A DNA stretch of 64,000 nucleotides from an uncultured Erythrobacter sp. Lineage in GTDB: Bacteria; Pseudomonadota; Alphaproteobacteria; Sphingomonadales; Sphingomonadaceae. This document shows positions 1-64,000 of the stretch, piece by piece; within the stretch, counting starts at the first letter, position 1, and each line of letters opens with the position of its first letter. The notes under the pieces were generated by a model. The model did no database searches. It had not been told where the DNA came from and saw nothing but the letters and a program-made list of their open reading frames with translations. The translations under genes were made by a program, and so were the position numbers. Location of the stretch: contig CANNCL010000002.1 in assembly GCA_947503155.1 (NCBI GenBank), forward strand, positions 124,001 to 188,000. Reading direction: 5' to 3'.

Positions 1-203
1 TTGCGCCTGCGTTCCAGGCGGTGAGCCGAGCTAACCCGTTCTTCTATGTGATTTCTGGCTTCCGCTATGGCTTCCTTGGTCAGAGCGATATTGGCACAGA
101 AGCCCAAGTTGTGATGGCGGCGGCCGGCCTAGCCGTCCTAAACGCGGCCATTGCGCTCGCGGTGTATTTTGTTCTGCGGTCGGGATGGAAACTGAAAAGC
201 TAG
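1..203 (+). CDS. ABC-2 type transporter permease, C-terminal fragment
   Basis: The reading frame is open from the window edge (codons start at base 3) to the TAG at 201-203, so only the last 66 residues are present. The visible part contains ANPFFYVISGFRYGFLG and a final hydrophobic helix ending in a short basic tail. This matches the last transmembrane segment of ABC-2 permeases (the NodJ/YadH-like drug or polysaccharide exporters). These act in the inner membrane with a separate ATPase that would lie upstream. An internal GTG at 21 is not a credible start because the family homology continues upstream of it. The stop overlaps the stop of the convergent next gene within one CTAG tetranucleotide. 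The substrate cannot be told from this fragment. Confidence 0.75.
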   Translation, partial: APAFQAVSRANPFFYVISGFRYGFLGQSDIGTEAQVVMAAAGLAVLNAAIALAVYFVLRSGWKLKS

Positions 204-784
204 GCCTGCTGGCTGAGGTCCAAAACCGCTTGATAGGCGGCCCTTACATTGTCGACACGGCCAATGGTCATTTGGTTGGATTTCTTGCCATTGAAATCCG
301 TAATTGCCGCCGACAGTGACATCTCAACCGACCCTGAACCATCGGAGCTTTCGCGGCGGACGATATCGCCAATCCGGCTGGCTGGAACCGAATTCACCGT
401 TAGATCGCGACCAAGGCTGAGTTTCAGGACGCGCTGCGCCGTTACCGCGAATAAAATGCGCCCGCGTTGAAACAGCGGGACAAATGGCGTCGCTAACATC
501 CCTAGGCCGATCAGAATAAACGGTGTTCCGAATAGCGGGAAAGCCCAGCCGATGATGTCGCCGTCGCCCATCGCCGAAGTGCCCCAAGCCGCAATCGCGG
601 TCCAGAACAAGGCAAAGGCGGTCCACGGGATAGCAAAGAGGTAGATGCCGAAGCCTTTAGGCTCAATCCGGGCGAGCTTCATACCTTGCCAAACGACATG
701 CTCATCGTCTCGCAATTCGTTCATCAATGCCAGGTCAAGCCGTTGGCGCACGGTGCCATGCATATTCCGGGCATTGCCTGCCAT
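200..784 (-). CDS. Small membrane protein with two TM helices and a PH-like C-terminal region
   Basis: A 194-residue protein of unknown specific function. A soluble N-terminus (about 1-45) is followed by two hydrophobic segments near residues 48-72 and 78-105. A C-terminal part of about 85 residues (from RGRILFAVTAQRVLKL) reads like a bacterial PH-type fold, in which a 'makes the protein or sees it as' strand follows two membrane helices. This layout is common in DUF304/bPH proteins, but the family assignment is tentative. The gene is convergent with the ABC permease, sharing CTAG at 200-203, and lies 39 bp downstream of hspQ on the same strand, so it may be co-transcribed with it. No catalytic motif is visible. 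Confidence 0.65.
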   Translation of the reverse strand: MAGNARNMHGTVRQRLDLALMNELRDDEHVVWQGMKLARIEPKGFGIYLFAIPWTAFALFWTAIAAWGTSAMGDGDIIGWAFPLFGTPFILIGLGMLATPFVPLFQRGRILFAVTAQRVLKLSLGRDLTVNSVPASRIGDIVRRESSDGSGSVEMSLSAAITDFNGKKSNQMTIGRVDNVRAAYQAVLDLSQQA

Positions 785-823
785 AATCGACGTTTCTCTA
801 ATTCCCTGAATTCAGGGGTTAAT

Positions 824-1204
824 TTAATGTGTGAGCGACCGGCGCATCCGGTATCTGCCATCTTTGAACTGTTCAAACAGCTCTGGCACCGTGGGGTGAT
901 CAACCGGGCCGCCTTCAATGTCCGCCAGCAAATTGCCTTGGCTAACATAGGCGACATAGCTCGATTCTTCGTTTTCAGCGAGCAGGTGATAAAATGGCTG
1001 ATCGCGCGGCGGGCGGATTTCTTCTGGGATTGATTCGTACCATTCTTCGCTATTGGCGAAGACCGGGTCGACATCGAAAACCACCCCGCGAAAATCAAAA
1101 TGCCGGTGGCGAACGACTTCGCCGATTCCAAAGCGGCTGCGGCTTTGGCGCGGTGCGTTGATTGTACGGCCTGCTTGGCTGGAGAAGAAATGGGCGCGGT
1201 CCAT
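824..1204 (-). CDS. hspQ: Heat shock protein HspQ (hemimethylated-DNA-binding YccV family)
   Basis: A 126-residue protein. Its core, RFGIGEVVRHRHFDFRGVVF followed by DVDPVFANSEEWYESIPEE and DQPFYHLLAENE, is the HspQ/YccV signature. HspQ is a small cytosolic protein that in enterobacteria acts as a specificity-enhancing factor for Lon and affects DnaA stability. The start was set at the ATG at 1202-1204, because an upstream extension to 1321 would add a low-complexity basic segment unlike the family. Family members are usually about 105 residues, so about 20 extra N-terminal residues precede the conserved core. A weak RpoH-like pattern (CTTG, 18 bp, CCATAT) lies just upstream on this strand, but I do not rely on it. 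Confidence 0.9.
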   Translation of the reverse strand: MDRAHFFSSQAGRTINAPRQSRSRFGIGEVVRHRHFDFRGVVFDVDPVFANSEEWYESIPEEIRPPRDQPFYHLLAENEESSYVAYVSQGNLLADIEGGPVDHPTVPELFEQFKDGRYRMRRSLTH

Positions 1205-1428
1205 GATGGGAAATATGGACCTTAGAGCGCGCAAAACAAGCGGTCTGTGGCTTGGCGCTCGCAGATATGCCCGCATTTTGCGGAATTTCACGCTTGCATG
1301 ATGGCTGGCAGGGCTTGGCAAGCGGCAATGGCTGCGCTAACGGGCGCGCTCCTATCTGGCCATCAGCAGATCGCACCAATCGTGCGAAGCGGCGCTTCAC
1401 CAGCGACGCGGCAAGGCCGAGGGAATGC

Positions 1429-1519
1429 GGAGAGGTGCCGGAGTGGTCGAACGGGGCAGTCTCGAAAACTGTTGAGCTCTTTTGGGGTTCCGAGGGTTCG
1501 AATCCCTCCCTCTCCGCCA
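1429..1519 (+). tRNA. tRNA-Ser, anticodon CGA
   Basis: The 91-base sequence folds as a class II tRNA. The acceptor GGAGAGG (1429-1435) pairs with CCTCTCC (1509-1515), followed by discriminator G and an encoded CCA at 1517-1519. The anticodon loop is CTCGAAA at 1461-1467 with anticodon CGA at 1463-1465, reading UCG codons. A long variable arm lies around 1472-1490, as expected for serine, and the T-loop GGTTCGAATCC is intact. It lies between hspQ and the phhA-kyn operon, only 61 bp before the phhA ATG. Confidence 0.96.
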
Positions 1520-1580
1520 ATTACTTCATCTACGACCTAACCCATCGCACGAATGTTGGCGGTTCACTTGGACTTCGGAT

Positions 1581-2477
1581 ATGGACCGCCTTGCTGCCAA
1601 GGCCGCTTGGGCCATTTTGAGGAGCGTTGGACCTTTGCAAGACTTGCACATCTTTGACGAGCCGCCGCCCGGAGCGGCGCAGGATTGGACCGTTCCGCAA
1701 GAATGGAACGCCTATTCCAATGCGGATCACCAGCATTGGAGCGACCTTGTGAACCGTCAATCTGAAGCTTTGCAGGGGCTAGCGTGTGAGGCATTTTTGG
1801 ACGGGCTGTCCGCTCTCGATTTGGGCCGCGATGGCATCCCGAACTTTGATGAATTTAACGCGCGCTTCTTAGCGCAGACCGGCTGGCAAGCGGTGACAGT
1901 GCCGGGGGTCATCCCCAATGGCGCATTCTTTCAGCACCTTGCCGAAAGGCGCTTTCCCGTTGCCAATTTCATTCGCCAGCACAGTTCGCTCGATTACAAT
2001 GAAGAACCGGACATGTTTCACGACGTCTTTGGCCATTTGCCGATGTTTGTTGACCGGACCTTTGGCGATTTCATGGCCGCTTATGGCCGGGCCGGGCTGA
2101 GAGCGGAAGGGCAGGGCATGTCTGACCTACTTGGTCACCTTTACCTGCACACTGTTGAATTTGGACTGATCCGGGAGGGGGCTTCGGTGAAGGCGTATGG
2201 CGCGGGCTTGCTGTCGAGTTATGCCGAGACGGTCCATGCCGTCACCAATCCCGAGGCGCGCCGATTGCGGTTTGATTTGCCGCGGATGATGCGGACAGAT
2301 TATCTGTTCGACAAATTTCAGCCGACCTATTTTGTGATCGAGAGTTTTGCCGCCTTGCTGGAGACTATGGAAACAACCAGCCTGTCGCAGGTTTACCGCG
2401 AATTGGATGGTTACGATGTGCTCGCCCCCGGGGAACAGCACGAGAATGACGTAACTATCGAGATAGGTGCCGCATGA
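1581..2477 (+). CDS. phhA: Phenylalanine 4-monooxygenase (phenylalanine hydroxylase)
   Basis: Converts L-phenylalanine to L-tyrosine with O2 and a tetrahydropterin, using non-heme iron in the cytosol. With the ATG at 1581 the protein has 298 residues. The iron ligands are visible: H147 and H152 in DMFHDVFGHLPMF and E193 in YLHTVEFGL. The bacterial signature FIRQHSSLDYNEEPDMFHDV is present. The frame is open upstream into the tRNA, but those residues are not family-like. A TTG at 1635, with GAGGAG ten bases before it, is an alternative start that would remove 18 residues. It is the first gene of an operon and its TGA overlaps the kynA ATG (ATGA at 2474-2477). Pairing it with kynurenine genes makes a joint aromatic amino acid catabolic unit. 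Confidence 0.93.
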   Translation: MDRLAAKAAWAILRSVGPLQDLHIFDEPPPGAAQDWTVPQEWNAYSNADHQHWSDLVNRQSEALQGLACEAFLDGLSALDLGRDGIPNFDEFNARFLAQTGWQAVTVPGVIPNGAFFQHLAERRFPVANFIRQHSSLDYNEEPDMFHDVFGHLPMFVDRTFGDFMAAYGRAGLRAEGQGMSDLLGHLYLHTVEFGLIREGASVKAYGAGLLSSYAETVHAVTNPEARRLRFDLPRMMRTDYLFDKFQPTYFVIESFAALLETMETTSLSQVYRELDGYDVLAPGEQHENDVTIEIGAA

Positions 2478-3409
2478 GCGACGACACAAAGCCTGACACC
2501 TCGCCCATCCAAAGCCGGATTGAAGACGGCGTAGAGACGTTTGAGGCGACCATTCAGGGCGAGCGGATCCAATGGGATGATGGGCTCACCTATAGCCGCC
2601 ATTTGCAAACCGATCGGTTGCTGAACAGTCAGGCTCCGGTTTCTGATAAGCCGGATGAGATGCTCTTCATCATCATGCATCAGACGATGGAATTGTGGAT
2701 CAAACTGATGCTGCATGAGGTGCGCGTTGCGATTGATGCGCTGCGCGTTGATGATCTGGATAGGGCCGGCAAAACGCTGGACCGCATTGCGACAATCATG
2801 CGCCATATGATCCATTCTTGGGAGGTTCTGGCGACCCTGACGCCGCATGACTTCCTGACTTTCCGCGGATATTTGCGCAAAGCATCGGGTTTCCAATCGC
2901 AGCAATATCGCGAGCTGGAATTTTTGCTCGGGCTGAAACGTGCCGATCTAATCCTAGTCCACAACGGCAATGATGCGGCAATTGCGGCTTTGACAGACAC
3001 ACTTGGCGCGCCGTCGCTCTATGACGAAGTGCTAAGAGTTTTGTCGCGCAAAGGCGCCGCGATCCCAGAGGAAAAACTGACCCGCGATTGGTCGCAGCCC
3101 TATCAACCTTGCGATGCGGTCGAGCGGGCGTGGCATGATATTTACGCCGCGCCGGACCAGAATTGGGCGCTTTATGCGCTGGGTGAAAAGGTCACAGCGC
3201 TGGAATATTATTTTCAGGAATGGCGGTTCAAGCACATGAAAACTGTCGCCCGCGTGATTGGTCACAAGCACGGGACAGGGGGATCGTCCGGCGTTTCCTA
3301 CTTGGTGAAAGCGCTTGATTTGCAGTTCTTCCCAGAATTGTGGTCGATGCGCACGCGCATGTCGGCACCCAAGGAAGGCGGCGATTATTCTGGAGGTGAT
3401 CGCCTGTGA
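2474..3409 (+). CDS. kynA: Tryptophan 2,3-dioxygenase
   Basis: Heme enzyme opening the indole ring of L-tryptophan to N-formylkynurenine, the first step of the kynurenine pathway. The 311 residues carry the TDO hallmarks: LTYSRHLQTDRLL near the N-terminus, FIIMHQTMELW with the active-site His at about residue 69, TLTPHDFLTFRGYL, and WRFKHMKTVARVIG followed by GTGGSSGVSYL. H254 aligns with the proximal heme ligand of the family. The length is slightly above the usual 280 because of a 25-residue N-terminal extension. It is coupled to phhA by ATGA (2474-2477), and its own TGA overlaps the GTG start of kynB at 3406-3409, so the operon appears translationally coupled throughout. Confidence 0.95.
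   Translation: MSDDTKPDTSPIQSRIEDGVETFEATIQGERIQWDDGLTYSRHLQTDRLLNSQAPVSDKPDEMLFIIMHQTMELWIKLMLHEVRVAIDALRVDDLDRAGKTLDRIATIMRHMIHSWEVLATLTPHDFLTFRGYLRKASGFQSQQYRELEFLLGLKRADLILVHNGNDAAIAALTDTLGAPSLYDEVLRVLSRKGAAIPEEKLTRDWSQPYQPCDAVERAWHDIYAAPDQNWALYALGEKVTALEYYFQEWRFKHMKTVARVIGHKHGTGGSSGVSYLVKALDLQFFPELWSMRTRMSAPKEGGDYSGGDRL
3392..3400 (+). promoter_or_regulatory. Strong Shine-Dalgarno for kynB
   Basis: GGAGGTGAT is fully complementary to the 16S rRNA 3' end. It lies inside the 3' end of kynA, five bases before the GTG at 3406. It decides the kynB start, since GTG is a weaker start codon and kynA is still being read there. Confidence 0.8.
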
Positions 3410-4044
3410 ACGGCTCTCGCATTTGGGACTTGTCTCAGCGGATCAGCGCCGCAACGCCGCTATGGCCGGGCGAACCGCCGGTCGAAGTTACCCGGCACGC
3501 CTCAATCGGCCCCGAATGCCCCGTCAATATCGGTGCCGTTTCGATGCCAATGCATACGGGAACCCATGCGGATGCGCCGCTGCATTACGCCGACGGCGCG
3601 CATTCTTCGGCCGATTGCGGACTGGAGCCCTATATTGGCCGCTGCGTTTTGATTGATGTGACACGGGCAGGGGCGCGCGTGGAAATGGATGATTGCGATT
3701 GGGACGCGATCGAGGGCCACACACGTGTTCTGTTGCGAACATTCACAAGATTTCCGCATGACCAATGGGTTTCTGATTTCAAGGCCATCGCGCCGGATGT
3801 GATTGAACGATTGGGCAACCACGGCGTGCGCCTGATTGGCGTTGATGCGCCCTCGCTCGACCCGCAAACGTCAAAGACAATGGATGCGCATCACGCGGTC
3901 TTGGCCGCCGATATGCGGATATTGGAAGGGCTTGTCTTGGATGGTATCCCGAGCGGCGCTTACGATTTGACCGCACTGCCCTTGAAAATCGAAGGTGCGG
4001 ATGCCAGCCCGGTCCGGGCGATCCTGAGAGAGGCAGCAGCATGA
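3406..4044 (+). CDS. kynB: Kynurenine formamidase (arylformamidase, KynB cyclase family)
   Basis: Hydrolyses N-formylkynurenine to kynurenine and formate. The 212-residue protein belongs to the metal-dependent KynB/cyclase family. It has the metal-binding motif MPMHTGTHADAPLHY near residues 48-62, the N-terminal WDLSQRISAATPLWPGEPPV, and a later IGVDAPSLDP segment typical of KynB. The GTG start at 3406 is supported by an excellent ribosome-binding site. It overlaps kynA by 4 bases and its TGA overlaps the ATG of kynU (ATGA at 4041-4044). Operon position between TDO and kynureninase confirms the role. Confidence 0.94.
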   Translation: MNGSRIWDLSQRISAATPLWPGEPPVEVTRHASIGPECPVNIGAVSMPMHTGTHADAPLHYADGAHSSADCGLEPYIGRCVLIDVTRAGARVEMDDCDWDAIEGHTRVLLRTFTRFPHDQWVSDFKAIAPDVIERLGNHGVRLIGVDAPSLDPQTSKTMDAHHAVLAADMRILEGLVLDGIPSGAYDLTALPLKIEGADASPVRAILREAAA

Positions 4045-5276
4045 GTGAGTTGGACGCGCGCGCGCGTATCATGGACGAATGCGATCCTTTGGCAGGATTG
4101 AGGGAGCGGTTCCGCATTCGCGACGATCTCATCTACCTCGATGGCAATTCGCTGGGATGTATGCCGAACGCAACGCCGGCGCGGATGCAAGAGACGCTGG
4201 AGGCCGAATGGGGAGAAGGGCTGATCACGTCTTGGCTCGATGCTGACTGGGCCGCCGCGCCGCAGCGGATCGGCGATAAGATTGCACGATTGATTGGCGC
4301 GCATCCCGGCGAAGTGATCGCCGCAGATTCGACATCGGTGAACATCTTTAAAGCGCTGACAGCGGCGCTGTCGCTGCGCCCAGATAGATCGGTAATCCTG
4401 ACCGAAACGACCAATTTCCCCACTGATTCGTATATGATGCAAGGGATTGAGCAATTTTCAGGCGGACGGATTAACGCGCGCGCGGTCGCGCCCGATGCCG
4501 TTCTGGATGCGGTGGATGAAAACACCGCCGCGGTGCTACTTACTCATGTCCACTATAAATCCTCATCCGCCCGCGACCTTGCCGAAACCACCCGGCGCAT
4601 TCAGCAATCGGGTGCGATGGTTATCTGGGATTTGAGTCATAGCACGGGTGCGCTTGAAATTGACTTGTCCGGAGCGAATGCGGATTTCGCCGTTGGTTGC
4701 GGCTATAAATTCCTGAATGGGGGGCCGGGCGCGCCTGCCTTTATCTACGTTGCGCGCCGAAATCAGACCGCTCAGCCAGTTTTATCCGGCTGGTTTGGCC
4801 ATTCCAAACCCTTCGCATTTGAAGAGGCTTATGATCCGGCACCGGGCGTCGATCGGTTTTTGTGCGGCACACCTTATGTATTGGGCCTTGCGGCGTTGGA
4901 GGTTGGTGTCGATTTGATGCTTGAAGCCGACATGGCGCAGGTGCGCGCAAAATCGCTTGCACTGGGCGAATTGCTGATTGCTGCGATGGAGCCGCTCTGC
5001 ACAAAATATGGTTTCGCATTAGCCAGCCCATCCGACCCAGCGGCGCGCGGCAGCCATGTCGGTTATGCTCATGAAAATGCCTATGCGATGGTGCAGGCAT
5101 TGCGCGAAGTGGATGTCATCGCCGATTTTCGCACGCCGGAAATGATCCGGTTTGGCCTAACGCCGTTAACTTTGCGGCACTGCGATATTGTCGAAGCGGT
5201 CAATCGGCTTGATGAAGTGTGCGCCGCGCGCAGTTGGGACAAGCCAGCTTACCGGACAGTCGCCTCGGTTACTTGA
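4041..5276 (+). CDS. kynU: Kynureninase
   Basis: PLP enzyme that cleaves kynurenine to anthranilate and alanine. The 411 residues include LIYLDGNSLGCMP at the N-terminus, the PLP-binding HVHYKSSSARDL and WDLSHSTGALEIDL segments, and the Schiff-base lysine K223 in GCGYKFLNGGPGAPAF. Length is as expected for the family. It is the last gene of phhA-kynABU, coupled to kynB by ATGA, and its 3' end overlaps the end of the convergent HATPase gene by 8 bases. No anthranilate-degrading genes follow, so the fate of anthranilate is not shown here. Confidence 0.95.
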   Translation: MSELDARARIMDECDPLAGLRERFRIRDDLIYLDGNSLGCMPNATPARMQETLEAEWGEGLITSWLDADWAAAPQRIGDKIARLIGAHPGEVIAADSTSVNIFKALTAALSLRPDRSVILTETTNFPTDSYMMQGIEQFSGGRINARAVAPDAVLDAVDENTAAVLLTHVHYKSSSARDLAETTRRIQQSGAMVIWDLSHSTGALEIDLSGANADFAVGCGYKFLNGGPGAPAFIYVARRNQTAQPVLSGWFGHSKPFAFEEAYDPAPGVDRFLCGTPYVLGLAALEVGVDLMLEADMAQVRAKSLALGELLIAAMEPLCTKYGFALASPSDPAARGSHVGYAHENAYAMVQALREVDVIADFRTPEMIRFGLTPLTLRHCDIVEAVNRLDEVCAARSWDKPAYRTVASVT

Positions 5277-5682
5277 TAGTCAGGCGCAGGATATTGCGCT
5301 GACCATTATACGCATATGCGATATCTTCGCCCCATGCGCGAACAATCGCGAGGCCTATGCCGCCGCCGGTTTCCGGGTCTGGTCCTGAGAAATCTGTCCC
5401 GCTGGTAGGGTCAAAAGCGGGCCCGTCATCCTCTATTTCCAGCACAATAGCATCGCCAATGTCGGTCAAGACAAGCGAGACAGACAGGTCTTGGTCCCCC
5501 CCGCCATGACGTAAACAATTGGATATTAGCTCCTCTACGATGATTGCCGCCTTGACATAGGCGCGCTCATCAAGGCAGCTTTGCGTTAGATAGTCGCGTG
5601 CGAATTGGAGCGCTTCTCGAATTGTTGCGCGCGGATCACGCCCGCTGGCTACGAATGCCGAAAATCGTCTGCTGTGATCCAT
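5269..5682 (-). CDS. RsbW-like HATPase (anti-sigma / partner-switching kinase)
   Basis: The 137-residue single-domain protein has the GHKL ATP-binding boxes of serine kinases of the RsbW/SpoIIAB type: EELISNCLRHG (N box), EIEDDGPAFDP (G1) and GGGIGLAIVRAWGEDI (G2). Family members phosphorylate an STAS antagonist and sequester a sigma factor or another target. A STAS protein and a PP2C phosphatase, the other two parts of such a switch, lie at 9885-10325 and 6845-8923. No sigma factor gene is adjacent, so the target is unknown. Only 37 bp separate its start from the divergent FecR gene. I see no clear ribosome-binding site before its ATG. Its stop overlaps kynU. Confidence 0.82.
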   Translation of the reverse strand: MDHSRRFSAFVASGRDPRATIREALQFARDYLTQSCLDERAYVKAAIIVEELISNCLRHGGGDQDLSVSLVLTDIGDAIVLEIEDDGPAFDPTSGTDFSGPDPETGGGIGLAIVRAWGEDIAYAYNGQRNILRLTIK

Positions 5683-5719
5683 GAATCTATGCTAACACAG
5701 AACCCAATGGGGGGAATAC

Positions 5720-6160
5720 ATGAGAAAATTTAGTATCCTTATCGCAGCGATGGCTTGCCTGATGGCGCAGGGCGCAATGGCGCAAGATATTGGCCGGATC
5801 AAAAATGTGACTGAGGGCGGGGTCCAAGTTATTCGTGACGGGCGCACTCTTCAGGCCAATTCTGGTTTTCCTCTTGAGCAAGGCGATGTGGTCAACACGC
5901 GGCGCGGGCAGCGCGTTGGCATCACCTTCAACGACAACACCCGCATGGCATTGGGGCCGAACAGCAGCATCACCCTAACGCAATATGAGTATGATCGCAG
6001 ACGCCAAATTGGCCGTTCGGTTACGCGAGTTAATCGCGGTTCGCTCGGCGTTGACTCCGGTAATATTCCGCGTTCGGGTAGGAACGCTATGCGTATTCGT
6101 ACCCCGACTTCTACACTGGGCGTGCGCGGCACAACCTTTGTTGTCGAGGTTTCAGAATGA
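5720..6160 (+). CDS. Secreted FecR-domain protein
   Basis: A 146-residue protein with a Sec signal peptide (residues 1-21, cleavage after AMAQ). It is followed by a FecR fold: IGRIKNVTEGGVQVIRDGRT, LEQGDVVNTRRGQRVGITF and MRIRTPTSTLGVRGTTFVVE. Unlike the FecR that transmits iron-citrate signals it has no transmembrane anchor or anti-sigma segment, so it should be periplasmic. FecR-only proteins of this type are often encoded near CHASE2 cyclases (my recollection, not checked), and this window has one. The start has a G6-type ribosome-binding site, GGGGGGAA, five bases before ATG. Its stop overlaps the next gene by ATGA (6157-6160), so the two form an operon. Confidence 0.85.
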   Translation: MRKFSILIAAMACLMAQGAMAQDIGRIKNVTEGGVQVIRDGRTLQANSGFPLEQGDVVNTRRGQRVGITFNDNTRMALGPNSSITLTQYEYDRRRQIGRSVTRVNRGSLGVDSGNIPRSGRNAMRIRTPTSTLGVRGTTFVVEVSE

Positions 6161-6822
6161 AACGGCGCGCGCCGCTGCTCTTCGCGCTTGCTGGGGCAAT
6201 GACGCTTGCTGGATGTGCGGGCGGGGACCGAGTAACTCTGCTCGAGCCAGCGCAAGCCGCGAAGAAGGCGAACAATGAGATTGGCGCAGTCGCCGTTCTG
6301 GCCAGCGATGCCGAAGATGCCGTTGATCTAGAGGTGCTGGAGCTAACTAACGAGCAGGCGCGTTTGTCGAGGCGTGCAGGCGGCGCTCCGCGGATTCGCC
6401 AGCTGAACGAACTGGATCCAGCGGTTGGCGAACTTTTCGCATTTTTGCCTGCACCAATTGCCCGTCAGAGCTTCGGCTTCGATCTTGACAGAGATGATCT
6501 GACGGAAGAAGTGCTCACCTCGTTGCAAGCGTGGCTTGGTCAAAACATAGTTGGCCGCCCGGGCTTGCAGATCGAGATTGCAGCTTTTGCAGACGCAACA
6601 GGCACAGAGGCAATCAACGATAGGATCACGCTCGGACGTGCGCGGAATGTACGGCAGCAAGTGATCTCGCGGATTGAGCGCGACAGCCTTGAAATCAATG
6701 TGGCTGATATCGACACTGTCGCAAGCAGCTGGCACGCGGCTAGGAGAGAAGCGCAGCTTGAACCTGGTCAAGTTGGTGTCGCTGATGATCGGTGGCGGGT
6801 TGTGTGGGTTACCGTCCGATAG
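6157..6822 (+). CDS. Lipoprotein with OmpA-like C-terminal region
   Basis: A 221-residue protein with a lipoprotein signal peptide: basic start, hydrophobic stretch, and lipobox LAGC near residue 20. The C-terminal half contains an OmpA-like pattern: a segment around residues 105-120 (SFGFDLDRDDL), then LQIEIAAFADATGTEAINDRI and TLGRARNVRQQVISRI. This corresponds to the peptidoglycan-binding OmpA/MotB fold, though the canonical binding residues look diverged. It likely sits in the outer membrane facing the periplasm. It is coupled to the FecR gene by ATGA and converges with the CHASE2-PP2C gene, leaving 22 bp between stops. Confidence 0.7.
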   Translation: MKRRAPLLFALAGAMTLAGCAGGDRVTLLEPAQAAKKANNEIGAVAVLASDAEDAVDLEVLELTNEQARLSRRAGGAPRIRQLNELDPAVGELFAFLPAPIARQSFGFDLDRDDLTEEVLTSLQAWLGQNIVGRPGLQIEIAAFADATGTEAINDRITLGRARNVRQQVISRIERDSLEINVADIDTVASSWHAARREAQLEPGQVGVADDRWRVVWVTVR

Positions 6823-6844
6823 GGGTATTGGGCTGACCGCCGGT

Positions 6845-8923
6845 TTAGCGGCTGCCCACATATCTCAATGCGAAGATTGTGAGATCATCGGTGGGGTCGT
6901 TGTCCCCTTCGAAAAGGCGCACTTCCTTGGCGAGATGCGACGCGCGGCTAGACGCCGTGCCGTCGCTCTCCGCGTTCAACGCACCCAACACGCCTGACAT
7001 GCCGAACAATTCATTCGCCTCGTTCGCGGCCTCAGTTGCCCCGTCAGTGATAATGATCATTGTATCGCCTTCCGCCAAATTAATCGGTTCGACGCGATAG
7101 GGGAAATCGATCACACAAAACGGTGGGCCGCCTTTCATATCGAAAATATCAACGCTGCCGTCTTTTTTCATGATTATCGGATTTTCATGACCCGCGTTGA
7201 TGAGTTCCATCGCCCCGGACCGGCAATCAATGGTGCCGACCAGCATCGTCAACCCCATCTCATCATCTGCCTCGTCCATCAGATCGAGGTTAATCGCAGC
7301 CACTGCGGCCTCTAACCCGTCATCTGCACGGGCGAGATTGCTTTTCGAGAGGGTCTTTGAAAGGGCCATGAAAAGAGCGGCCGGCACGCCTTTTCCGGTA
7401 ACGTCACCGACCATGAAAAGCAGGAGATCTTTGTTGATTTTAATCGCATCGAAGAAATCTCCCCCAACCGATTTTGCAGGCTCCAGCACTGCTCCGACCT
7501 CAGTCCTGTCATCGAGCCGCGATAGCGTCTTGGCACCAGGCACCATGCTCATTTGGATGCGGCGAGCAGCATCTAATTCGCCTTTTTGCTCGGAGGCGCG
7601 GACTCTTTCTTCAACGAGCATCGCGCGGGCGCGTGCAAATTGGGTCAATCCGAGTGCAATTGCTGCGCTCGCTCCAATCAGCAAAGGGCGCACTGGATCG
7701 AACAATAAATTGGCATGCGAATACAGTAGGAAAGAACCCATTGGCATCAGAATGGCGATGCCGAATGTGAGCAACAGCAGCATTTTGCGCCCGCGTATGC
7801 CAGCCAGTAAGACCAGCAAAACGAGCAGAGCGGCACAAAGAATTTCAAGAGCCACCATGGATGGCGGACGTGACAACCATTCACCCTTTAGAATGGCATC
7901 AACGGCCATCGCCTGGACCAAAACGCCGTAAATTGCGCTTTCATGAGGCGTGGCAACAATGTCGTATGTTCCTTCCGCCCCGAGCCCGATGATCACCACC
8001 TTGCCTTCAAGGTTTGCTTGGTCAAAATCGCTGGAAAAAAGTTGCACCGCCGAATATCGAGGTATCTGTTCGTTCGGCAACATCTTGAATTGCATGTTCG
8101 TAAATTGATCAACCGGAACGCTTTGTTCACCCACCAGCATTCCCGCGCCGCCCCATTCTATTTCCTCGCTATGGGTCGCTATTCGGGCAAGCTCGGCTGC
8201 GAAGCCAGGAACGTGCGTTCCACTAACTTGTATTGATAGCGGAACACGTCTGACCACGCCGTCGCCATCGGGAGGGGCGTTGACGAAGGCTTGGCTTGGA
8301 GCGGCTCCATCAAGCTCTGTTATGCTGGCAAGAACCCGATCGGCATTCGTTGTTGCAGGCGGCGGTTCGCCTTTTACAGCTGATGAATAGAAAAGTTCTG
8401 AGGCTTCGATCCCGCCTTCTTCGACTGCAACCCTGGCTATGACCGTTTCCACACGGCCAAAGGTGCTTGCGAGGTAATCGTCCATATTCGGCAAGTTGAG
8501 TATGTTCGACCGTGTTTCCGGATCAAGCTCTTCTTCCAAATAGGCTCCGGCGAATGCCGATGGCCTAGAAGGGTCGGGATCGACAAAATAAATGTCGATA
8601 CCGATCGCGGTGGGGTTGGCGGCGGCCACTTGTTCGATCAGCTGAGCTGTTTGATATCGGGGCCACGGCCAGCTGGTCGTAGCGGCAATGCTTTCGTCGT
8701 CGATCATGACGACGACGACTTCATCGGTGGAAATTTCACGCGGGGCCGCGCGTTGCCAATTGTCGAACACCGTGCGGCGTTCAAAATCGCCCGCAAAAAC
8801 CGTCAGTAATGTGCCGACAATCGCGCCCAACAAAACGGCAAGAATTAGGGGTGAACGGCTAAGGCTTGCGTCAGAGGAGCCCGAACCATTTCCGCCCTTA
8901 GAGATCGACACAGAGCCCATCAT
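6845..8923 (-). CDS. CHASE2-domain membrane sensor with PP2C/SpoIIE phosphatase output
   Basis: The 692-residue protein starts with a transmembrane helix (about 27-46). A large extracytoplasmic CHASE2 domain follows (about 55-335; VVVVMIDDESIAAT, TAIGIDIYFVDPD, KVVIIGLGAEGTYD). Then come two or three more membrane helices (about 355-425) and a cytoplasmic RsbU/SpoIIE-type PP2C phosphatase (about 450-690). The phosphatase has the motifs GGDFFDAIKIN, MVGDVTGKGVPAALFMAL and INAGHENP, with the metal-binding aspartates present. The expected role is dephosphorylating the STAS protein encoded upstream in the same operon, in response to a periplasmic cue. Its start overlaps the MBL gene by 26 bases. 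A second CHASE2 receptor with a cyclase output lies at 23465-25567. Confidence 0.88.
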   Translation of the reverse strand: MMGSVSISKGGNGSGSSDASLSRSPLILAVLLGAIVGTLLTVFAGDFERRTVFDNWQRAAPREISTDEVVVVMIDDESIAATTSWPWPRYQTAQLIEQVAAANPTAIGIDIYFVDPDPSRPSAFAGAYLEEELDPETRSNILNLPNMDDYLASTFGRVETVIARVAVEEGGIEASELFYSSAVKGEPPPATTNADRVLASITELDGAAPSQAFVNAPPDGDGVVRRVPLSIQVSGTHVPGFAAELARIATHSEEIEWGGAGMLVGEQSVPVDQFTNMQFKMLPNEQIPRYSAVQLFSSDFDQANLEGKVVIIGLGAEGTYDIVATPHESAIYGVLVQAMAVDAILKGEWLSRPPSMVALEILCAALLVLLVLLAGIRGRKMLLLLTFGIAILMPMGSFLLYSHANLLFDPVRPLLIGASAAIALGLTQFARARAMLVEERVRASEQKGELDAARRIQMSMVPGAKTLSRLDDRTEVGAVLEPAKSVGGDFFDAIKINKDLLLFMVGDVTGKGVPAALFMALSKTLSKSNLARADDGLEAAVAAINLDLMDEADDEMGLTMLVGTIDCRSGAMELINAGHENPIIMKKDGSVDIFDMKGGPPFCVIDFPYRVEPINLAEGDTMIIITDGATEAANEANELFGMSGVLGALNAESDGTASSRASHLAKEVRLFEGDNDPTDDLTIFALRYVGSR

Positions 8924-9863
8924 ACGAACACAGCACGGTCAATTCTGAATCGCTGCGGGTCAGCTCTTCATAGCGGATTGTCTCGCCGTGCATTCGCTGA
9001 ATATCGGCGTCGCTATAGGTCGGCTCATGGTGGAACAGCGCCAGGCGTTTTGCGCCGCCTTCATGACACAGATCGACTGCTACAATGTTCGAGGAATGCC
9101 CCCAATCCTCTTTCATCGATACACTATCGGCGAGTGAATACATCGTGTCGGCAATGACCAGATCGGCCCCAGAGATGAATTCCACCATGGCGGATTCAGC
9201 ATCCATATTGTCGATCTTATATTCCGCGTCGGTCGAATAGACCGCGACCTTCCCATCAGCATCGCGGAACCGATAGCCGTAACTGGCATGGCTGTGTTCT
9301 TGCTGGATAAGAGAAACACTGAGTTCGCCAATTTCATATTCTTGCCCCGTTTCCAGGGTGCGGAATTCGATATCAGCCTTCAACCAATGGAATGGCACTG
9401 GGAAAGAGATTTCTTCCTGCTGACGGCGCAATGCTTCTTCGGCATCGGCATGACCGGCATGAATAATGACCTTCGCGCCTTCGACAAAGGCGGGCACGAA
9501 AAACGGGAACCCCATGATGTGGTCCCAATGCAAATGCGACAAGAAAAAGTGCCATTCTTTCGGGCGGTCGCCATCGGATAGTCGGCGCAACGTGTCGAGG
9601 CCATATTCACGCAGGCCCGATCCCATGTCGCATACAACAAAGGCGCCTTTTCCGGCGTCGACTTCTACGCAGCTGGTGGCACCGCCATAGCCTTGACCGA
9701 CCGCAAATTCGAGCTCTTCGCGCGCATAAGCGGCGGCGGCATCCTTGTCCGCAAAACTCTTGCCATTTGCATGGAGGAGGGCATCTGCAATTTTGTCTGT
9801 GATGGTGGAGGCATGCGGTGCCACTGGCAGCGACCCGCGCGTGCCCCAAAAACGGATCTGCAT
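8898..9863 (-). CDS. MBL-fold metallohydrolase (PhnP / RNase Z-like branch)
   Basis: The 321-residue protein begins with FWGTRGSLPV and contains YGGATSCVEVDAG, the metal-binding SHLHWDHIMGFPFF, EHSHASYGYRF, VYSTDAEYK and a late histidine in LALFHHEPTYSD. Together these define the metallo-beta-lactamase fold branch that holds PhnP-like phosphodiesterases and RNase Z relatives. It lacks the exosite of true RNase Z and is not next to phn genes. A G6-type ribosome-binding site (GGGGGGAAT) precedes the ATG. It sits between the STAS gene (21 bp upstream) and the CHASE2-PP2C gene (26 bp overlap), so it belongs to that operon. Hydrolysis of a cyclic nucleotide or phosphodiester signal is possible but is inference only. 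Confidence 0.85.
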   Translation of the reverse strand: MQIRFWGTRGSLPVAPHASTITDKIADALLHANGKSFADKDAAAAYAREELEFAVGQGYGGATSCVEVDAGKGAFVVCDMGSGLREYGLDTLRRLSDGDRPKEWHFFLSHLHWDHIMGFPFFVPAFVEGAKVIIHAGHADAEEALRRQQEEISFPVPFHWLKADIEFRTLETGQEYEIGELSVSLIQQEHSHASYGYRFRDADGKVAVYSTDAEYKIDNMDAESAMVEFISGADLVIADTMYSLADSVSMKEDWGHSSNIVAVDLCHEGGAKRLALFHHEPTYSDADIQRMHGETIRYEELTRSDSELTVLCSYDGLCVDL

Positions 9864-9884
9864 ATTCCCCCCTTCGAATATGAC

Positions 9885-10325
9885 CTAGTGGCCTAGCGCA
9901 TCCTCAATCGAATCCGCGACACGGAAAACCATATCATAACGGCTGATCGCCAGAATTTCGCGCATCGTTTCATTTGGCCGCGCAAGAATGATCGTAGTGC
10001 CGGCACCCTGACCTGCCCGCTGCGCCAAAGTTAGCGCGCGAAGACCGCGTGACGACATGTAGTCGACCCCAGCAAGGTCAATCACGGCAGTAGCCGGCTC
10101 TTTTTCCATCGCTGAGAGGAGGTGTTCTTTGAAGGCATCGGCGGTCGATTCGTCGATCCGTCCACTAGGCGCAAGCACCGCTGTGCCCGCGCGCTCTTCG
10201 CTATTCCAGTCCAAGGTGCTGCCCGTCATACGCTCTGCATAGCGCGGCTTAACCCAATTGCCAAATGCTCTAGGTTTGCCGTCATAGGCGCCAAGAACGG
10301 GCGAAATATCTACCAAGTGCTGCAC
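9885..10325 (-). CDS. STAS-domain protein (anti-sigma factor antagonist, RsbV-like)
   Basis: The STAS domain occupies about residues 40-146: GTAVLAPSGRIDESTADAF, then AVIDLAGVDYMSSRGLRAL, where the serine pair corresponds to the phosphorylation site of RsbV/SpoIIAA, then RPNETMREILAISRYD. The GTG at 10325 is chosen because AGGAG lies five bases before it, giving 146 residues. The ATG at 10229 would give 114 residues, the usual family length, but has only a weak ribosome-binding site. The extra 32 residues resemble no domain I know. It is first in the operon STAS-MBL-CHASE2-PP2C and is divergent from the TPS operon. Together with the HATPase at 5269 it completes a partner-switching set. Confidence 0.85.
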   Translation of the reverse strand: MQHLVDISPVLGAYDGKPRAFGNWVKPRYAERMTGSTLDWNSEERAGTAVLAPSGRIDESTADAFKEHLLSAMEKEPATAVIDLAGVDYMSSRGLRALTLAQRAGQGAGTTIILARPNETMREILAISRYDMVFRVADSIEDALGH

Positions 10326-10480
10326 AGTTTCTCCTGCATCAGTCTGCGACTAGCCAATTCCAACACCAAAGTATGAATTTTTTCCTAGTATTCCGCCATT
10401 CTGGACGTTTCTCCTGGCGCGAATTTTAGCTGCCAGGGCAAAAAAATTGCAAAAACTTGTGAAAACACGACAGCTTATGC

Positions 10481-10650
10481 GGTTAGTCGGGCGATTTACC
10501 CGGCTACCCTTGTTTTCGGTCCTAATCGGAGTATCACTTTGATTAGCGTAGGGTCGCCCGAAAGAGGGCATTTAAGGCGGTATTAGCCGCAACACGCCTT
10601 TTTCGACAATTTCATAGGGCCGTTTCGTGCGGCCCAAGGCATTTATGCCT
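10481..10650 (+). ncRNA. Candidate structured leader RNA upstream of the TPS operon (gene-free stretch 10326-10673)
   Basis: The 348-bp gap between the STAS gene and the exporter holds no credible ORF but several consecutive inverted repeats. They are: 10481-10491 with 10499-10508 (10 pairs, one bulge), CTAATC/GATTAG (10522-10527, 10541-10546), GCCC/GGGC (10556-10559, 10566-10569), AAGGCG/CGCCTT plus T-run (10574-10603), GGGCCG/CGGCCC (10617-10622, 10630-10635) and AGGCAT/ATGCCT (10637-10650). A competing long-range stem, CGGGCGA (10488-10494) with TCGCCCG (10554-10560), excludes the first hairpin. Mutually exclusive folds plus a terminator are riboswitch-like, but no known class is recognised. 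The upstream part (10326-10480) is AT-rich and probably holds the divergent promoters. Confidence 0.4.
10574..10603 (+). terminator. Intrinsic terminator / possible attenuator in the TPS leader
   Basis: AAGGCG (10574-10579) pairs with CGCCTT (10595-10600) and runs into five T residues (10599-10603). The 15-base loop can form a smaller GGTATTAGCC hairpin. It lies about 70 bp before the exporter start, so it either ends a small RNA or attenuates the operon transcript. Confidence 0.5.
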
Positions 10651-10673
10651 GTTTGGGAAATCGGGGGGCGGGT

Positions 10674-12545
10674 TTGTCTAAAGTTATTCAATTGCCGGGG
10701 TGCGTTCAACTCGGGCGTTACGGCGCAATGCGTTTCGCGCGGATGGCGCCAGCGCTTGCGTTGGGTGCCGCTGCAGCGATGCCGGTTGAGGCTGTGTTGG
10801 CCCAAGGTCAACCGGGACCGCAAGCTGGCGCTCAAGCACTTCCGCAACTCACACCGCCAACCCGAAATCAATTGACGCCGCCAGAACAGCGCCGCGAGCA
10901 GCGCAGTGTCACTTTGACGATTGATGGCGATCTGGAACGCGCGCCTTGTGTCCTTGACCGCGCGGATTACGCCGACATCAAACTTACGCTGTCCGGTGTA
11001 GAGTTTGATGGGTTGGATAAAGTCCCCGGCCTCTCACTTGATGCCGCCTATGATGGTTATCTTGGACGCGAGCTGCCCTTGGCAGTGCTGTGTGACATTC
11101 GCGCTCAGGCAAATTCAATCCTGCGCAGCCAAGGATATTTGGCGACTGTCGAAATTCCCGAACAGAACCTAAGTGATGGCGTCGCAGATTTCGGCGTGGT
11201 GTTTGGCCGGCTAACGGGATTGCGGGTTCGCGGGGATGCGGGGCCTTCTGAGGGTGTCGTTGCCGCCTATCTCGAAAAGCTCACGCAGCAACCGGTGTTC
11301 AACACCAATGATGCAGAACGGTATCTGCTGCTTGCGGACGATTTGCCCGGTGTGAATGTGCGTCTTTCGCTGCGCCCGGCGGCAGGCGGTGCGCCTGGAG
11401 ATTTGACCGGCGAAATTGCGGTGGTTCGCCAGCTTGGCAATGTTGATCTCAACGTTCAAAACTTTGGTTCCAAATCAATCGGCCGGTTCGGCGGTTTGGC
11501 GAGAGTTGAAGTTTATGATCTGACCGGATTGGGGGATCGCACTTCGATTGCGATTTTCAGTACGCTCGAATTTACCGAACAACAGACGGTTCAACTGGCG
11601 CATGATTTTGCAGTTGGCGGCGATGGGCTGCGGCTGGGCGGACAGCTGACTTATAGCGAAACGAGCCCGGATTTGAATTTGCCGGGGGTCGACCTGCAAT
11701 CAGAGACAGTGTTGGCGACGGCGCAGGCCAGTTACCCGATCCAGCGGTCACGCCGATCAAGCATATTCGCTTTTGCCGGCTTTGATATCGTCGATCAGAA
11801 CGTGGATTTTAACAATGTGCAATTGACGCGCGACCGGGTGCGAACCTTGTTTGCAAGGATCGCCGGTGATTGGACCGACGAACGAAGCATCCAGCGGCTC
11901 GATGGCTATAGTCCGTTTGAGCCGAAATTACGGCTGAGATATGCATTTGAGGCGCGTCAGGGCATCAGCGCATTGGGCAGCAGCCCAGATTGCCGGGTTA
12001 ATCCGATTGTGTGTTTTGCCGGAGCTTCGGTGCCGCCAAGCCGGATTGAGAGTGATCCGACCCCGTTCCTTCTGCGTTATAATTTGGGGGCAGAATACCG
12101 GCCTGATCCAATGCTTACCTTTTCATTAGAGGCCAGCGCGCAGGTTTCGAACGATCCGCTTCCTGCATTCGAAGAATTTGCCGCCGGAAGCTTCTCAATC
12201 GGCCGGGGTTACGACCCGGGAGCCGTGCTGGGAGATAGCGGCGTCGGTGCTGCGTTGGAGGTGCGTTACGGCACTCTTGCACCTGCCGATCCAGAAGCGG
12301 TGGCATGGCAACCTTACGTGTTCACAGATTTCGCATTTGCTTGGAACGAAGACCCTAGCCGCCGCGTGCTCAACCCAGATCGCCTGTGGTCCGCTGGCGG
12401 CGGAATGCGCGCCGTGTGGGGATCCAAATTTCAAGCCGACGCTTTCCTCGCCGTTCCGCTCAACCGGCCCGATTTGGCAACCCAGCGCGGTGACGTGCGA
12501 TTTATGGTCTCTTTGACCGCCCGACTTTTCCCGTGGAGATTTTAA
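10674..12545 (+). CDS. ShlB/FhaC/HecB-type two-partner secretion outer-membrane transporter
   Basis: A 623-residue outer-membrane protein (TpsB). A signal peptide ends near AVLAQ, then comes a proline/glutamine-rich linker. One or two POTRA domains follow (about 85-200; LTLSGVEFDGLDKVPGLSL, ANSILRSQGYLATVEIPEQ, DGVADFGVVFGRLTGLRVRG), then a beta-barrel with NVDLNVQNFGSKSIGRFGGL, and it ends in LTARLFPWRF with a terminal aromatic residue. It should export the adjacent giant adhesin. The TTG at 10674 is preferred because GGGGGG lies six bases before it. The ATG at 10728 gives a shorter signal peptide (605 residues) but has no ribosome-binding site. One base separates its stop from the adhesin ATG. 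Confidence 0.88.
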   Translation: MSKVIQLPGCVQLGRYGAMRFARMAPALALGAAAAMPVEAVLAQGQPGPQAGAQALPQLTPPTRNQLTPPEQRREQRSVTLTIDGDLERAPCVLDRADYADIKLTLSGVEFDGLDKVPGLSLDAAYDGYLGRELPLAVLCDIRAQANSILRSQGYLATVEIPEQNLSDGVADFGVVFGRLTGLRVRGDAGPSEGVVAAYLEKLTQQPVFNTNDAERYLLLADDLPGVNVRLSLRPAAGGAPGDLTGEIAVVRQLGNVDLNVQNFGSKSIGRFGGLARVEVYDLTGLGDRTSIAIFSTLEFTEQQTVQLAHDFAVGGDGLRLGGQLTYSETSPDLNLPGVDLQSETVLATAQASYPIQRSRRSSIFAFAGFDIVDQNVDFNNVQLTRDRVRTLFARIAGDWTDERSIQRLDGYSPFEPKLRLRYAFEARQGISALGSSPDCRVNPIVCFAGASVPPSRIESDPTPFLLRYNLGAEYRPDPMLTFSLEASAQVSNDPLPAFEEFAAGSFSIGRGYDPGAVLGDSGVGAALEVRYGTLAPADPEAVAWQPYVFTDFAFAWNEDPSRRVLNPDRLWSAGGGMRAVWGSKFQADAFLAVPLNRPDLATQRGDVRFMVSLTARLFPWRF

Positions 12546-12546
12546 G

Positions 12547-15500
12547 ATGGCTCATCTGAATCATAACCGTGCAAAACTGCTGCTTGGCTGCGGCTCTGCG
12601 GCCTTGGCAATCGGGCTAGCGGCGGCACCAGACCGGGCGGCGGCTCAGGCTTTTCAAGCGACTGAAATTGTCCAAACGGGGACCGCGACCCGCATTCTGA
12701 CCGGCACTGGTACGGAAACTATCGAAGTCGACAGTCCGACCGCCGTGATTGAATGGACGCCGGACGAAGATGGCGCAGGCAATGCGCTCGATTTCCTGCC
12801 CACGTTCAATCAGGCAACATTCCAGAACGGCGGCGCGGTTACCGATTTCGCTGTTCTCAATATCATTTTGCCTGCCGCCAATGGCAATGTGACTGTTTTT
12901 GACGGCACCGTTATTTCGCAATTGGAGGTCGGTTCGGGCGTCTTTACACCGGGCGGTACGGTCGCATTCTATTCACCGTCAGGCATTCTTGTCGGCAGCA
13001 ATGCCGTGTTCGATGTCGGCAATTTGATCCTGACCACATTGGAAACCGACATCGCCGCATTCGACGCCTTTGCCACGGGCGGCGGAACATTGTCATTGGG
13101 GGGCGATCCAACAACGGCTAGCATCATCATTTCGCCCGGTGCGCAAATCACCGCGAGCGCGGAGAATTCCTATTTCGCCGTTGTCGCTGCGGAAATTCAA
13201 ATGTTCGGCAATGCCAATATCAATGGCAGCCACGCCTATGTTGCGGGCGAAGCGGTGAACCTTACCGTGTCAAACGGCTTGTTTGATATTGAAATTCCGA
13301 TTGGCACCACGGTTGGAACACCAATCCAGATCGACGGTAATGTTGGCGGACCATCCAGCACTGGTGTGACCGGAGACAACCATCTGATCTATGCGGTGGC
13401 CGCCGCGCAGACAGACCCAATTTCGATGATTTTCCGGGGCAATCTCGGCTTTGATGCAGCGGCAAGCGCAGGCATCGTAAATGGTGAGATCATCCTGTCG
13501 GCCAATTACGAAGTGTTTGGCCGGACAGTCGATGGCGGATCGATCACCGACGGCAACAGCGCGTTGTTTGACGCAGATTCTGCGCTGACAGACGCCCCCG
13601 GCAGCATTTTCTTGGAAGATTTCGTTTCAACCAGCACCCTTTTGGCGATTGCCAATGAAGAAGTGCAAGTCGCAGCTGTTAACGGCCCGAGTTCCATCGA
13701 CGGCAACCTCATTATGGTTGGCCGTAATTTCTCCGAATTGACCGCGAGCAATGGTCAGGTTTTCGACATTTCTGGCGATGTGTTCGTTTCGGCAGATGAT
13801 TTCGGCACGGTCGATATCAGCGTACTCCCCGCGGACCTAGACGCTCAAGCAGGGCAAGCATTTATTGATGCATTCGGCGGGGGCACTCTGACGATCGGCG
13901 GCGATGTTTTGGTCAGCGCGCGAGCGGTCGCAGGTGCCAACCTTACGACATTGACATCTGGCTCTGCGACTGGCGGTAACGCGACGCTTGCATCCAATGG
14001 CGGGGTGCTCAACATCGCTGGCGATGTCGAGGTCGAAACCAATGCGGGCGAGGCACAAATTGGCCTCGATTTTCTGGTCGGGAATGATTTTACCGCTGGC
14101 ACCGCGCAACTGTTCGCGACGCAGGGCGGCGTTGTTACGATTGACGGCAATGTGAGCCTCAATGCCAACGCGCAGGGCACGACCGGATCAACCACACAGA
14201 CGTCTACAGCATCCAATGCGTTTTCTGGAACGATCGGAATTCAGACGCTTGATGGTAGCACGCTAACGCTGAATCGCGGCCTATTCGCCAGTGCCAATGC
14301 GATAGCTGGATCATCGAATGATAGCGTTCAAGGCGGGCTTGCCGATGGCGGTGATGTATTCATAAATATTGCCGCTGGCGGAAATATCACGGTCGCAGAA
14401 TCGCTTGCCATGTCTGCCGATGCGACCGGCGGAAATAATGCAGGGGGCCAAGGCGGTGATGCGCTGGGCGGGGCATCGCGCATCTTGCTGCCAAATGGCG
14501 GATCGCTGACGATTGGAGACAATTTTAGCGCCAGTGGTTCGGCCTTTGGCGGAACGGGAATTGGCGGCGGTGACGCCTTTGCTGGTATCGCAGGGGCGCA
14601 GGTTGTTACCGGTCTGATCGACATCGGACTTAATGTGGATGCGGTCGCAGAGGCTTTTGGCGGAGATTCCGCAGCTGGTTTAGGCGGGGATGGTGGCAAC
14701 GGAACGGGCGGTAATGCCTTCGTTCAAGCCAATGGCACGCTGACTGACACCGCAACGATAAATGTCGGCGGAAATGTCCGGGCAAGTTCGATTGGTTTCG
14801 GAGGCGCGGGCGGTCAAGGCGATGGTAGCGTTATTTCAGCTGGGGCAGGCGGTGCCGGCACAGGCGGGCGAATTGCTACTCCCAATCAGGCCGACACCAA
14901 TTTTGGCAGCGGCACATTCGCATTAGCGGGCGGAGACAATGGCAATTTGACCGTTACAGGCGAAGTCGATCTTTCCAGCGACGGCGTTGGCGGGGATGGC
15001 GGTGCCGGAGGTATCGGGCAATCAGGCGGCGATGGCGGCCAAGGTCTTGGCGGCACTTCGCAGGCCGGATTGGCGTTGCTCGGCGGTGATGGCTCTGTTG
15101 CTCTTGGGAACGCCAATCTAGCCGATGTGACACTCTCGGCAGAGGGCTTTGGCGGCGAAGGCGGCAATGGCGGCGGGCCGGGTACTTTATTTGGCAATGG
15201 CGCGGATGCTTTCGGCGGCGACGCAATTCTGACGGTTCGGGCAGGTTCGATCAGTGCCAACCGAATATTTGTCTTTGCCGGAGCCAGCGGCGGCTTTGGG
15301 CAAATTGGCGGCTCTGTGGGCGGCGGTCAGGCCTCTATTACAGGCAGCCTTTCGGGCGATCTGACAGCGTCGGAAATCGGGGTATTTGCAGAGGCCTTCG
15401 CCGCGCGCGGTGAAGATCAAGGCGGCGGCGCCAACGGCGGTCAGGCAAGCATTGCCTTAACCGACATGCAGATATCAGTGGATGGCAATGTCAACGTAGG

Positions 15501-18500
15501 CGCAGATGCGTTTGGCGGGGACGGCGATTCAGGAACAGGCGGTTTTGCGACCGGCGGTCTGGCTGAAATTTCAATTCTCGACGATGTTAGCACATTGGAT
15601 ATTTCCGGAAATGCTTCGCTCAGCGCCAATGGCGTTGGCGGTGCAAGTGCATTGGCAAGTTTAGGCGCGCTGGGATCTGGCGGCGATGCTCAGATCATTG
15701 TCGATGGCGCTGGTACGTTGGCAATTGATCTTATCACTCTGTTGTCCGCCAATGGTACAGGCGGAGACAATGATGGTTCTGGTCAGGGCGGCGAAGGGCG
15801 CGGCGGGACCGCAACGGTGTTTGCCGACAATGATGGTTTCGTCACCTTGGGCGGGAACTTCACCGCCACAAGCACGGGTCAAGGCGGAACGGGCATTGGC
15901 GGCGGCGACGCATTTGGCGGGGTCGCGGGGGCACAGGCAATTGTTGGCACAATCCAATTCGGCGCGAACGCTTTCGTAAATGCGGTTGGCACAGGCGGCG
16001 ATTCGACCTCACCCATCGGTTTTGGAGGTGATGGCGGTGACGGTATTGGGGGTGCGGCAGGGATCCGCGCCGAAGGAACCGCGACCGATGCGGGCACGAT
16101 TACGATTGTAGGAAACGCAACCCTGCTCGCCAATGGCGCGGGCGGAACAGGCGGCACCGGCGATGGCAGCGTGATCGCAGCCGGGCGCGGCGGCGATGGG
16201 AGAGGCGGCAATTTGTCCACGCCGAACCAAGCGGATGCCACTAGCTTTAACGGCGCGATCCTCTTTGTCAGCGGGGACGGTAGTGTATTGAACATCGGTG
16301 GGACCACGCTGCTCAATTCGGTTGGGACCGGCGGTGCGGGCGGCTCCGGCGGTCTGGGTCAATCGGGCGGTGAGGGCGGTGATGGCATCGGCGGCGGCGC
16401 CGTGACTTCCATCACTTCAGCAGGCGGCAGTGCGGCGAACGGAACGGCGGTGTTCGATACGCTTAATGTTCTCGCCGACGGTTTTGGCGGCGCGGGCGGC
16501 TTTGGCGGGTCAACAGGCGATCCGCAGGGCAATGGCGGGAATGGCGGCGATGGCACGTTAGGCGTCACAACCGCGGGCGTGATTGTCACAAACGCTTCGC
16601 TGACGGCGAATGCCATCACTGTGGCGGCCAATGGCGTTGGCGGTGATGGCGGAAATGGCGGGATCGGCGTTGCTGCCGGTGCTTCTGGATTGTTCATAAA
16701 CCAAGGCGGGTCCGTCACCACAGGAGCCCTGAGCATATTTGCTCTGGGTGTGGGCGGTGATGGCTTGTCTGGTGTCGGCGGCGCTGGCATCGGCGGCAGC
16801 GGCGAATTGACTGCTGATTCGGGCACCGCTCTAATTACCGGCGATAGCATCATAAATAGCGGCGGCACAGGCGGCGAATCTGCTGACGGCGACGGCGGTG
16901 ATGGCACTGGGGGAACTTCCCAAATATTAGCCATATCCTTGCTGGGCGATATTACAATTGACGGTCATACGTCTCTGCTTTCGAACGGTATAGGCGGCGA
17001 TGCTGGCACGAATTTCACGGGCGGCACAGGACAAGGCGGGACGGCAACTTTGGCCGCACTCACCGCTGGCACGTTCAATGCCGGATCTGCACAAATTGTG
17101 GCAAGCGGCCAAGGCGGATCGGGTTCTTCGGCAAATGGAGGAAACGGATTTGGCGGCGTTGCGCAAATCCTCAGTGTTGACCCCAACTCCGATATCACCA
17201 TTCAAAACAGCACGCCGTTCGGCTTGCCTGGAAACGGGGTTCTGACACAGTCTAACTCGCTCCTCGTCGCGGCTGGTATTGGGGGCAATACAACCGGCGG
17301 ACTTGGAATTGGCGGGGTTGGCACCGGCGGCACCGCGACTGTGCAAGCGAACGGGGGCAGCACTCTTGCTCTCCCGGCGGACCCCGGCAATGATGTAAAT
17401 GCGGGCGGATTTAACCGCATTATCGCACGCGGCGTGGGTGGCGGATCATCGGTCGATGGCGGCATGGGCGGAAACGGGATCGGCGGAACTGGCATCATAA
17501 GCGCCGATGGAGGCGGAGTGATTTCGTCGGGCCAGATGATCTTCTCAATTTTTGGTCAAGGCGGATCAAGCCTCGACACCAACGCGAATATCGATGGCGG
17601 CGATGGAACAGGCGGGAGCCGCCGCATATCGTTGGTCAATGCCAGCACGATCACTTTGGCCTTGCCCGGCGGCACAAGCGGCGGTCTGGGCGGCGCAGCG
17701 TCAGGTAACGGAAGAGGCGGCGACGGATTTGGCGGCTCCAACGAAGTCAGCGTTGATGACAGCACATTGAATTTGGTTGGACAGTCGATCTTTATCGATC
17801 AGTCCTTTGGCGGCTCAGGAGAAGTCGGCGGGAATGCGATTGGCGGGACAGTAGAATTCACTGTGACCGGTTCCGCGATCAACATTATTGCAGACGCAAA
17901 CGGAGCGGCATCTGTCGGCATTGGCGGAACAGTCTTTGGCGGCGAAGGTGCAAGCGAAGGCGGGATGGCCATCGGCTCTGATGTTGATGTTGGGATTTCC
18001 GATTCCACCATTGCGGGCGGCAGTTTGTTGATAACCGCAGGTGCGATCGGCGGAAATGCCAGTGATGGCGACGGTGTCGGCGGCGCTGCTTTGGCCGGTT
18101 TGGCTCAATTCTCATCGATCGATTCTCAACTCAATTTGAGCGGTTCGAACGTTGTTAGCGCCGCTGCGGTTGGCGGTGATGCTGACAATGGCGGTGATGC
18201 AACTGGTGGCCAAGTCGATGTCAGATTGACAGATACGGTGCTAACTATCGTTGCAGCCAATTCGTCGCCGGGTTCCTTGGACCTCTCAAGCGATGCGACA
18301 GGCGGATCAAGTGCTTTCCAAATCGGTAACTCCTCTGCTGGCGATACTGCGTTCACCAGCGAGGGCGGATCAATCACTGCCAGCGAGCTGCGCGCCACTG
18401 CTCAGGCAAATTCGGGCACGACTGCGACCGGCGTGACAGCTGGCCAAGCGTTTGGCGGTTTTGCCAGAGTTGAATTTAACGGCCCAGCGGATGTCGACAT

Positions 18501-20280
18501 CGTCGATTTGTTCATCTTCACAGATGCGGTCAGCGGGCAAGATGGATCGGCGGCTGGCGGTACGTCCAGCCTGATCGTGGGAGATGCCGCCATTGTGGGC
18601 ATCCCACAGGTTGATATTGTCGATCTCGAACTGAGCGCCAATGCATCGGGCGCGTTCGACGATAATGGCCCTGTAAACACGGCTGGTTCGTTCTCTATCT
18701 TGGCTCAGCAAGGCGAATTGAGCGCTCAGAATATTACCGGCACGGCGCTAGGCGACTTGTTGCCTGGTGAGCTTGGGGTACCGCGTTTCAGGGCGCTTGG
18801 CGGTAACATCTTCGTGTCCAACACGATGACAGTCGATGTGTTCGACGGTTTCTTGATCCAGACATCTTTGGGCGGCGTTGTTGGCGACCCCAATCCGCTT
18901 GATCCTTCGGTGAACATTTCGGTGACCTCGCAAGGCACAATCAGTATCCTTGGCGATAACGATAATCTTATCAGCTTTGGCGGTCTGACCGTGGATTTGA
19001 GGTCGCGCGATATCGTGATTGCCGATGGAGCGCGTATCGGGGCGGCGCAGATGAACTTCATCTCGATCAACACCGATGATCCTGCGATCCTAGGCGGGGC
19101 GGGGACGCCGGACGGCGTTGTGGCTGGCGAAGGCTATACGTTGATTAATGAAGAGCTTGGGCGGCTTGAAGTGATAAGCGCCAGCTTTGCTCAACCTACG
19201 ATTGCGGGTGCTGGGGTCAATGATCCTGATCTGATCTTACGCGATATCAATGCTGAGGGTTCGCTCGTCGATGGTGTGACGAATATCTTTATCGATGTCA
19301 TTGGGACCGGCGGTATTGCGCGGGTCGAAGGTGTCGTCTCTGTAACTGGTGCAGGGGTTGATGATATGTTCAACCTGCTCGCGGATGCGCGTATCGAAAT
19401 CGTCACTCCTGGCGGTATTGCTGTGCTGGATTCCAATGATCGGCCAACCGGCAACATATTCCTGGGGTCGGATAATATCTGGATTGCCGATTCCAACCTC
19501 ATTGCCTTGCTGCAAGCCGATCCAAACTTTGCCGGGCGCAATGATCAATTGGCAGTCGCTGCCGCAGGTAGCCAGGATCCTTTGGGCTTCTTGCGCGGGG
19601 GCGCGATTGAATTGGAGGTCGGGCAATCTTTGCTGGTGCGCAATTCTGGCACTGCGACCGAACAGGGCGGCATCCTTGTTGGAAATGGCGGTCTGTCTAT
19701 TTTTGCACCGGACCTTGCGAGCACACTTGATGTGTTTGCTTATGGTGCGCGGATCGAAAGCACGGGCAACCTAATCACCGGCGAAGCCTTCTTCAACGAG
19801 ATCGCATTCAACGGTGGTTCGGCTACTGGTGCGACGAACTATACCGGCGAATCTGAGTTCAATGACTGTTTGATCACCACCGGTGACTGCGGCACCTCGA
19901 CTGGCGGCGGCACTGGCGGCGGCACTGGCGGCGGCACTGGCGGCGGCACTGGCGGCGGTACAGGCGGCGGCGGAACAGGAGGCGGTCCAGTTAACGGTGG
20001 CGGCGGCGATTCTAGCCCCGACCCTGACAATCCGGTCGAAGATGACGAAATCGCAGTCGTGAATAACCCCGCAGTCATCGATGCGGCGATCACCTCGATT
20101 CAGCCGGTCACATTGACTGAGCAAGAAAGCAATGACGACTTCGGCATCGACTTCCCGGGCTTAGTTGAAGAACCTGAAAGTGAAGAGGAAAACGATGTCG
20201 ACGATCCCGTCGCGAGTGGCGGCGATAGTTCGCTTTATGGGCAAATTGTGACCGGCAACGTCGAAGTGGAGGGCAATTGA
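12547..20280 (+). CDS. Giant glycine-rich filamentous-haemagglutinin-like exoprotein (TpsA)
   Basis: A 2577-residue protein. A signal peptide (1 to about 34, ending RAAAQA) is followed by an FHA-type TPS domain (about 35-330; VLNIILPAANGNVTVFDGTV, VAFYSPSGILVGSNAVFDVG). A very long beta-helix-like region follows (about 330-2000) in which glycine-rich turns such as GGDGGDG and GIGGGDAF alternate with short strands ending in asparagine or valine. A less repetitive part comes next (about 2000-2450), then a (TGGG)n linker (about 2452-2480) and an acidic tail (DDEIAVVNN, EEPESEEENDVDD). A 251-residue internal duplication is described separately. The start follows the exporter stop by one base, with GGAG nine bases upstream. 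Export by the adjacent TpsB to the cell surface is expected from the family; no retention or adhesion domain is identified. Confidence 0.88.
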   Translation: MAHLNHNRAKLLLGCGSAALAIGLAAAPDRAAAQAFQATEIVQTGTATRILTGTGTETIEVDSPTAVIEWTPDEDGAGNALDFLPTFNQATFQNGGAVTDFAVLNIILPAANGNVTVFDGTVISQLEVGSGVFTPGGTVAFYSPSGILVGSNAVFDVGNLILTTLETDIAAFDAFATGGGTLSLGGDPTTASIIISPGAQITASAENSYFAVVAAEIQMFGNANINGSHAYVAGEAVNLTVSNGLFDIEIPIGTTVGTPIQIDGNVGGPSSTGVTGDNHLIYAVAAAQTDPISMIFRGNLGFDAAASAGIVNGEIILSANYEVFGRTVDGGSITDGNSALFDADSALTDAPGSIFLEDFVSTSTLLAIANEEVQVAAVNGPSSIDGNLIMVGRNFSELTASNGQVFDISGDVFVSADDFGTVDISVLPADLDAQAGQAFIDAFGGGTLTIGGDVLVSARAVAGANLTTLTSGSATGGNATLASNGGVLNIAGDVEVETNAGEAQIGLDFLVGNDFTAGTAQLFATQGGVVTIDGNVSLNANAQGTTGSTTQTSTASNAFSGTIGIQTLDGSTLTLNRGLFASANAIAGSSNDSVQGGLADGGDVFINIAAGGNITVAESLAMSADATGGNNAGGQGGDALGGASRILLPNGGSLTIGDNFSASGSAFGGTGIGGGDAFAGIAGAQVVTGLIDIGLNVDAVAEAFGGDSAAGLGGDGGNGTGGNAFVQANGTLTDTATINVGGNVRASSIGFGGAGGQGDGSVISAGAGGAGTGGRIATPNQADTNFGSGTFALAGGDNGNLTVTGEVDLSSDGVGGDGGAGGIGQSGGDGGQGLGGTSQAGLALLGGDGSVALGNANLADVTLSAEGFGGEGGNGGGPGTLFGNGADAFGGDAILTVRAGSISANRIFVFAGASGGFGQIGGSVGGGQASITGSLSGDLTASEIGVFAEAFAARGEDQGGGANGGQASIALTDMQISVDGNVNVGADAFGGDGDSGTGGFATGGLAEISILDDVSTLDISGNASLSANGVGGASALASLGALGSGGDAQIIVDGAGTLAIDLITLLSANGTGGDNDGSGQGGEGRGGTATVFADNDGFVTLGGNFTATSTGQGGTGIGGGDAFGGVAGAQAIVGTIQFGANAFVNAVGTGGDSTSPIGFGGDGGDGIGGAAGIRAEGTATDAGTITIVGNATLLANGAGGTGGTGDGSVIAAGRGGDGRGGNLSTPNQADATSFNGAILFVSGDGSVLNIGGTTLLNSVGTGGAGGSGGLGQSGGEGGDGIGGGAVTSITSAGGSAANGTAVFDTLNVLADGFGGAGGFGGSTGDPQGNGGNGGDGTLGVTTAGVIVTNASLTANAITVAANGVGGDGGNGGIGVAAGASGLFINQGGSVTTGALSIFALGVGGDGLSGVGGAGIGGSGELTADSGTALITGDSIINSGGTGGESADGDGGDGTGGTSQILAISLLGDITIDGHTSLLSNGIGGDAGTNFTGGTGQGGTATLAALTAGTFNAGSAQIVASGQGGSGSSANGGNGFGGVAQILSVDPNSDITIQNSTPFGLPGNGVLTQSNSLLVAAGIGGNTTGGLGIGGVGTGGTATVQANGGSTLALPADPGNDVNAGGFNRIIARGVGGGSSVDGGMGGNGIGGTGIISADGGGVISSGQMIFSIFGQGGSSLDTNANIDGGDGTGGSRRISLVNASTITLALPGGTSGGLGGAASGNGRGGDGFGGSNEVSVDDSTLNLVGQSIFIDQSFGGSGEVGGNAIGGTVEFTVTGSAINIIADANGAASVGIGGTVFGGEGASEGGMAIGSDVDVGISDSTIAGGSLLITAGAIGGNASDGDGVGGAALAGLAQFSSIDSQLNLSGSNVVSAAAVGGDADNGGDATGGQVDVRLTDTVLTIVAANSSPGSLDLSSDATGGSSAFQIGNSSAGDTAFTSEGGSITASELRATAQANSGTTATGVTAGQAFGGFARVEFNGPADVDIVDLFIFTDAVSGQDGSAAGGTSSLIVGDAAIVGIPQVDIVDLELSANASGAFDDNGPVNTAGSFSILAQQGELSAQNITGTALGDLLPGELGVPRFRALGGNIFVSNTMTVDVFDGFLIQTSLGGVVGDPNPLDPSVNISVTSQGTISILGDNDNLISFGGLTVDLRSRDIVIADGARIGAAQMNFISINTDDPAILGGAGTPDGVVAGEGYTLINEELGRLEVISASFAQPTIAGAGVNDPDLILRDINAEGSLVDGVTNIFIDVIGTGGIARVEGVVSVTGAGVDDMFNLLADARIEIVTPGGIAVLDSNDRPTGNIFLGSDNIWIADSNLIALLQADPNFAGRNDQLAVAAAGSQDPLGFLRGGAIELEVGQSLLVRNSGTATEQGGILVGNGGLSIFAPDLASTLDVFAYGARIESTGNLITGEAFFNEIAFNGGSATGATNYTGESEFNDCLITTGDCGTSTGGGTGGGTGGGTGGGTGGGTGGGGTGGGPVNGGGGDSSPDPDNPVEDDEIAVVNNPAVIDAAITSIQPVTLTEQESNDDFGIDFPGLVEEPESEEENDVDDPVASGGDSSLYGQIVTGNVEVEGN
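14449..16536 (+). repeat. Internal duplication of about 251 codons within the adhesin gene
   Basis: Copy 1 (14449-15201) and copy 2 (15784-16536) align codon for codon with a 1335-bp offset, apart from a two-codon insertion in the middle of copy 2. Shared landmarks include GGTGIGGGDAF, GDGSVI.AG, TPNQAD, GIGQSGG/GLGQSGG and GNG. The copies have diverged considerably at residue level, so the duplication is old. Confidence 0.8.
19900..19986 (+). repeat. Tandem 12-bp repeat encoding a (TGGG)n linker
   Basis: Six units of ACT-GGC-GGC-GGC (the last with synonymous or ACA variants) run from 19900 to 19971, followed by a degenerate tail. The unit is a multiple of three, so gain or loss of copies changes linker length without shifting frame. 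It separates the main body of the exoprotein from its acidic C-terminus. Confidence 0.9.
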
Positions 20281-20281
20281 G

Positions 20282-23200
20282 ATGACACCCACAATTTTCG
20301 GCAAAACACTCCTAACAGCTTGCACTGCGGCAGCGGTCGGGATCACTGCCCTCTGGGCTGTTCCCAACACGGCGCAGGTGGCTCAGCAGCGATCAATCAG
20401 TTTGCGCGACACATTCCCGGTCGGGACCAACGGTTTGTGCGAAGCGCAAATTCAAGCGCCTGAAACCGGGGCCGGATTGTTCGACCGCAAATATTCGATC
20501 CTGTGCCGAGACGCAGCCGCTTCGATCGGCACGATGTGGGTTGTGCGCGGGCGTCAGGCTGATGAAGCAGCGGCGCGGTTTGTTGGTCCCGATGCAAATT
20601 GCAGCGAACGCGAAGGCGCTGAAATGCCGGCCGGTCTTACAGGCGGGCGGCGTTTGATCTGTACGCAGGATGGCAGCATCATTCGCACCGAATTGCTCGT
20701 CGGCGAAGTTGGCAACCGCACCTATGCGGCCACCGGCCTGTCTGCCTATGGCAAGGCGCTTGAGCTGGGCGTTGCCTCCTTGGCGACTGATCAAATCGTA
20801 CCGGGCACGGTCGACATTCCGCTCACGCAAACCACCGACACGCTCGCCTTTGTGCGCCAGCAAGCTGAAGCGATCACGGCAGATCAGGCGCTGAACGAAG
20901 CGTATCGCCGCGCCAATAGCGGCGAATTTGCAGAAGCCGCCGAATTCTTTGCCGCATCCGCTGAATCGCTGACTGGCAATAGCGAGGTTGAGGCGCGCCT
21001 TAACGAAGGGCTGCTGCAATCTAACATCGGCAATTTTGCAGAAGCGCTGAGGCGTTTTGAACAAACGCGCGCGAGTGCCGCCACCAGCCCAGTGCTGGCC
21101 CGGCTGCAACGCAATTATGAAACTATCGATGCGCTAAACCGGGGCGAACCTGCGCAAGCGGTGCAAATTATCAGCGCGCCGCTCAGCAACGAATTTGGCG
21201 ATACCGACGCTTTGCGCAGCCTCCAGATCGGCCCGCAATTGGCGCGCCGATTGGCCGCTGAAAGCGAGACTGCGGCGAGCAGTGCGATTTCAATGAGCCT
21301 AACGCCGCTCGAACGCGCGCAATTGCTCGATGGGCAGGCGGATTACCTGCATGCGACGGGCTTACGGCTCCTCGGGAATAATGCAGAAGCCGCGACCTAT
21401 CTGGCGCGGGCCAATGCCAATCTGGCCGAGGTGCGCGGTGGCCGGATCGTTTCGATTATCTGGCTGCGTGCGCAAGTTCTTGGCGAGCTTGCCGAATTGT
21501 CCGAAAGTTCCGGCCGCTCTGCCGACGCCGAGCGACTGCATAGTGAAGCCATCGCCTTGTTGGTCGCCGCATATCCTGAATCGCCCGCTCTCTATAGTGC
21601 GCAGGCCCAGCTTGCCGGTCTCTATTCGCGTAGCGGCCGAACGAGTGACGCCATCAATCTCTATCGCGGGATTGTTGCGCAAGCCGAAGGGCGGCCCGCG
21701 CCGTCTTTGCGCAGCTATATGTCGACCTATTTTGGATTGCTGTTGGGGGATGGGGTAAGCAGCGCAGCGGCCGATGATATTTTCTCGGCCAGTCAATTGC
21801 TGATGCGGCCCGGCCTTGCACAGACTCAGGCGGTGTTGGCGCGCGAATTGTCCGGCGGCAGCGACGAAGCTTCGCTATTATTCCGCCGCAGCGTCAATTT
21901 AGGGCGTTCGATTGAACGGATGCGTGTCGCGATCATTCAGATCGAAGGGGAGGCGTTGGTTGATCCGCAAGCCGAGATCATCCTGACTGAGCGCCAAGGC
22001 CGGCTCGACGCGCTATTGGGCCAACAGGCTGAGGTCTTGCAAACACTCGCCGAATATCCGCGTTTCCGCGCGGTCACCGGCAGTGCGATTGACCTTGCCG
22101 GAATGCAATCAATCCTGCGCGACGGCGAAGCTTATGTGAAGATGATCGTTCTCGATCGCGAAGTGTTCATGGTTTACATCACGCCAGAAGAAGCACTCGC
22201 CTACCGAGTGAATGCAACGCCGAATGAATTAGAGGACATTGTATCCGGGATCCGCGAAAGCATTGCGATTGCAGAAGGCGGGCAAGTGCTGACCTTCCCA
22301 TTCGATCTCGCCGCGTCACGCGATCTGTATGTCCGCCTGTTTGAACCGGTGGCGGACCGTCTGGCCAGCCGAAACCACATTGTTTTTGAGCCCGATGGTG
22401 CGATGCTCAAATTGCCGATCAACCTGCTGGTCACTGACGATGCGAGCTTAGAACGATATCAGGCGCAGCTTCAGACACCCGAAGGCGATGACTACGATTT
22501 CCGAGGCGTCGCATGGCTTGGTAGAAACTCGCAAATCAGCACATCGGTCGCGCCAACCGCCTTTCGCGATGTGCGGGCCGCTCCGCCCAGTTCCGCGGAC
22601 AAAGCCTATCTCGGACTTGGCGAAAATACGCCGATCGGTGATGGGCCAGTGGGAACGTCGTCAACCCGTTCAGCGCTTGCTGGCGGGGAAAATTGCCTTT
22701 GGTCGGAAAATATCTGGTCGAACCCGATCAAATCGGATGAGCTGTATGACGCAGCCTCTCGTTTTGGCGGAGAGCAGACTTTCGCAGCGACAGTCCTGAC
22801 GCAAAACGGCTTTACTGACACTGCGATCAAAGCGCGCGATGACCTGAGTGAATACCGCATTCTGCATTTCGCAACCCACGGCCTTGTGACCGCCCCGCAA
22901 CCAGATTGCCCGCCGCGCCCAGCGCTGCTGACGTCCTTTGGTGATGAAACGTCCGACGGTCTGCTCAGTTTTGCGGAAATATTCGCGCTGCGGATTGATG
23001 CCGATCTGGTGATCTTATCGGCATGTGACACTGCGGGCAGCGCAACCGTTGGTGCGACGCTTGAGGCTGGCATTACATCAGGCGGTGATTTCGCGCTGGA
23101 TGGTTTGGTGCGCGCCTTTGTGGGGGCAGGGGGGCGCACGGTCCTCGCCAGCCATTGGCCGGTGCCGGATGATTTCGACGCAACGAAACGATTGATTGGC

Positions 23201-23347
23201 GGCTTGTTCGACGAAGCGGACAGCGAAACCGCCGGTGCGCTCCGACGATCCCAGCTGGATCTGATGGACGATATCGACACATCGCACCCGTTTTACTGGT
23301 CCGCATTCGCGGTTGTAGGCGATGGGTCGGTCAAGGTTACGCGCTGA
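20282..23347 (+). CDS. Secreted TPR-CHAT protein (caspase-like protease family)
   Basis: A 1021-residue protein. An N-terminal signal-like hydrophobic segment (about 8-32, ending NTAQVAQ) is followed by a region of unknown fold (about 35-190). TPR-like helices run to about 520 (ALNEAYRRANSGEFAEAAEFF, EARLNEGLLQSNIGNFAEAL), and a C-terminal CHAT domain spans about 600-1015. The caspase-like dyad is intact: H866 in LHFATHG and C915 in VILSACDTAG, followed by GLVRAFVGAGGRTVLASHWPV. CHAT proteases are known from effector and defence settings, and in cyanobacteria they lie near haemagglutinin/TPS genes. The export signal implies periplasmic or surface action. GGAGG lies eight bases before the ATG, and one base separates it from the adhesin stop. 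Confidence 0.88.
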   Translation: MTPTIFGKTLLTACTAAAVGITALWAVPNTAQVAQQRSISLRDTFPVGTNGLCEAQIQAPETGAGLFDRKYSILCRDAAASIGTMWVVRGRQADEAAARFVGPDANCSEREGAEMPAGLTGGRRLICTQDGSIIRTELLVGEVGNRTYAATGLSAYGKALELGVASLATDQIVPGTVDIPLTQTTDTLAFVRQQAEAITADQALNEAYRRANSGEFAEAAEFFAASAESLTGNSEVEARLNEGLLQSNIGNFAEALRRFEQTRASAATSPVLARLQRNYETIDALNRGEPAQAVQIISAPLSNEFGDTDALRSLQIGPQLARRLAAESETAASSAISMSLTPLERAQLLDGQADYLHATGLRLLGNNAEAATYLARANANLAEVRGGRIVSIIWLRAQVLGELAELSESSGRSADAERLHSEAIALLVAAYPESPALYSAQAQLAGLYSRSGRTSDAINLYRGIVAQAEGRPAPSLRSYMSTYFGLLLGDGVSSAAADDIFSASQLLMRPGLAQTQAVLARELSGGSDEASLLFRRSVNLGRSIERMRVAIIQIEGEALVDPQAEIILTERQGRLDALLGQQAEVLQTLAEYPRFRAVTGSAIDLAGMQSILRDGEAYVKMIVLDREVFMVYITPEEALAYRVNATPNELEDIVSGIRESIAIAEGGQVLTFPFDLAASRDLYVRLFEPVADRLASRNHIVFEPDGAMLKLPINLLVTDDASLERYQAQLQTPEGDDYDFRGVAWLGRNSQISTSVAPTAFRDVRAAPPSSADKAYLGLGENTPIGDGPVGTSSTRSALAGGENCLWSENIWSNPIKSDELYDAASRFGGEQTFAATVLTQNGFTDTAIKARDDLSEYRILHFATHGLVTAPQPDCPPRPALLTSFGDETSDGLLSFAEIFALRIDADLVILSACDTAGSATVGATLEAGITSGGDFALDGLVRAFVGAGGRTVLASHWPVPDDFDATKRLIGGLFDEADSETAGALRRSQLDLMDDIDTSHPFYWSAFAVVGDGSVKVTR

Positions 23348-23435
23348 TTTAATCGTCATACCGTGAAGGCATCACACACTCCTGAGGGGGATTGCGTAGC
23401 CAAGGCGGCTTGCAAGAAACGCACAAAGCGTCTTT

Positions 23436-23459
23436 GATCCCCGCTCTTCCGGGGGGATC
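23436..23459 (+). promoter_or_regulatory. Hairpin covering the Shine-Dalgarno of the CHASE2-cyclase gene
   Basis: GATCCCC (23436-23442) pairs perfectly with GGGGATC (23453-23459). The right arm contains the G6 ribosome-binding site that lies eight bases before the ATG at 23465. The 117-bp spacer between the CHAT and cyclase genes is the longest gap in this operon. The structure could limit cyclase translation. Confidence 0.45.
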
Positions 23460-23464
23460 GGTGA

Positions 23465-25567
23465 ATGTCTGACGAATCGAATAAAAAGAAAAAGGGCGGC
23501 TTGATTGCGCGGGGCTGGCGCAGTGTGCGTGAGGCGGGCAATATTCAGTTGGTCGCGACTTGCTTGCTTTTGCTTCTCGCAATCTTTTTGGCCCGGTTCA
23601 GTTGGATCCTGCCCGGCGGGGAGGAACCAACGCCGCTAACCAATGCCGCAGAGCGGGCGCTGTATGATACGCGCGCCTTTCTAGCGGCTGACTTGGTTGA
23701 GCAAGACGACCGAATTATTCTGGTGGTTTATGACGATCAGGCGCTGATCAATCTGGAACAGCGTTCCCCGTTGCCCCGTGATGCACTGGCAGAGGCGCTG
23801 GGCAATCTGGATCAGATGGGTGCCAAGGCGATCGGGATCGATATTCTGTTCGATCAACCCCAAGCCGACGATCAATTGCTTATCGACACATTGCGAGGAA
23901 TGCAGACGCCGACAGCGGTCGGCTATGCCAATGTCGCCACCAACGCGACCGACATTGTTTATGAACAGCAGATATTTCTAGAAGAGTTCATGGCGGAATT
24001 GGACGGTTCCAATTCGCGCCCGGCGAGCATTCGGCTCGACAACAGTTTCGGTGCGACGCGGATTTGGCCGCGGATCGAACCTGACCTGCCGCCTTTGTTA
24101 GGCCGCGCCATGCTGGAGGATGCAGGCGGACCGGTTGCGCAATTTGAAGGGTATGAAGGCGCGATTGAATATCGCCGCGCTTTGCGCGCCGGCTTAGAAG
24201 AGCAATCCGAGGGCGACGATTCCGGGCAAGCCAATATCGAAGAGCCGCTATTCCAGTCGCTTTCGATCGAGTTGTTCACAAATCTTGACCCCGCCGTCGC
24301 CGAATATGTCGCTCAGGAGATTGAGGGCAAATATGTCCTCATCGGCGGCGACATTGTCGATTATGACCGGGTCGAAACATCCTTCACATCATGGACCGGT
24401 TTTGAACCCGCCGGGCTATCAGTCCATGGCGAGATCATTGCACAAATGCTCGACGAAAAGGTTTTGCCGCCAATCCCCAGCTGGGTCTTATGGGCGATGG
24501 CTGTTTTGGTCGTGGCGACGGCTGCACTCACTGCGCTGCTTGAATGGCCCGCACCAAAATTGGTGCCGCTCTTTGTGATGCTCTTTGCGCTGTTTGTGGG
24601 CATTCCCTTTATGCTGCATTTTCAGGATATCGACACATACGGACTGCCCGCTGTGGGCTGGCTGCTCGGGTGGATCGTGGCCTTTACCGCCGTCACAGCG
24701 GCGGCGCGTTCGGCGGGCGCGGCTCAGCGCAGCTTTGCGCAAGGCGCGCTGGGTAAATACATCCCGCGCGATATCGCACAGCAAATCATCGATGATCCCG
24801 ATCTTCTCTCGCTCGGCGGCGAAAAGCGCGAAATCTATGTGATGTTCAGCGATCTTGAGGGCTTTACTAAGATGAGCCACGCGATTGAACCTGAAATGGT
24901 CGCAAAGCTGCTCAACCGCTATCTTGAGATGCTCAGCCAAGTTGTGCTCGATCACGGCGGGGTCATCGACAAATTCGTCGGCGATGCGGTTGTGGCGTTT
25001 TGGGGGGCACCGATTTCGCGCCCTGACGATGCAGAGCGCGCAGCCAATGCCGGTTACGCCATGTGGCAGGCGGGCGAGGATTTCCGCAAAGAGGTCGCGG
25101 AAATGGATGATGCATTGCCCAAAATCGGCAAAACCCGGGTTGGCCTGCATTACGGCGAGGCGGTCATTGGCAATTTTGGCGGCGACACGCGTATCCAATA
25201 TACGGCGCTTGGCGACAGCATGAACACCGCAGCGCGTTTGGAAGCAGCAAACAAAGCGCTGGAATCCAGCGTCTCTGCCAGCCGCGAGTTTATTGAGCGA
25301 TCAGAGCTGGATTGGTGGGTCCCTATGGGCCGCATTGTCCTGCGCGGACGGGCGCAGCCGGTCGACATATTGCAGCCAATGCCCGATTTTCCAGCGGAAC
25401 ACCGCGCGAAATTGATCGAAGCCGCTCAGCTTAGCGAAAGCAAACATGACGTAGCGGTACAATTAATCGATGAAGTGGCTGCTATGCATCCGGAAGACCC
25501 GGCGCTGCGTAACTATACCAGTCGCATTCGAAACCTGAATGAGGGGGGAGCTTATGTTCTCGGATAA
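23465..25567 (+). CDS. CHASE2-domain class III adenylate cyclase
   Basis: A 700-residue membrane cyclase. It has a basic N-terminus, TM1 (about 30-47), an extracytoplasmic CHASE2 domain (about 55-340; IILVVYDDQALINL, KAIGIDILFDQ, KYVLIGGDIVDYDRV), three helices (about 345-425) and a cytoplasmic class III cyclase domain (about 455-620). Metal-binding aspartates are D463 (MFSDLEGFTK) and D507 (DKFVGDAVVAFWG); K503 corresponds to the substrate lysine. The TALGDSMNTAARLEA segment carries the transition-state asparagine and arginine, and a threonine takes the purine-contact position, as in many bacterial adenylate cyclases. It should make cyclic AMP in response to a periplasmic cue. Its end overlaps the next gene by 14 bases. 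Confidence 0.92.
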   Translation: MSDESNKKKKGGLIARGWRSVREAGNIQLVATCLLLLLAIFLARFSWILPGGEEPTPLTNAAERALYDTRAFLAADLVEQDDRIILVVYDDQALINLEQRSPLPRDALAEALGNLDQMGAKAIGIDILFDQPQADDQLLIDTLRGMQTPTAVGYANVATNATDIVYEQQIFLEEFMAELDGSNSRPASIRLDNSFGATRIWPRIEPDLPPLLGRAMLEDAGGPVAQFEGYEGAIEYRRALRAGLEEQSEGDDSGQANIEEPLFQSLSIELFTNLDPAVAEYVAQEIEGKYVLIGGDIVDYDRVETSFTSWTGFEPAGLSVHGEIIAQMLDEKVLPPIPSWVLWAMAVLVVATAALTALLEWPAPKLVPLFVMLFALFVGIPFMLHFQDIDTYGLPAVGWLLGWIVAFTAVTAAARSAGAAQRSFAQGALGKYIPRDIAQQIIDDPDLLSLGGEKREIYVMFSDLEGFTKMSHAIEPEMVAKLLNRYLEMLSQVVLDHGGVIDKFVGDAVVAFWGAPISRPDDAERAANAGYAMWQAGEDFRKEVAEMDDALPKIGKTRVGLHYGEAVIGNFGGDTRIQYTALGDSMNTAARLEAANKALESSVSASREFIERSELDWWVPMGRIVLRGRAQPVDILQPMPDFPAEHRAKLIEAAQLSESKHDVAVQLIDEVAAMHPEDPALRNYTSRIRNLNEGGAYVLG

Positions 25568-26303
25568 AATGAAGACCCGTATCGCGGGCATGGCGCTTAT
25601 CGGCGCTGTTATGACAATTCCTGCGGCGGCTTCGGCTGGCGTGGTGGTGAAATCGACCGGACCGTCGGCAGGGACCTATCCCGTCGGACGCCAGGTCGAA
25701 GATTCTGCGAGCATTACATTGCGCGCAGGGGACAAGATCACAGTCCTAACCGATGGCGGAACCCGCGTGATGCAGGGACCGGGCACATTCCGCGTTGGCG
25801 AAGGGGCAACCCGCACCCGCGCGCGGTTCTCAAACCTCACACGCCGCAATGCAAACCGCCGGGTACGCACTGGTGCTGTTCGCGGCGGTCCCGGTGACGG
25901 CGTTGCACGCAGCCCAAATCTCTGGTTCGTAAATGTCGCAGCAGGCGGCAATATGTGCCTTTATGATCTCAACGCAGTTCGTCTCTGGCGCCCAGATTCG
26001 GAAGGTGCGCAAACCTATCAAATCCAAGATCAGGCAAATTCGAGCTCGATCGAGGTGCCTTTCGTTGAAACCGAAACGGTGCGCGCGCTTGATCCCACAG
26101 GATTGCCGCTGACCAGCGGTCGCAGCTACACCATCACGGCACCAGCCGCCGAAGAGGGCGAACCCGCTTCGGTCAATGTGACATTTGTCGTCCTGTCTGA
26201 GCAATATTCCGCACCCGACCAACTCGCGCAGGCGCTCGTTGAAAATGGCTGCACCACACAGCTTGGATTGCTTGCAGATACGCTCGAGGCATCTGCGCAA
26301 TAA
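25554..26303 (+). CDS. Secreted protein of unknown family with FecR-like N-terminal strands
   Basis: A 249-residue protein. The signal peptide is about residues 1-28 (IPAAASAG). The N-terminal part (VEDSASITLRAGDKITVLTD, TRVMQGPGTFRVGEG) resembles FecR-type beta-strands. A basic stretch (RFSNLTRRNANRRVRTG) follows, then a second beta-rich region (NLWFVNVAAGGNMCLYDLNAVRLWRPDSEGA, TGLPLTSGRSYTITAP). Two cysteines (NMCLYD, NGCTTQ) could form a disulfide. The ATG at 25554 is chosen because GGGGGGAG lies just before it; an upstream GTG at 25539 would be non-canonical. It overlaps the cyclase stop. Its architecture recalls the DUF928 proteins found with CHAT and haemagglutinin genes in cyanobacteria, but I cannot claim homology by eye. 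Last gene of the operon. Confidence 0.75.
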   Translation: MFSDKMKTRIAGMALIGAVMTIPAAASAGVVVKSTGPSAGTYPVGRQVEDSASITLRAGDKITVLTDGGTRVMQGPGTFRVGEGATRTRARFSNLTRRNANRRVRTGAVRGGPGDGVARSPNLWFVNVAAGGNMCLYDLNAVRLWRPDSEGAQTYQIQDQANSSSIEVPFVETETVRALDPTGLPLTSGRSYTITAPAAEEGEPASVNVTFVVLSEQYSAPDQLAQALVENGCTTQLGLLADTLEASAQ

Positions 26304-26324
26304 TTTGATTTGAAATTCCGAAAT

Positions 26325-26374
26325 CGCTCAGCGTGCTTGGCGGCGTTCTTCGCCGGGTGCACTGGGCGATTTTT
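26325..26374 (+). terminator. Strong intrinsic terminator closing the TPS-CHAT-cyclase operon
   Basis: Nested stem: CGCTCA (26325-26330) with TGGGCG (26363-26368, one G-U pair), GTGC with GCAC, and an inner CGGCG-TTCTT-CGCCG, followed by ATTTTT (26369-26374). It starts 21 bases after the stop of the last operon gene. The following stretch to 26502 holds only a short direct repeat (GTGCCTGAG twice) and no ORF I support. Confidence 0.8.
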
Positions 26375-26506
26375 GGCGTCTAGGGCACGGTGAGAGCTTA
26401 GCGTCTACGCGTTGCATCGCACAGAACGAGCAAAGTGCCTGAGGTGCCTGAGGCGCATGACCGCCTGCGGGCTTGAAAATTCACGTTCAGAGCGCACATT
26501 TTATGG

Positions 26507-26884
26507 ATGAGCTCGCACGCTTCTCCTTCGGTGGGTGATCACCGACTAAAGGTCTGGTTTGATGGCGCTTGCCCGCTCTGCCGGCGAGAGATCGCTTTCT
26601 TGAAGGGCTTTGACCGCGATAGGGCGATCAACTTTGTCGATGTGTCCGAAGGGGGCGATCCGAATTGCCCGATTGACCAAGGCGAATTGCTGGCGCGGTT
26701 CCACGCCGAAGAAGATGGCACCGTTCTAACCGGTGCCGCCGCGTTTGCCGCAATGTGGCGGGCCATCCCCCGGCTGCGCTGGCTCGGTCAGATCGCGCGC
26801 AATCCCGCAATCCTTGCCGTGCTAGAGCGGTTGTATCTCCTCTTTTTGCGGCTGCGGCCTACTCTGCAAAAGATGATACGCTGA
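26507..26884 (+). CDS. DCC-family thiol-disulfide oxidoreductase-like protein (DUF393)
   Basis: A 125-residue protein. VWFDGACPLCRREIAFLKGFD near the N-terminus is the DUF393/YuxK hallmark: a DxxCPxC motif in a thioredoxin-like setting. The later hydrophobic stretch with VLERLYLLFLRLRPTL also fits the family. The biochemical role of these proteins is not well established; thiol-disulfide exchange is assumed from the CxxC motif. The ATG at 26507 gives a 10-residue lead before the conserved block. The ribosome-binding site is weak. It stands alone between the TPS operon terminator and the FMN oxidase gene 70 bp downstream. Confidence 0.85.
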   Translation: MSSHASPSVGDHRLKVWFDGACPLCRREIAFLKGFDRDRAINFVDVSEGGDPNCPIDQGELLARFHAEEDGTVLTGAAAFAAMWRAIPRLRWLGQIARNPAILAVLERLYLLFLRLRPTLQKMIR

Positions 26885-26954
26885 GCGGGCACGAAAACAC
26901 TTGCCGCTAGGCGTGACTTCGGCTCTCTTCACGCCAAACGATATTCGAGACGGG

Positions 26955-28124
26955 ATGGCCAAAATGCAGAATTACGGCGGGATGCAAAACGAAATCTACA
27001 ATGCTGGGCTTCAGGGCGCCTTGCCTGATTATCCAGTCGATTTCGCGACATTGGAAAAACGCGCTCACGAAGCTCTCGGCCCGATGCTCACAAATTATGT
27101 CGCGGGCGGTTGCGGCGATGAAAATACGCAGGACACCAATGCCAGCGCGTTCCATCATTGGGGCATGGTCCCGCGCATGATGGTCGATTGCACAGAGCGC
27201 GATTTATCGATCGACCTTTTCGGAATGAAATTGCCGTCGCCGCTCTTTATGGCGCCAATCGGTCTCAATGGCGAAGCTTCGCAAGACCGCCACGGCGATA
27301 TGGCGGCGGCTCGTGCTTCTGCGATGACGGGCGTTCCCTTTTGCGCCTCCACCTTGTCCAATGATCCGATGGAGGACGTGTTCAAAGCGACCGGAGACAC
27401 GCCTGCATTCTTCCAACTTTACACTCCGCGAAACCGGGAGCTTGCCACCAGCCTGATTAAGCGGGCGGAGGCGGCAGGAGCGAAAGCCATCGTGGTCACT
27501 CTCGATACATGGCTCACCGGGTGGCGGCCGCGCGATCTGAATGCGTCCAACTTTCCGCAATTGCGCGGCAAGGTGATGCAGAATTATTTCTCCGATCCGG
27601 TCTTTCGAGCGATGCTCGACAAACCGCCCGAAGAAGATCCTAAGGCTGCAATCATGCTGTTCGCAGCGATCTTTGGCCAGGTGCTGACTTGGGAAGATAT
27701 TGCATGGTTCAAATCCGTCACTGACCTTCCGATTGTGCTCAAAGGTATCTGCCATCCCGATGATGCGCGCCGCGCGGTCGATCACGGGGCGGACGGTGTC
27801 TATTGCTCCAATCATGGCGGGCGTCAGGCAAATGGCGGGATCGCAACGATTGATCTGCTCTCAGACGTAGTGGCCGCCAGCGGTGACATTCCGGTCCTAT
27901 TTGACAGCGGCATTCGTTCGGGCACCGACGCGGTCAAGGCGCTGGCGATGGGGGCGGCCGCAGTGGGCGTTGGCCGGCCTTATACTTACGGATTGGCGAT
28001 TGGCGGAGCTGAGGGTGCGGCATGGGTGCTGCGCTCAATTTTGGCGGAGGCTGATTTGTTGATGGCGGTCAATGGCTATCCAACTTTGGCGGATGTCAGA
28101 GCGGCCGGGGTGCAGCGCGTTTGA
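26955..28124 (+). CDS. FMN-dependent alpha-hydroxy-acid oxidizing protein (lactate oxidase/monooxygenase-like)
   Basis: The protein has 389 residues with the ATG at 26955; a TTG at 26901 would add 18 residues. Family motifs: PMLTNYVAGGCGDENT, SPLFMAPIGLNGEASQDRHG, AFFQLYTPRNRE, the LPIVLKGICHPDDA lysine segment, and the catalytic SNHGGRQANGG with FDSGIRSGTDAVKALAMGA and VGVGRPYTYG. These are diagnostic of the glycolate oxidase/lactate dehydrogenase/lactate 2-monooxygenase superfamily. The unusually long segment before the catalytic motif resembles lactate 2-monooxygenase more than LldD, but substrate choice cannot be decided by eye. It acts in the cytosol or at the inner membrane, oxidising a 2-hydroxy acid to the 2-oxo acid. 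Confidence 0.85.
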   Translation: MAKMQNYGGMQNEIYNAGLQGALPDYPVDFATLEKRAHEALGPMLTNYVAGGCGDENTQDTNASAFHHWGMVPRMMVDCTERDLSIDLFGMKLPSPLFMAPIGLNGEASQDRHGDMAAARASAMTGVPFCASTLSNDPMEDVFKATGDTPAFFQLYTPRNRELATSLIKRAEAAGAKAIVVTLDTWLTGWRPRDLNASNFPQLRGKVMQNYFSDPVFRAMLDKPPEEDPKAAIMLFAAIFGQVLTWEDIAWFKSVTDLPIVLKGICHPDDARRAVDHGADGVYCSNHGGRQANGGIATIDLLSDVVAASGDIPVLFDSGIRSGTDAVKALAMGAAAVGVGRPYTYGLAIGGAEGAAWVLRSILAEADLLMAVNGYPTLADVRAAGVQRV

Positions 28125-28132
28125 AGAAGGAA

Positions 28133-28182
28133 GGACGCGCACAAACTACGGAAAACCAACCCCAAACGGCGTCCAATTTTTT
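28133..28182 (+). terminator. Possible intrinsic terminator after the FMN oxidase gene
   Basis: GGACGC (28133-28138) pairs with GCGTCC (28169-28174), followed by AATTTTTT. The loop is long (30 bases), so confidence is limited. This lies in the 351-bp gap 28125-28475, which also holds the promoter and small ORF listed next. Confidence 0.4.
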
Positions 28183-28188
28183 CCCGAA

Positions 28189-28217
28189 TTGCAAACTTTC
28201 TGACTGATCGGTAAATT
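28189..28217 (+). promoter_or_regulatory. Candidate sigma-70 promoter for the small ORF at 28299
   Basis: TTGCAA (28189-28194), a 17-bp spacer and TAAATT (28212-28217). A single DnaA-box-like TTTTCCACA follows at 28226-28234. It would place transcription start about 75 bases before the small ORF. Confidence 0.35.
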
Positions 28218-28298
28218 CGACTCAGTTTTCCACAGAATTAATGTTAGCTTTCCTCTGGGACCAAGACGCGATTCGGGCGCGCACCGGGGAAACAACAC

Positions 28299-28451
28299 AT
28301 GGAAAGACCGACAATCATATCGTCGGGCCCAGATACAATGGGCCGAACAGTCTGTTTCGGAGACGAAAATTCGCGGCGCGCGCGCTATGGCCGGATTCGG
28401 CCAATGCCGCGAAAACGGTCGTTCTTTCGCTTCTTTTCCCGCTTCAGCTAA
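28299..28451 (+). CDS. Candidate 50-residue basic small protein
   Basis: An ORF of 50 codons with GGGGA about eight bases before the ATG and a plausible promoter upstream. The predicted peptide begins MERPTIISSGPDTMGRTVCF and ends with a strongly basic, aromatic tail (MPRKRSFFRFFSRFS). I do not recognise a family. The basic C-terminus could bind nucleic acid or membrane. It ends 24 bases before the stop of the convergent aldehyde dehydrogenase gene. A longer overlapping frame at 28241-28501 looks random. It may also be a chance ORF. Confidence 0.35.
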   Translation: MERPTIISSGPDTMGRTVCFGDENSRRARYGRIRPMPRKRSFFRFFSRFS

Positions 28452-28475
28452 ATCGTCGTCTGGCTGCGTTGACCG

Positions 28476-29939
28476 TCACGGGGCCGATTTGGCGACGGTG
28501 ACCAGTTTAGTTTCGGTATAGCCGAGATAACCCTCAACCCCGCTTTCCGAACCAAAGCCGCTGTCGCCGACCCCGCCAAACGGCGTTTCTGGCGAACCCA
28601 CGGCGAAGTGGTTGATCGCAACCATTCCCGCGCGCAGCGACCGTCCCAGATAATGGCTTTCATCCAGGCTAGCTGTGAAAGCATAGGCGGCAAGGCCGTA
28701 ACGCAGCGAGTTGGCGATCTGCACTGCGTCTTCAATATCATCATAAGGCACAATCCCAGCGACCGGGCCGAAAGGTTCTTCGGTCATCATCCGGCTGTCT
28801 AAGGAAGGCGCGGCAATCACGGTCGGCTGGAAAAAATGCCCCGGCCCATCAATCGCTGATCCACCGCTGACAATTTCGCCTTTCTCGCCGCCCAGCGAGC
28901 TCATCAAATCCGCCATTGCGGCGACACGTCCGCCATGCGCCAATGGGCCCATCTGGACGCTGTCATCTGAGCTCGCATCGCCGACTTTGATACCTTGCGA
29001 TTGCCGTGCGAATTCACTCACAAATTTGTCGTAAATCCCGCGCGCCACGAGGAAACGTGTCGGGGATACACAGACCTGCCCGGCATTGCGAAACTTGGTC
29101 GCGGCACAGGCGGCGACAGTGCGCTCGAAATCGGCGCTTTCGCCAATAACAACCGGTGCGTGTCCGCCGAGCTCTGGCGTGAAGCGTTTCATGTGCTGCG
29201 CCGCCAATGCCCCCAATTGTTTGCCCACCGCAGTCGATCCGGTGAAGCTGATCTTGCGGGTGATAGGCGACACGGTGAGGTGCTGAGAAATCATCGCGGG
29301 GTCGCCGTACACGCAATTGAGCACGCCGGCGGGGACACCGCCATCGATGAAGCATTGGACCAACATCTGCGAACAGGCTGGCGTCGTTTCGGCCGGTTTG
29401 AAGATCACCGAGCAACCGGCTGCCAATGCGCCGCCCAATTTCTTTGCCGCCAAATTGATCGGGAAATTCCACGGTGTCAGCAGAACAGCCGGGCCAATCG
29501 GTTCTTGCGTCACGCGCTGTTCCAACAGGTTGGCGCTGCGCACGGGGACCAAGCGGCCACCTTGACGCTTCGCCTCTTCGGCTAGGAAGTCGATCAGATC
29601 CGCTGCACCATTGGTTTCGCCCAGCGCTTGCGCATGGGGTTTGCCCATTTCCAATGTGACGATCCGAGCAATTGCCGGCGCGCGTTCGCGCAGTAAATCC
29701 GCTGCTCGGCGCAGGGCACGATAGCGTTCAATCCCCGGTGTGTTGCTCCAATTGCGGAAACCTTCATCAGCAGCCGCGAGCGCGGCATCAAGCTGTTCCG
29801 GCGATGCTTTGGGACAATGACCCAGAACAGTTTCCGTTGCCGGATTTACGACCGGCATCGAACCCGCGCCGCCATCTGCGATCCATTCGCCGCCGATCAA
29901 CATTTTCACTTGTGGGTATGCGGCCTGATTAGCGGTCAT
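28476..29939 (-). CDS. NAD(P)-dependent succinate-semialdehyde-type dehydrogenase
   Basis: The 487-residue aldehyde dehydrogenase has LLTPWNFPINLAAKKLGGAL, ISFTGSTAVGKQL (cofactor loop), the general base glutamate in FTPELGGHAPVVI and the catalytic cysteine C290 in RNAGQVCVSPTRF. The TEEPFGPVAGIVPYDDIEDA and PFGGVGDSGFGSESG signatures are typical of the GabD/SSADH branch. It oxidises an aldehyde such as succinate semialdehyde to the acid in the cytosol. Substrate is inferred from the family, since no GABA transaminase lies nearby. It is divergent from ald, with 163 bp between the starts. Confidence 0.85.
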   Translation of the reverse strand: MTANQAAYPQVKMLIGGEWIADGGAGSMPVVNPATETVLGHCPKASPEQLDAALAAADEGFRNWSNTPGIERYRALRRAADLLRERAPAIARIVTLEMGKPHAQALGETNGAADLIDFLAEEAKRQGGRLVPVRSANLLEQRVTQEPIGPAVLLTPWNFPINLAAKKLGGALAAGCSVIFKPAETTPACSQMLVQCFIDGGVPAGVLNCVYGDPAMISQHLTVSPITRKISFTGSTAVGKQLGALAAQHMKRFTPELGGHAPVVIGESADFERTVAACAATKFRNAGQVCVSPTRFLVARGIYDKFVSEFARQSQGIKVGDASSDDSVQMGPLAHGGRVAAMADLMSSLGGEKGEIVSGGSAIDGPGHFFQPTVIAAPSLDSRMMTEEPFGPVAGIVPYDDIEDAVQIANSLRYGLAAYAFTASLDESHYLGRSLRAGMVAINHFAVGSPETPFGGVGDSGFGSESGVEGYLGYTETKLVTVAKSAP

Positions 29940-30102
29940 GGTGTGGCTCCAATTGTTGTGAAGGCGAGCATTGCTCTTTCAGACTTCGCTGTCTCAAACT
30001 GCTCTACCGTCCGCAACCCCAATTCGTTGCAATTGAAACTTTGTTGCGCTTCGATGCGAGGGGGACTAGCGGGGAAATAGATCGATTCCTCAGGAGAAGA
30101 AC

Positions 30103-31188
30103 ATGCTTGTCGGCGTCCCCAAAGAAATCAAGAACCACGAATATCGTGTCGGCCTCACTCCAGAAGCGGCGCGCGAATATGTCGCACAGGGCCATTCGGT
30201 TGTGGTCGAAACCGGCGCGGGATTGGGGATCAGCAAGACCGACGAGGATTACGAAGCCATCGGCGCGGAAATCGTCGGTACAGCCGAAGAGGTCTTCGCA
30301 CGGGCCGAAATGGTGGTGAAAGTTAAAGAGCCGCAGCCCAATGAATGGGTGCAGCTGCGCGAAGGGCAAATCCTGTTCACTTACCTCCACCTCGCGCCCG
30401 ATCCGGCGCAGGCGAAGGGTTTGATGGAAAGCGGTGTGTCGGCGGTCGCCTATGAGACTGTGACGGCGCCGGATGGATCGCTGCCATTGCTCGCTCCGAT
30501 GAGCGAAGTTGCAGGACGCCTGTCGATCGAAGCCAGCGCGCATTCCAGCCACAAGACCAAAGGTGGGCGCGGCATTTTGATGGGCGGCGTACCAGGCGTT
30601 TTGCCAGCAAAGGTCGTGGTGATCGGCGGCGGTGTTGTCGGAACGCAGGCCGCGCGCATGGCCACGGGTCTGGGTGCAAATGTCGAAATTCTTGACCGGT
30701 CTTTGCCGCGCATTCGCGAACTGGATGATATGTTCCAAGGCCGTGTCACCACGCGTTATTCCAATGCTGGCACAATCGAGAACGCGATCACCGAGGCAGA
30801 CGTCGTGATTGGCGCGGTATTGGTTGCGGGCGCAAGCGCACCGCGTTTGGTTACTCGCGATATGTTGGGCCTGATGAAACATCGCGCGGTATTGGTCGAT
30901 GTCGCGATTGATCAAGGCGGCTGTTTCGAAACCTCAAAGCCGACCACGCATGAAAACCCAACATATCTGGTTGATGACATCATTCATTACTGCGTTGCGA
31001 ATATGCCCGGCGCCGTGCCGCATACGTCGAGTTATGCGCTCAACAATGCGACCCTGCCATTCGGACTGGCTCTGGCGAGAAAAGGCGTTGTGGCGGCCTG
31101 CGAAGCAGACCCGCACCTCGCGCTGGGTCTTAATGTGCATAAGGGCAAGATTGTAAATTCCGCAGTGGCGGAGAGCCTTGGCTTTTGA
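30103..31188 (+). CDS. ald: Alanine dehydrogenase
   Basis: The 361-residue protein matches the family from end to end: MLVGVPKEIKNHEYRVGLTP at the N-terminus, VVKVKEPQPNEW with the substrate lysine, FTYLHLAPD with the catalytic histidine, the Rossmann motif VVVIGGGVVGTQAARMA, and DVAIDQGGCFETSKPTTH. It interconverts L-alanine and pyruvate plus ammonia with NAD. AGGAGA lies seven bases before the ATG. It is monocistronic between the divergent aldehyde dehydrogenase gene and the alternative oxidase gene. Alanine released by kynureninase could feed it, but no direct link is shown. Confidence 0.95.
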   Translation: MLVGVPKEIKNHEYRVGLTPEAAREYVAQGHSVVVETGAGLGISKTDEDYEAIGAEIVGTAEEVFARAEMVVKVKEPQPNEWVQLREGQILFTYLHLAPDPAQAKGLMESGVSAVAYETVTAPDGSLPLLAPMSEVAGRLSIEASAHSSHKTKGGRGILMGGVPGVLPAKVVVIGGGVVGTQAARMATGLGANVEILDRSLPRIRELDDMFQGRVTTRYSNAGTIENAITEADVVIGAVLVAGASAPRLVTRDMLGLMKHRAVLVDVAIDQGGCFETSKPTTHENPTYLVDDIIHYCVANMPGAVPHTSSYALNNATLPFGLALARKGVVAACEADPHLALGLNVHKGKIVNSAVAESLGF

Positions 31189-31205
31189 GTGTTGCAAAAA
31201 ACTGC

Positions 31206-31250
31206 ACAGAAGATGCTTCGGTAACGTGGGTGTTGTAGGGCATCTTCTGT
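31206..31250 (+). repeat. 11-bp perfect inverted repeat upstream of the alternative oxidase gene
   Basis: ACAGAAGATGC (31206-31216) and GCATCTTCTGT (31240-31250) are exact reverse complements; two further G-U pairs extend the stem inward. The centre is about 54 bp before the oxidase ATG. There is no T-run after it, so an operator or a leader hairpin is likelier than a terminator of ald. Confidence 0.7.
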
Positions 31251-31281
31251 TAGATGAATGGGATTGGAGCAAAGGTGACCT

Positions 31282-31947
31282 ATGCAACATATTGATGCCC
31301 GTCCTATCGTCCGTCAGGTGAATCACGACGCGGTGATCGACAGCCATATCGCGCCGCAATCGATGAGTGATCGTGTGGCGTTCGCATTCGTCAAATTGCT
31401 GCGATTTTGTGCCGATACTTTTTTCGCGCATCGTTACGGCCACCGCGCTGTTGTTCTGGAAACGGTTGCGGCTGTGCCGGGTATGGTCGGCGGATTGTGG
31501 CAACATTTGCGCGCTTTGCGGATGATGCGGGACGATGATGGCTGGATCCGCACTTTGCTTGACGAGGCAGAGAATGAACGGATGCATCTCATGACCTTCG
31601 TCAAAATTGCTCAGCCCAATTGGTTTGAGCGTGCGCTGATCATCGCGGTTCAGATGGTGTTCTACAATTTCTACTTCTTCCTTTATCTCTTTGCCCCGCG
31701 CACGGCGCACCGCGTTGTTGGCTATTTCGAAGAAGAGGCCGTGATTAGCTACACTGGCTACCTCGCCGAAGTGGATGCAGGGCGGCACGAGAACATCGCC
31801 GCGCCTCAGATTGCCATCGATTATTGGCAATTGCCCGACGATGCGCGCCTGCGCGATGTCATCATCGCCGTGCGCGCGGACGAAGCAGAGCACCGCGATG
31901 TGAACCACGCTTTCGTCGATGTCATCGACAAGAAGCGCGCGTCCTAA
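31282..31947 (+). CDS. aox: Alternative oxidase (cyanide-insensitive diiron quinol oxidase)
   Basis: The 221-residue protein has all diiron ligand motifs: E60 in [15 protein letters not shown]99 and H102 in NERMHLMTF, the glutamates at 150-152 in [10 protein letters not shown], and E201/H204 in [10 protein letters not shown]. It oxidises ubiquinol with O2 to water without pumping protons, as an interfacial inner-membrane protein. Two amphipathic or hydrophobic helices around residues 55-75 and 110-135 fit monotopic membrane binding. The bacterial form is shorter than mitochondrial ones because it lacks the N-terminal extension. It stands alone, convergent with fahA, and is preceded by a striking inverted repeat. 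Confidence 0.93.
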
Positions 31948-31950
31948 CCG

Positions 31951-32961
31951 CTAGGCGGCAACAACTTCCTGTTCGATAGTGCCGAAGATCGAGTGGTTAT
32001 CGCCGTCGCGCATTTCGATCCTCACCGTATCGCCGGGCGCCATAAAGCGGGTTGATGCCTCGCCATTGGCGATCGTTTCGATCATGCGAATTTCCGCGAT
32101 GCAGGAATAGCCAAGGCCGCCATCTGCGACGGGCTTGCCCGGTCCGCCATCTGCACCTTTGTTCGACACCGTTCCTGATCCGATGATCGTGCCTGCGCCC
32201 AATGCGCGGGTCTTGGCCGCATGGGCGACCAGTTGCGCCAGGTTGAAGGTCGCGTCCTTAGCCGCTTCTGCGCGGCCAAACGGTGCGCCATTGTAATCAA
32301 CCATGAGTGGCAGATGGATAAGGCTGTCTTTCCACGCATCGCCCAGTTCCTCTGGCGTCACTGCGACGGGGGAGAACGCGCTGGAGGGTTTGGATTGGAA
32401 GAAGCCGAAGCCTTTCGCCAATTCGCCGGGGATCAGTCCGCGCAGCGACACGTCATTGACCAGCATGATCAGTTTGATGTGGCCCGCTGCGTCATCCACG
32501 CTGACGCCCATCGGCACGTCATCGACGATGACCGCAACTTCGCCCTCCATATCACAGCCCCATGCCGTATCGCCCAAGGGGATGTCGGCACGCGGGGGGA
32601 GGAACGTGTCACTGCCGCCCTGATACATCAGCGGATCTTGATAGAAGCTGTCTGGTAATGTCGCACCGCGCGCTTTGCGCACCAATTCGACGTGATTGAT
32701 ATAGGCGCTGCCATCGGCCCACTGATATGCGCGCGGCAGCGGCGAATGCGCCTGGCGTTCGTGAAACCGTTCACACGGCACCGTTTCATGCTCCACATCG
32801 CGGGCCAGCACTTCCAATGCCGGCGCAATCCGTGCCCAATCGTCAAATGCCGTCTGCATAGTGGGCGCGATGTAGCCCGCCGCGCTGCAGCGCGTGAGAT
32901 CCTTGGAAACGACGACCAGTTTGCCGTCGCGAGTGCCATTGTTGAGCGTGGCTAGTTTCAT
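31951..32961 (-). CDS. fahA: Fumarylacetoacetate hydrolase
   Basis: The 336-residue protein carries the FAH fold motifs: RAYQWADGSAYINHVELVRK, DPLMYQGGSDTFLPP, the metal-binding WGCDMEGEVAVIVDDVP, MLVNDVSLRGLIP and FAPxxx-like KPSSAFSPVAVTP. It cleaves 4-fumarylacetoacetate to fumarate and acetoacetate, the last step of tyrosine/homogentisate degradation. The maleylacetoacetate isomerase gene precedes it with a 4-bp gap, which fixes the pathway. This branch of FAH is the short bacterial type of about 330 residues. Tyrosine made by PhhA at 1581 would reach it through Hpd and HmgA, which are not in this window. Confidence 0.92.
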   Translation of the reverse strand: MKLATLNNGTRDGKLVVVSKDLTRCSAAGYIAPTMQTAFDDWARIAPALEVLARDVEHETVPCERFHERQAHSPLPRAYQWADGSAYINHVELVRKARGATLPDSFYQDPLMYQGGSDTFLPPRADIPLGDTAWGCDMEGEVAVIVDDVPMGVSVDDAAGHIKLIMLVNDVSLRGLIPGELAKGFGFFQSKPSSAFSPVAVTPEELGDAWKDSLIHLPLMVDYNGAPFGRAEAAKDATFNLAQLVAHAAKTRALGAGTIIGSGTVSNKGADGGPGKPVADGGLGYSCIAEIRMIETIANGEASTRFMAPGDTVRIEMRDGDNHSIFGTIEQEVVAA

Positions 32962-32965
32962 AGGT

Positions 32966-33619
32966 TCAGGCTTTCTCTGGAATGTTGGCGGGATTGTCGG
33001 GTTGTTTGTCAGGATGCGCGCGCTGGAATGCGGGCAGGGCGAGACATGCGGTTTCGATTTGGGTGATGCGCGGATGCGGCGTTAGGTCATAATGGAACCG
33101 CCGCGCATTGTAGATTTGCGGGATCAGCACGGTTTCAAAGATGCCCGGCCTATCGAACAGGAAGTCCGCCGTGCCGATCTGCTTCAACCGCGCCTCCACC
33201 GGATCAAGCGTCTTTTTGAGCCAGTGCCGATACCATGTGTCGATTTCGCTTTGCGAATGACCCAGCGGGTCTTTGAGGTATTTCAGCACCGACAGATTAA
33301 GCGGAGCGTGCAGTTCTGTCGCGATTGCATAGGTTAGCTCGCGCGCGGTGAAACGGTCTTCGATATCCGCCGGCAGCAATGGATGCTGCGGATATGCCTC
33401 ATCCAGCCATTCGATCATCGCCATGGATTGCGCCCGGTCGCGGCCATCCGCGGCCAGCATCGGCACAGAGGCGAACGGATTGCGGCCCGTGTAAGCGGCG
33501 TCTTTCTGCGCGCTTTCGAGCAGGTTTACCGGGTCTTGCTCGTACGCAATCCCCTTCAGCTCTAGCGCGATGCGCAAGCGGTAGCTGGTCGAGCTGCGGT
33601 AATATCCGTGGAGCTTCAT
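32966..33619 (-). CDS. maiA: Maleylacetoacetate isomerase (zeta-class glutathione transferase)
   Basis: A 217-residue protein. The N-terminal thioredoxin fold contains MKLHGYYRSSTSYRLRIALE, the SSxxxxR glutathione site of zeta GSTs, then ASVPMLAADGRDRAQSMAM. An alpha-helical C-terminal domain follows. It isomerises 4-maleylacetoacetate to fumarylacetoacetate in a glutathione-dependent way. The start at 33619 is chosen because GGGGAAAGG lies seven bases upstream; a start at 33640 would add seven unconserved residues. It is upstream of fahA in the same transcript. Confidence 0.93.
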   Translation of the reverse strand: MKLHGYYRSSTSYRLRIALELKGIAYEQDPVNLLESAQKDAAYTGRNPFASVPMLAADGRDRAQSMAMIEWLDEAYPQHPLLPADIEDRFTARELTYAIATELHAPLNLSVLKYLKDPLGHSQSEIDTWYRHWLKKTLDPVEARLKQIGTADFLFDRPGIFETVLIPQIYNARRFHYDLTPHPRITQIETACLALPAFQRAHPDKQPDNPANIPEKA

Positions 33620-33698
33620 ATCGCGACCTTTCCCCGCCATTCTGCCGTCTGGCCTGACACACCTGACACACTGTCTAGGGGCAAAAAACCTGCGTATT

Positions 33699-33740
33699 CA
33701 ATTCGCTCAACAATTCTGGCAATTCGCCCAACAATTCTGG
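33699..33740. repeat. 21-bp tandem duplication between maiA and the acyl-CoA dehydrogenase gene
   Basis: Two adjacent copies of a 21-base unit (33699-33719 and 33720-33740) differ at one base: CAATTCGCTC versus CAATTCGCCC. Each contains CAACAATTCTGG. The region lies upstream of maiA on its template side and downstream of gcdH, so it could hold regulator sites for maiA-fahA. A gapped AAAATTTT palindrome lies further on, near 33805-33825. Confidence 0.75.
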
Positions 33741-33828
33741 CGAAAAATTGCGCTGGAATGAGAGGGGCGAAGCGTATCATCATGCCGTCATAAAGCCCGC
33801 GCGGTGAGTAGGAAAATTTTCTACCCGC

Positions 33829-35046
33829 TCAACCAAACGCCGCAATCCCCGTCACTGCGCGGCCAAGGATCAGGGCATGGACATCATGCGTGCCCTCATA
33901 AGTGTTGACCGTTTCTAGGTTCACCGCGTGGCGGATGACTTGATATTCCTCTGAAATACCGTTGCCGCCATGCATGTCGCGGGCCTGACGCGCAATATCG
34001 AGCGCTTTGCCGACATTATTGCGTTTCACGATGGAGATCATGTCAGGCGAAAAACGCCCCTCATCCATCAATCGGCCCACGCGCAAGGATGCTTGGAGGC
34101 TGAGCGCAATATCGCTCATCATATCGGCGAGTTTCTTTTGATAAAGCTGAGTTGCTGCCAATGGCGCGCCGAATTGTTTGCGGTCAAGGCCATATTGGCG
34201 CGAGGCATGTAGGCAAAATTCCGCCGCCCCCATCGCGCCCCAGCTGATCCCGTAACGTGCGCGGTTGAGACAGCCAAACGGCCCCTTCAATCCCTGCACA
34301 TTGGGCAGCAAAGCGTCCGCAGGCAGCTTCACCTCGTCCATCATAATCATGCCGGTGGTGGAGGCGCGCAGGCTGATTTTGCCTTCAATCTTGGGCGCGG
34401 ACAGGCCGGGCATCCCTTTTTCAAGGATAAAGCCGCGAATGCCGCCGCCATGTTCTTCGGATTTTGCCCAGACGACAAAGACATCGGCAAAAGGCGAATT
34501 GGAAATCCAAGTTTTGGAGCCGGAGATGACATATCCGTCCCCGTCTTTCTTGGCGTAAGTTTTCATACCCGCCGGGTCAGAGCCCGCATCAGGTTCGGTC
34601 AGGCCGAAACAGCCGATCAATTCGCCCGATGCCAGACCGGGCAGATATTTGCGCCGCTGCTCTTCGGATCCATACGCATAAATCGGATGCATCACGAGCG
34701 AGGATTGGACGCTCGCCATAGAGCGATATCCGCTATCCACGCGCTCAATTTCGCGCGCGATCAGGCCGTATGAAACATAGCCCGCATCCGCGCCGCCATA
34801 TTCCTCTGGAATGGTCGCGCCGAGTAGGCCCGCTCGGCCCATCAGGGGGAACAGTTCGGGCGCGCTCACTTCATTGCGGAACGCCTCGATCACGCGCGGT
34901 TGCAGCTCGCTTTGCGCAAATCCATGCGCCGCGTCGCGGATCATCCGCTCGTCTTGGGTTAGCTGCGTTTCGAGATCGAATGGGTCTTCCCAATTGAACG
35001 GGACGAGACCGGCATTGGCGAGATCCGGGCTTGAGGGGGAATGCAC
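33829..35046 (-). CDS. gcdH: Glutaryl-CoA dehydrogenase
   Basis: The 405-residue acyl-CoA dehydrogenase is recognisable as the glutaryl-CoA branch. It starts with [20 protein letters not shown] and contains [38 protein letters not shown] and the C-terminal [20 protein letters not shown] with [20 protein letters not shown]; the catalytic base is E384. It oxidatively decarboxylates glutaryl-CoA to crotonyl-CoA with FAD and passes electrons to ETF. It acts in lysine, hydroxylysine and tryptophan breakdown. The GTG start is supported by AGGAG six bases upstream. No CoA-transferase gene lies beside it. Confidence 0.92.
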
Positions 35047-35209
35047 TGTTTGCTCCTGAAACTGGTTTGCCCATCCGCTTTCGCAGGGTTGAACCGTCCT
35101 CGCAAGACTTGTGGTTGCGAGGTCCAGTTTTGCAATTCAGCTTTCGCAATTCAGCCGTCAGAAGATCAGCCCGCCGCGGCTTCAGCAGCCTCAGCAGCGC
35201 CAAACAGTG

Positions 35210-35764
35210 TTATGTGTTGCTGCCAAATTTTTCTGAAAATGCGGTGTCTTCGCCGGAACTCAGCAACTTGGCTTGCTCCACCCATTGATCGCGGGTGATC
35301 CGCCCTGCGAAACGGCCAAGACCCGCATCAATGCGTTCAACATCGGCATCATTCCATGCGGCGATTTGTGCAAAGCTGGTGATGCCTTGTTCCGCAAGGA
35401 TTGCGACCAGTTTGGGGCCAACACCTTTGATCTTGCGCAGATCGTCGGCGGCGGCGGATGGCGCGGGTGTTTGCTTCGCGGCAGGGGCGGGAACTGGCGC
35501 GGGGGCTGGGGCGGGGGCGGGCGTTGCAATTGGCTCCGGCGCTGGGACCGCAGGCGGCGGCGTTTTTGCCTCGCTTGGCGCGTCGATCAACGCCTGATTG
35601 CGCGCAGCAGGCGCAGCGCCCTCGTCCAACACATCTTTGCCGTGCGTATCATCACCCACAATCGTAGTCTTGCGATTGGCGCGCATCAGCAGCCAAATCA
35701 CCAGCATGACTAGGATGACGCCCAGTCCGATCAGGACCGCGGTTTGGATTTCTTGGGGTGACAT
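35210..35764 (-). CDS. Membrane-anchored protein with helix-hairpin-helix domain
   Basis: A 184-residue protein. An N-terminal transmembrane helix (about 8-27; AVLIGLGVILVMLVIWLL) is followed by a charged segment and a long Pro/Ala-rich linker (about 68-105, repeats of PAPAP). The C-terminal domain (about 106-170) contains LRKIKGVGPKLVAILAEQGI and TSFAQIAAWNDADVERIDA. The latter is the helix-hairpin-helix fold found at the end of some NADH dehydrogenase and polysaccharide proteins and annotated as a nuclease-like HhH; it has no visible catalytic residues. Function unknown. It is upstream of gcdH with a 163-bp gap and is probably transcribed from its own promoter. Confidence 0.72.
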   Translation of the reverse strand: MSPQEIQTAVLIGLGVILVMLVIWLLMRANRKTTIVGDDTHGKDVLDEGAAPAARNQALIDAPSEAKTPPPAVPAPEPIATPAPAPAPAPVPAPAAKQTPAPSAAADDLRKIKGVGPKLVAILAEQGITSFAQIAAWNDADVERIDAGLGRFAGRITRDQWVEQAKLLSSGEDTAFSEKFGSNT

Positions 35765-35862
35765 GGATAATCCTCGTGGATGAAAACAAACGCGCCGAAT
35801 TCTCAGCGAGGCCCCCTTAGCAGGCCCACGCGCTCGAACTCAATTCCTCGTTAAAAAGCGCG

Positions 35863-37671
35863 TTAGCCGCCGACGCGCGGCTGCGGCTCCATACTGCCCG
35901 CTAATGCGTTCAATTCCAAAAATTCCTGCCGCAAGAAATTGCCCTGCTGTCCGGCAAGCGCGCCGATATCATCATGGCTAAAGCCCATCATCAGCTCATC
36001 CCCGCGCAGCAATTGGCCGAATGCCGCAACCGATGCGGCGAAGGCGAAACCGCCGGTTGGGGCGGAGGCTTGCATGAAGGATTCGCCCAAGACGACCTGT
36101 TCAATCAGCCGCGACGTGTCGCCATCGGGCAGCTTGAACCGCAATTTGACATGGGCGGCTTCGGTCACGCGGCGCATTGCTTCTGCAGAAGGTTGATCCT
36201 CATACCGGCGCGGGCCGATCCAGCCGCGCGTTCCGGCGGGGACGACTTCGTAAATCGCCGTGACCTGATGCCCGGCGCCAATATCGCCCGCATCCACCGC
36301 GTCATTGTCGAAATCCTGTTCGCGTAAAGCGCGGTTTTCATAACCGACCAGGCGGTATTGACTGATGACGGCTGGATTAAACTCGACCTGAATTTTCACG
36401 TCCTTGGCGATGGTGAAAAGCGTGCTCGACATTTCATCGCCCAGCACTTTTTTGGCCTCCAACGCGCTGTCGATATAGGCGTAATTGCCGTTACCTTTAT
36501 TGGCGATCTGTTCCATCAGGGCTTCGTTGTAATTGCCCGTGCCAAAACCAAGCGTGGTCAGCGTAATGCCCCGGTCGCGGTTCATCTCGACCATTTCAAT
36601 CAGAGCATCACGGTCCGATAGGCCAACATTGAAATCGCCGTCCGTGGCAAGGATCACGCGGTTCACGCCGCCTTCGATGAAATTGTCTTCGGCGATATTG
36701 TAGGCCAGCTGAATGCCTGCGCCGCCCGCCGTCGATCCGCCAGCGCTCAGTTGATTGAGGGCGCTGCGGATGGCGCGCGTGTCGTTGGTTGGTTCAAGGA
36801 CAAGGCCCGCTGCCCCGGCGTAAACGACGATGGACACGCGGTCTTGTTCGCCCAATTCCCCGGCGAGGCCCGACAAAGCGGTTTTGACCAGCGGCAATTT
36901 ATCAGGGCGGGCCATGGAACCCGACACATCCATCAAGAACACAAGGTTCGCCGCCGGGCGTTCCGCGCGTTCGATATCATATCCGCGCAGGCCGATCCGC
37001 ATCAAATATGTGTCTTCATTCCACGGGCTGCGTGCGACATCGGTGGTGACGCTGAAAGGTATGTCGCGCCCTTGCGGACGGTCATAATCATAGCGGAAAT
37101 AATTGATCATTTCCTCTGTGCGCACGGCGGCCTGAGGCGGCCTTTGGCCCAGATTGAGGAAGCGCCGGGTGTTGGCATAAGCGCCCGTGTCAACATCGAC
37201 GGAGAATGTGCTGACCGGCTCTGCACTGGTCAGTTTGACGGGGGAGACTTCTTCGCCGTCATATTGCTCGCGGCCCGGATCGGTGGGCACGACAACCGGC
37301 GGGATCGAATAGCCTTGCTGGGGTGCGCCGCGCACCGCGCCGGTGCGATTGCGTGAGCCGCCCATCACGGCAACAGGTGCGACGGATTCGAGATTTGGTC
37401 GCTGCAACCGGCTGCCCGACACCACAATCGATTGACCCGCGCTTGCCACCGATGCTGGCGGCGGCGGCGGCGGCGGCGGCGGCGGAGGAGGCGGTGGTGG
37501 TGGCGGAGGCGCAAGCGGCGGGGGCGGCGGGGGCGGAGCAACCGCAACATCGCCAGCGGGCGCTTCTCCGGTGCTGGCCATATCGCCGCTTTGTTGAGAG
37601 CACCCTGCGATAAACAGGCTAAGCGCGACAACGCCGCCGATTTTCAGGTGGCTTAGGTTCGATACACGCAA
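35863..37671 (-). CDS. Lipoprotein with von Willebrand factor A domain (YfbK-like)
   Basis: A 602-residue protein. The TTG at 37671 is chosen because GGGGA lies seven bases upstream and places a lipoprotein signal (LSLFIAGC) at the N-terminus; the frame is open further up but without a family-like sequence. After the lipobox comes a run of about 27 prolines broken once by LA, then IVVSGSRLQRPNLESVAPV, which resembles a TonB-dependent receptor plug. The YfbK-type N-terminal domain (STFSVDVDTGAYANTRRFL) and a VWA domain with an intact MIDAS, DVSGS (FLMDVSGSMARPDK), follow, then the DUF3520-like C-terminus. It is probably anchored in a membrane facing the periplasm. Role unknown. Confidence 0.85.
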   Translation of the reverse strand: MRVSNLSHLKIGGVVALSLFIAGCSQQSGDMASTGEAPAGDVAVAPPPPPPPLAPPPPPPPPPPPPPPPPPPASVASAGQSIVVSGSRLQRPNLESVAPVAVMGGSRNRTGAVRGAPQQGYSIPPVVVPTDPGREQYDGEEVSPVKLTSAEPVSTFSVDVDTGAYANTRRFLNLGQRPPQAAVRTEEMINYFRYDYDRPQGRDIPFSVTTDVARSPWNEDTYLMRIGLRGYDIERAERPAANLVFLMDVSGSMARPDKLPLVKTALSGLAGELGEQDRVSIVVYAGAAGLVLEPTNDTRAIRSALNQLSAGGSTAGGAGIQLAYNIAEDNFIEGGVNRVILATDGDFNVGLSDRDALIEMVEMNRDRGITLTTLGFGTGNYNEALMEQIANKGNGNYAYIDSALEAKKVLGDEMSSTLFTIAKDVKIQVEFNPAVISQYRLVGYENRALREQDFDNDAVDAGDIGAGHQVTAIYEVVPAGTRGWIGPRRYEDQPSAEAMRRVTEAAHVKLRFKLPDGDTSRLIEQVVLGESFMQASAPTGGFAFAASVAAFGQLLRGDELMMGFSHDDIGALAGQQGNFLRQEFLELNALAGSMEPQPRVGG

Positions 37672-37810
37672 TTTCAGTCCCCACGAATGACCCCACCGCA
37701 ATCCGGATTGACCAAAAATCGGGTGAGCCGCGTTAATCGCGACTGAATGCGGCTGTAAGCGAGCGGCAATGAAGCGCCGCACACCAGCGCGAATATGCAA
37801 GAAATTCAGT

Positions 37811-38515
37811 TCAATACGAACCGACAACCAACCCATTGCACAGCATTTCATGCGTGTTGATGTCGATCATATAGCCGCCGGAACATTCCCCGCTTGGCGC
37901 GGCCTCTCCGCTTAAAATCCGCAGCAAAGCGGCGCTACCAATCGTCACAACACTGCCGATCAGCATTTCATCACGCTCTGCGCCCGTCATCGGTCTGCTG
38001 CGCCGTGCCGCGCGCATTTCGCTCATGCGCCGCTGCACACTTGCCTCCAATTCGGCAAGGCTTTGTTCTGGCGGAAGCTGCGCCAGATACACGCCCGCAA
38101 TGTCTGATCCGCCTCTATAGGCCAGCCGAAACATCTGGCGCGGTTGGCCGGTATTGTTCCCGGTGCGGGCATAATTCACGCGGCCCCATTGAAACAGAAT
38201 GCGCGGATTGGTTTGATCCGCGATCAGCGCGCGATTGCAGGCGATATAGGCCGCGTCATGGGCAACATTTGCATCCGCCGAAACGCCGTCCACGCCGCTT
38301 GGTTTCAGCGGGTCGAGCGGGTGGGCGGCATATTCATCGCACAATTGCACCGCGCGTTGATCGGTCAAACTGGCATAGTCCGGCACGGGCGGTGTTTGCG
38401 CCGATTGCGCCGATTGCGAAACGGCAGGCATGGGCAGCAAGGCTGACATCGCGCTTAGCAAGGCAGCCGCGCCAAGCACCCGGATCACAGTGCTTTGTTT
38501 TGAACCGGCTGTCAT
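37811..38515 (-). CDS. Secreted protein of unknown function with TPR/Sel1-like helices
   Basis: A 234-residue protein with the start at the ATG at 38515, which overlaps the flippase stop (ATGA at 38512-38515). The signal peptide is about residues 1-34 (LLPMPAVSQSAQ). The mature part contains LCDEYAAHPLDPL, ACNRALIADQTNPRILFQWG and FRLAYRGGSDIAGVYLAQL, which read as paired helices of a TPR or Sel1-like protein. The late cysteine pair (SGECSGGYMID, MLCNGL) may form a disulfide. I do not recognise a named family. It is between the flippase and the VWA lipoprotein on the same strand. Confidence 0.7.
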   Translation of the reverse strand: MTAGSKQSTVIRVLGAAALLSAMSALLPMPAVSQSAQSAQTPPVPDYASLTDQRAVQLCDEYAAHPLDPLKPSGVDGVSADANVAHDAAYIACNRALIADQTNPRILFQWGRVNYARTGNNTGQPRQMFRLAYRGGSDIAGVYLAQLPPEQSLAELEASVQRRMSEMRAARRSRPMTGAERDEMLIGSVVTIGSAALLRILSGEAAPSGECSGGYMIDINTHEMLCNGLVVGSY

Positions 38516-40068
38516 TGTTGCTCGCTTCTTTCTGGGCTTTCTTTTGGCGCGACATTCTTGCGGAACAACACCTTGTCTTCTTCGCCAAAACCGCGTTTCC
38601 AAATCACCCACAGATACACCGCCAAAATCGCTGGGCCGCCAATCACGATTTCGACCCATTCGGGCGTAAATCTGGTAAATATGAACCCGACGATCACCGC
38701 CGGAGCCGCCGCATAGACCAGCGCCCAGCGCCAGTTCGATACCGGCGCTTTAAGCAGTTTTTTGAGCACAATTGCTTTCACCAGGCTCGACACGCCCAGC
38801 GCGATAAACAGCGCCGCTGCGGCGCCTGCCGCCTGAAACCCTTCGTCGTAACCCAAATGCTGGGCGAGCAAGATCAGCCCAACCGTCAGACTCGCCTGCA
38901 AAGTGATAACGCCCACAGAAATCAGCAGGTTCCGTTTGCGCGCGATGTAAACCAGCACGCCTTCTGACACGACCGCCATAGACGCGATGACTTCGGCGGC
39001 GAGCAAGATCGCCAGCGCGCCTGTGCCGCCAACAATCGCCGGTCCGCCAAGGCCCATCACCGCCTCGCCCGGAATGGCGAGCATGAGCGCGATCCCGAAC
39101 TGCAAGGCGATGATCCAAAAGCCGACTTGCCGCACTTGGGCCGCGATCGCCGCCATATTGCCTATTTTCAAATTCTTGGTGATGACCGGCGAAAGGATCG
39201 GTTCAAAACTGCTCTTCAATTTTTGAGGCAGGCTCACGACCTCTTTTGCAAACCAGTAAATGCCGACCGTCCCAGCTGAGGTGAATTGCCCCAGCAAGAA
39301 CACATCGAGCAAGCGCGTGCCGCGCTCAATCACATCGGCACCGATCAACGGCAATGCGCGCCCGGTCATTTTCGCAAGATAACGCGGCCGCGGACGCCAC
39401 CCTTTGGGCAGGCCATAGGTTTTTAAGAAGGAATAAGCCGCGGTGAATAGGGCCGCATAAATTGAGGCCAGAAATGCCAGAGAAATGCCCCCTGCGGCGA
39501 GCGCGGGAACAAAGAAAAACCCAGCGACAAGGATCGATTTCGTCCACGGTTCCACCACCGCGCGGGCGCGCACAGTTGTCGCAATGTCATAGCGGTAAGC
39601 CTGCGCCGCGAGCAGGATTTCTGTGAGCGCAAAAGCGGGGATCGCCGCGATCATCCACATGTCAAATTCGCTATTCGTGCCGCTCGGGAAAATGATCACC
39701 GGAAACGCGATCAGCAATGCACATGCGGCAAGTGAGAATATGAAGGAGGTGAGCAATCCGTCGAAGACCAGATTGGCAGGAGAGGCTTCGTGATCTTCCG
39801 CCCCTTCTGTCAGACGCTGCGCTAACCCGCGTTTTTCGCCCAGAGCGCAAATCAGCGCAAAGATTTCGATGACCACAAATGCCGCGGCAAAACGGCCCAT
39901 TTCATCGACGCCGTAAAATCGAAAGCCGACAAACAGAAACGGAATGCCGCCCAGCAACCGCAAGATAAAGCCCAGAGCATTGGTGCGCCCGCCTTTGGCA
40001 AGCGTCTGCATATCATCGCCGCCTTTGTCGGGGCGCAATGTCTCTGGCGGAGGGGTGATATTGGTCAC
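38512..40068 (-). CDS. Polysaccharide/lipid flippase (Wzx/MVF-type, O-antigen transporter-like)
   Basis: The 518-residue integral membrane protein has about 12-14 predicted hydrophobic helices. Its pattern is TNALGFILRLLGGIPFLFVG near the N-terminus, VIERGTRLLDVFLLGQFTS in the middle, and IYWFAKEVVSLPQKLKSSFEPIL, which is typical of Wzx/RfbX flippases of the MOP superfamily. It would flip a lipid-linked oligosaccharide across the inner membrane. It overlaps gpsA upstream (ATGA at 40065-40068) and the secreted protein downstream. No glycosyltransferases are adjacent, so the substrate is unknown. Confidence 0.8.
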   Translation of the reverse strand: MTNITPPPETLRPDKGGDDMQTLAKGGRTNALGFILRLLGGIPFLFVGFRFYGVDEMGRFAAAFVVIEIFALICALGEKRGLAQRLTEGAEDHEASPANLVFDGLLTSFIFSLAACALLIAFPVIIFPSGTNSEFDMWMIAAIPAFALTEILLAAQAYRYDIATTVRARAVVEPWTKSILVAGFFFVPALAAGGISLAFLASIYAALFTAAYSFLKTYGLPKGWRPRPRYLAKMTGRALPLIGADVIERGTRLLDVFLLGQFTSAGTVGIYWFAKEVVSLPQKLKSSFEPILSPVITKNLKIGNMAAIAAQVRQVGFWIIALQFGIALMLAIPGEAVMGLGGPAIVGGTGALAILLAAEVIASMAVVSEGVLVYIARKRNLLISVGVITLQASLTVGLILLAQHLGYDEGFQAAGAAAALFIALGVSSLVKAIVLKKLLKAPVSNWRWALVYAAAPAVIVGFIFTRFTPEWVEIVIGGPAILAVYLWVIWKRGFGEEDKVLFRKNVAPKESPERSEQQ

Positions 40069-41060
40069 GCGTTTTGTTCAGCCGTCAGCGGGCGCGCGAG
40101 CAATTGCGCCACAATATCGCGCGGCGGCGCGCCTTGCAAAATTGTGTTCACGGCGGCCACAATCGGCATTGCAATACCGCGTTTTTCCGCGAGCTGTGCG
40201 AGCACCGGCGCGGTATGCGCGCCCTCTGCCACGGTCGTGCGGTCGGCCATCAATTCGGCGGCGCTGCGTCCTTCGCCCAATGCCTTGCCAAGCGAGAAAT
40301 TGCGGCTGCTGGTGGAGGAGCATGTCAGCACCAGATCACCAAGTCCGCACAGGCCCGCCAATGTTTCTGATCGCGCGCCCAATGCTTCGCCAAAGCGCAA
40401 CATCTCTGCGTAACCGCGCGCAATCAGTGCCGCACGGGCGTTTTGGCCAAGCGCCAATCCATCGACGACACCGCAAGCAATCGCGAGCACATTCTTGATC
40501 GACCCGCCAATCTCTGCGCCGGTCACGTCGTCAGAATAATAGGGGCGGAATGCGGACCGCGCGATGGCCGGGGAAAGCCGTTCCCATTGATCGCGTCCGC
40601 CTTCGCAAGCGAGCGTAACGGCGGTTGGCAATCCGGCGGCGACTTCATGCGCGAATGTGGGGCCGGAAAGGACGGCAATGGCGCTGCCGGGGGAGGCCGC
40701 GCGCGCCGCATCATTCATAAGGCGTCCCGTGCCCGCCTCTATCCCCTTGGAACACAGCACAAGGTCGCGTGGGGGCTGAGCGAGGCCGCCCAGCACTTTG
40801 CCCAAAACCTGCGCCGGGGTCACGCAAAGGACGGTGCCGATCCCGGCCAATTCGCTCAGATCACCAACCGCGCGGATGGCGGGGGATAGCTGCGCACTCG
40901 GCAAATATTGCGGGTTGCGGTGGTCGGTGTTGATCGCCTCCACCACTTCGGGTTCAAACGCCCATAGCACCACTTCGCGGCCATCGCTGCTGAGCATTTG
41001 GGCGAGCGCAGTGCCCCATGCCCCGGCGCCGATTACGCCGACAGTTTCCAATTGTGTCAT
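40065..41060 (-). CDS. gpsA: Glycerol-3-phosphate dehydrogenase [NAD(P)+]
   Basis: The 331-residue protein begins [17 protein letters not shown] (dinucleotide-binding) and contains [26 protein letters not shown] [35 protein letters not shown] with the catalytic lysine, and [14 protein letters not shown]. It reduces dihydroxyacetone phosphate to sn-glycerol 3-phosphate for phospholipid synthesis. It overlaps tsaD by ATGA (41057-41060), the usual tsaD-gpsA pair of alphaproteobacteria, and is coupled to the flippase after it. Confidence 0.95.
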
Positions 41061-42142
41061 GCTTTTACCCCGGCGCCGCGCACAATTTCCGCCTCTGGGT
41101 CCAGCGGCCAGCGCGGGCGCGCTTTGATATCGAGCGGATCGCCGGCAAAATCCGGGTCCTGTGCCAGACGTTCACAACCGGCCCATGCAATCATTGCGGC
41201 ATTGTCAGTGCAAAGCGCCAAGGGCGGCGCGACAAAGCGCATATCGTGGCTTGCCGCCAAATCCTCCAACGCGCCGCGAACGGCTTGGTTGGCGGCGACC
41301 CCGCCAGCGACCACCAATGCAGGGAAGGGCGGGTTTTGCGCCAAAGCTTTGTGGAGCCGGTCCAGCAGGCAATCCACCGCCGCTTGCTGAAAACTTGCGG
41401 CGATGTCTGCTGCGATATGTTCGCCGCTTTCGTGCGCCCGCAGGACCGCGCTTTTGAGACCTGCAAAGGAGAAATGCGGTTCCTTTGATCCTTTGAGCGG
41501 GCGGGGCAGCGGCACGGCTTTCGCGTCGCCTTCGCGCGCCAATTTTTCGACCTTTGGCCCGCCGGGATAACCCAGCCCCAAAATTTTGGCGGTCTTATCA
41601 AACGCCTCGCCCAGAGCATCATCAATCGTGGTCGCAAGCCGGCGATATTGTCCGACGCCTTCGACGCTGAGGATTTGGCAGTGGCCGCCGGAAACCAGCA
41701 GCAGGAGGTAAGGAAAGCCCAGCGCCGCATCCGCCAGACGGGGGGACAAAGCGTGCCCTTCCAAATGGTTCACCGCGATCAGTGGTTTATCCGCTGCCAT
41801 CGCCAGCGCTTTCCCGCTGACAAGGCCCACCATAACTCCGCCGATCAAACCGGGGCCAGCGGTCGCGGCCACGGCGTCCACATCGTCCAGCGTCAAACCC
41901 GCATCATCCATCACCGCCGCGATCATCGGCGCGAGGCGTTCGGCATGTGCGCGCGCGGCGATTTCGGGGACCACGCCGCCATAGGGCGCATGTTCGGCCT
42001 CTTGGCTCGCGATCCGCTGAGCCAATATTGTGCGGTCCGCTGTTACCAGAGCGACCGCCGTCTCATCGCAACTGGATTCAATACCCAGTACGATTGATCC
42101 TGCCGCGCCGGGCTGTTCAAGGTTGTGCGATACTGACGCCAT
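41057..42142 (-). CDS. tsaD: tRNA N6-adenosine threonylcarbamoyltransferase TsaD
   Basis: The 361-residue ASKHA-fold protein has [16 protein letters not shown] at the N-terminus, the metal-binding HxxxH in [14 protein letters not shown], the [18 protein letters not shown] loop, and the KSAVLRA segment. It transfers the threonylcarbamoyl group to A37 of ANN-decoding tRNAs together with TsaB and TsaE. Essential housekeeping gene. It is divergent from hemC with only 44 bp between the starts, and it leads the tsaD-gpsA-flippase unit. Confidence 0.96.
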
Positions 42143-42186
42143 CCCGCTTCCATCTAAGGTGTGTAGCGTTTAGAGCAAGCATACCT

Positions 42187-43155
42187 ATGAATGATGCACC
42201 CAATTCTAACGCTTCGGCGAGGCCAAAAATCCGCTTGGGCACCCGCAATTCGCCGCTCGCAATGGCACAGGCCATCGAAACCCGCACCAGGCTTTGCGAA
42301 GCCCACGGTTGGAGCGAAGCTGAGGTCGAACTCGTGCCGGTCATGGCGAGCGGGGACAAAGTGTTGGACCGGCCTTTGGCGGAAATTGGCGGCAAGGCGC
42401 TGTGGACCAAGGAACTCGATGCTTGGCTGGCAGAGGGGTTGATTGATGCCGCTGTGCATTCGGCAAAGGATGTTGAGACAATCCGGCCCGATAGTTTCCA
42501 TTTCGCAAGTTTCCTGCCGCGCGCGGATCGCCGCGATGCTTTGGTGGGCGCGGGCAGTATCGACGCCATTCCAAAAGGCGCAGTGGTGGGCACCAGCGCC
42601 CCGCGCCGGGCTTCGCAATTGCTGAATTTGCGGCCCGATTGCAGTGTCGTGACCTTTCGCGGCAATGTCGCCACGCGGCTGGGCAAGTTGGAGGCGGGCG
42701 AGGCGGATGTGACCTTCCTTGCGGCGGCGGGGTTGGAGCGGTTGGGGCAATCGGACCTTGGCGTGCCGCTCGATGAAGACGCATGGATACCGGCGGCGGC
42801 GCAGGGGGTGATTGCGCTGGAATGCAGAGCCGATGACGCGGCAATGACCGCCGCGCTGGCCGCGATTGATGATGCGGACACCCGCGCAGAATTGCAGGCG
42901 GAACGCGCGCTTTTGGCGGAGCTTGGCGGGACCTGCCATTCGCCGATTGCGGTTCTGTGTCAGCACGAGCGAGGCGCGCACGGCGCGCACGGCACGCTTA
43001 TCATGCGCGCCGCTTTATTCAGCCCCGATGGCTCGGAACGCATCGAAGGAACGGCCACGTTTACACCCGGCGATCATATGCAGATTGCCGCGCTCGCCCA
43101 CGACCTGCTGTCCCGTGCCACTCCCGGCATTGTCCCGCATTTCCGCAAGGTCTGA
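42187..43155 (+). CDS. hemC: Hydroxymethylbilane synthase (porphobilinogen deaminase)
   Basis: The 322-residue protein starts at the ATG at 42187; the open frame further upstream is antisense to tsaD. Motifs: IRLGTRNSPLAMAQA, HSAKDVET, VGTSAPRRASQLL, RGNVATRL and the dipyrromethane-cofactor cysteine C250 in LGGTCHSPIAVL. It condenses four porphobilinogen molecules into hydroxymethylbilane for heme synthesis. hemD follows after 9 bp. The short divergent space shared with tsaD must hold both promoters. Confidence 0.96.
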   Translation: MNDAPNSNASARPKIRLGTRNSPLAMAQAIETRTRLCEAHGWSEAEVELVPVMASGDKVLDRPLAEIGGKALWTKELDAWLAEGLIDAAVHSAKDVETIRPDSFHFASFLPRADRRDALVGAGSIDAIPKGAVVGTSAPRRASQLLNLRPDCSVVTFRGNVATRLGKLEAGEADVTFLAAAGLERLGQSDLGVPLDEDAWIPAAAQGVIALECRADDAAMTAALAAIDDADTRAELQAERALLAELGGTCHSPIAVLCQHERGAHGAHGTLIMRAALFSPDGSERIEGTATFTPGDHMQIAALAHDLLSRATPGIVPHFRKV

Positions 43156-43164
43156 CGCGGCGCT

Positions 43165-43866
43165 ATGGGCGGATATGTCTTAGTTGTTCGGCCCGAACCG
43201 GGCCTGTCGGCGACGGTTGCGGCGGCCAATGCGATGGGCCTTAATGCGATCGGCTATCCGCTGTTTGAAATAGAGCCGCTGTCATGGGAATGCCCTGACC
43301 CAAGCGGCATCGACGCATTGCTCATCGGCAGCGCGAATGCCATCCGGCATGGTTTTCCTGTGGGCGGCGCGGCATTGGCGCGTCTTGGCTCAAAACCTGT
43401 CTATGCGGTCGGCCAATCAACGGCGCAGATTGCCCGCGATGCCGGGTTCGAAGTGGCCGTGGCCGGCACAGGCGGATTGCAAAATGTCCTAGATAGTGTC
43501 CCGCCGCAAACGCGGCTGCTCAGGGTCGCCGGGGCGGATCATGTGCCGCTCAACGTGCCTGCCAGTGTTTCAATGGAAACCGTCATTGCCTATAAAAGTG
43601 TGCCGCGCGAATTGCCCGAACCACTGCGCCCGCTTCAGGATTTTGGGCTAATCGTGCTGCTCCATTCTGCCGCCGCTGCACATCAATTCGTGCGCGAAAG
43701 CAGACAACTAGCGCTAGATCGGGGGCGTATAACACTTATCGCAATTGGTCCGCGCGTGGCAGAGGCGGCGGGCGCGGGTTGGCGCGCCATCCACGTTTCG
43801 CCCCAGCCAAATGATGATGCCCTTTTGGAAATGGCGTTGGAAATCACCCGCGAGGTGTGCATATAG
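43165..43866 (+). CDS. hemD: Uroporphyrinogen-III synthase
   Basis: The 233-residue protein is divergent, as usual for HemD, but has the expected pattern: VLVVRPEPGLSATVAAANAM at the N-terminus, DALLIGSANAIRH, KPVYAVGQSTAQIARDAGF and a C-terminal IGPRVAEAAGAGWRAIHVSP. It closes and inverts ring D to form uroporphyrinogen III. Position directly after hemC confirms the call. Confidence 0.9.
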   Translation: MGGYVLVVRPEPGLSATVAAANAMGLNAIGYPLFEIEPLSWECPDPSGIDALLIGSANAIRHGFPVGGAALARLGSKPVYAVGQSTAQIARDAGFEVAVAGTGGLQNVLDSVPPQTRLLRVAGADHVPLNVPASVSMETVIAYKSVPRELPEPLRPLQDFGLIVLLHSAAAAHQFVRESRQLALDRGRITLIAIGPRVAEAAGAGWRAIHVSPQPNDDALLEMALEITREVCI

Positions 43867-43957
43867 TGCGCGATACATCTTGTTACGGGCAACAAATGAG
43901 CCGCGATGGCTCGATAACAAACAAGCCCAAAGACGGGTCGCAGAATACGGATAATTG

Positions 43958-44911
43958 ATGGAATCGAAATATGGCAGCCGCAAAAAGCCGACCTCTATGA
44001 GAGGCTTCATGCTCGCTGCACTGGCCTCTTTTCTGATCGGCGGCGCGCTGGTTGGATATGTGGTGTACTACAATCTGAGCCCGGATGAATCCGAAGTGCT
44101 GGCCGCATCAGATGCGCCGCCTGCGCTGCCGGATGCGCCTGTGGTGGAAGGCGAAGTGTCTGAGACGCCAAGCGCGGAAATCACCGCTTCGCCCAGCCCG
44201 CTGGCTGATGCTGTTGCCGCGCTCGAAGGGGAAGACGCAGAGGTCGCCGCAGAAGCGGTGAGCCGCGTTGTCGACCAACAAGGCGGCATTGATCAGCGAC
44301 TGGCCGCGGCAGAGCAGCGGCTTGCGCGCCTAGACCTTCAGGCGCAGGCGGCGGCGGGCAATGCGGCGCGAGCAGAGGGTCTGTTGATCGCCTTTGCCAC
44401 CCGCCGTGCGGTCGAACGCGGGGCGGAGCTTGGCTATCTGGCGGATCAATTGCGTCTGCGGTTTAGCGACCAATGGCCCAATGCGGTCAGCAATATCATC
44501 AATTTTGCGCGCGAGCCGATCCGGATCGACAATCTCACTGCGCGGCTTGATGGGTTGGGGCCAGGATTGGTTCAGCGCAATGAGGGGATGAGCTGGGATC
44601 GGTTGCAGCGCGAGATCGGCGAATTGTTTGTCGTGCGCCGCGAAAACACACCTTCGCCTCAGCCTGAACTGCGATTGGAACGCGCGCGGATCGCGTTGGA
44701 GCAAGGGCGTTATCAAAACGCGATTGACGAGATCAAAGGGATGCCGGGCGCTGACGAAGCAGACAGCTGGATCGCCGATGCCGAACGTTACCGCGACGCG
44801 ATGGCCGCATTGGAAGTGATCGAAACCGCCGCCGTTCTTGACCAAAGCGGATTGCGCGACGGCGTTGGCAATGTGGTTCGTCAGCCCAGTCCCATCGAAC
44901 AAGCCGATTGA
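43958..44911 (+). CDS. Mitofilin/Mic60-like inner-membrane protein
   Basis: A 317-residue protein. A transmembrane helix (about 18-38; MLAALASFLIGGALVGYVV) is followed by a low-complexity acidic/Pro-Ala region, a coiled-coil-like stretch rich in Ala, Gln and Glu (about 95-145), and a C-terminal region. There, LRLERARIALEQGRYQNAID and WIADAERYRDAMAALEVIE match the C-terminal signature of alphaproteobacterial Mic60. Mic60 proteins curve intracytoplasmic membranes and form contacts with the outer membrane; mitochondrial Mic60 organises crista junctions. Position after hemC-hemD is the classic alphaproteobacterial location. The ATG at 43958 is preferred to the TTG immediately before it. Confidence 0.82.
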   Translation: MESKYGSRKKPTSMRGFMLAALASFLIGGALVGYVVYYNLSPDESEVLAASDAPPALPDAPVVEGEVSETPSAEITASPSPLADAVAALEGEDAEVAAEAVSRVVDQQGGIDQRLAAAEQRLARLDLQAQAAAGNAARAEGLLIAFATRRAVERGAELGYLADQLRLRFSDQWPNAVSNIINFAREPIRIDNLTARLDGLGPGLVQRNEGMSWDRLQREIGELFVVRRENTPSPQPELRLERARIALEQGRYQNAIDEIKGMPGADEADSWIADAERYRDAMAALEVIETAAVLDQSGLRDGVGNVVRQPSPIEQAD

Positions 44912-44925
44912 GCAGGCTGACTAAA

Positions 44926-46152
44926 TCAGGCTTTCAAGAGTTCCGGCAAAGCGCCTGAGACGCCCCGCGCCTCATCCATAAAGAATGTCTTGAGCGCAGG
45001 CGTGCGCTGAACCGCGCTCATGCCCATCCGCCGCACGGCAGAGGCGGTCTTGCCGCCAACGCCGAATATCCGTGTCAGGCCGTCGGTCGCCAATGCGACC
45101 ATAAAACTGTCGAGCCCGCGCCAGTTTTCGTACCGGGTCAACAGCGAAGCATCGCCCGGATCCAGCCCCAGCCGCGCACCATCCGCCAGCACCTCTACCA
45201 AAGCCGCCGCATCGCGCAGGCCGAGGTTTAGCCCTTGTCCGGCAATTGGGTGAATGCCGTGCGCCGCATCACCGATCAGCGCCAGCCGTTCGCTGGTGAT
45301 TTTTGCCGTGTGGTGGAAGCCCAGCGGCCAGCTTGAACGCACGCCCACACTGGTGACCTCGCCCAGAATATCGCCCATGCGTTTTTGCACTTCGGCCAAA
45401 AACGCGCGGTCTCCCAATTTGGTGACAGCTTTCCCATCTTCTTCGGACACGGTCCAAACGAGCGAAGATCGGTGCGTACCGTCCGCATCATCATTCATCG
45501 GCAGCAGTGCAAAAGGCCCGGCGGGGAAGAAAATCTCCCACGCGACATTGTTATGCGGTTTGGAATGGGTGAGGCCCGTAATAACCGCGCGGTGTTTGTA
45601 ATCCCATTTGGCGATAGTGATCCCCGCGCTTTCGCGTGTCGGCGATCCGCGCCCTTCGGCGGCGATCATCAACCGGCCTTTCAGCTTGCGCCCATCACAA
45701 AGCACGGCGGCGACGCCAAATTCGCTGCGTTGACGTTCTGAAATCTCAGCTTTTGAGGCCCAATTGATCAATGGCTCCGCAGCGGCGGCCTCAAACAAAG
45801 CGAGGCGCAAGCGGCGATTGGGGAACATCCGGCCAAGCGTGCCCTCATGCGCCTCTGGTGTGAAATCGAGCCTGCCGGGGCGGTTCTGATCACTCACCGC
45901 GATGCTGGCGATGTCGCAGGCGAATTCTTCGAGACTGTCAGCGATGCCGATATTGGTGAACAGATGCCAGCTGGCGGTGGAGATTGCGGTGGCGCGGTCG
46001 TCGAAACCCGGTGCGGTCAATTCCGCAGGGTCCGCGCGGTCGATCACATGGCTGGTCAGGCCCTGCTTTGCAGCGGCCAATGCGAGTGTCATCCCCACAA
46101 GGCCGCCCCCAAGAATGAGGAGATCGCGTGTTTCTGTATCGGCGTCGGTCAT
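44926..46152 (-). CDS. UbiH/UbiF/COQ6-family FAD-dependent hydroxylase
   Basis: A 408-residue flavoprotein monooxygenase. The N-terminal dinucleotide motif is ILGGGLVGMTLALAAAKQGL, the middle motif FDDRATAIS is typical of the UbiH group, and the C-terminal FAD motif is ALIGDAAHGIHPIAGQGLNLGLRD. These enzymes hydroxylate the ubiquinone ring; which position cannot be told here. It converges with the Mic60-like gene (14 bp between stops) and is divergent from dsbD (91 bp). Confidence 0.88.
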   Translation of the reverse strand: MTDADTETRDLLILGGGLVGMTLALAAAKQGLTSHVIDRADPAELTAPGFDDRATAISTASWHLFTNIGIADSLEEFACDIASIAVSDQNRPGRLDFTPEAHEGTLGRMFPNRRLRLALFEAAAAEPLINWASKAEISERQRSEFGVAAVLCDGRKLKGRLMIAAEGRGSPTRESAGITIAKWDYKHRAVITGLTHSKPHNNVAWEIFFPAGPFALLPMNDDADGTHRSSLVWTVSEEDGKAVTKLGDRAFLAEVQKRMGDILGEVTSVGVRSSWPLGFHHTAKITSERLALIGDAAHGIHPIAGQGLNLGLRDAAALVEVLADGARLGLDPGDASLLTRYENWRGLDSFMVALATDGLTRIFGVGGKTASAVRRMGMSAVQRTPALKTFFMDEARGVSGALPELLKA

Positions 46153-46243
46153 GCGTTCGATCGTAACCCTAAAAGCTGTCTTTGCGAAAGCCGATTTGGC
46201 CCGCTAATGCACCCCTACGCCCGCCAACCGATATGAGGCAAGA

Positions 46244-48364
46244 TTGTTCGCTGCATCCCCTTTTGCGCCGCCTGCATGGTTGAAGGCATTTGTGCTGGCT
46301 TTGGCCGCTTTTACGCTGACGAGTGCTGTTCGCGCACAAGCAGCAGAGCAATCGCCTGAGATACACAGTCAAGCGCGAGAGGCGCGTTATGGCGGCGAGA
46401 ATATCTCAGCCGAACTTATCGCCGATGGAATGCCGCGCGCTGGCGAGGAATGGATGCTGGCGCTGCGTTTCACCCCCTCTGCGCCCGAATGGCATGGCTA
46501 TTGGTCGAACCCGGGTGATGCGGGGCTAGGGATGGTGGTCACGCTGGACCTGCCAGATGGGTGGAGCGCTGGTGAGCATCTGTATCCGGTGCCGGATACC
46601 CTGCTGATTTCGGGCCTAATGAACCATATTTATGAGGGGCAATATGTGGTTCTGGTCCCGATTGCGGTGCCAGCGGATGCGGTGATTGAGGGCGTGCCGC
46701 AGATTGGCGGTTTCGTTGAATATCTCGCCTGCACCGACCGGATTTGCGTACCCCAAGATGCGGTTTTGAACGCCGGGCAAGCGGGAATTTCGGGCGGGGA
46801 TTTTGCGCGCTGGAGGGCGGAGATTGCGCCGCGCCTTGATGCGGCCAGCCAATTTGAACTGAGCGGCGGCAATTTGCGGCTTTCGATCCCGTTGCCAGAG
46901 GCGGTTAGCCTCTCCAATCCGCATGTGTTTATCGCCAATCTGCGGCTGGTGGATTATGCGGCGGTGCAAACATTTCGCCGTGCCGCAGACGCGCTGATTA
47001 TCGACATCCCGCTCAGCGAATTTCGCGGCGATGATCCCAGTTCGATTGGCGGGATATTGTCTTTGGGCGAAGGAACGGGCGTCGAATTCGGCGCATTGCC
47101 GGGCGAAGTGCCGACCGGCGGCGACATGATCGCAGGGCCAATTGGCATTGATACCCCGCCGCTTTGGACGCTGATCCTGGGCGCGTTGGTGGGCGGGCTT
47201 ATCCTCAATATTATGCCATGCGTTTTCCCAATACTCAGCCTCAAAGCGATGGCTCTGGTCCGGGCTGGCGGTAGCGAGGCCGAGGCGCGGACCGAAGGCA
47301 TCGCTTACACTGCGGGCGTGGTGATCGCCTGCGTGGGGCTGGGCGCGTTGATGCTCGCTTTGCGCGCGGCGGGCGAGCAGGTCGGCTGGGCATTTCAATT
47401 GCAGAGCCCGAGCGTTGTCGTCGTGCTGATGGTGTTAGCGGTTGCCATTACGGCGAATTTTGCGGGCGTGTTTGAATTGCCGAGCATCGATACAGGTTCT
47501 GGCGCGCGTAAGGGCGCGGGCGGGGCTTTCGCGACAGGCCTCCTCGCCGCCTTTGCCGCCACGCCGTGTACCGGGCCATTTATGGCGGCGGCATTGGGCG
47601 CGGCTTTGTTGTTGCCGACGCCGCTGGCGCTCATGCTGTTTGCGATGCTGGGTCTGGGGCTGGCATTGCCGTTCTTGGCGCTTGGCTTTGTCCCGGCGCT
47701 GCGCCGGATGCTGCCGAAACCGGGCGCTTGGATGGAGACATTCCGGCGCATTATGGCGATCCCGATGGGGCTGACGGCGCTCGCTCTGATCTGGCTGGTC
47801 GCTCAGCTTGGCGGGCGCGGATTTGCGCTGTTCGCGCTGGTTATGGTGTTTGGCATTGTGCTGGCGTTGGGCGTGGTGGGGCGTTTGCAAAAGGCGGGTA
47901 AAATGGCGTGGCCAGCATTTGGCCTTATCGCTGCGCCGTTCGTGATTTTCGCCGCCTTTGCCTTGCCATCCAGCTATGAAGCGGGCGGTGCAGGGCGCGG
48001 CGAAAGCCTGATCTCGCCGCAGGATTTTTCGCGCGAGGCGCTGGCGCTGTCGCGGGCGAGCGGACAACCGGTCTTCGTCTGGTTCACCGCCGATTGGTGC
48101 GTGACGTGTAAGGTCAATGAGAGCATCGCTATCGAGCGCGAAAGCACAGCAGCGGCGTTCGAAGAGGCGGGCGTGATCGCGATTGTGGGCGATTGGACGG
48201 TGCGCGATGAAGAGATAACCGCATTCCTAACCGAGCAAGGCGCCGCGGGCGTGCCGCTTTACCTATGGTATGAACCCAGCGAAGACGGGCGCGCAGAAGC
48301 CGAGCAATTGCCGCAAGTGCTGACGCCGGACATGCTGCGTGAACGCGCGGCGCGCGCGCGGTGA
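46244..48364 (+). CDS. dsbD: Thiol:disulfide interchange protein DsbD
   Basis: A 706-residue protein. The signal peptide is about 1-33. The N-terminal alpha domain (about 35-270) holds the CTDRIC cysteine pair; eight membrane helices (about 305-560) hold the cysteines of NIMPCVFPILSLKAM and ATPCTGPFMAAA; the C-terminal thioredoxin domain has DWCVTCKVNE. Electrons pass from cytoplasmic thioredoxin through the membrane part to periplasmic disulfides. The TTG start at 46244 is supported by GAGG six bases upstream. Monocistronic and convergent with the lipoprotein/uvrB unit (10 bp between stops). Confidence 0.93.
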   Translation: MFAASPFAPPAWLKAFVLALAAFTLTSAVRAQAAEQSPEIHSQAREARYGGENISAELIADGMPRAGEEWMLALRFTPSAPEWHGYWSNPGDAGLGMVVTLDLPDGWSAGEHLYPVPDTLLISGLMNHIYEGQYVVLVPIAVPADAVIEGVPQIGGFVEYLACTDRICVPQDAVLNAGQAGISGGDFARWRAEIAPRLDAASQFELSGGNLRLSIPLPEAVSLSNPHVFIANLRLVDYAAVQTFRRAADALIIDIPLSEFRGDDPSSIGGILSLGEGTGVEFGALPGEVPTGGDMIAGPIGIDTPPLWTLILGALVGGLILNIMPCVFPILSLKAMALVRAGGSEAEARTEGIAYTAGVVIACVGLGALMLALRAAGEQVGWAFQLQSPSVVVVLMVLAVAITANFAGVFELPSIDTGSGARKGAGGAFATGLLAAFAATPCTGPFMAAALGAALLLPTPLALMLFAMLGLGLALPFLALGFVPALRRMLPKPGAWMETFRRIMAIPMGLTALALIWLVAQLGGRGFALFALVMVFGIVLALGVVGRLQKAGKMAWPAFGLIAAPFVIFAAFALPSSYEAGGAGRGESLISPQDFSREALALSRASGQPVFVWFTADWCVTCKVNESIAIERESTAAAFEEAGVIAIVGDWTVRDEEITAFLTEQGAAGVPLYLWYEPSEDGRAEAEQLPQVLTPDMLRERAARAR

Positions 48365-48374
48365 TGTGCCCGCA

Positions 48375-48907
48375 TTAGGACGTCCGGCAATTCTCGATCA
48401 ATTGAGCCGGTAGAGCGCTTGGGTTCATCGTCACCATGCCCGCGCCGGGCACCGTTACGGTAAGTTGACGCGGTCCGACCAAAGGTTCCCAAACTATATC
48501 CGCCGCCGGTGCGGAGCCTTGCCAAACGGACCGTCCGCCCACTTCGGTTTCGTCCACTTCGATCCGGCCAATATGGCCATTGCCAACCAGCGCGAGCAAT
48601 GCGCCTGCGTCTTCGTCCGCTTGGGTTAGCCGGGTGATTTGAATCGCCGGAAGCGCGCCTTCATCACCGACGCATTCGAGCGCGATCAAGGCGGGGCTGC
48701 CCGGAATGCCATAGATCAGGCGCGGCCCATTTTGCCCGCCGGATTGATTGGAGGTGCGCGCCCACATTGCCCCTTCTGTATCAGGCGAGGGCAGCGGGGC
48801 AGACGCAAATACCGGCGCAGCTTGCGGCAGGTCGCGGTTCATATCCGCATCGGTCGGCGGCGGTTTGCAGGCGGCCAGAAACAGGACCGAAAACGCGGCG
48901 AGTTTCT

Positions 48908-48911
<4 letters not shown>
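48375..48911 (-). CDS. Lipoprotein of unknown function
   Basis: A 178-residue protein with a lipoprotein signal peptide ([15 protein letters not shown]; lipobox LAAC). The mature part begins with prolines, then has a beta-rich region ([40 protein letters not shown]) and two cysteines (ALECVG, ENCRTS) likely joined in a disulfide. No family recognised. Its start overlaps the uvrB stop (ATGA at 48908-48911), so it is co-transcribed behind uvrB. Confidence 0.75.
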
Positions 48912-51100
<2,189 letters not shown>

Positions 51101-51222
51101 GGATGAGGATATGAGCGCGCGCGTCTCTGTTGTGAAGTGCTGCGCGCGCCACTAAGCTCAACAAATGACATTAGCTTCTGCCTAAATGGTGGCATCCGTT
51201 AGATTTTTCGAAGGAATAGACG

Positions 51223-51717
51223 ATGAGAGTATTACTTTTGGGCGCCGCCACATTGGCGGCAGGGATTGTGGCAATGAACACTGTGCCAGCTGATCTGTCT
51301 GCTCAGGTTCTCGAAGAAGAAATGCGGCCAGAGAGCGGCAAGTATCAAGCCAGCCTAACTCTGGTGTCACTCGATATGCCGGATGCTCCGCCAGAAATCG
51401 CCAATATGATGGGGCAAATGCTCAGCCGCGAATTTGATTATTGCCTCACACCCGAAGACGTTGAGGAAGGGTATCAATCGGTCATGAACCGCGCGCAGCA
51501 GGGCGAATGTTCTTATCAGCGTTTCAATGCCAGCGGCGGTTCGATCGACGCGGAAATGACCTGCGATGTTGAAGGGCGCGAAATGAATATGGTGATGACC
51601 GGCAGCGGAACGCCAACCGCATCGGACATTACGATGACCATGACCGGCGATATGGGCATGGGGCAGGGTTCGATGACCATGCGGATTGTGCAGGAACGCG
51701 TCGGCGTGTGCTCATAG
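51223..51717 (+). CDS. Secreted DUF3617-like protein
   Basis: A 164-residue protein with a signal peptide (about 1-27, ending DLSAQ) and a DUF3617-type domain: ESGKYQASLTLVSLDMPDAP, the FDYCLTPEDV cysteine segment, ECSYQRFNASGGSIDAEMTC, and a Met/Thr-rich strand TASDITMTMTGDMGMGQG. Cysteines in DYCL, ECSY, MTCD and VCS may form two disulfides. Function of the family is unknown; it is periplasmic. A paralogue follows 81 bp downstream. Confidence 0.8.
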   Translation: MRVLLLGAATLAAGIVAMNTVPADLSAQVLEEEMRPESGKYQASLTLVSLDMPDAPPEIANMMGQMLSREFDYCLTPEDVEEGYQSVMNRAQQGECSYQRFNASGGSIDAEMTCDVEGREMNMVMTGSGTPTASDITMTMTGDMGMGQGSMTMRIVQERVGVCS

Positions 51718-51798
51718 AGAGCCCAAGGCGTATAGAAGCCGTAGAATTGTGAAATTGAGCGGCCCTGAATTTCGAGGGGCTGACTAGGAGGAATTGTT

Positions 51799-52350
51799 AT
51801 GAAGAAGTTTGCAGTAGCCGGAATCGCGGCGCTTTCATTGTCGGCATGCGGCGGCGCTGGCGGCGTGGTTGATGCGGATGCCGATGGTGACGGCGAAGTG
51901 ACACAAGAAGAGGCGCAGGCGGTCGCGGATCAAATCGGTGATGAAGTGAAACCGCAGCCGGGCCAGTATAAGGCAACTTTGACTTTCGTAAGCGCCGAAC
52001 TGCCGGGCGCTCCGCCAGAGATGGTCGATATGATGGGCGCAGCATCGGGCAATGATTACGAATTTTGCATGACCGAAGAAATGGCGAACCAAGGTTATGG
52101 TGAGGCAATGCGCGAAAATCAGGATGACAGTTGCACGATCGATCGCATGACGATTGACGGCAATGACATGGATATGGCGATGTCATGCAATGATCCCAAT
52201 ATGGGCGAGATGACCATTTCTATGCAGGGCAATGTCTCGCCGACCGCCTCCGATCTGACAATGGTCACCGAAGGCACATTTGGCCCGATGGGCGAAGGCA
52301 AGATGGAAATGAACATCAAGCAAGAGCGCATTGGCGATTGTGAAGGTTAA
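51799..52350 (+). CDS. DUF3617-like lipoprotein with an EF-hand calcium-binding loop
   Basis: A 183-residue paralogue of the preceding gene. The signal peptide ends in a lipobox (LSLSAC, near residue 17). The mature N-terminus holds DADGDGEVTQEE, which fits the 12-residue EF-hand loop with acidic residues at positions 1, 3, 5 and 12 and glycine at 6. The DUF3617-like domain follows: PGQYKATLTFVSAELPGAPP, YEFCMTEEMANQGY, SCTIDRMTIDGNDMDMAMSC. AGGAGGAA eight bases before the ATG is a strong ribosome-binding site. The first paralogue has no EF-hand, so calcium binding was gained or lost after duplication. Confidence 0.8.
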   Translation: MKKFAVAGIAALSLSACGGAGGVVDADADGDGEVTQEEAQAVADQIGDEVKPQPGQYKATLTFVSAELPGAPPEMVDMMGAASGNDYEFCMTEEMANQGYGEAMRENQDDSCTIDRMTIDGNDMDMAMSCNDPNMGEMTISMQGNVSPTASDLTMVTEGTFGPMGEGKMEMNIKQERIGDCEG

Positions 52351-52406
52351 TTGCGAAAGCTGATCACTGAAATTGGCGAAGGCAAAGCGAATATCGCAAA
52401 GACAAA

Positions 52407-52444
52407 CGGGCGGGGAAGGGAAGGCCTTTCTCCGCCCGCTTTGC
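52407..52444 (+). terminator. Intrinsic terminator after the DUF3617 pair
   Basis: CGGGCGG (52407-52413) pairs with CCGCCCG (52432-52438), and inner purine/pyrimidine tracts extend the stem. CTTTGCTT follows. The T-tract is interrupted, so moderate confidence. It separates the DUF3617 genes from the hydrolase gene. Confidence 0.6.
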
Positions 52445-52485
52445 TTCACGGCCTATTCACGCGGTTCAGTTAGAGCAAAGGTCCG

Positions 52486-53262
52486 ATGGTAAACCGCCAA
52501 ACCTTTTTGGAAGACACAAGAGACGCGCTGAGCGAGACAGAGCTGGCGCGGCGTATTGCGCTGGCGTCAGAAGATTACCCGGATCAGGAACGCGGTAAGC
52601 CATCTTTGCTGCGCTTTGCCGGTGAGCTTGATCTGTTGCTCGAACCCGCGCGCCGCCCGTTTCGCCGTTTCGCCATTCCCAAAACTGCGCGGCCTCAGAC
52701 GATTATTGTGATGCCCGGCTTTGCCACCGGCCCCAATCGGATGCGCTATATGGCGCAGAAATTGGAAGAAGCAGGGCACACAACCAAACGTTGGGGATTG
52801 GGCCGAAATTGGGGCGTGGCAGAGGCGTCGATGGAGCGGCTGGAGGAGCGTCTGGTCGATGTGTGCGAGCGTTATGATGATAAGGTCGTGCTGCTCGGGT
52901 GGAGCCTTGGCGGGCTGTATTCGCGCGAATTGGCGAAACGTCACCCGGACCGCATTTCTAAAGTCATCACGATGGGATCGCCATTTTCCGGCAGCCCGCG
53001 CGCCAACAATGTGTGGCGCGCCTATCAGGCGATTGCCGGACACCGGGTGGACGAAGCTCCGATAGAAACCGATATTGCGGCCAAACCGCCGGTTGAAACC
53101 ATTGCCCTGTGGAGCCCCGGCGACGGCGCAATTGCCCCACGCAGTGCGGCGGGACAGCCCGGCGAACGCGACCGCGCTATTGCGCTGCGCTGCACCCATG
53201 CCGGATTCACCTACACTTCGGAATCGATCCTAGCTGTGCTTGCGGAATTGGAACGCGCTTAG
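52486..53262 (+). CDS. Alpha/beta hydrolase (triacylglycerol-lipase-like)
   Basis: A 258-residue protein with IIVMPGFATGPNRMRYM (oxyanion-hole strand) and the nucleophile elbow GWSLGG, where S140 is the likely nucleophile. SPFSGSPRANNVWRAYQ follows, and a late histidine in RCTHAGFTYTSESI completes a plausible triad with D (WSPGDGAI). The pattern is close to PGAP1/lipase-like cytosolic hydrolases. No signal peptide. Substrate unknown. Confidence 0.8.
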   Translation: MVNRQTFLEDTRDALSETELARRIALASEDYPDQERGKPSLLRFAGELDLLLEPARRPFRRFAIPKTARPQTIIVMPGFATGPNRMRYMAQKLEEAGHTTKRWGLGRNWGVAEASMERLEERLVDVCERYDDKVVLLGWSLGGLYSRELAKRHPDRISKVITMGSPFSGSPRANNVWRAYQAIAGHRVDEAPIETDIAAKPPVETIALWSPGDGAIAPRSAAGQPGERDRAIALRCTHAGFTYTSESILAVLAELERA

Positions 53263-53301
53263 CGTCCATTTAGCGCCATCTAACATCCATCTAGCGTCCA
53301 C
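53260..53301 (+). repeat. Four short direct repeats phased at about one helical turn
   Basis: TAGCGTCCAT (53260), TAGCGCCATC (53271), TAACATCCAT (53281) and TAGCGTCCAC (53292) recur every 10-11 bases, starting at the hydrolase stop codon. They lie about 100 bp before the ATG of the Anbu operon, so they may bind a regulator on one DNA face. Confidence 0.5.
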
Positions 53302-53399
53302 CGCAGGGAACAAGACGGGCGCTTAAGCCTTTCTATTACTGACGGCCTCGTTACTGTTGGCGAGACGCACGTATTGCACATCGAGAAATCGGGGTATCG

Positions 53400-54827
53400 A
53401 TGGGGGATCAAACCCAAAATTTTGATGAGATGTTTGATGCGGACGGCAAGACCCGGCCCGCTTATGACGATTATTGCGGCTGGTATGATGATCAGAACGC
53501 CGCTTCGCTCAATCGCAAAAATTCCGAAGCGGATGAAAGTTTTCGCCGCACGGGAATCACGTTCAATGTGTACGGCGAAGATGAGGCGGAAGAGCGCCTG
53601 ATCCCGTTCGACATGGTGCCGCGCATTATTGGCGCGGGCGAATGGCGGCGGCTGACGCGCGGGATTGAACAGCGTGTGCGGGCGCTCAACAGCTTCCTAT
53701 ACGACCTGTATCACCGCCAAGAGATCATTCGCGCAGGCCGCGTGCCAGAACGTCTGTTCCGCCAGAATGCCGCGTGGTTGCCGCATATGGTTGGCATGAC
53801 CCCGCCGGGCGGGATTTACACGCATATTGTCGGCATTGATCTGGTGCGCACCGGGCCAGATCAGTGGTTCGTGTTGGAAGACAATGCGCGCACGCCGTCG
53901 GGCGTTTCGTATATGTTAGAGAACCGCGAGACGATGATGTCGATGTTCCCTGACTTGTTTAGCCGGGTCGGGGTGGAGAGTGTTTCCAACTATCCGCGCC
54001 GCCTCGCACGGTCTTTGGCCGCATGTGCCCCGCCCAAATGTGAAGGCAAACCAACTGTCGCGGTGCTGACGCCGGGCATCTACAATTCTGCGTATTTCGA
54101 ACACGCCTTCCTCGCCGATCAGATGGGCGCGACCTTGGTCGAAGGCAGCGATTTGCGCGTTGTGAATGGCCGCGTGCAAATGCGCACGACCCGCGGTTAC
54201 ACACCGATTGATGTGATCTATCGCCGGGTTGACGATGATTATCTCGATCCGCTGACCTTTGAACCCGACAGCGTGTTGGGCGTGCCCGGTATCATGGATG
54301 TGTATCGTTCGGGCGGGATCACCATCGCCAATGCGCCGGGAACGGGCATTTGCGACGACAAGGCGATCTACAGCTTCATGCCGGAGATCGTCGAGTTTTA
54401 TACAGGCGAGAAACCGCTGCTGCCGAATGTCGAAACATGGCGGTGTGCAGACAGTGACAGCCTCGCTTACGTGCTCGACAATTTGGAAGAATTGGTGGTG
54501 AAGGAAGTCCACGGTTCGGGCGGATATGGCATGTTGATCGGGCCGACTTCGACGAAGAAAGAAATCCGTGAGTTTCGCGCCAAATTGGAATCGAACCCGG
54601 AAAATTACATCGCTCAGCCGACGCTTTCGCTGTCGACCTGTCCGATATTCACCAAAAAAGGCCTCGCGCCGCGCCACGTTGATCTGCGCCCTTATGTGTT
54701 GATGTCACCCAATGGGATTGAAATCACACCCGGCGGATTGACGCGGGTGGCTTTGAAACAGGGGTCGCTGGTCGTCAATTCTAGCCAAGGCGGGGGCACC
54801 AAGGACACATGGGTATTGAAGGATTAG
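53400..54827 (+). CDS. Circularly permuted ATP-grasp protein (DUF404/407/410 type) of the Anbu cluster
   Basis: A 475-residue protein. It has MPFDMVPRII-type N-terminal RLIPFDMVPRIIGAGEWRRL, the conserved VGIDLVRTGPDQWFVLEDN, ARTPSGVSYMLENR, and the ATP-grasp-like segments VVKEVHGSGGYGMLIGP and RPYVLMSPNGIEITPGGLTR. The family is a circularly permuted ATP-grasp that may ligate a peptide or amide bond; the substrate is unknown. It is the first gene of ATP-grasp, alpha-E, transglutaminase and Anbu, the standard Anbu operon. GGGG lies about eight bases before the ATG. Confidence 0.9.
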   Translation: MGDQTQNFDEMFDADGKTRPAYDDYCGWYDDQNAASLNRKNSEADESFRRTGITFNVYGEDEAEERLIPFDMVPRIIGAGEWRRLTRGIEQRVRALNSFLYDLYHRQEIIRAGRVPERLFRQNAAWLPHMVGMTPPGGIYTHIVGIDLVRTGPDQWFVLEDNARTPSGVSYMLENRETMMSMFPDLFSRVGVESVSNYPRRLARSLAACAPPKCEGKPTVAVLTPGIYNSAYFEHAFLADQMGATLVEGSDLRVVNGRVQMRTTRGYTPIDVIYRRVDDDYLDPLTFEPDSVLGVPGIMDVYRSGGITIANAPGTGICDDKAIYSFMPEIVEFYTGEKPLLPNVETWRCADSDSLAYVLDNLEELVVKEVHGSGGYGMLIGPTSTKKEIREFRAKLESNPENYIAQPTLSLSTCPIFTKKGLAPRHVDLRPYVLMSPNGIEITPGGLTRVALKQGSLVVNSSQGGGTKDTWVLKD

Positions 54828-54843
54828 GGGTGCTTAAAGACTG

Positions 54844-55800
54844 ATGCTTGGCAGGACAGCAAACGGACTATTTTGGATGTTCCGCTATCTAGAGCGGGCG
54901 GAAAACACTGCGCGTCTGCTCGATGCGGGCCTGCGTATGGCGCTGACCCGCGATGTTGAGGCGGCGCAGGCGGAATGGCGCTCTGTCATCGCAACTTTGG
55001 GGCAAAAGGCGCAGTATGAGGCGCAGTTTGAGCAAGGGCAGGCCGCCTATGACGGCGCGTCAGTGTGGAATTTCGTCCTGCGTGACAAAGCCAATCCGGC
55101 CAATGTGCGCGAGATGTTCGCCGCGATGCGCAACAATGCGCGCACCGCCCGCACCAATATCTCCAGCGAGGTATGGGAAGCGGTCAATGAAAACTGGATG
55201 AAGCTTGATAAGCAGCTTGCTCGCCCAGTGAGCCAAGGGCAGCTGGGCGAAGTCATCACGCGTCTGCGCCGTACGGGGACGCAGGTTCACGGCGCGCTTG
55301 ATGGGTCGATGATGCGCAATGAAGGGTTTCATTTCGCCCGTGCGGGTACTTTCATCGAACGCGCTGAAAGCACGTCGCGCATCCTCGATATGAAATATTA
55401 CCTGCTGCTGCCTTCGCTATCTTATGTCGGGTCCAGCCTCGATACCGGACAATGGGATCAGGTTCTTCGTTCGGTCGCCGGGGCCAGCGCTTATACGTGG
55501 CTCAATGCCGGACAGATTGATGCTCGCGGAATTGTTGAATTTCTTGTGCTGGATGATCGTTTCCCGCGCAGTCTCGCTTTCTGCCGCAACGCTCAACGCG
55601 AAAATCTTGCCGCGCTTGCCCGGATGCACGGAGCCGAAGGGCGCTGCAACGAACTGATGAGAGATGCGGATATGGATATCGCCGATATGACGGTGGAGCG
55701 GATCTTTGAAAACGGCCTTCATCAATTCCTGATTGACTACACCGCGCGCAACGCCGCCATCGCCGAAGCAATCGGTGAAGATTATAGGTTCTTAGCATGA
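54844..55800 (+). CDS. Alpha-E domain protein (DUF403)
   Basis: A 318-residue, mostly helical protein with MLGRTANGLFWMFRYLERAE at the N-terminus, the hallmark of the alpha-E family, and FIERAESTSRILDMKYYLLL and FLVLDDRFPRSLAFC later. Alpha-E proteins accompany the circularly permuted ATP-grasp and probably form a complex with it; no catalytic residues are known. It follows the ATP-grasp gene after 16 bp and precedes the transglutaminase by 10 bp. Confidence 0.92.
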   Translation: MLGRTANGLFWMFRYLERAENTARLLDAGLRMALTRDVEAAQAEWRSVIATLGQKAQYEAQFEQGQAAYDGASVWNFVLRDKANPANVREMFAAMRNNARTARTNISSEVWEAVNENWMKLDKQLARPVSQGQLGEVITRLRRTGTQVHGALDGSMMRNEGFHFARAGTFIERAESTSRILDMKYYLLLPSLSYVGSSLDTGQWDQVLRSVAGASAYTWLNAGQIDARGIVEFLVLDDRFPRSLAFCRNAQRENLAALARMHGAEGRCNELMRDADMDIADMTVERIFENGLHQFLIDYTARNAAIAEAIGEDYRFLA

Positions 55801-55810
55801 GGGTTGCCCG

Positions 55811-56632
55811 ATGAAATTAGCGATCCGCCATACGACCCGGTATTCGTTTAACGAACCTGTGGTCCATGCTTTGCAGCGCCTGCGGCTGACGCCGAAGGAG
55901 ACGCAAGGGCAGAAAATTCTCGACTGGGAGATGCAATATGAGAATGCGCATCTTGAGCTCGAATTTGATGATCAGAATTTCAACACGGTGACATTGGTCG
56001 CCGTCGATCCGGGCGCGAGCGAGGTCACGATCACTTGCCGCGGCATGGTTGAGACACAGGACAATGCCGGCGTAATCGGCTCTCATGCGGGGCATTTGCC
56101 GCTCTGGAGCTTCCTTGCTCAAACGAAGCTGACGAAACCGGGGCCGAAATTGCGCGCGCTTATGCGCAGCACGCCCGGGCCAGAAGACGGCGCAAAGCTT
56201 GATTATCTCCACGCTTTATCGGCGCGCATCCGAGAGGACGTGATCTATCAAACGGGCACAACGCTGGTCACAACCACTGCGGAAGAGGCCGTCGCAGAGG
56301 GCAATGGTGTTTGCCAAGATCACGCCCACATCTTTATCGGCGCGGCGCGCGCGGCGGATATCCCGGCGCGTTATGTCAGCGGATATCTGATGATGAATGA
56401 CCGGATCGAACAAGAGGCGACCCATGCTTGGGCCGAGGCGCATATTGATGGGCTGGGCTGGGTTGGCTTTGATGTCTCTAACGGCATCAGCCCCGATCCG
56501 CGCTATGTCCGCGTCGCCACGGGCCGCGATTACCGCGACGCTGCCCCCGTCACCGGGATCAGTTTTGGCGCAGCGCAGCAAATGCTGACCGTCGATGTCG
56601 CTGTTGAGCAGCAACAGGATACGCAGCAATAG
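55811..56632 (+). CDS. Transglutaminase-like cysteine protease of the Anbu cluster
   Basis: A 273-residue protein. An N-terminal beta-rich domain (about 1-85; IRHTTRYSFNEPVVHALQRL) is followed by a transglutaminase-like core. The catalytic cysteine is C168 in EGNGVCQDHAHIFIGAARA, the histidine is in EQEATHAWAEAHIDGLGWV, and the aspartate lies in GFDVSNGISPDPRYV. It may cleave or cross-link a peptide made by the ATP-grasp partner. Cytosolic, as there is no signal peptide. Confidence 0.92.
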   Translation: MKLAIRHTTRYSFNEPVVHALQRLRLTPKETQGQKILDWEMQYENAHLELEFDDQNFNTVTLVAVDPGASEVTITCRGMVETQDNAGVIGSHAGHLPLWSFLAQTKLTKPGPKLRALMRSTPGPEDGAKLDYLHALSARIREDVIYQTGTTLVTTTAEEAVAEGNGVCQDHAHIFIGAARAADIPARYVSGYLMMNDRIEQEATHAWAEAHIDGLGWVGFDVSNGISPDPRYVRVATGRDYRDAAPVTGISFGAAQQMLTVDVAVEQQQDTQQ

Positions 56633-56715
56633 GTGTTTTGTATTGCGCAAGCGCAATGGCGCACGCAAAACAATGGTGCTAGCTGCCGCGCTACCATTCT
56701 TCGGAGCTTCCCCAA

Positions 56716-57459
56716 ATGACCTATTGCGTTGGTATGATCGTCGACAAAGGCATCGTCTTGATGAGCGATACGCGCACCAATTCGGGCGTCGACAATATCT
56801 CTGTGTTTCGCAAAATGTTCCATTGGCAGGTGCCCGGCGAACGCATGATCTCGATCATGACCGCTGGCAATCTCGCCACAACGCAGGCCGTTATCAGCCA
56901 GCTTGAAGAACGCACGAAACAACCCGATGAGCGCGAGACGACGCTGCTCAACGGCCCGACCATGTTCAGCGTCGTGAGCGAGATCGGCAAATTGCTGCGC
57001 GCGACGATCGACAAGCAACAAAAGGCCAATGGCGACCGGGGCAAGGGTAAATTCACAGCGACGATCATCGTTGCCGGACAGATTGCGGGCATGGAGCCGC
57101 GCCTGTTCATGATCTATCCCGAAGGCAACTTTATCGAAGCCAGCAGCGACACACCCTTCTTTCAAATCGGAGAGACCAAATATGGCCGCCCGATCCTGAT
57201 CCGCGGATATGACCGGGATATGAGTTTCGAGGACGCGGTCAAATTGGTGATGGTTTCATTCGATTCGACGTTGAAAGCGAACCTGTCTGTCGGACTGCCG
57301 CTTGACCTGTTGGTTATAGGTAAAGACGATTTTGGCCCGACGCACGAACACCGCGTGACTGTTGATGATCCCTATTTCGCGACAATTTCGTCCAATTGGG
57401 GGGACGCATTGCGTTCCGCATTCCACTCTTTGCCGGATTACAGTTTCGAGTCGAAGTGA
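56716..57459 (+). CDS. Anbu (bacterial proteasome-like peptidase)
   Basis: The 247-residue protein has the proteasome beta-subunit-like N-terminus MTYCVGMIVDKGIVLMSDTR. Removal of the initiator Met would expose Thr2 as the N-terminal nucleophile. Other family features: MISIMTAGNLATTQAVISQL and the SVGLPLDLLVIGKDDF strand. Anbu is a homo-oligomeric HslV relative with an open helical or ring architecture; substrates are not established. It follows the transglutaminase after 83 bp and ends the cluster. Confidence 0.92.
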   Translation: MTYCVGMIVDKGIVLMSDTRTNSGVDNISVFRKMFHWQVPGERMISIMTAGNLATTQAVISQLEERTKQPDERETTLLNGPTMFSVVSEIGKLLRATIDKQQKANGDRGKGKFTATIIVAGQIAGMEPRLFMIYPEGNFIEASSDTPFFQIGETKYGRPILIRGYDRDMSFEDAVKLVMVSFDSTLKANLSVGLPLDLLVIGKDDFGPTHEHRVTVDDPYFATISSNWGDALRSAFHSLPDYSFESK

Positions 57460-57631
57460 GTCCAATGCCGCTAACGACCACATAACTGCGATTACCTAAC
57501 CGATTTAAGGTTCGTTTTGGAGCCACATTTGGTCTATATTACAGCGGATTAACTCAATAGTAAGCGTGTATTGATCCATATTGGGTTAGGTGCAGCGTGA
57601 ATTAAATCTGAGGCAGGGTCACCACAATGGA

Positions 57632-58252
57632 ATGACCAGAAAAGCCTCACTCCACTTCATCGATTCCGACAGCCGCCACCGTGCTGAATTGGCGAGGGTC
57701 GGGTTCACGCTCGGCCATCACTCAGAAGTATATGGCGACCTGTCCGAATTGTCGGTTCACCCTCCGCGAGAAGGCATCATTATTGCCCGCGACACGCCAG
57801 GGGAAGGCGGGGTCTCTATGATCCTTGAGCGCCTGAGCCGACTGGGGATCTGGCTTCCGCTGATCGCAGTCGAGGCGGAACCGCGACCCGGACGCATTGT
57901 CGAGGCGATCAAAGCTGGTGCGCTCGATTATCTCTCAATGCCGCTTGATACGGCCCGGTTTGAAAGATGTTTGAACCGGATTGAAAAAGAAGCCGAAGTC
58001 TTCGGCGCGGCCCGGCGCCGCATGATCGAAGCGCGCGATCGCATTTCCAGCCTATCAGGCCGCGAAAGGGAGGTGCTGGAATGGCTGTCCGAAGGAAGCA
58101 GCAATAAGGTTATCGCACGGGAATTGGATATCAGCCCGCGGACAGTTGAAATTCACCGCGCCAATATGATGCACAAATTGGGTGCGCGCCATGCCGCAGA
58201 AGCGGTGCGGTTAAAACTCGAAGCAAAGCTTGAGCCCAAAATCGTGGTGTAA
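57632..58252 (+). CDS. FixJ/NarL-type regulator with a degenerate receiver domain
   Basis: A 206-residue protein with the ATG at 57632; the GTG at 57590 would add 14 residues without homology. An N-terminal receiver-like domain (about 1-120) keeps the acidic pocket (FIDSDS) and the phosphoacceptor position D54 (IARDTPG). The conserved lysine is replaced by methionine (DYLSMPLD, position 103) and the switch threonine is missing. The C-terminal LuxR-type HTH (about 145-200) is intact: LSGREREVLEWLSEG, SNKVIARELDISPRTVEIHR. It binds DNA, but phosphorylation-dependent control is doubtful. It stands alone behind Anbu. The upstream 172 bp carry ACCTAACC/GGTTAGGT inverted half-sites. Confidence 0.85.
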   Translation: MTRKASLHFIDSDSRHRAELARVGFTLGHHSEVYGDLSELSVHPPREGIIIARDTPGEGGVSMILERLSRLGIWLPLIAVEAEPRPGRIVEAIKAGALDYLSMPLDTARFERCLNRIEKEAEVFGAARRRMIEARDRISSLSGREREVLEWLSEGSSNKVIARELDISPRTVEIHRANMMHKLGARHAAEAVRLKLEAKLEPKIVV

Positions 58253-58341
58253 ATTTGAGAGCAAAAACCCTCTCCTGAGGTCTTCTGCAAAGGTGACCCA
58301 ACCCGACTGGGAATCCCTTTAACCCTCTCGGTGCCCGCATG

Positions 58342-58381
58342 GTCCTCGGTATCTTTACGATGCCGGGGACTATGTTTTTTT
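58342..58381 (+). terminator. Strong intrinsic terminator after the FixJ-like regulator
   Basis: A 12-bp stem: 58342-58353 (GTCCTCGGTATC) pairs with 58359-58370 (GATGCCGGGGAC) with two G-U wobbles and a five-base loop. TATG and seven T residues (58375-58381) follow. It lies 90 bases after the regulator stop. Confidence 0.9.
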
Positions 58382-58407
58382 ACGGCGTCATATGCGGGCG
58401 CTGATGA

Positions 58408-59151
58408 TCAGCGGCAAAAGCTGGAGCCGGTGCCTTCGAGATGGAAGTGATCGGCATGGGCGCGGTTATATTCCGGTCCCAAAACCGTGCCAAACCGCTT
58501 GCAGGCGCTGCCGTGAACAACCCGCAGGAATTCGCGTTCGGCTGCCGTTCCTCCATCCCAATCATCGACGAGCGAAATGCGGCGGCCATCCTCCAGCACA
58601 AAGCCGGAGACATCAATCGCCTCGGCGCGTGCATGGGCGGAGCGGCGCTCTGACCCGGCGACATTGCGGCAGGCATAGCTGCCCATTGTTTCAATTCGCG
58701 CAAGCGGGCTGCCCAGTATTTGCCGGGCGGCGCGGTCCACGCCGAAACGTGCCCATTCGCCAAACGCGCTGGCAACCTGGCATTGGACCGGTCCAATATT
58801 GCTGATCCGAAATTGTGATACATCACCGGCAAGCGCGGAAAGTTGAACCGTGCCCAATTTGTTGCAGCCCGGCGCAGCGTAAGTGTCGGGCAGGGCATTA
58901 AACCGTGCGCCAGCCGCGCTGAGGTCGGTGATACAGGCAGCATCGGCGGGCCGTGATACGGCGCTTTGCGGCGCAGATGCCGCGCGGCGAGGGGCGGTGC
59001 GAGTATAGACCGAGCCGCCCTGTTCAGAGCCAGAAGCAGAGCTGCCGCTTGTTCCAGCCGAATTGCCAGCCGGAATGACTGATCCGCATCCCGCCAATGC
59101 AAGAGCCGCGATAGCAGGCCCTATGGCCCGTAGAGATACCCAGTTGTTCAT
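58408..59151 (-). CDS. Extensin-like lipoprotein (ExtensinC domain)
   Basis: A 247-residue protein. The signal peptide ends in a lipobox (LALAGC, near residue 22). A Ser/Gly-rich linker (about 24-60) is followed by the extensin-like C domain: MGSYACRNVAGSERRSAHA, AEAIDVSGFVLEDGRRISLV, DDWDGG and LGPEYNRAHADHFHLEGTGS. The conserved HADHFH and D-containing segments resemble the metal site of M15-type peptidases, to which this domain is related, so cell-wall hydrolysis is possible. A long perfect inverted repeat lies 23 bp before its start. Overlapping frames on this strand are shadows. Confidence 0.85.
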   Translation of the reverse strand: MNNWVSLRAIGPAIAALALAGCGSVIPAGNSAGTSGSSASGSEQGGSVYTRTAPRRAASAPQSAVSRPADAACITDLSAAGARFNALPDTYAAPGCNKLGTVQLSALAGDVSQFRISNIGPVQCQVASAFGEWARFGVDRAARQILGSPLARIETMGSYACRNVAGSERRSAHARAEAIDVSGFVLEDGRRISLVDDWDGGTAAEREFLRVVHGSACKRFGTVLGPEYNRAHADHFHLEGTGSSFCR

Positions 59152-59173
59152 ACCTAAGGATGATTACCGGGAA

Positions 59174-59209
59174 TTGGTTAACGCACGAGGAAGGGTTAGC
59201 GTTAACCAA
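59174..59209. repeat. 11-bp perfect inverted repeat upstream of the extensin-like gene
   Basis: TTGGTTAACGC (59174-59184) and GCGTTAACCAA (59199-59209) are exact reverse complements with a 14-base spacer. Each arm contains the GTTAAC palindrome. It lies between the VOC gene (stop at 59269) and the extensin gene (start at 59151), both on the minus strand. No T-run follows on either strand, so an operator is more likely than a terminator. Confidence 0.75.
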
Positions 59210-59268
59210 GTCCTACCGGCCTATTACGGGGTTATCCGTGGGAATTGCGCGGCCAAGCGACTGCCGCG

Positions 59269-59658
59269 TTAGGGCAGTTCTTCTGCGACTTGTTCCCAAA
59301 GTTCAATTTTTACCCCATTTGGATCGAGTATCCATGCGAATTTGCCGTAACCTTCGTCAGCCGTATCGAGCACGTCTACATCGCGCGATTTCAGCACTTC
59401 GACAAAGCCATCAAGGTCATGGACGCGCAGATTGATCATAAATCCGCCCTTGCCGGGTTTGATATATTCGTCGGTCTTAAAATGGCTGATCAGAGAATAA
59501 GGATTGGGTTTGGGTTCTTCAGACCATGCGAGCTGCGGCCCGTATTCGCCGTCCACGCCCAATTTGTCACGGTACCATGCTCGGGTCGCCTCAGTGTCGC
59601 CTGCCACGTAGAAAACGCCGCCTAATCCGGTGATGCGCGGTCCTGTTTGCTCGGTCAT
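59269..59658 (-). CDS. VOC-superfamily protein (glyoxalase/bleomycin-resistance fold)
   Basis: A 129-residue protein. GLGGVFYVAGDTEATRAWYR and a late YGKFAWILDPNGVKIELWEQ give the beta-alpha-beta-beta-beta modules of the VOC fold with the terminal metal-binding glutamate. Substrate unknown. The start at 59658 is supported by GAGAGGA seven bases upstream; a start ten codons earlier has less support. Confidence 0.88.
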   Translation of the reverse strand: MTEQTGPRITGLGGVFYVAGDTEATRAWYRDKLGVDGEYGPQLAWSEEPKPNPYSLISHFKTDEYIKPGKGGFMINLRVHDLDGFVEVLKSRDVDVLDTADEGYGKFAWILDPNGVKIELWEQVAEELP

Positions 59659-59727
59659 AAATATCCTCTCTCTTACGCCGCACATCATGGCTCTGAGTGG
59701 GCGGAATGCGCAATCAAAAACGTGCCA

Positions 59728-60447
59728 TCAAAAACGGGTCGTAAACTGGATCACCGCATCCGGCAGCAGGTCGAGCACGGCGATCTCTATCACCTTGTCA
59801 AAGCCGGTCATCACCATCAATCCGACCAAAAGCAGCGCCCCGCCAAATAGCGGTTTTCCGTATTTTGCCAGCGCGCCCAGTGTTTTGCGGCGTTCGCCCA
59901 TCGCTTTGCGAGAGCCATAGGCAAAGGATAATATAGAGGTCGCAACGCCCAACCCAAAGATCAGGAAAATGAAGAAACTGCTGATCAGGTTCTGGCCCTG
60001 ACTGGCGGCCGCAATTGCGACGCCTAAGGTTGGACCAACGCACGGCGCCCATACGATGCCGAGCAGCAAGCCAATTGCAAATTGCCCATGCCAACCATCT
60101 CCGCTGACCCGCGCCAAGCGCTGATTGCCGAAATTGGCGATTGGCGCAGCGGCAGCCGACAAAGCGGCCTGAGCCTGCGGGAAGAGCAGAACCCCGCCGG
60201 CAATCGCCAACATCGCGCCCGCAAACAGGCGCACCATCTGTTCATTGATGCCGAGCGAATAGCCAAATGCGATCACTGTAAATCCGAACAGCGTAAAGCT
60301 GGTCACCAAACCGCCCGCGAGCGCGAGCGGTCCAAACCGGCTCTTGCCCAATGCCGATGCGACCAAGATCGGCACCAACGGCAAGACACACGGATTGAGG
60401 ATCGTGACCAGCCCCGCAATGAAGGAAAGAGCCGCGCTACCCAGCAT
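59728..60447 (-). CDS. ccdA: Cytochrome c biogenesis protein CcdA
   Basis: A 239-residue protein with six hydrophobic helices. The paired cysteines of the DsbD-like transmembrane domain are present: ILNPCVLPLVPILVA and IVWAPCVGPTLGVAIAAA. CcdA passes electrons from cytoplasmic thioredoxin to periplasmic partners used in cytochrome c maturation. A thioredoxin-like gene precedes it by 40 bp on the same strand. Full-length DsbD is also present at 46244, so the cell has two such electron conduits. Confidence 0.9.
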   Translation of the reverse strand: MLGSAALSFIAGLVTILNPCVLPLVPILVASALGKSRFGPLALAGGLVTSFTLFGFTVIAFGYSLGINEQMVRLFAGAMLAIAGGVLLFPQAQAALSAAAAPIANFGNQRLARVSGDGWHGQFAIGLLLGIVWAPCVGPTLGVAIAAASQGQNLISSFFIFLIFGLGVATSILSFAYGSRKAMGERRKTLGALAKYGKPLFGGALLLVGLMVMTGFDKVIEIAVLDLLPDAVIQFTTRF

Positions 60448-60487
60448 AGATTTTCAGCCTGATGATATTGGGCGTTGTGCTGGGCGC

Positions 60488-60889
60488 TTAAAGCGCGCCC
60501 AGCACCACGGAACGCAGCCGCGCGCGGTTTGTCTCCGCGATAGAGCGCGTGGTTTCGGCCGTGCCATTAAACACCAGCACAGTGGATTGGCGCGGTACGC
60601 GGTGCGCGCGCAAGAACGCTTTTTCTTCGTCGAAATTGACCTTTACGAACAAGACATCGCCGCTCGCGCGTTCTTGGCGCAGTTCATCGAGGATCGGCGC
60701 CTGAGCGCGGCAGGTCGGGCACCAATCGGCGTAGATGTCGACGACGATGGTCTTGCCCTTTTCCTGTGCCATCACAAATTCCGCCTCGTCATAGGCTTGC
60801 CAACCGGCGGTGCTTGCCTGCGCACTCAGCTGCATGGCGCCGATCACGAGCGCTCCGATTACGGCGATTAGGACGAAGAGGCGGGTCAT
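60488..60889 (-). CDS. Thioredoxin-fold protein with N-terminal signal anchor
   Basis: A 133-residue protein. A hydrophobic N-terminal segment (about 2-25) acts as signal peptide or anchor and is followed by a thioredoxin domain with the active site DWCPTCR in VVDIYADWCPTCRAQAPILD. DVLFVKVNFDEEKAFLRAHRV and PRQSTVLVFNG (cis-proline region) follow. The ATG at 60889 has GGAG nine bases upstream; a TTG five codons earlier is less likely. It is probably the periplasmic partner of CcdA, whose gene follows. Confidence 0.9.
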   Translation of the reverse strand: MTRLFVLIAVIGALVIGAMQLSAQASTAGWQAYDEAEFVMAQEKGKTIVVDIYADWCPTCRAQAPILDELRQERASGDVLFVKVNFDEEKAFLRAHRVPRQSTVLVFNGTAETTRSIAETNRARLRSVVLGAL

Positions 60890-60982
60890 TAGCGATGGCT
60901 CCAAACAGTATAATCGGCCAATTGCTGACAGATCTATTCAGAGTTCGCGGACATGCGCCGCGCGGTTACAAAATCCCGTGAA

Positions 60983-62464
60983 TTATTTCGCAGGCACAAT
61001 GTCCGCATTTTGGTTTGCCGTGGCCTTGCTCACCGCAACGATTGCCGCCCAAGCCGCGATGAAACCGGGCACGATCTCATACAACCCTTCGCCGCCAATG
61101 AAGCTCGCATTGAGACCCAGCGCGATCCATGCCCCTGTCACCAGAGCGCCAGTGACCAATCCAGCGACCGCGCCAGTGCCCGTCATACCCCTCCACGTCA
61201 GCGCCAGAATGATCAGCGGACCAAATGCCGCGCCAAATCCGGCCCAAGCATTTGCGACCAGGCCCAGCACTTCGCTGTTCGGATTGCTGGCCAGCACCAT
61301 CGCCGCCGCCGCGACCAGCGCAACACAGATACGCCCCACATTCACCGCTTCGCGTTCGCCCGCTTCTTTGCGCAGGAACAGCCGGTAGAAATCCTCTGTC
61401 AGCGAACTGGAAGAGACCAAAAGCTGCGAGGAAATCGTACTCATAATCGCAGCAAGCAAGGCGGCATATAAGAACCCGGTGATCGCAGGGTGAAACAGCA
61501 ATTCGGCCAGCACGATGAAGATCGTCTCCGCATCCTCGACCACCACACCGTTCGCCTGCGCATATGCGCGCCCGCAAATGCCGACGCCCACTGCGCCGAT
61601 CAGCGCCACTGCCATCCAAGACAGCCCGATATTGCGCGCCACTGCGACCTTTTCCACCGTGTCGATCGCCATGAAACGCACGATGATATGCGGCTGTCCG
61701 AAATAGCCCAGCCCCCATGTCACCGCGCTGATAAAGCCAAGCACGGTCAGCCCTTCGCTCAGACTGAGGAACCCATCCACCGGCACCGCGCTTAGCGATA
61801 CCTCTTCTGTGCCCGTGCCGCCAAACATCACGACCAAAGGCATAATGACCAGCGCGATCACCATGATGATGCCTTGCACAAAATCCGTGAGGCTTACCGC
61901 CAAAAACCCGCCAACCATTGTATAGGCAAGCACGATCCCAGCGGTGATGACAATGCCAAGCATATAGTCCGACATGCCCGTATCAGGCAGAATGCCTGCG
62001 AAAGCGGTTTCAAACAGTTTGCCCCCACCAACCAGCCCGGCTGCGGTGTAAACGGTGAAGAACACGACAATCACAACCGCGCTGATCACGCGCAAATTGG
62101 TCCCCTGATCGGGGAAACGATTGGCGAGAAACTGCGGAATGGTCAGCGCATTGCCATATTCCTCCGTCTGCGCGCGCAGACGCGGGGCAACCACGATCCA
62201 ATTGGCAACCGCGCCTGCAAACAGACCAATCCCAATCCAAGCCGCCGACAACCCCGTTAGATACAGCGCCCCCGGCAGCCCAAGCAGCAACCACCCCGAC
62301 ATATCCGAAGCGCCAGCAGAGAGAGCCGCAACCGAAGGCGGCAAATTTCGCCCGGCGAGCAAATAGCCCGCGCTGTCCGAAGCGGACTTACGCCAAGCGT
62401 AAAGGCCGATGCCGATCATCAATACGAAATAGGCGGCGAGCGAGATAAGCGTTGCGGTGTTCAT
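60983..62464 (-). CDS. putP: Sodium/proline symporter PutP
   Basis: A 493-residue protein with about 13 membrane helices. SSS-family signatures: AYFVLMIGIGLYAWRKSAS, the sodium-site LSAGASDMSGWLLLGLPGALY, GLGYFGQPHIIVRFMAID and LAAIMSTISSQLLVSSSSLT. It imports proline with Na+. The ATG at 62464 starts just before the first helix; an upstream TTG/ATG extension is not family-like. No putA is adjacent. Confidence 0.93.
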   Translation of the reverse strand: MNTATLISLAAYFVLMIGIGLYAWRKSASDSAGYLLAGRNLPPSVAALSAGASDMSGWLLLGLPGALYLTGLSAAWIGIGLFAGAVANWIVVAPRLRAQTEEYGNALTIPQFLANRFPDQGTNLRVISAVVIVVFFTVYTAAGLVGGGKLFETAFAGILPDTGMSDYMLGIVITAGIVLAYTMVGGFLAVSLTDFVQGIIMVIALVIMPLVVMFGGTGTEEVSLSAVPVDGFLSLSEGLTVLGFISAVTWGLGYFGQPHIIVRFMAIDTVEKVAVARNIGLSWMAVALIGAVGVGICGRAYAQANGVVVEDAETIFIVLAELLFHPAITGFLYAALLAAIMSTISSQLLVSSSSLTEDFYRLFLRKEAGEREAVNVGRICVALVAAAAMVLASNPNSEVLGLVANAWAGFGAAFGPLIILALTWRGMTGTGAVAGLVTGALVTGAWIALGLNASFIGGEGLYEIVPGFIAAWAAIVAVSKATANQNADIVPAK

Positions 62465-62568
62465 AATGCACAGGCGGGTAACAGGTGGGCGGGCGGTTGG
62501 CCACCTGAGCGGCATTGGGCAATGATACAGCGCCTGCGCTTGGGCAGTCTAGACGTGTTCCTGCGAAT

Positions 62569-63372
62569 TTATGATCCAGCTGACTGCGGCGTTTGCATCC
62601 AATAGAATTCAAACCGCTCAACAGACGTGCCGAAATATTGCTGATGGGCAAGGTATTCGGGCGATTGCTGAACCGCTGAAAAGCCATCCGGGCTGTCCCA
62701 TTCCACAAAGGTAAGCTGGCTTGGCGCGGAGGGCGGTGATGCATGCGATTCCATTGAAGGTCCGCGCATCTTGTACATAAAGCGCCCGCCCGCACGTGTA
62801 ACTGCGGGCTCGATGCCTGTCAGATAGCGGTCATAATCTGCCGGATTTTCTTCATTCAACCACGCGACAACGACTGTGTAATGTTTCGCAGGGTCGAATT
62901 GCAGTGATAGGTCATCCTGCAATGCGATGCTGTAAACTTTCAACTCGCTCCATGCATCGGGCCGGGTCGCTTTGATCGCAGGCCAGTCAGGATGCGCAGC
63001 GAAATCGTCTGCCGACGCCTGATCCGGCCAAGAGAAGAATGAGAAAACCTCTGGTGCAAAATCACTGATGACGCTGCGGGTAACATTCAATTGTCCGAGC
63101 CTTTGGAAACCAAAACTGGACGCGATTGGAAACGCGGTGCGGCCATATGTACGGGCGGCGTCCTGTCCGCCCTCGCGCGCCTCGGATGCGATGACCTGAA
63201 GCACTTCGCCGCGCCGCATCTCAACCGAAAATCCGGGAGCAGCTTGCGGCGGGCTTTCAACAGCGGGAGCGGCTGCAGGTTTGCGCTCCCCCGCATTGGG
63301 ATTGCCGGCAAGTACAAGCGTGCCAGAGGCAAAAGTCGCGGCCAATAGGGATATCTTAAAAAGGGTCGTCAT
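62569..63372 (-). CDS. Secreted protein with two dimeric alpha/beta-barrel (DUF1330-like) repeats
   Basis: A 267-residue protein with a signal peptide (about 1-22; TLFKISLLAATFASGTLVLA) and a Pro/Ala-rich linker, then two ferredoxin-like repeats. The first is about 45-135 (VISDFAPEVFSFFSWPDQAS) and the second about 160-260 (YDRYLTGIEPAVTRAGGRFM, LTFVEWDSPDGFSAVQQSPE). The second matches the DUF1330 pattern well. Function unknown. The start at 63372 is the ATG before the signal peptide; the longer frame upstream lacks coding character. It is divergent from the LysR gene (117 bp). Confidence 0.75.
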   Translation of the reverse strand: MTTLFKISLLAATFASGTLVLAGNPNAGERKPAAAPAVESPPQAAPGFSVEMRRGEVLQVIASEAREGGQDAARTYGRTAFPIASSFGFQRLGQLNVTRSVISDFAPEVFSFFSWPDQASADDFAAHPDWPAIKATRPDAWSELKVYSIALQDDLSLQFDPAKHYTVVVAWLNEENPADYDRYLTGIEPAVTRAGGRFMYKMRGPSMESHASPPSAPSQLTFVEWDSPDGFSAVQQSPEYLAHQQYFGTSVERFEFYWMQTPQSAGS

Positions 63373-63489
63373 GGGGGCATTCCGATCAGGGTTGGTTGAT
63401 AAATGCACCAATAGCCCCGTAATCGAACAATTGTTGGCTAGTTTTTTGGCGTCATTGGTGCAAAATCGTTCCAAAGAAGGGGTGCGTAA

Positions 63490-64000
63490 ATGGATGATTG
63501 GGATAACTACCGGCTGATCTTGGCTCTGGCACGGTCGGGGACTATGCGCGCAGCTGCAATCGATCTGGGTCTGACGCACACCACCGTTTCGCGGCGTTTA
63601 GCGGTGCTGCAAGATGCACGCGGACGTTTGTTTGAGAAAACCACAGATGGGTATGTTGCGACTGCGCTGGGGTATGCGCTGATCGAAGTGGCTGAGAAAA
63701 TGGAAAGCCTGTCGCTCGCCGGAGCGCGGCATCAGAGGGCGCTGGATCAAGAGATTGCTGGCACGATCACGCTGTCTTTGCCCGAAGCGATTGCGCAATA
63801 TTTGCTGCTGGAAGATTTGCTTGAATTCACTCAGCTCCATCCTTCTATCGAACTGCGGGTGGAGACGAGCTACCGCTTTGTCGACCTAGATCGGTCAGAG
63901 GCGGATGTGGTAATTCGCGGCGCACAAGAACCGCCCGATCATTTGGTAGGACAGCGGCTATTTCCGAACTTCGTGACCTATTACGCAAACAAGGAATATC
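63490..64000 (+). CDS. LysR-type transcriptional regulator, N-terminal part (truncated by window end)
   Basis: The first 170 residues are present and the frame runs off the window. The N-terminal winged HTH is clear: RLILALARSGTMRAAAIDLG and LTHTTVSRRLAVLQDARG, followed by GYVATALGYALIEVAEKMES and the start of the effector-binding domain (GTITLSLPEAIAQYLLLEDL). GAAGGGG lies about eight bases before the ATG. Being divergent from the DUF1330-like gene, it may regulate that gene, as LysR proteins often do. Confidence 0.88.
   Translation, partial: MDDWDNYRLILALARSGTMRAAAIDLGLTHTTVSRRLAVLQDARGRLFEKTTDGYVATALGYALIEVAEKMESLSLAGARHQRALDQEIAGTITLSLPEAIAQYLLLEDLLEFTQLHPSIELRVETSYRFVDLDRSEADVVIRGAQEPPDHLVGQRLFPNFVTYYANKEY

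Follow-up and report, generated by a model that had tools for sequence, protein, structure and literature searches.

The locus at 5269-26303 of the window (the whole 64,000-nucleotide stretch of DNA that was analysed, from an uncultured Erythrobacter sp.) combines a gene for a caspase-like CHAT protein with two-partner secretion (TPS) genes and genes for CHASE2 proteins. Do these genes form one circuit, and what might a CHAT protein do beside the exporter of a putative giant adhesin? All eleven open reading frames listed by the first-pass annotation are present, mostly with Pfam support, together with two flanking elements:

5269..5682, minus strand: HATPase_c_2 protein, RsbW-like (Pfam; module A)
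5720..6160, plus strand: FecR-domain protein (Pfam; module A)
6157..6822, plus strand: OmpA-like lipoprotein, a weak match (26 bits, cut-off 175; module A)
6845..8923, minus strand: CHASE2-PP2C phosphatase (Pfam CHASE2 and SpoIIE; module A)
8898..9863, minus strand: MBL-fold hydrolase (Pfam; module A)
9885..10325, minus strand: STAS protein, RsbV-like, probably starting inside the listed frame, near 10229 (Pfam; module A)
10509..10536, plus strand: conserved promoter-like element CTTGTTTT-N14-GTATCA, upstream of TpsB
10653..12545, plus strand: TpsB exporter, its start likely inside the listed frame, near 10728 (Pfam POTRA_2 and ShlB, both over the cut-off; module B)
12547..20280, plus strand: TpsA, a repeat-rich exoprotein of 2577 aa and predicted surface protein, with a putative, divergent TPS domain (module B)
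20282..23347, plus strand: CHAT protein of 1021 aa, with a signal-peptide-like N-terminus, an N-terminal domain with four invariant Cys, a TPR arm and a CHAT domain (Pfam; module B)
23465..25567, plus strand: CHASE2 class III nucleotide cyclase (Pfam CHASE2 and class III cyclase; module C)
25539..26303, plus strand: secreted protein, likely start 25554 (module C)
26312..26376, plus strand: intrinsic terminator-like hairpin closing the operon

Three modules in one locus

The locus consists of three separable modules: a partner-switch set (A, 5269-10325), the TpsB-TpsA-CHAT core (B) and the CHASE2-cyclase with its secreted protein (C). The gene annotated at first as an OmpA-like lipoprotein exists, but its family identity is weak. 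The strands alternate (HATPase on minus; FecR and OmpA-like on plus; CHASE2-PP2C, MBL and STAS on minus; TPS operon on plus), and the eleven genes are therefore not one transcription unit. The strong terminator expected after 26303 was recovered as a hairpin with a folding energy of -35.7 kcal/mol (z -5.94), although a simple consensus scan did not pick it up. The structured leader proposed before TpsB does fold better than shuffled sequences (z -3.23), but it is poorly conserved in sequence (mean identity 52% across 8 orthologous regions), the conserved part being the promoter-like pair CTTGTTTT...GTATCA. As Rfam returned only a tRNA in the window and the conserved blocks were promoter-like, a conserved RNA leader was rejected.

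RsbU/RsbV/RsbW and SiaABC are partner switches, and the CHASE2-PP2C, STAS and HATPase parts of such systems all lie together in module A, although the match to SiaA is weak. Unlike in these switches, the set here is a neighbour of another cassette, and adjoins the CHAT-TPS-cyclase genes in only 7 of the 25 relatives that have both CHAT and cyclase. A full-length CHASE2-PP2C match is absent from 17 of these 25 genomes and lies on another contig in 1. In the stretches read from six genomes (L140-L145), neither TPS nor CHAT genes accompany the partner-switch genes. For G087 and G089 (L140 and L141), synteny extends over the partner-switch set, the cyclase, the secreted protein and the genes downstream, and the interval from STAS to the cyclase has no match to TpsB, TpsA or CHAT; the 16-kb stretches of G085, G086, G090 and G092 hold the set without TPS, CHAT or cyclase. 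L153 and L155 were left out as wrong contigs.

These distributions bear on the circuit that had been proposed from the window, in which a periplasmic cue read by two CHASE2 receptors would let the partner switch and the cyclase jointly control the adhesin and the CHAT protein. The presence of CHASE2 on both sides and the adjacency of the modules in seven relatives are in its favour, but the genomes with CHAT and cyclase and no adjoining CHASE2-PP2C, and those with partner-switch genes alone, make such a circuit very improbable. The partner-switch and TPS genes separate freely in relatives, the very outcome that the first-pass annotation had named as speaking against its reading, and the eleven-gene circuit was rejected as a conserved unit, as was a place for the partner-switch genes within the export cassette. 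The partner-switch set would rather be a distinct neighbour, found at this locus in some Erythrobacter.

Module C does travel with many CHAT-TPS operons, as had been suggested: 31 of 79 CHAT loci (from the best 80 of 110 relatives) contain it, the secreted protein being beside the cyclase in 30 of these 31. Both of its genes also travel with the divergent CHAT-TPS sets of L132, L135, L172 and L174. Module C occurs without CHAT as well. The secreted protein falls in no Pfam family and its structural model (pLDDT 78.8) has no PDB match at E<=0.001; no fold was accepted for it, the best rows being FN3/Ig-like at E 0.0045 and weaker. The cyclase and its companion may act as an add-on sensor converting a periplasmic cue into a cyclic nucleotide.

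Linkage of the CHAT gene to two-partner secretion

The neighbourhood search ties the export genes to the CHAT gene far beyond the window strain. TpsB and/or TpsA were found at 70 of the 79 loci with a window-type CHAT, again drawn from the best 80 of 110 relatives, and 8 of the 9 loci without a TPS gene are cut by contig ends. The genome itself encodes four TPS systems, that of the window included, each sharing one gene run with a CHAT gene. TpsA has no hmmscan match in Pfam or NCBIfam; in the genome profile search its TPS domain scores 27.6 bits, below the cut-off of 33.5 that two of the four TpsA exceed.

The CHAT domain (PF12770) scores 160.5 bits against a gathering score of 24, while the TPR of the same protein score under the Pfam cut-offs, and a PDB sequence search with the CHAT alignment returned TPR proteins only. 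This alignment comprises 55 sequences (52 of the 79 relatives' loci, the window and two paralogues from the same genome), and two positions are invariant in all 55:

22877..22879, plus strand: His866, predicted catalytic
23024..23026, plus strand: Cys915, predicted catalytic

The protein is predicted to be an active His-Cys protease, secreted (signal peptide, invariant Cys) and separase/Craspase-like.

A conserved motif in the TpsA tail

A new observation is that a tail motif, P-[VI]-[TAS]-x-x-G-[ND]-x-x-L, recurs near the end of TpsA at these loci, roughly 15-35 residues before the C-terminus. Its window copy is:

20200..20238, plus strand: DDPVASGGDSSLY, the motif in the TpsA tail, at residues 26 to 14 counted from the C-terminus; proposed CHAT recognition tag

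The tail alignment contains 46 sequences: 39 of the 66 complete tails of relatives, the window, two paralogues from its genome and four genomes of the order. It leaves out L060, L066, L078, L092 and L102, the 5 of 66 relatives missed by the loose tail pattern. Searching 119 family genomes, some of which may be the same assemblies as the aligned loci, yielded 44 tail matches (E<=1e-4) in 36 genomes, every one with CHAT. Forty-two of the 44 have CHAT on their own strand no more than 30 kb away, the remaining two being on short contigs. Two gene orders are represented among the linked tails, TpsA->CHAT (15) and CHAT->TpsB->TpsA (27); as the named relatives of the alignment all come from TpsA->CHAT loci, its rows should not include the 24 hits of the second order that lie outside G000, G011 and G028. 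CHAT is present with no tail match in 24 of the 119 genomes, and 82 of 124 CHAT rows have no nearby tail. Eight weaker matches (E 0.002 to 0.0065) comprise two adjoining CHAT and six away from it. A search of 397 phylum genomes gave matches in the window's family only.

Tail subtypes track CHAT subtypes, and three cassettes with three tail subtypes coexist in this genome. Its fourth TpsA (5456 aa), paired with a short CHAT, lacks the motif and has a different tail in common with three other short-CHAT loci, so that not every CHAT-TPS system uses the motif as a tag.

For comparison, 20 of 22 distinct CHAT-less TpsB ORFs were fetched, and for 15 of them there was a candidate exoprotein complete at its C-terminus; the loose tail pattern is found in 0 of these 15, which were chosen by composition and may include proteins other than TpsA. 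These results speak to the possibility that another partner (TpsB, or an outer-membrane or periplasmic protein) reads the tail as a signal for anchoring or export, with CHAT acting elsewhere, for instance in quality control on stalled TpsA. The tail does lie almost at the C-terminus, as would be expected of an anchor, and the divergence of CHAT and TpsB is tightly correlated (r 0.975 in a mirror comparison of 59 loci with CHAT, TpsB and tail), so that TpsB fits as tail reader too. We nevertheless consider this unlikely: the CHAT-less loci have a TpsB and no such tail, and short-CHAT systems carry another one.

The same correlation indicates that the cassette is for the most part inherited in one piece, so that shared descent alone could account for the co-occurrence of motif and CHAT, and the motif-CHAT association tests ignore phylogeny. 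Moreover, all fetched CHAT-less TpsB are at most 32% identical to that of the window, so that no same-clade CHAT-less TPS is available for comparison among them. Tail and CHAT might accordingly be passengers of one cassette without direct contact, the tail being conserved for an unrelated reason. This appears quite improbable, as their link is kept in both gene orders and degenerate tail cores occur with CHATs only 27-32% identical to that of the window (L132, L136, L171 and L173 by pattern, L175 by eye). The looser "core" pattern recovers all 4 of the divergent CHAT loci, 62 of the 66 relatives, none of the 3 short-CHAT loci and 1 of the 15 exoproteins from loci without CHAT; having been written after seeing the four divergent tails, and with a rate of 0.13 per 60 residues in the protein body, it is only suggestive.

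Candidate roles for the CHAT protein

Since the motif marks export loci having CHAT among the genomes searched, CHAT likely trims or releases TpsA. Judging from these sequence patterns, the core is fairly probably a TpsB-TpsA-CHAT export cassette in which CHAT, a predicted periplasmic caspase-fold protease, would recognise and cut the C-terminal tail of TpsA and control its maturation or release. TpsB presumably exports TpsA N-terminus first, so that the tail would be the last part in the periplasm; there the TPR arm could hold it, and the cut made by the CHAT domain would fall at or close to the conserved Asn/Asp or Leu. The title of PMC11106740 describes a nonconserved site in Csx30 cut by Craspase orthologues, and the conserved motif therefore need not be the cut site.

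Tentatively, CHAT may even be a third TPS partner, a caspase-fold tail peptidase or sortase-like enzyme reading a C-terminal code of TpsA, with several insulated protease-tag pairs per cell and each giant adhesin released or attached on its own command. If so, a major route of adhesin export would have a caspase-fold protease as dedicated partner, and a defined candidate substrate and a readable tag would become available for a group of bacterial CHAT proteins; whether secreted CHATs cut the tail motif, and whether the three pairs of this genome are insulated, can be tested. In sortase, exosortase and type IX (PorU) sorting, a dedicated cysteine protease reads a short conserved C-terminal tag. 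Here, by contrast, nothing behind the tag resembles a membrane anchor, the export route differs and tag reading is a proposal.

The Bordetella FhaB-processing proteases are encoded elsewhere. FhaB, whose C-terminal processing is regulated, shares the TpsB/TpsA pair with our locus, but its proteases have other folds, whereas here a caspase-fold protease is encoded in the operon and paired with a short tail motif. According to an excerpt of PMC8263021, the C-terminal part of FhaB is handled by the periplasmic proteases DegP, CtpA and SphB1.

Craspase works through a CHAT protease, and CHAT proteases have also been implicated alongside bacterial gasdermins (PMC9729208, in excerpt). The window CHAT has the TPR-CHAT fold of Craspase (Csx29), and resembles both groups in its TPR arm, His-Cys dyad and the proximity of the protease gene to that of its substrate, here a candidate one; it differs from them in its predicted export and N-terminal Cys domain. 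Neither Cas nor gasdermin domains were detected in the ten window proteins scanned with Pfam, and CHAT with four neighbours gave no CRISPR-type PADLOC hit; the Craspase partners Cas7-11/gRAMP and Csx30 were likewise not found near CHAT in these searches, nor was a gasdermin gene beside it among the ten proteins, TpsA being without Pfam match.

A conflict or cell-death system, with TpsA as contact-dependent effector, CHAT as executioner caspase and the cyclase as alarm, could draw on these precedents, on the resemblance of the cyclase domain to the Pycsar cyclase models of PADLOC and on L175, where a TPS-CHAT cassette lies inside a T6SS cluster. It is, however, very hard to reconcile with a CHAT predicted to be secreted and a TpsA that, being without any Pfam domain, has no known toxin domain. 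Compared with CdiA/CdiB, the gene after TpsA is CHAT and not a small immunity gene. Assignment to a defence system was rejected, CHAT having no PADLOC match.

In the open-licence literature, we found no link of the CHAT domain to two-partner secretion, CHASE2 or filamentous hemagglutinin, nor to hemagglutinin in cyanobacteria, and none of two-partner secretion to a caspase-like protease. Among cyanobacterial CHAT-DUF928-CHASE2 clusters, three of the loci viewed have no TPS gene in the stretch, and another, on plasmid p1 of Planktothrix agardhii (L178), has ShlB/haemagglutinin genes beside CHAT and CHASE2. Its TpsA tail differs, the window-type tail not being seen by eye, and its CHASE2 protein is an AAA_35-CHASE2 protein and not a cyclase as here.

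Window genes and CHAT-TPS linkage

The eleven genes that the first-pass annotation had read as one circuit were all recovered at 5269-26303, and the domains were confirmed for most of them. Their orientations are mixed, so they do not form a single transcription unit:

upstream of the TPS operon, -: HATPase (from orientation)
upstream of the TPS operon, +: FecR/OmpA-like pair (from orientation)
upstream of the TPS operon, -: CHASE2-PP2C/MBL/STAS set (from orientation)
10653-26303, +: TPS operon (ORFs and domain matches), namely TpsB, TpsA, CHAT, CHASE2-cyclase and secreted protein

The terminator proposed to close the operon was also found, as a long hairpin with a T-run. Upstream of TpsB, a promoter-like pair, CTTGTTTT-N14-GTATCA (10509-10536), is exact in 10 of 173 loci, all window-type Erythrobacter and some of them the same place twice.

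The genome carrying the window (G000, 3.14 Mb) encodes 7 CHAT genes, 4 TpsB and 3 CHASE2 proteins; 2 of its 4 TPS-domain matches, including the window TpsA, are under the cut-off. CHAT lies in the same gene run in all four TPS systems:

window, +: TpsB-TpsA-CHAT
C2:18489-32613: TpsB-TpsA-CHAT (second locus)
C2:264649-281353: CHAT-TpsB-TpsA (third locus)
C1:5001-25719: CHAT-TpsA-TpsB, short CHAT of 825 aa

The remaining 3 CHATs are many-TPR proteins, near which the TpsB search found no TpsB. Two near-identical ORFs near the C1 locus (C1:142-858 and 3884-4600) are presumably transposase-like, and cytochrome c domains are encoded just 3' of the second locus (C2:34662-36074; L014:12663-14075).

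Genome contigs were scanned with the window CHAT and the best 80 of the 110 relatives found were kept, giving 79 loci, Sphingomonadales by title except one titled Alphaproteobacteria only. CHAT is adjoined by TpsB and/or TpsA in 70 of these 79 loci. Eight of the other nine end at most 0.8 kb upstream of CHAT at contig ends, and the ninth (L067), without TPS match, has a long repeat-rich ORF upstream of CHAT. Counted from coordinates in 60 genomes of the order, 12 of 34 distinct TpsB ORFs lie within 18 kb of a CHAT, in 7 genomes, all of the window's family.

A long CHAT match occurs in all 12 Sphingobium plasmid records among the matches listed; the one read (L174) is ordered CHAT-cyclase-secreted protein-TpsB-TpsA, with the TpsA tail DEPVTGAGNEDLW. 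On a large Sphingomonas parapaucimobilis plasmid (L175), a TpsB-TpsA-CHAT cassette sits inside a type VI secretion gene cluster. TPS genes, CHAT and CHASE2 occur together in 1 of 4 cyanobacterial plasmid loci read, where TpsA, inspected by eye, has no tail motif; the linkage is therefore older or arose more than once. One Nostoc plasmid protein (L177:12201-14516) has both CHAT and CHASE2 domains, which hints at a functional tie. Among the titles and abstracts found in the open-licence literature, none names CHAT together with a two-partner secretion system.

A tail motif specific for CHAT loci

The TpsA of the loci found with the window CHAT differ widely in sequence and end alike, in P-[VI]-[TAS]-x-x-G-[ND]-x-x-L. 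Of 66 complete TpsA, 61 carry a loose pattern within their C-terminal 60 residues (44 carry a stricter one), and the loose one occurs nowhere in the other 162,042 residues; shuffled tails gave a mean of 0.17 of 66. Among 46 aligned tails, picked from those having the pattern, Pro, the next Val/Ile and Asn/Asp are each conserved in 46, Gly in 45 and Leu in 41.

A profile of the aligned tails and the CHAT family were both searched in the same 119 family genomes. CHAT gave 124 rows in 60 genomes, and the tail gave 44 matches in 36 genomes at E<=1e-4. All 36 encode CHAT, 24 further genomes have CHAT without the tail, and the profile found no tail at this threshold in the 59 CHAT-less genomes (Fisher 1.3e-14, genomes being taken as independent of descent). 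On the CHAT strand and within 30 kb of CHAT lie 42 of the 44 matches, ordered TpsA-CHAT in 15 and CHAT-TpsB-TpsA in 27; the other two sit on short contigs (21.6 and 13.2 kb). When the genomes known to have contributed tails to the profile are set aside, CHAT adjoins 36 of the remaining 38 matches. Some of these genomes may equal named loci within the profile, which makes the CHAT-TpsB-TpsA order the safest subset, and there 24 of 26 adjoin CHAT, the two short contigs counted in. Of 8 weaker matches (E 0.002-0.0065), CHAT adjoins 2 and not the other 6. In the 60 order genomes the 7 strong matches are all profile rows themselves, the next having E 0.003; across the phylum (397 genomes), the 10 matches reaching E<=0.001 come from 8 genomes, all belonging to the window's family.

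The loose pattern is absent from 15 candidate exoproteins of TPS loci without CHAT; four such exoproteins (L108, L117, L118, L123) have a different C-terminal pattern in common, built around L(S/A)(D/E)FL. It is also absent from the short-CHAT loci (C1:5001-25719, L128, L131, L166). Short CHAT-TpsA-TpsB operons form a second class whose TpsA, by eye, share a different, Cys-containing tail. Where the CHAT is long and divergent (27-32% identity), a degenerate core lies at the TpsA end, by a post hoc pattern in L132, L136, L171 and L173 and by eye in L175.

CHAT clades match tail subtypes:

SGGD[SA]SLY: window type
GNPxL: second locus
GAGN[ED]DLW: third locus

Over 59 loci, distances correlate between CHAT and TpsB (r 0.975) and between CHAT and tail (r 0.73), both exceeding all 2000 permutations; the correlation is partly accounted for by the genes descending together.

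CHAT as a candidate tail protease

CHAT is predicted to be secreted and catalytically competent. Its AlphaFold2 model (pLDDT 77.2, pTM 0.70) comprises an N-terminal beta domain, barely probed by the structure searches, a TPR arm and the CHAT domain; Craspase TPR-CHAT and separase are the best structural matches, gingipain ranking lower. His866, Cys915 and four Cys of the N-terminal domain are invariant in 55 of 55 aligned CHATs. Anchoring at the mature N-terminus was possible for 61 of the 79 CHATs (from the best 80 of 110 relatives), and a simple hydrophobicity rule gave a signal-peptide-like N-terminus in all 61.

If TpsA is exported N-terminus first, its tail would be the last part left in the periplasm, where CHAT may bind it and cut at or near the motif. 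CHAT substrates are described as commonly encoded nearby and Craspase as cleaving Csx30 following a Leu (PMC9729208), and the FhaB C-terminal prodomain as broken down by periplasmic proteases (PMC8263021).

Cyclase and partner-switch modules

The CHASE2-cyclase adjoins CHAT in 31 of the 79 loci (best 80 of 110 relatives), 30 of which have the secreted protein. The CHASE2-PP2C protein was searched for in 34 relatives, of which 25 have CHAT and cyclase. The partner-switch set adjoins in 7 of these 25; 17 lack a full-length CHASE2-PP2C match, and in 1 the match lies on a different contig. Since partner-switch genes, cyclase and TPS-CHAT genes separate in relatives, an outcome that the first-pass annotation had itself named as refuting, the eleven genes do not hold as one conserved set.

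Synteny in G087 (E. longus) and G089 (Qipengyuania sp.) covers the partner-switch genes, the cyclase, the secreted protein and the genes downstream, but the stretch from STAS to cyclase contains no match to TpsB, TpsA or CHAT. These loci (L140, L141) look like empty sites, STAS and cyclase being neighbours and TpsB-TpsA-CHAT missing. Over the 16 kb read, four other partner-switch loci (L142-L145; G085, G086, G090, G092) show neither cyclase nor TPS, and at L144 HATPase and FecR are unmatched as well. G011 (L121) has cyclase and secreted protein, CHAT not adjoining. In Erythrobacter NAP1 (G061), a weak CHAT match (29%, 104 bits; L146:8931) lies just past the partner-switch HATPase.

The cyclase would be an add-on to the export cassette: the window has a CHASE2-cyclase, but the second locus is adjoined by a GAF-GAF-PAS-cyclase. 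This class III cyclase (C2:15277-17580; L027) is divergent from the TpsB-TpsA-CHAT operon and 84% identical in Erythrobacter NAP1 (L167:5006-7309).
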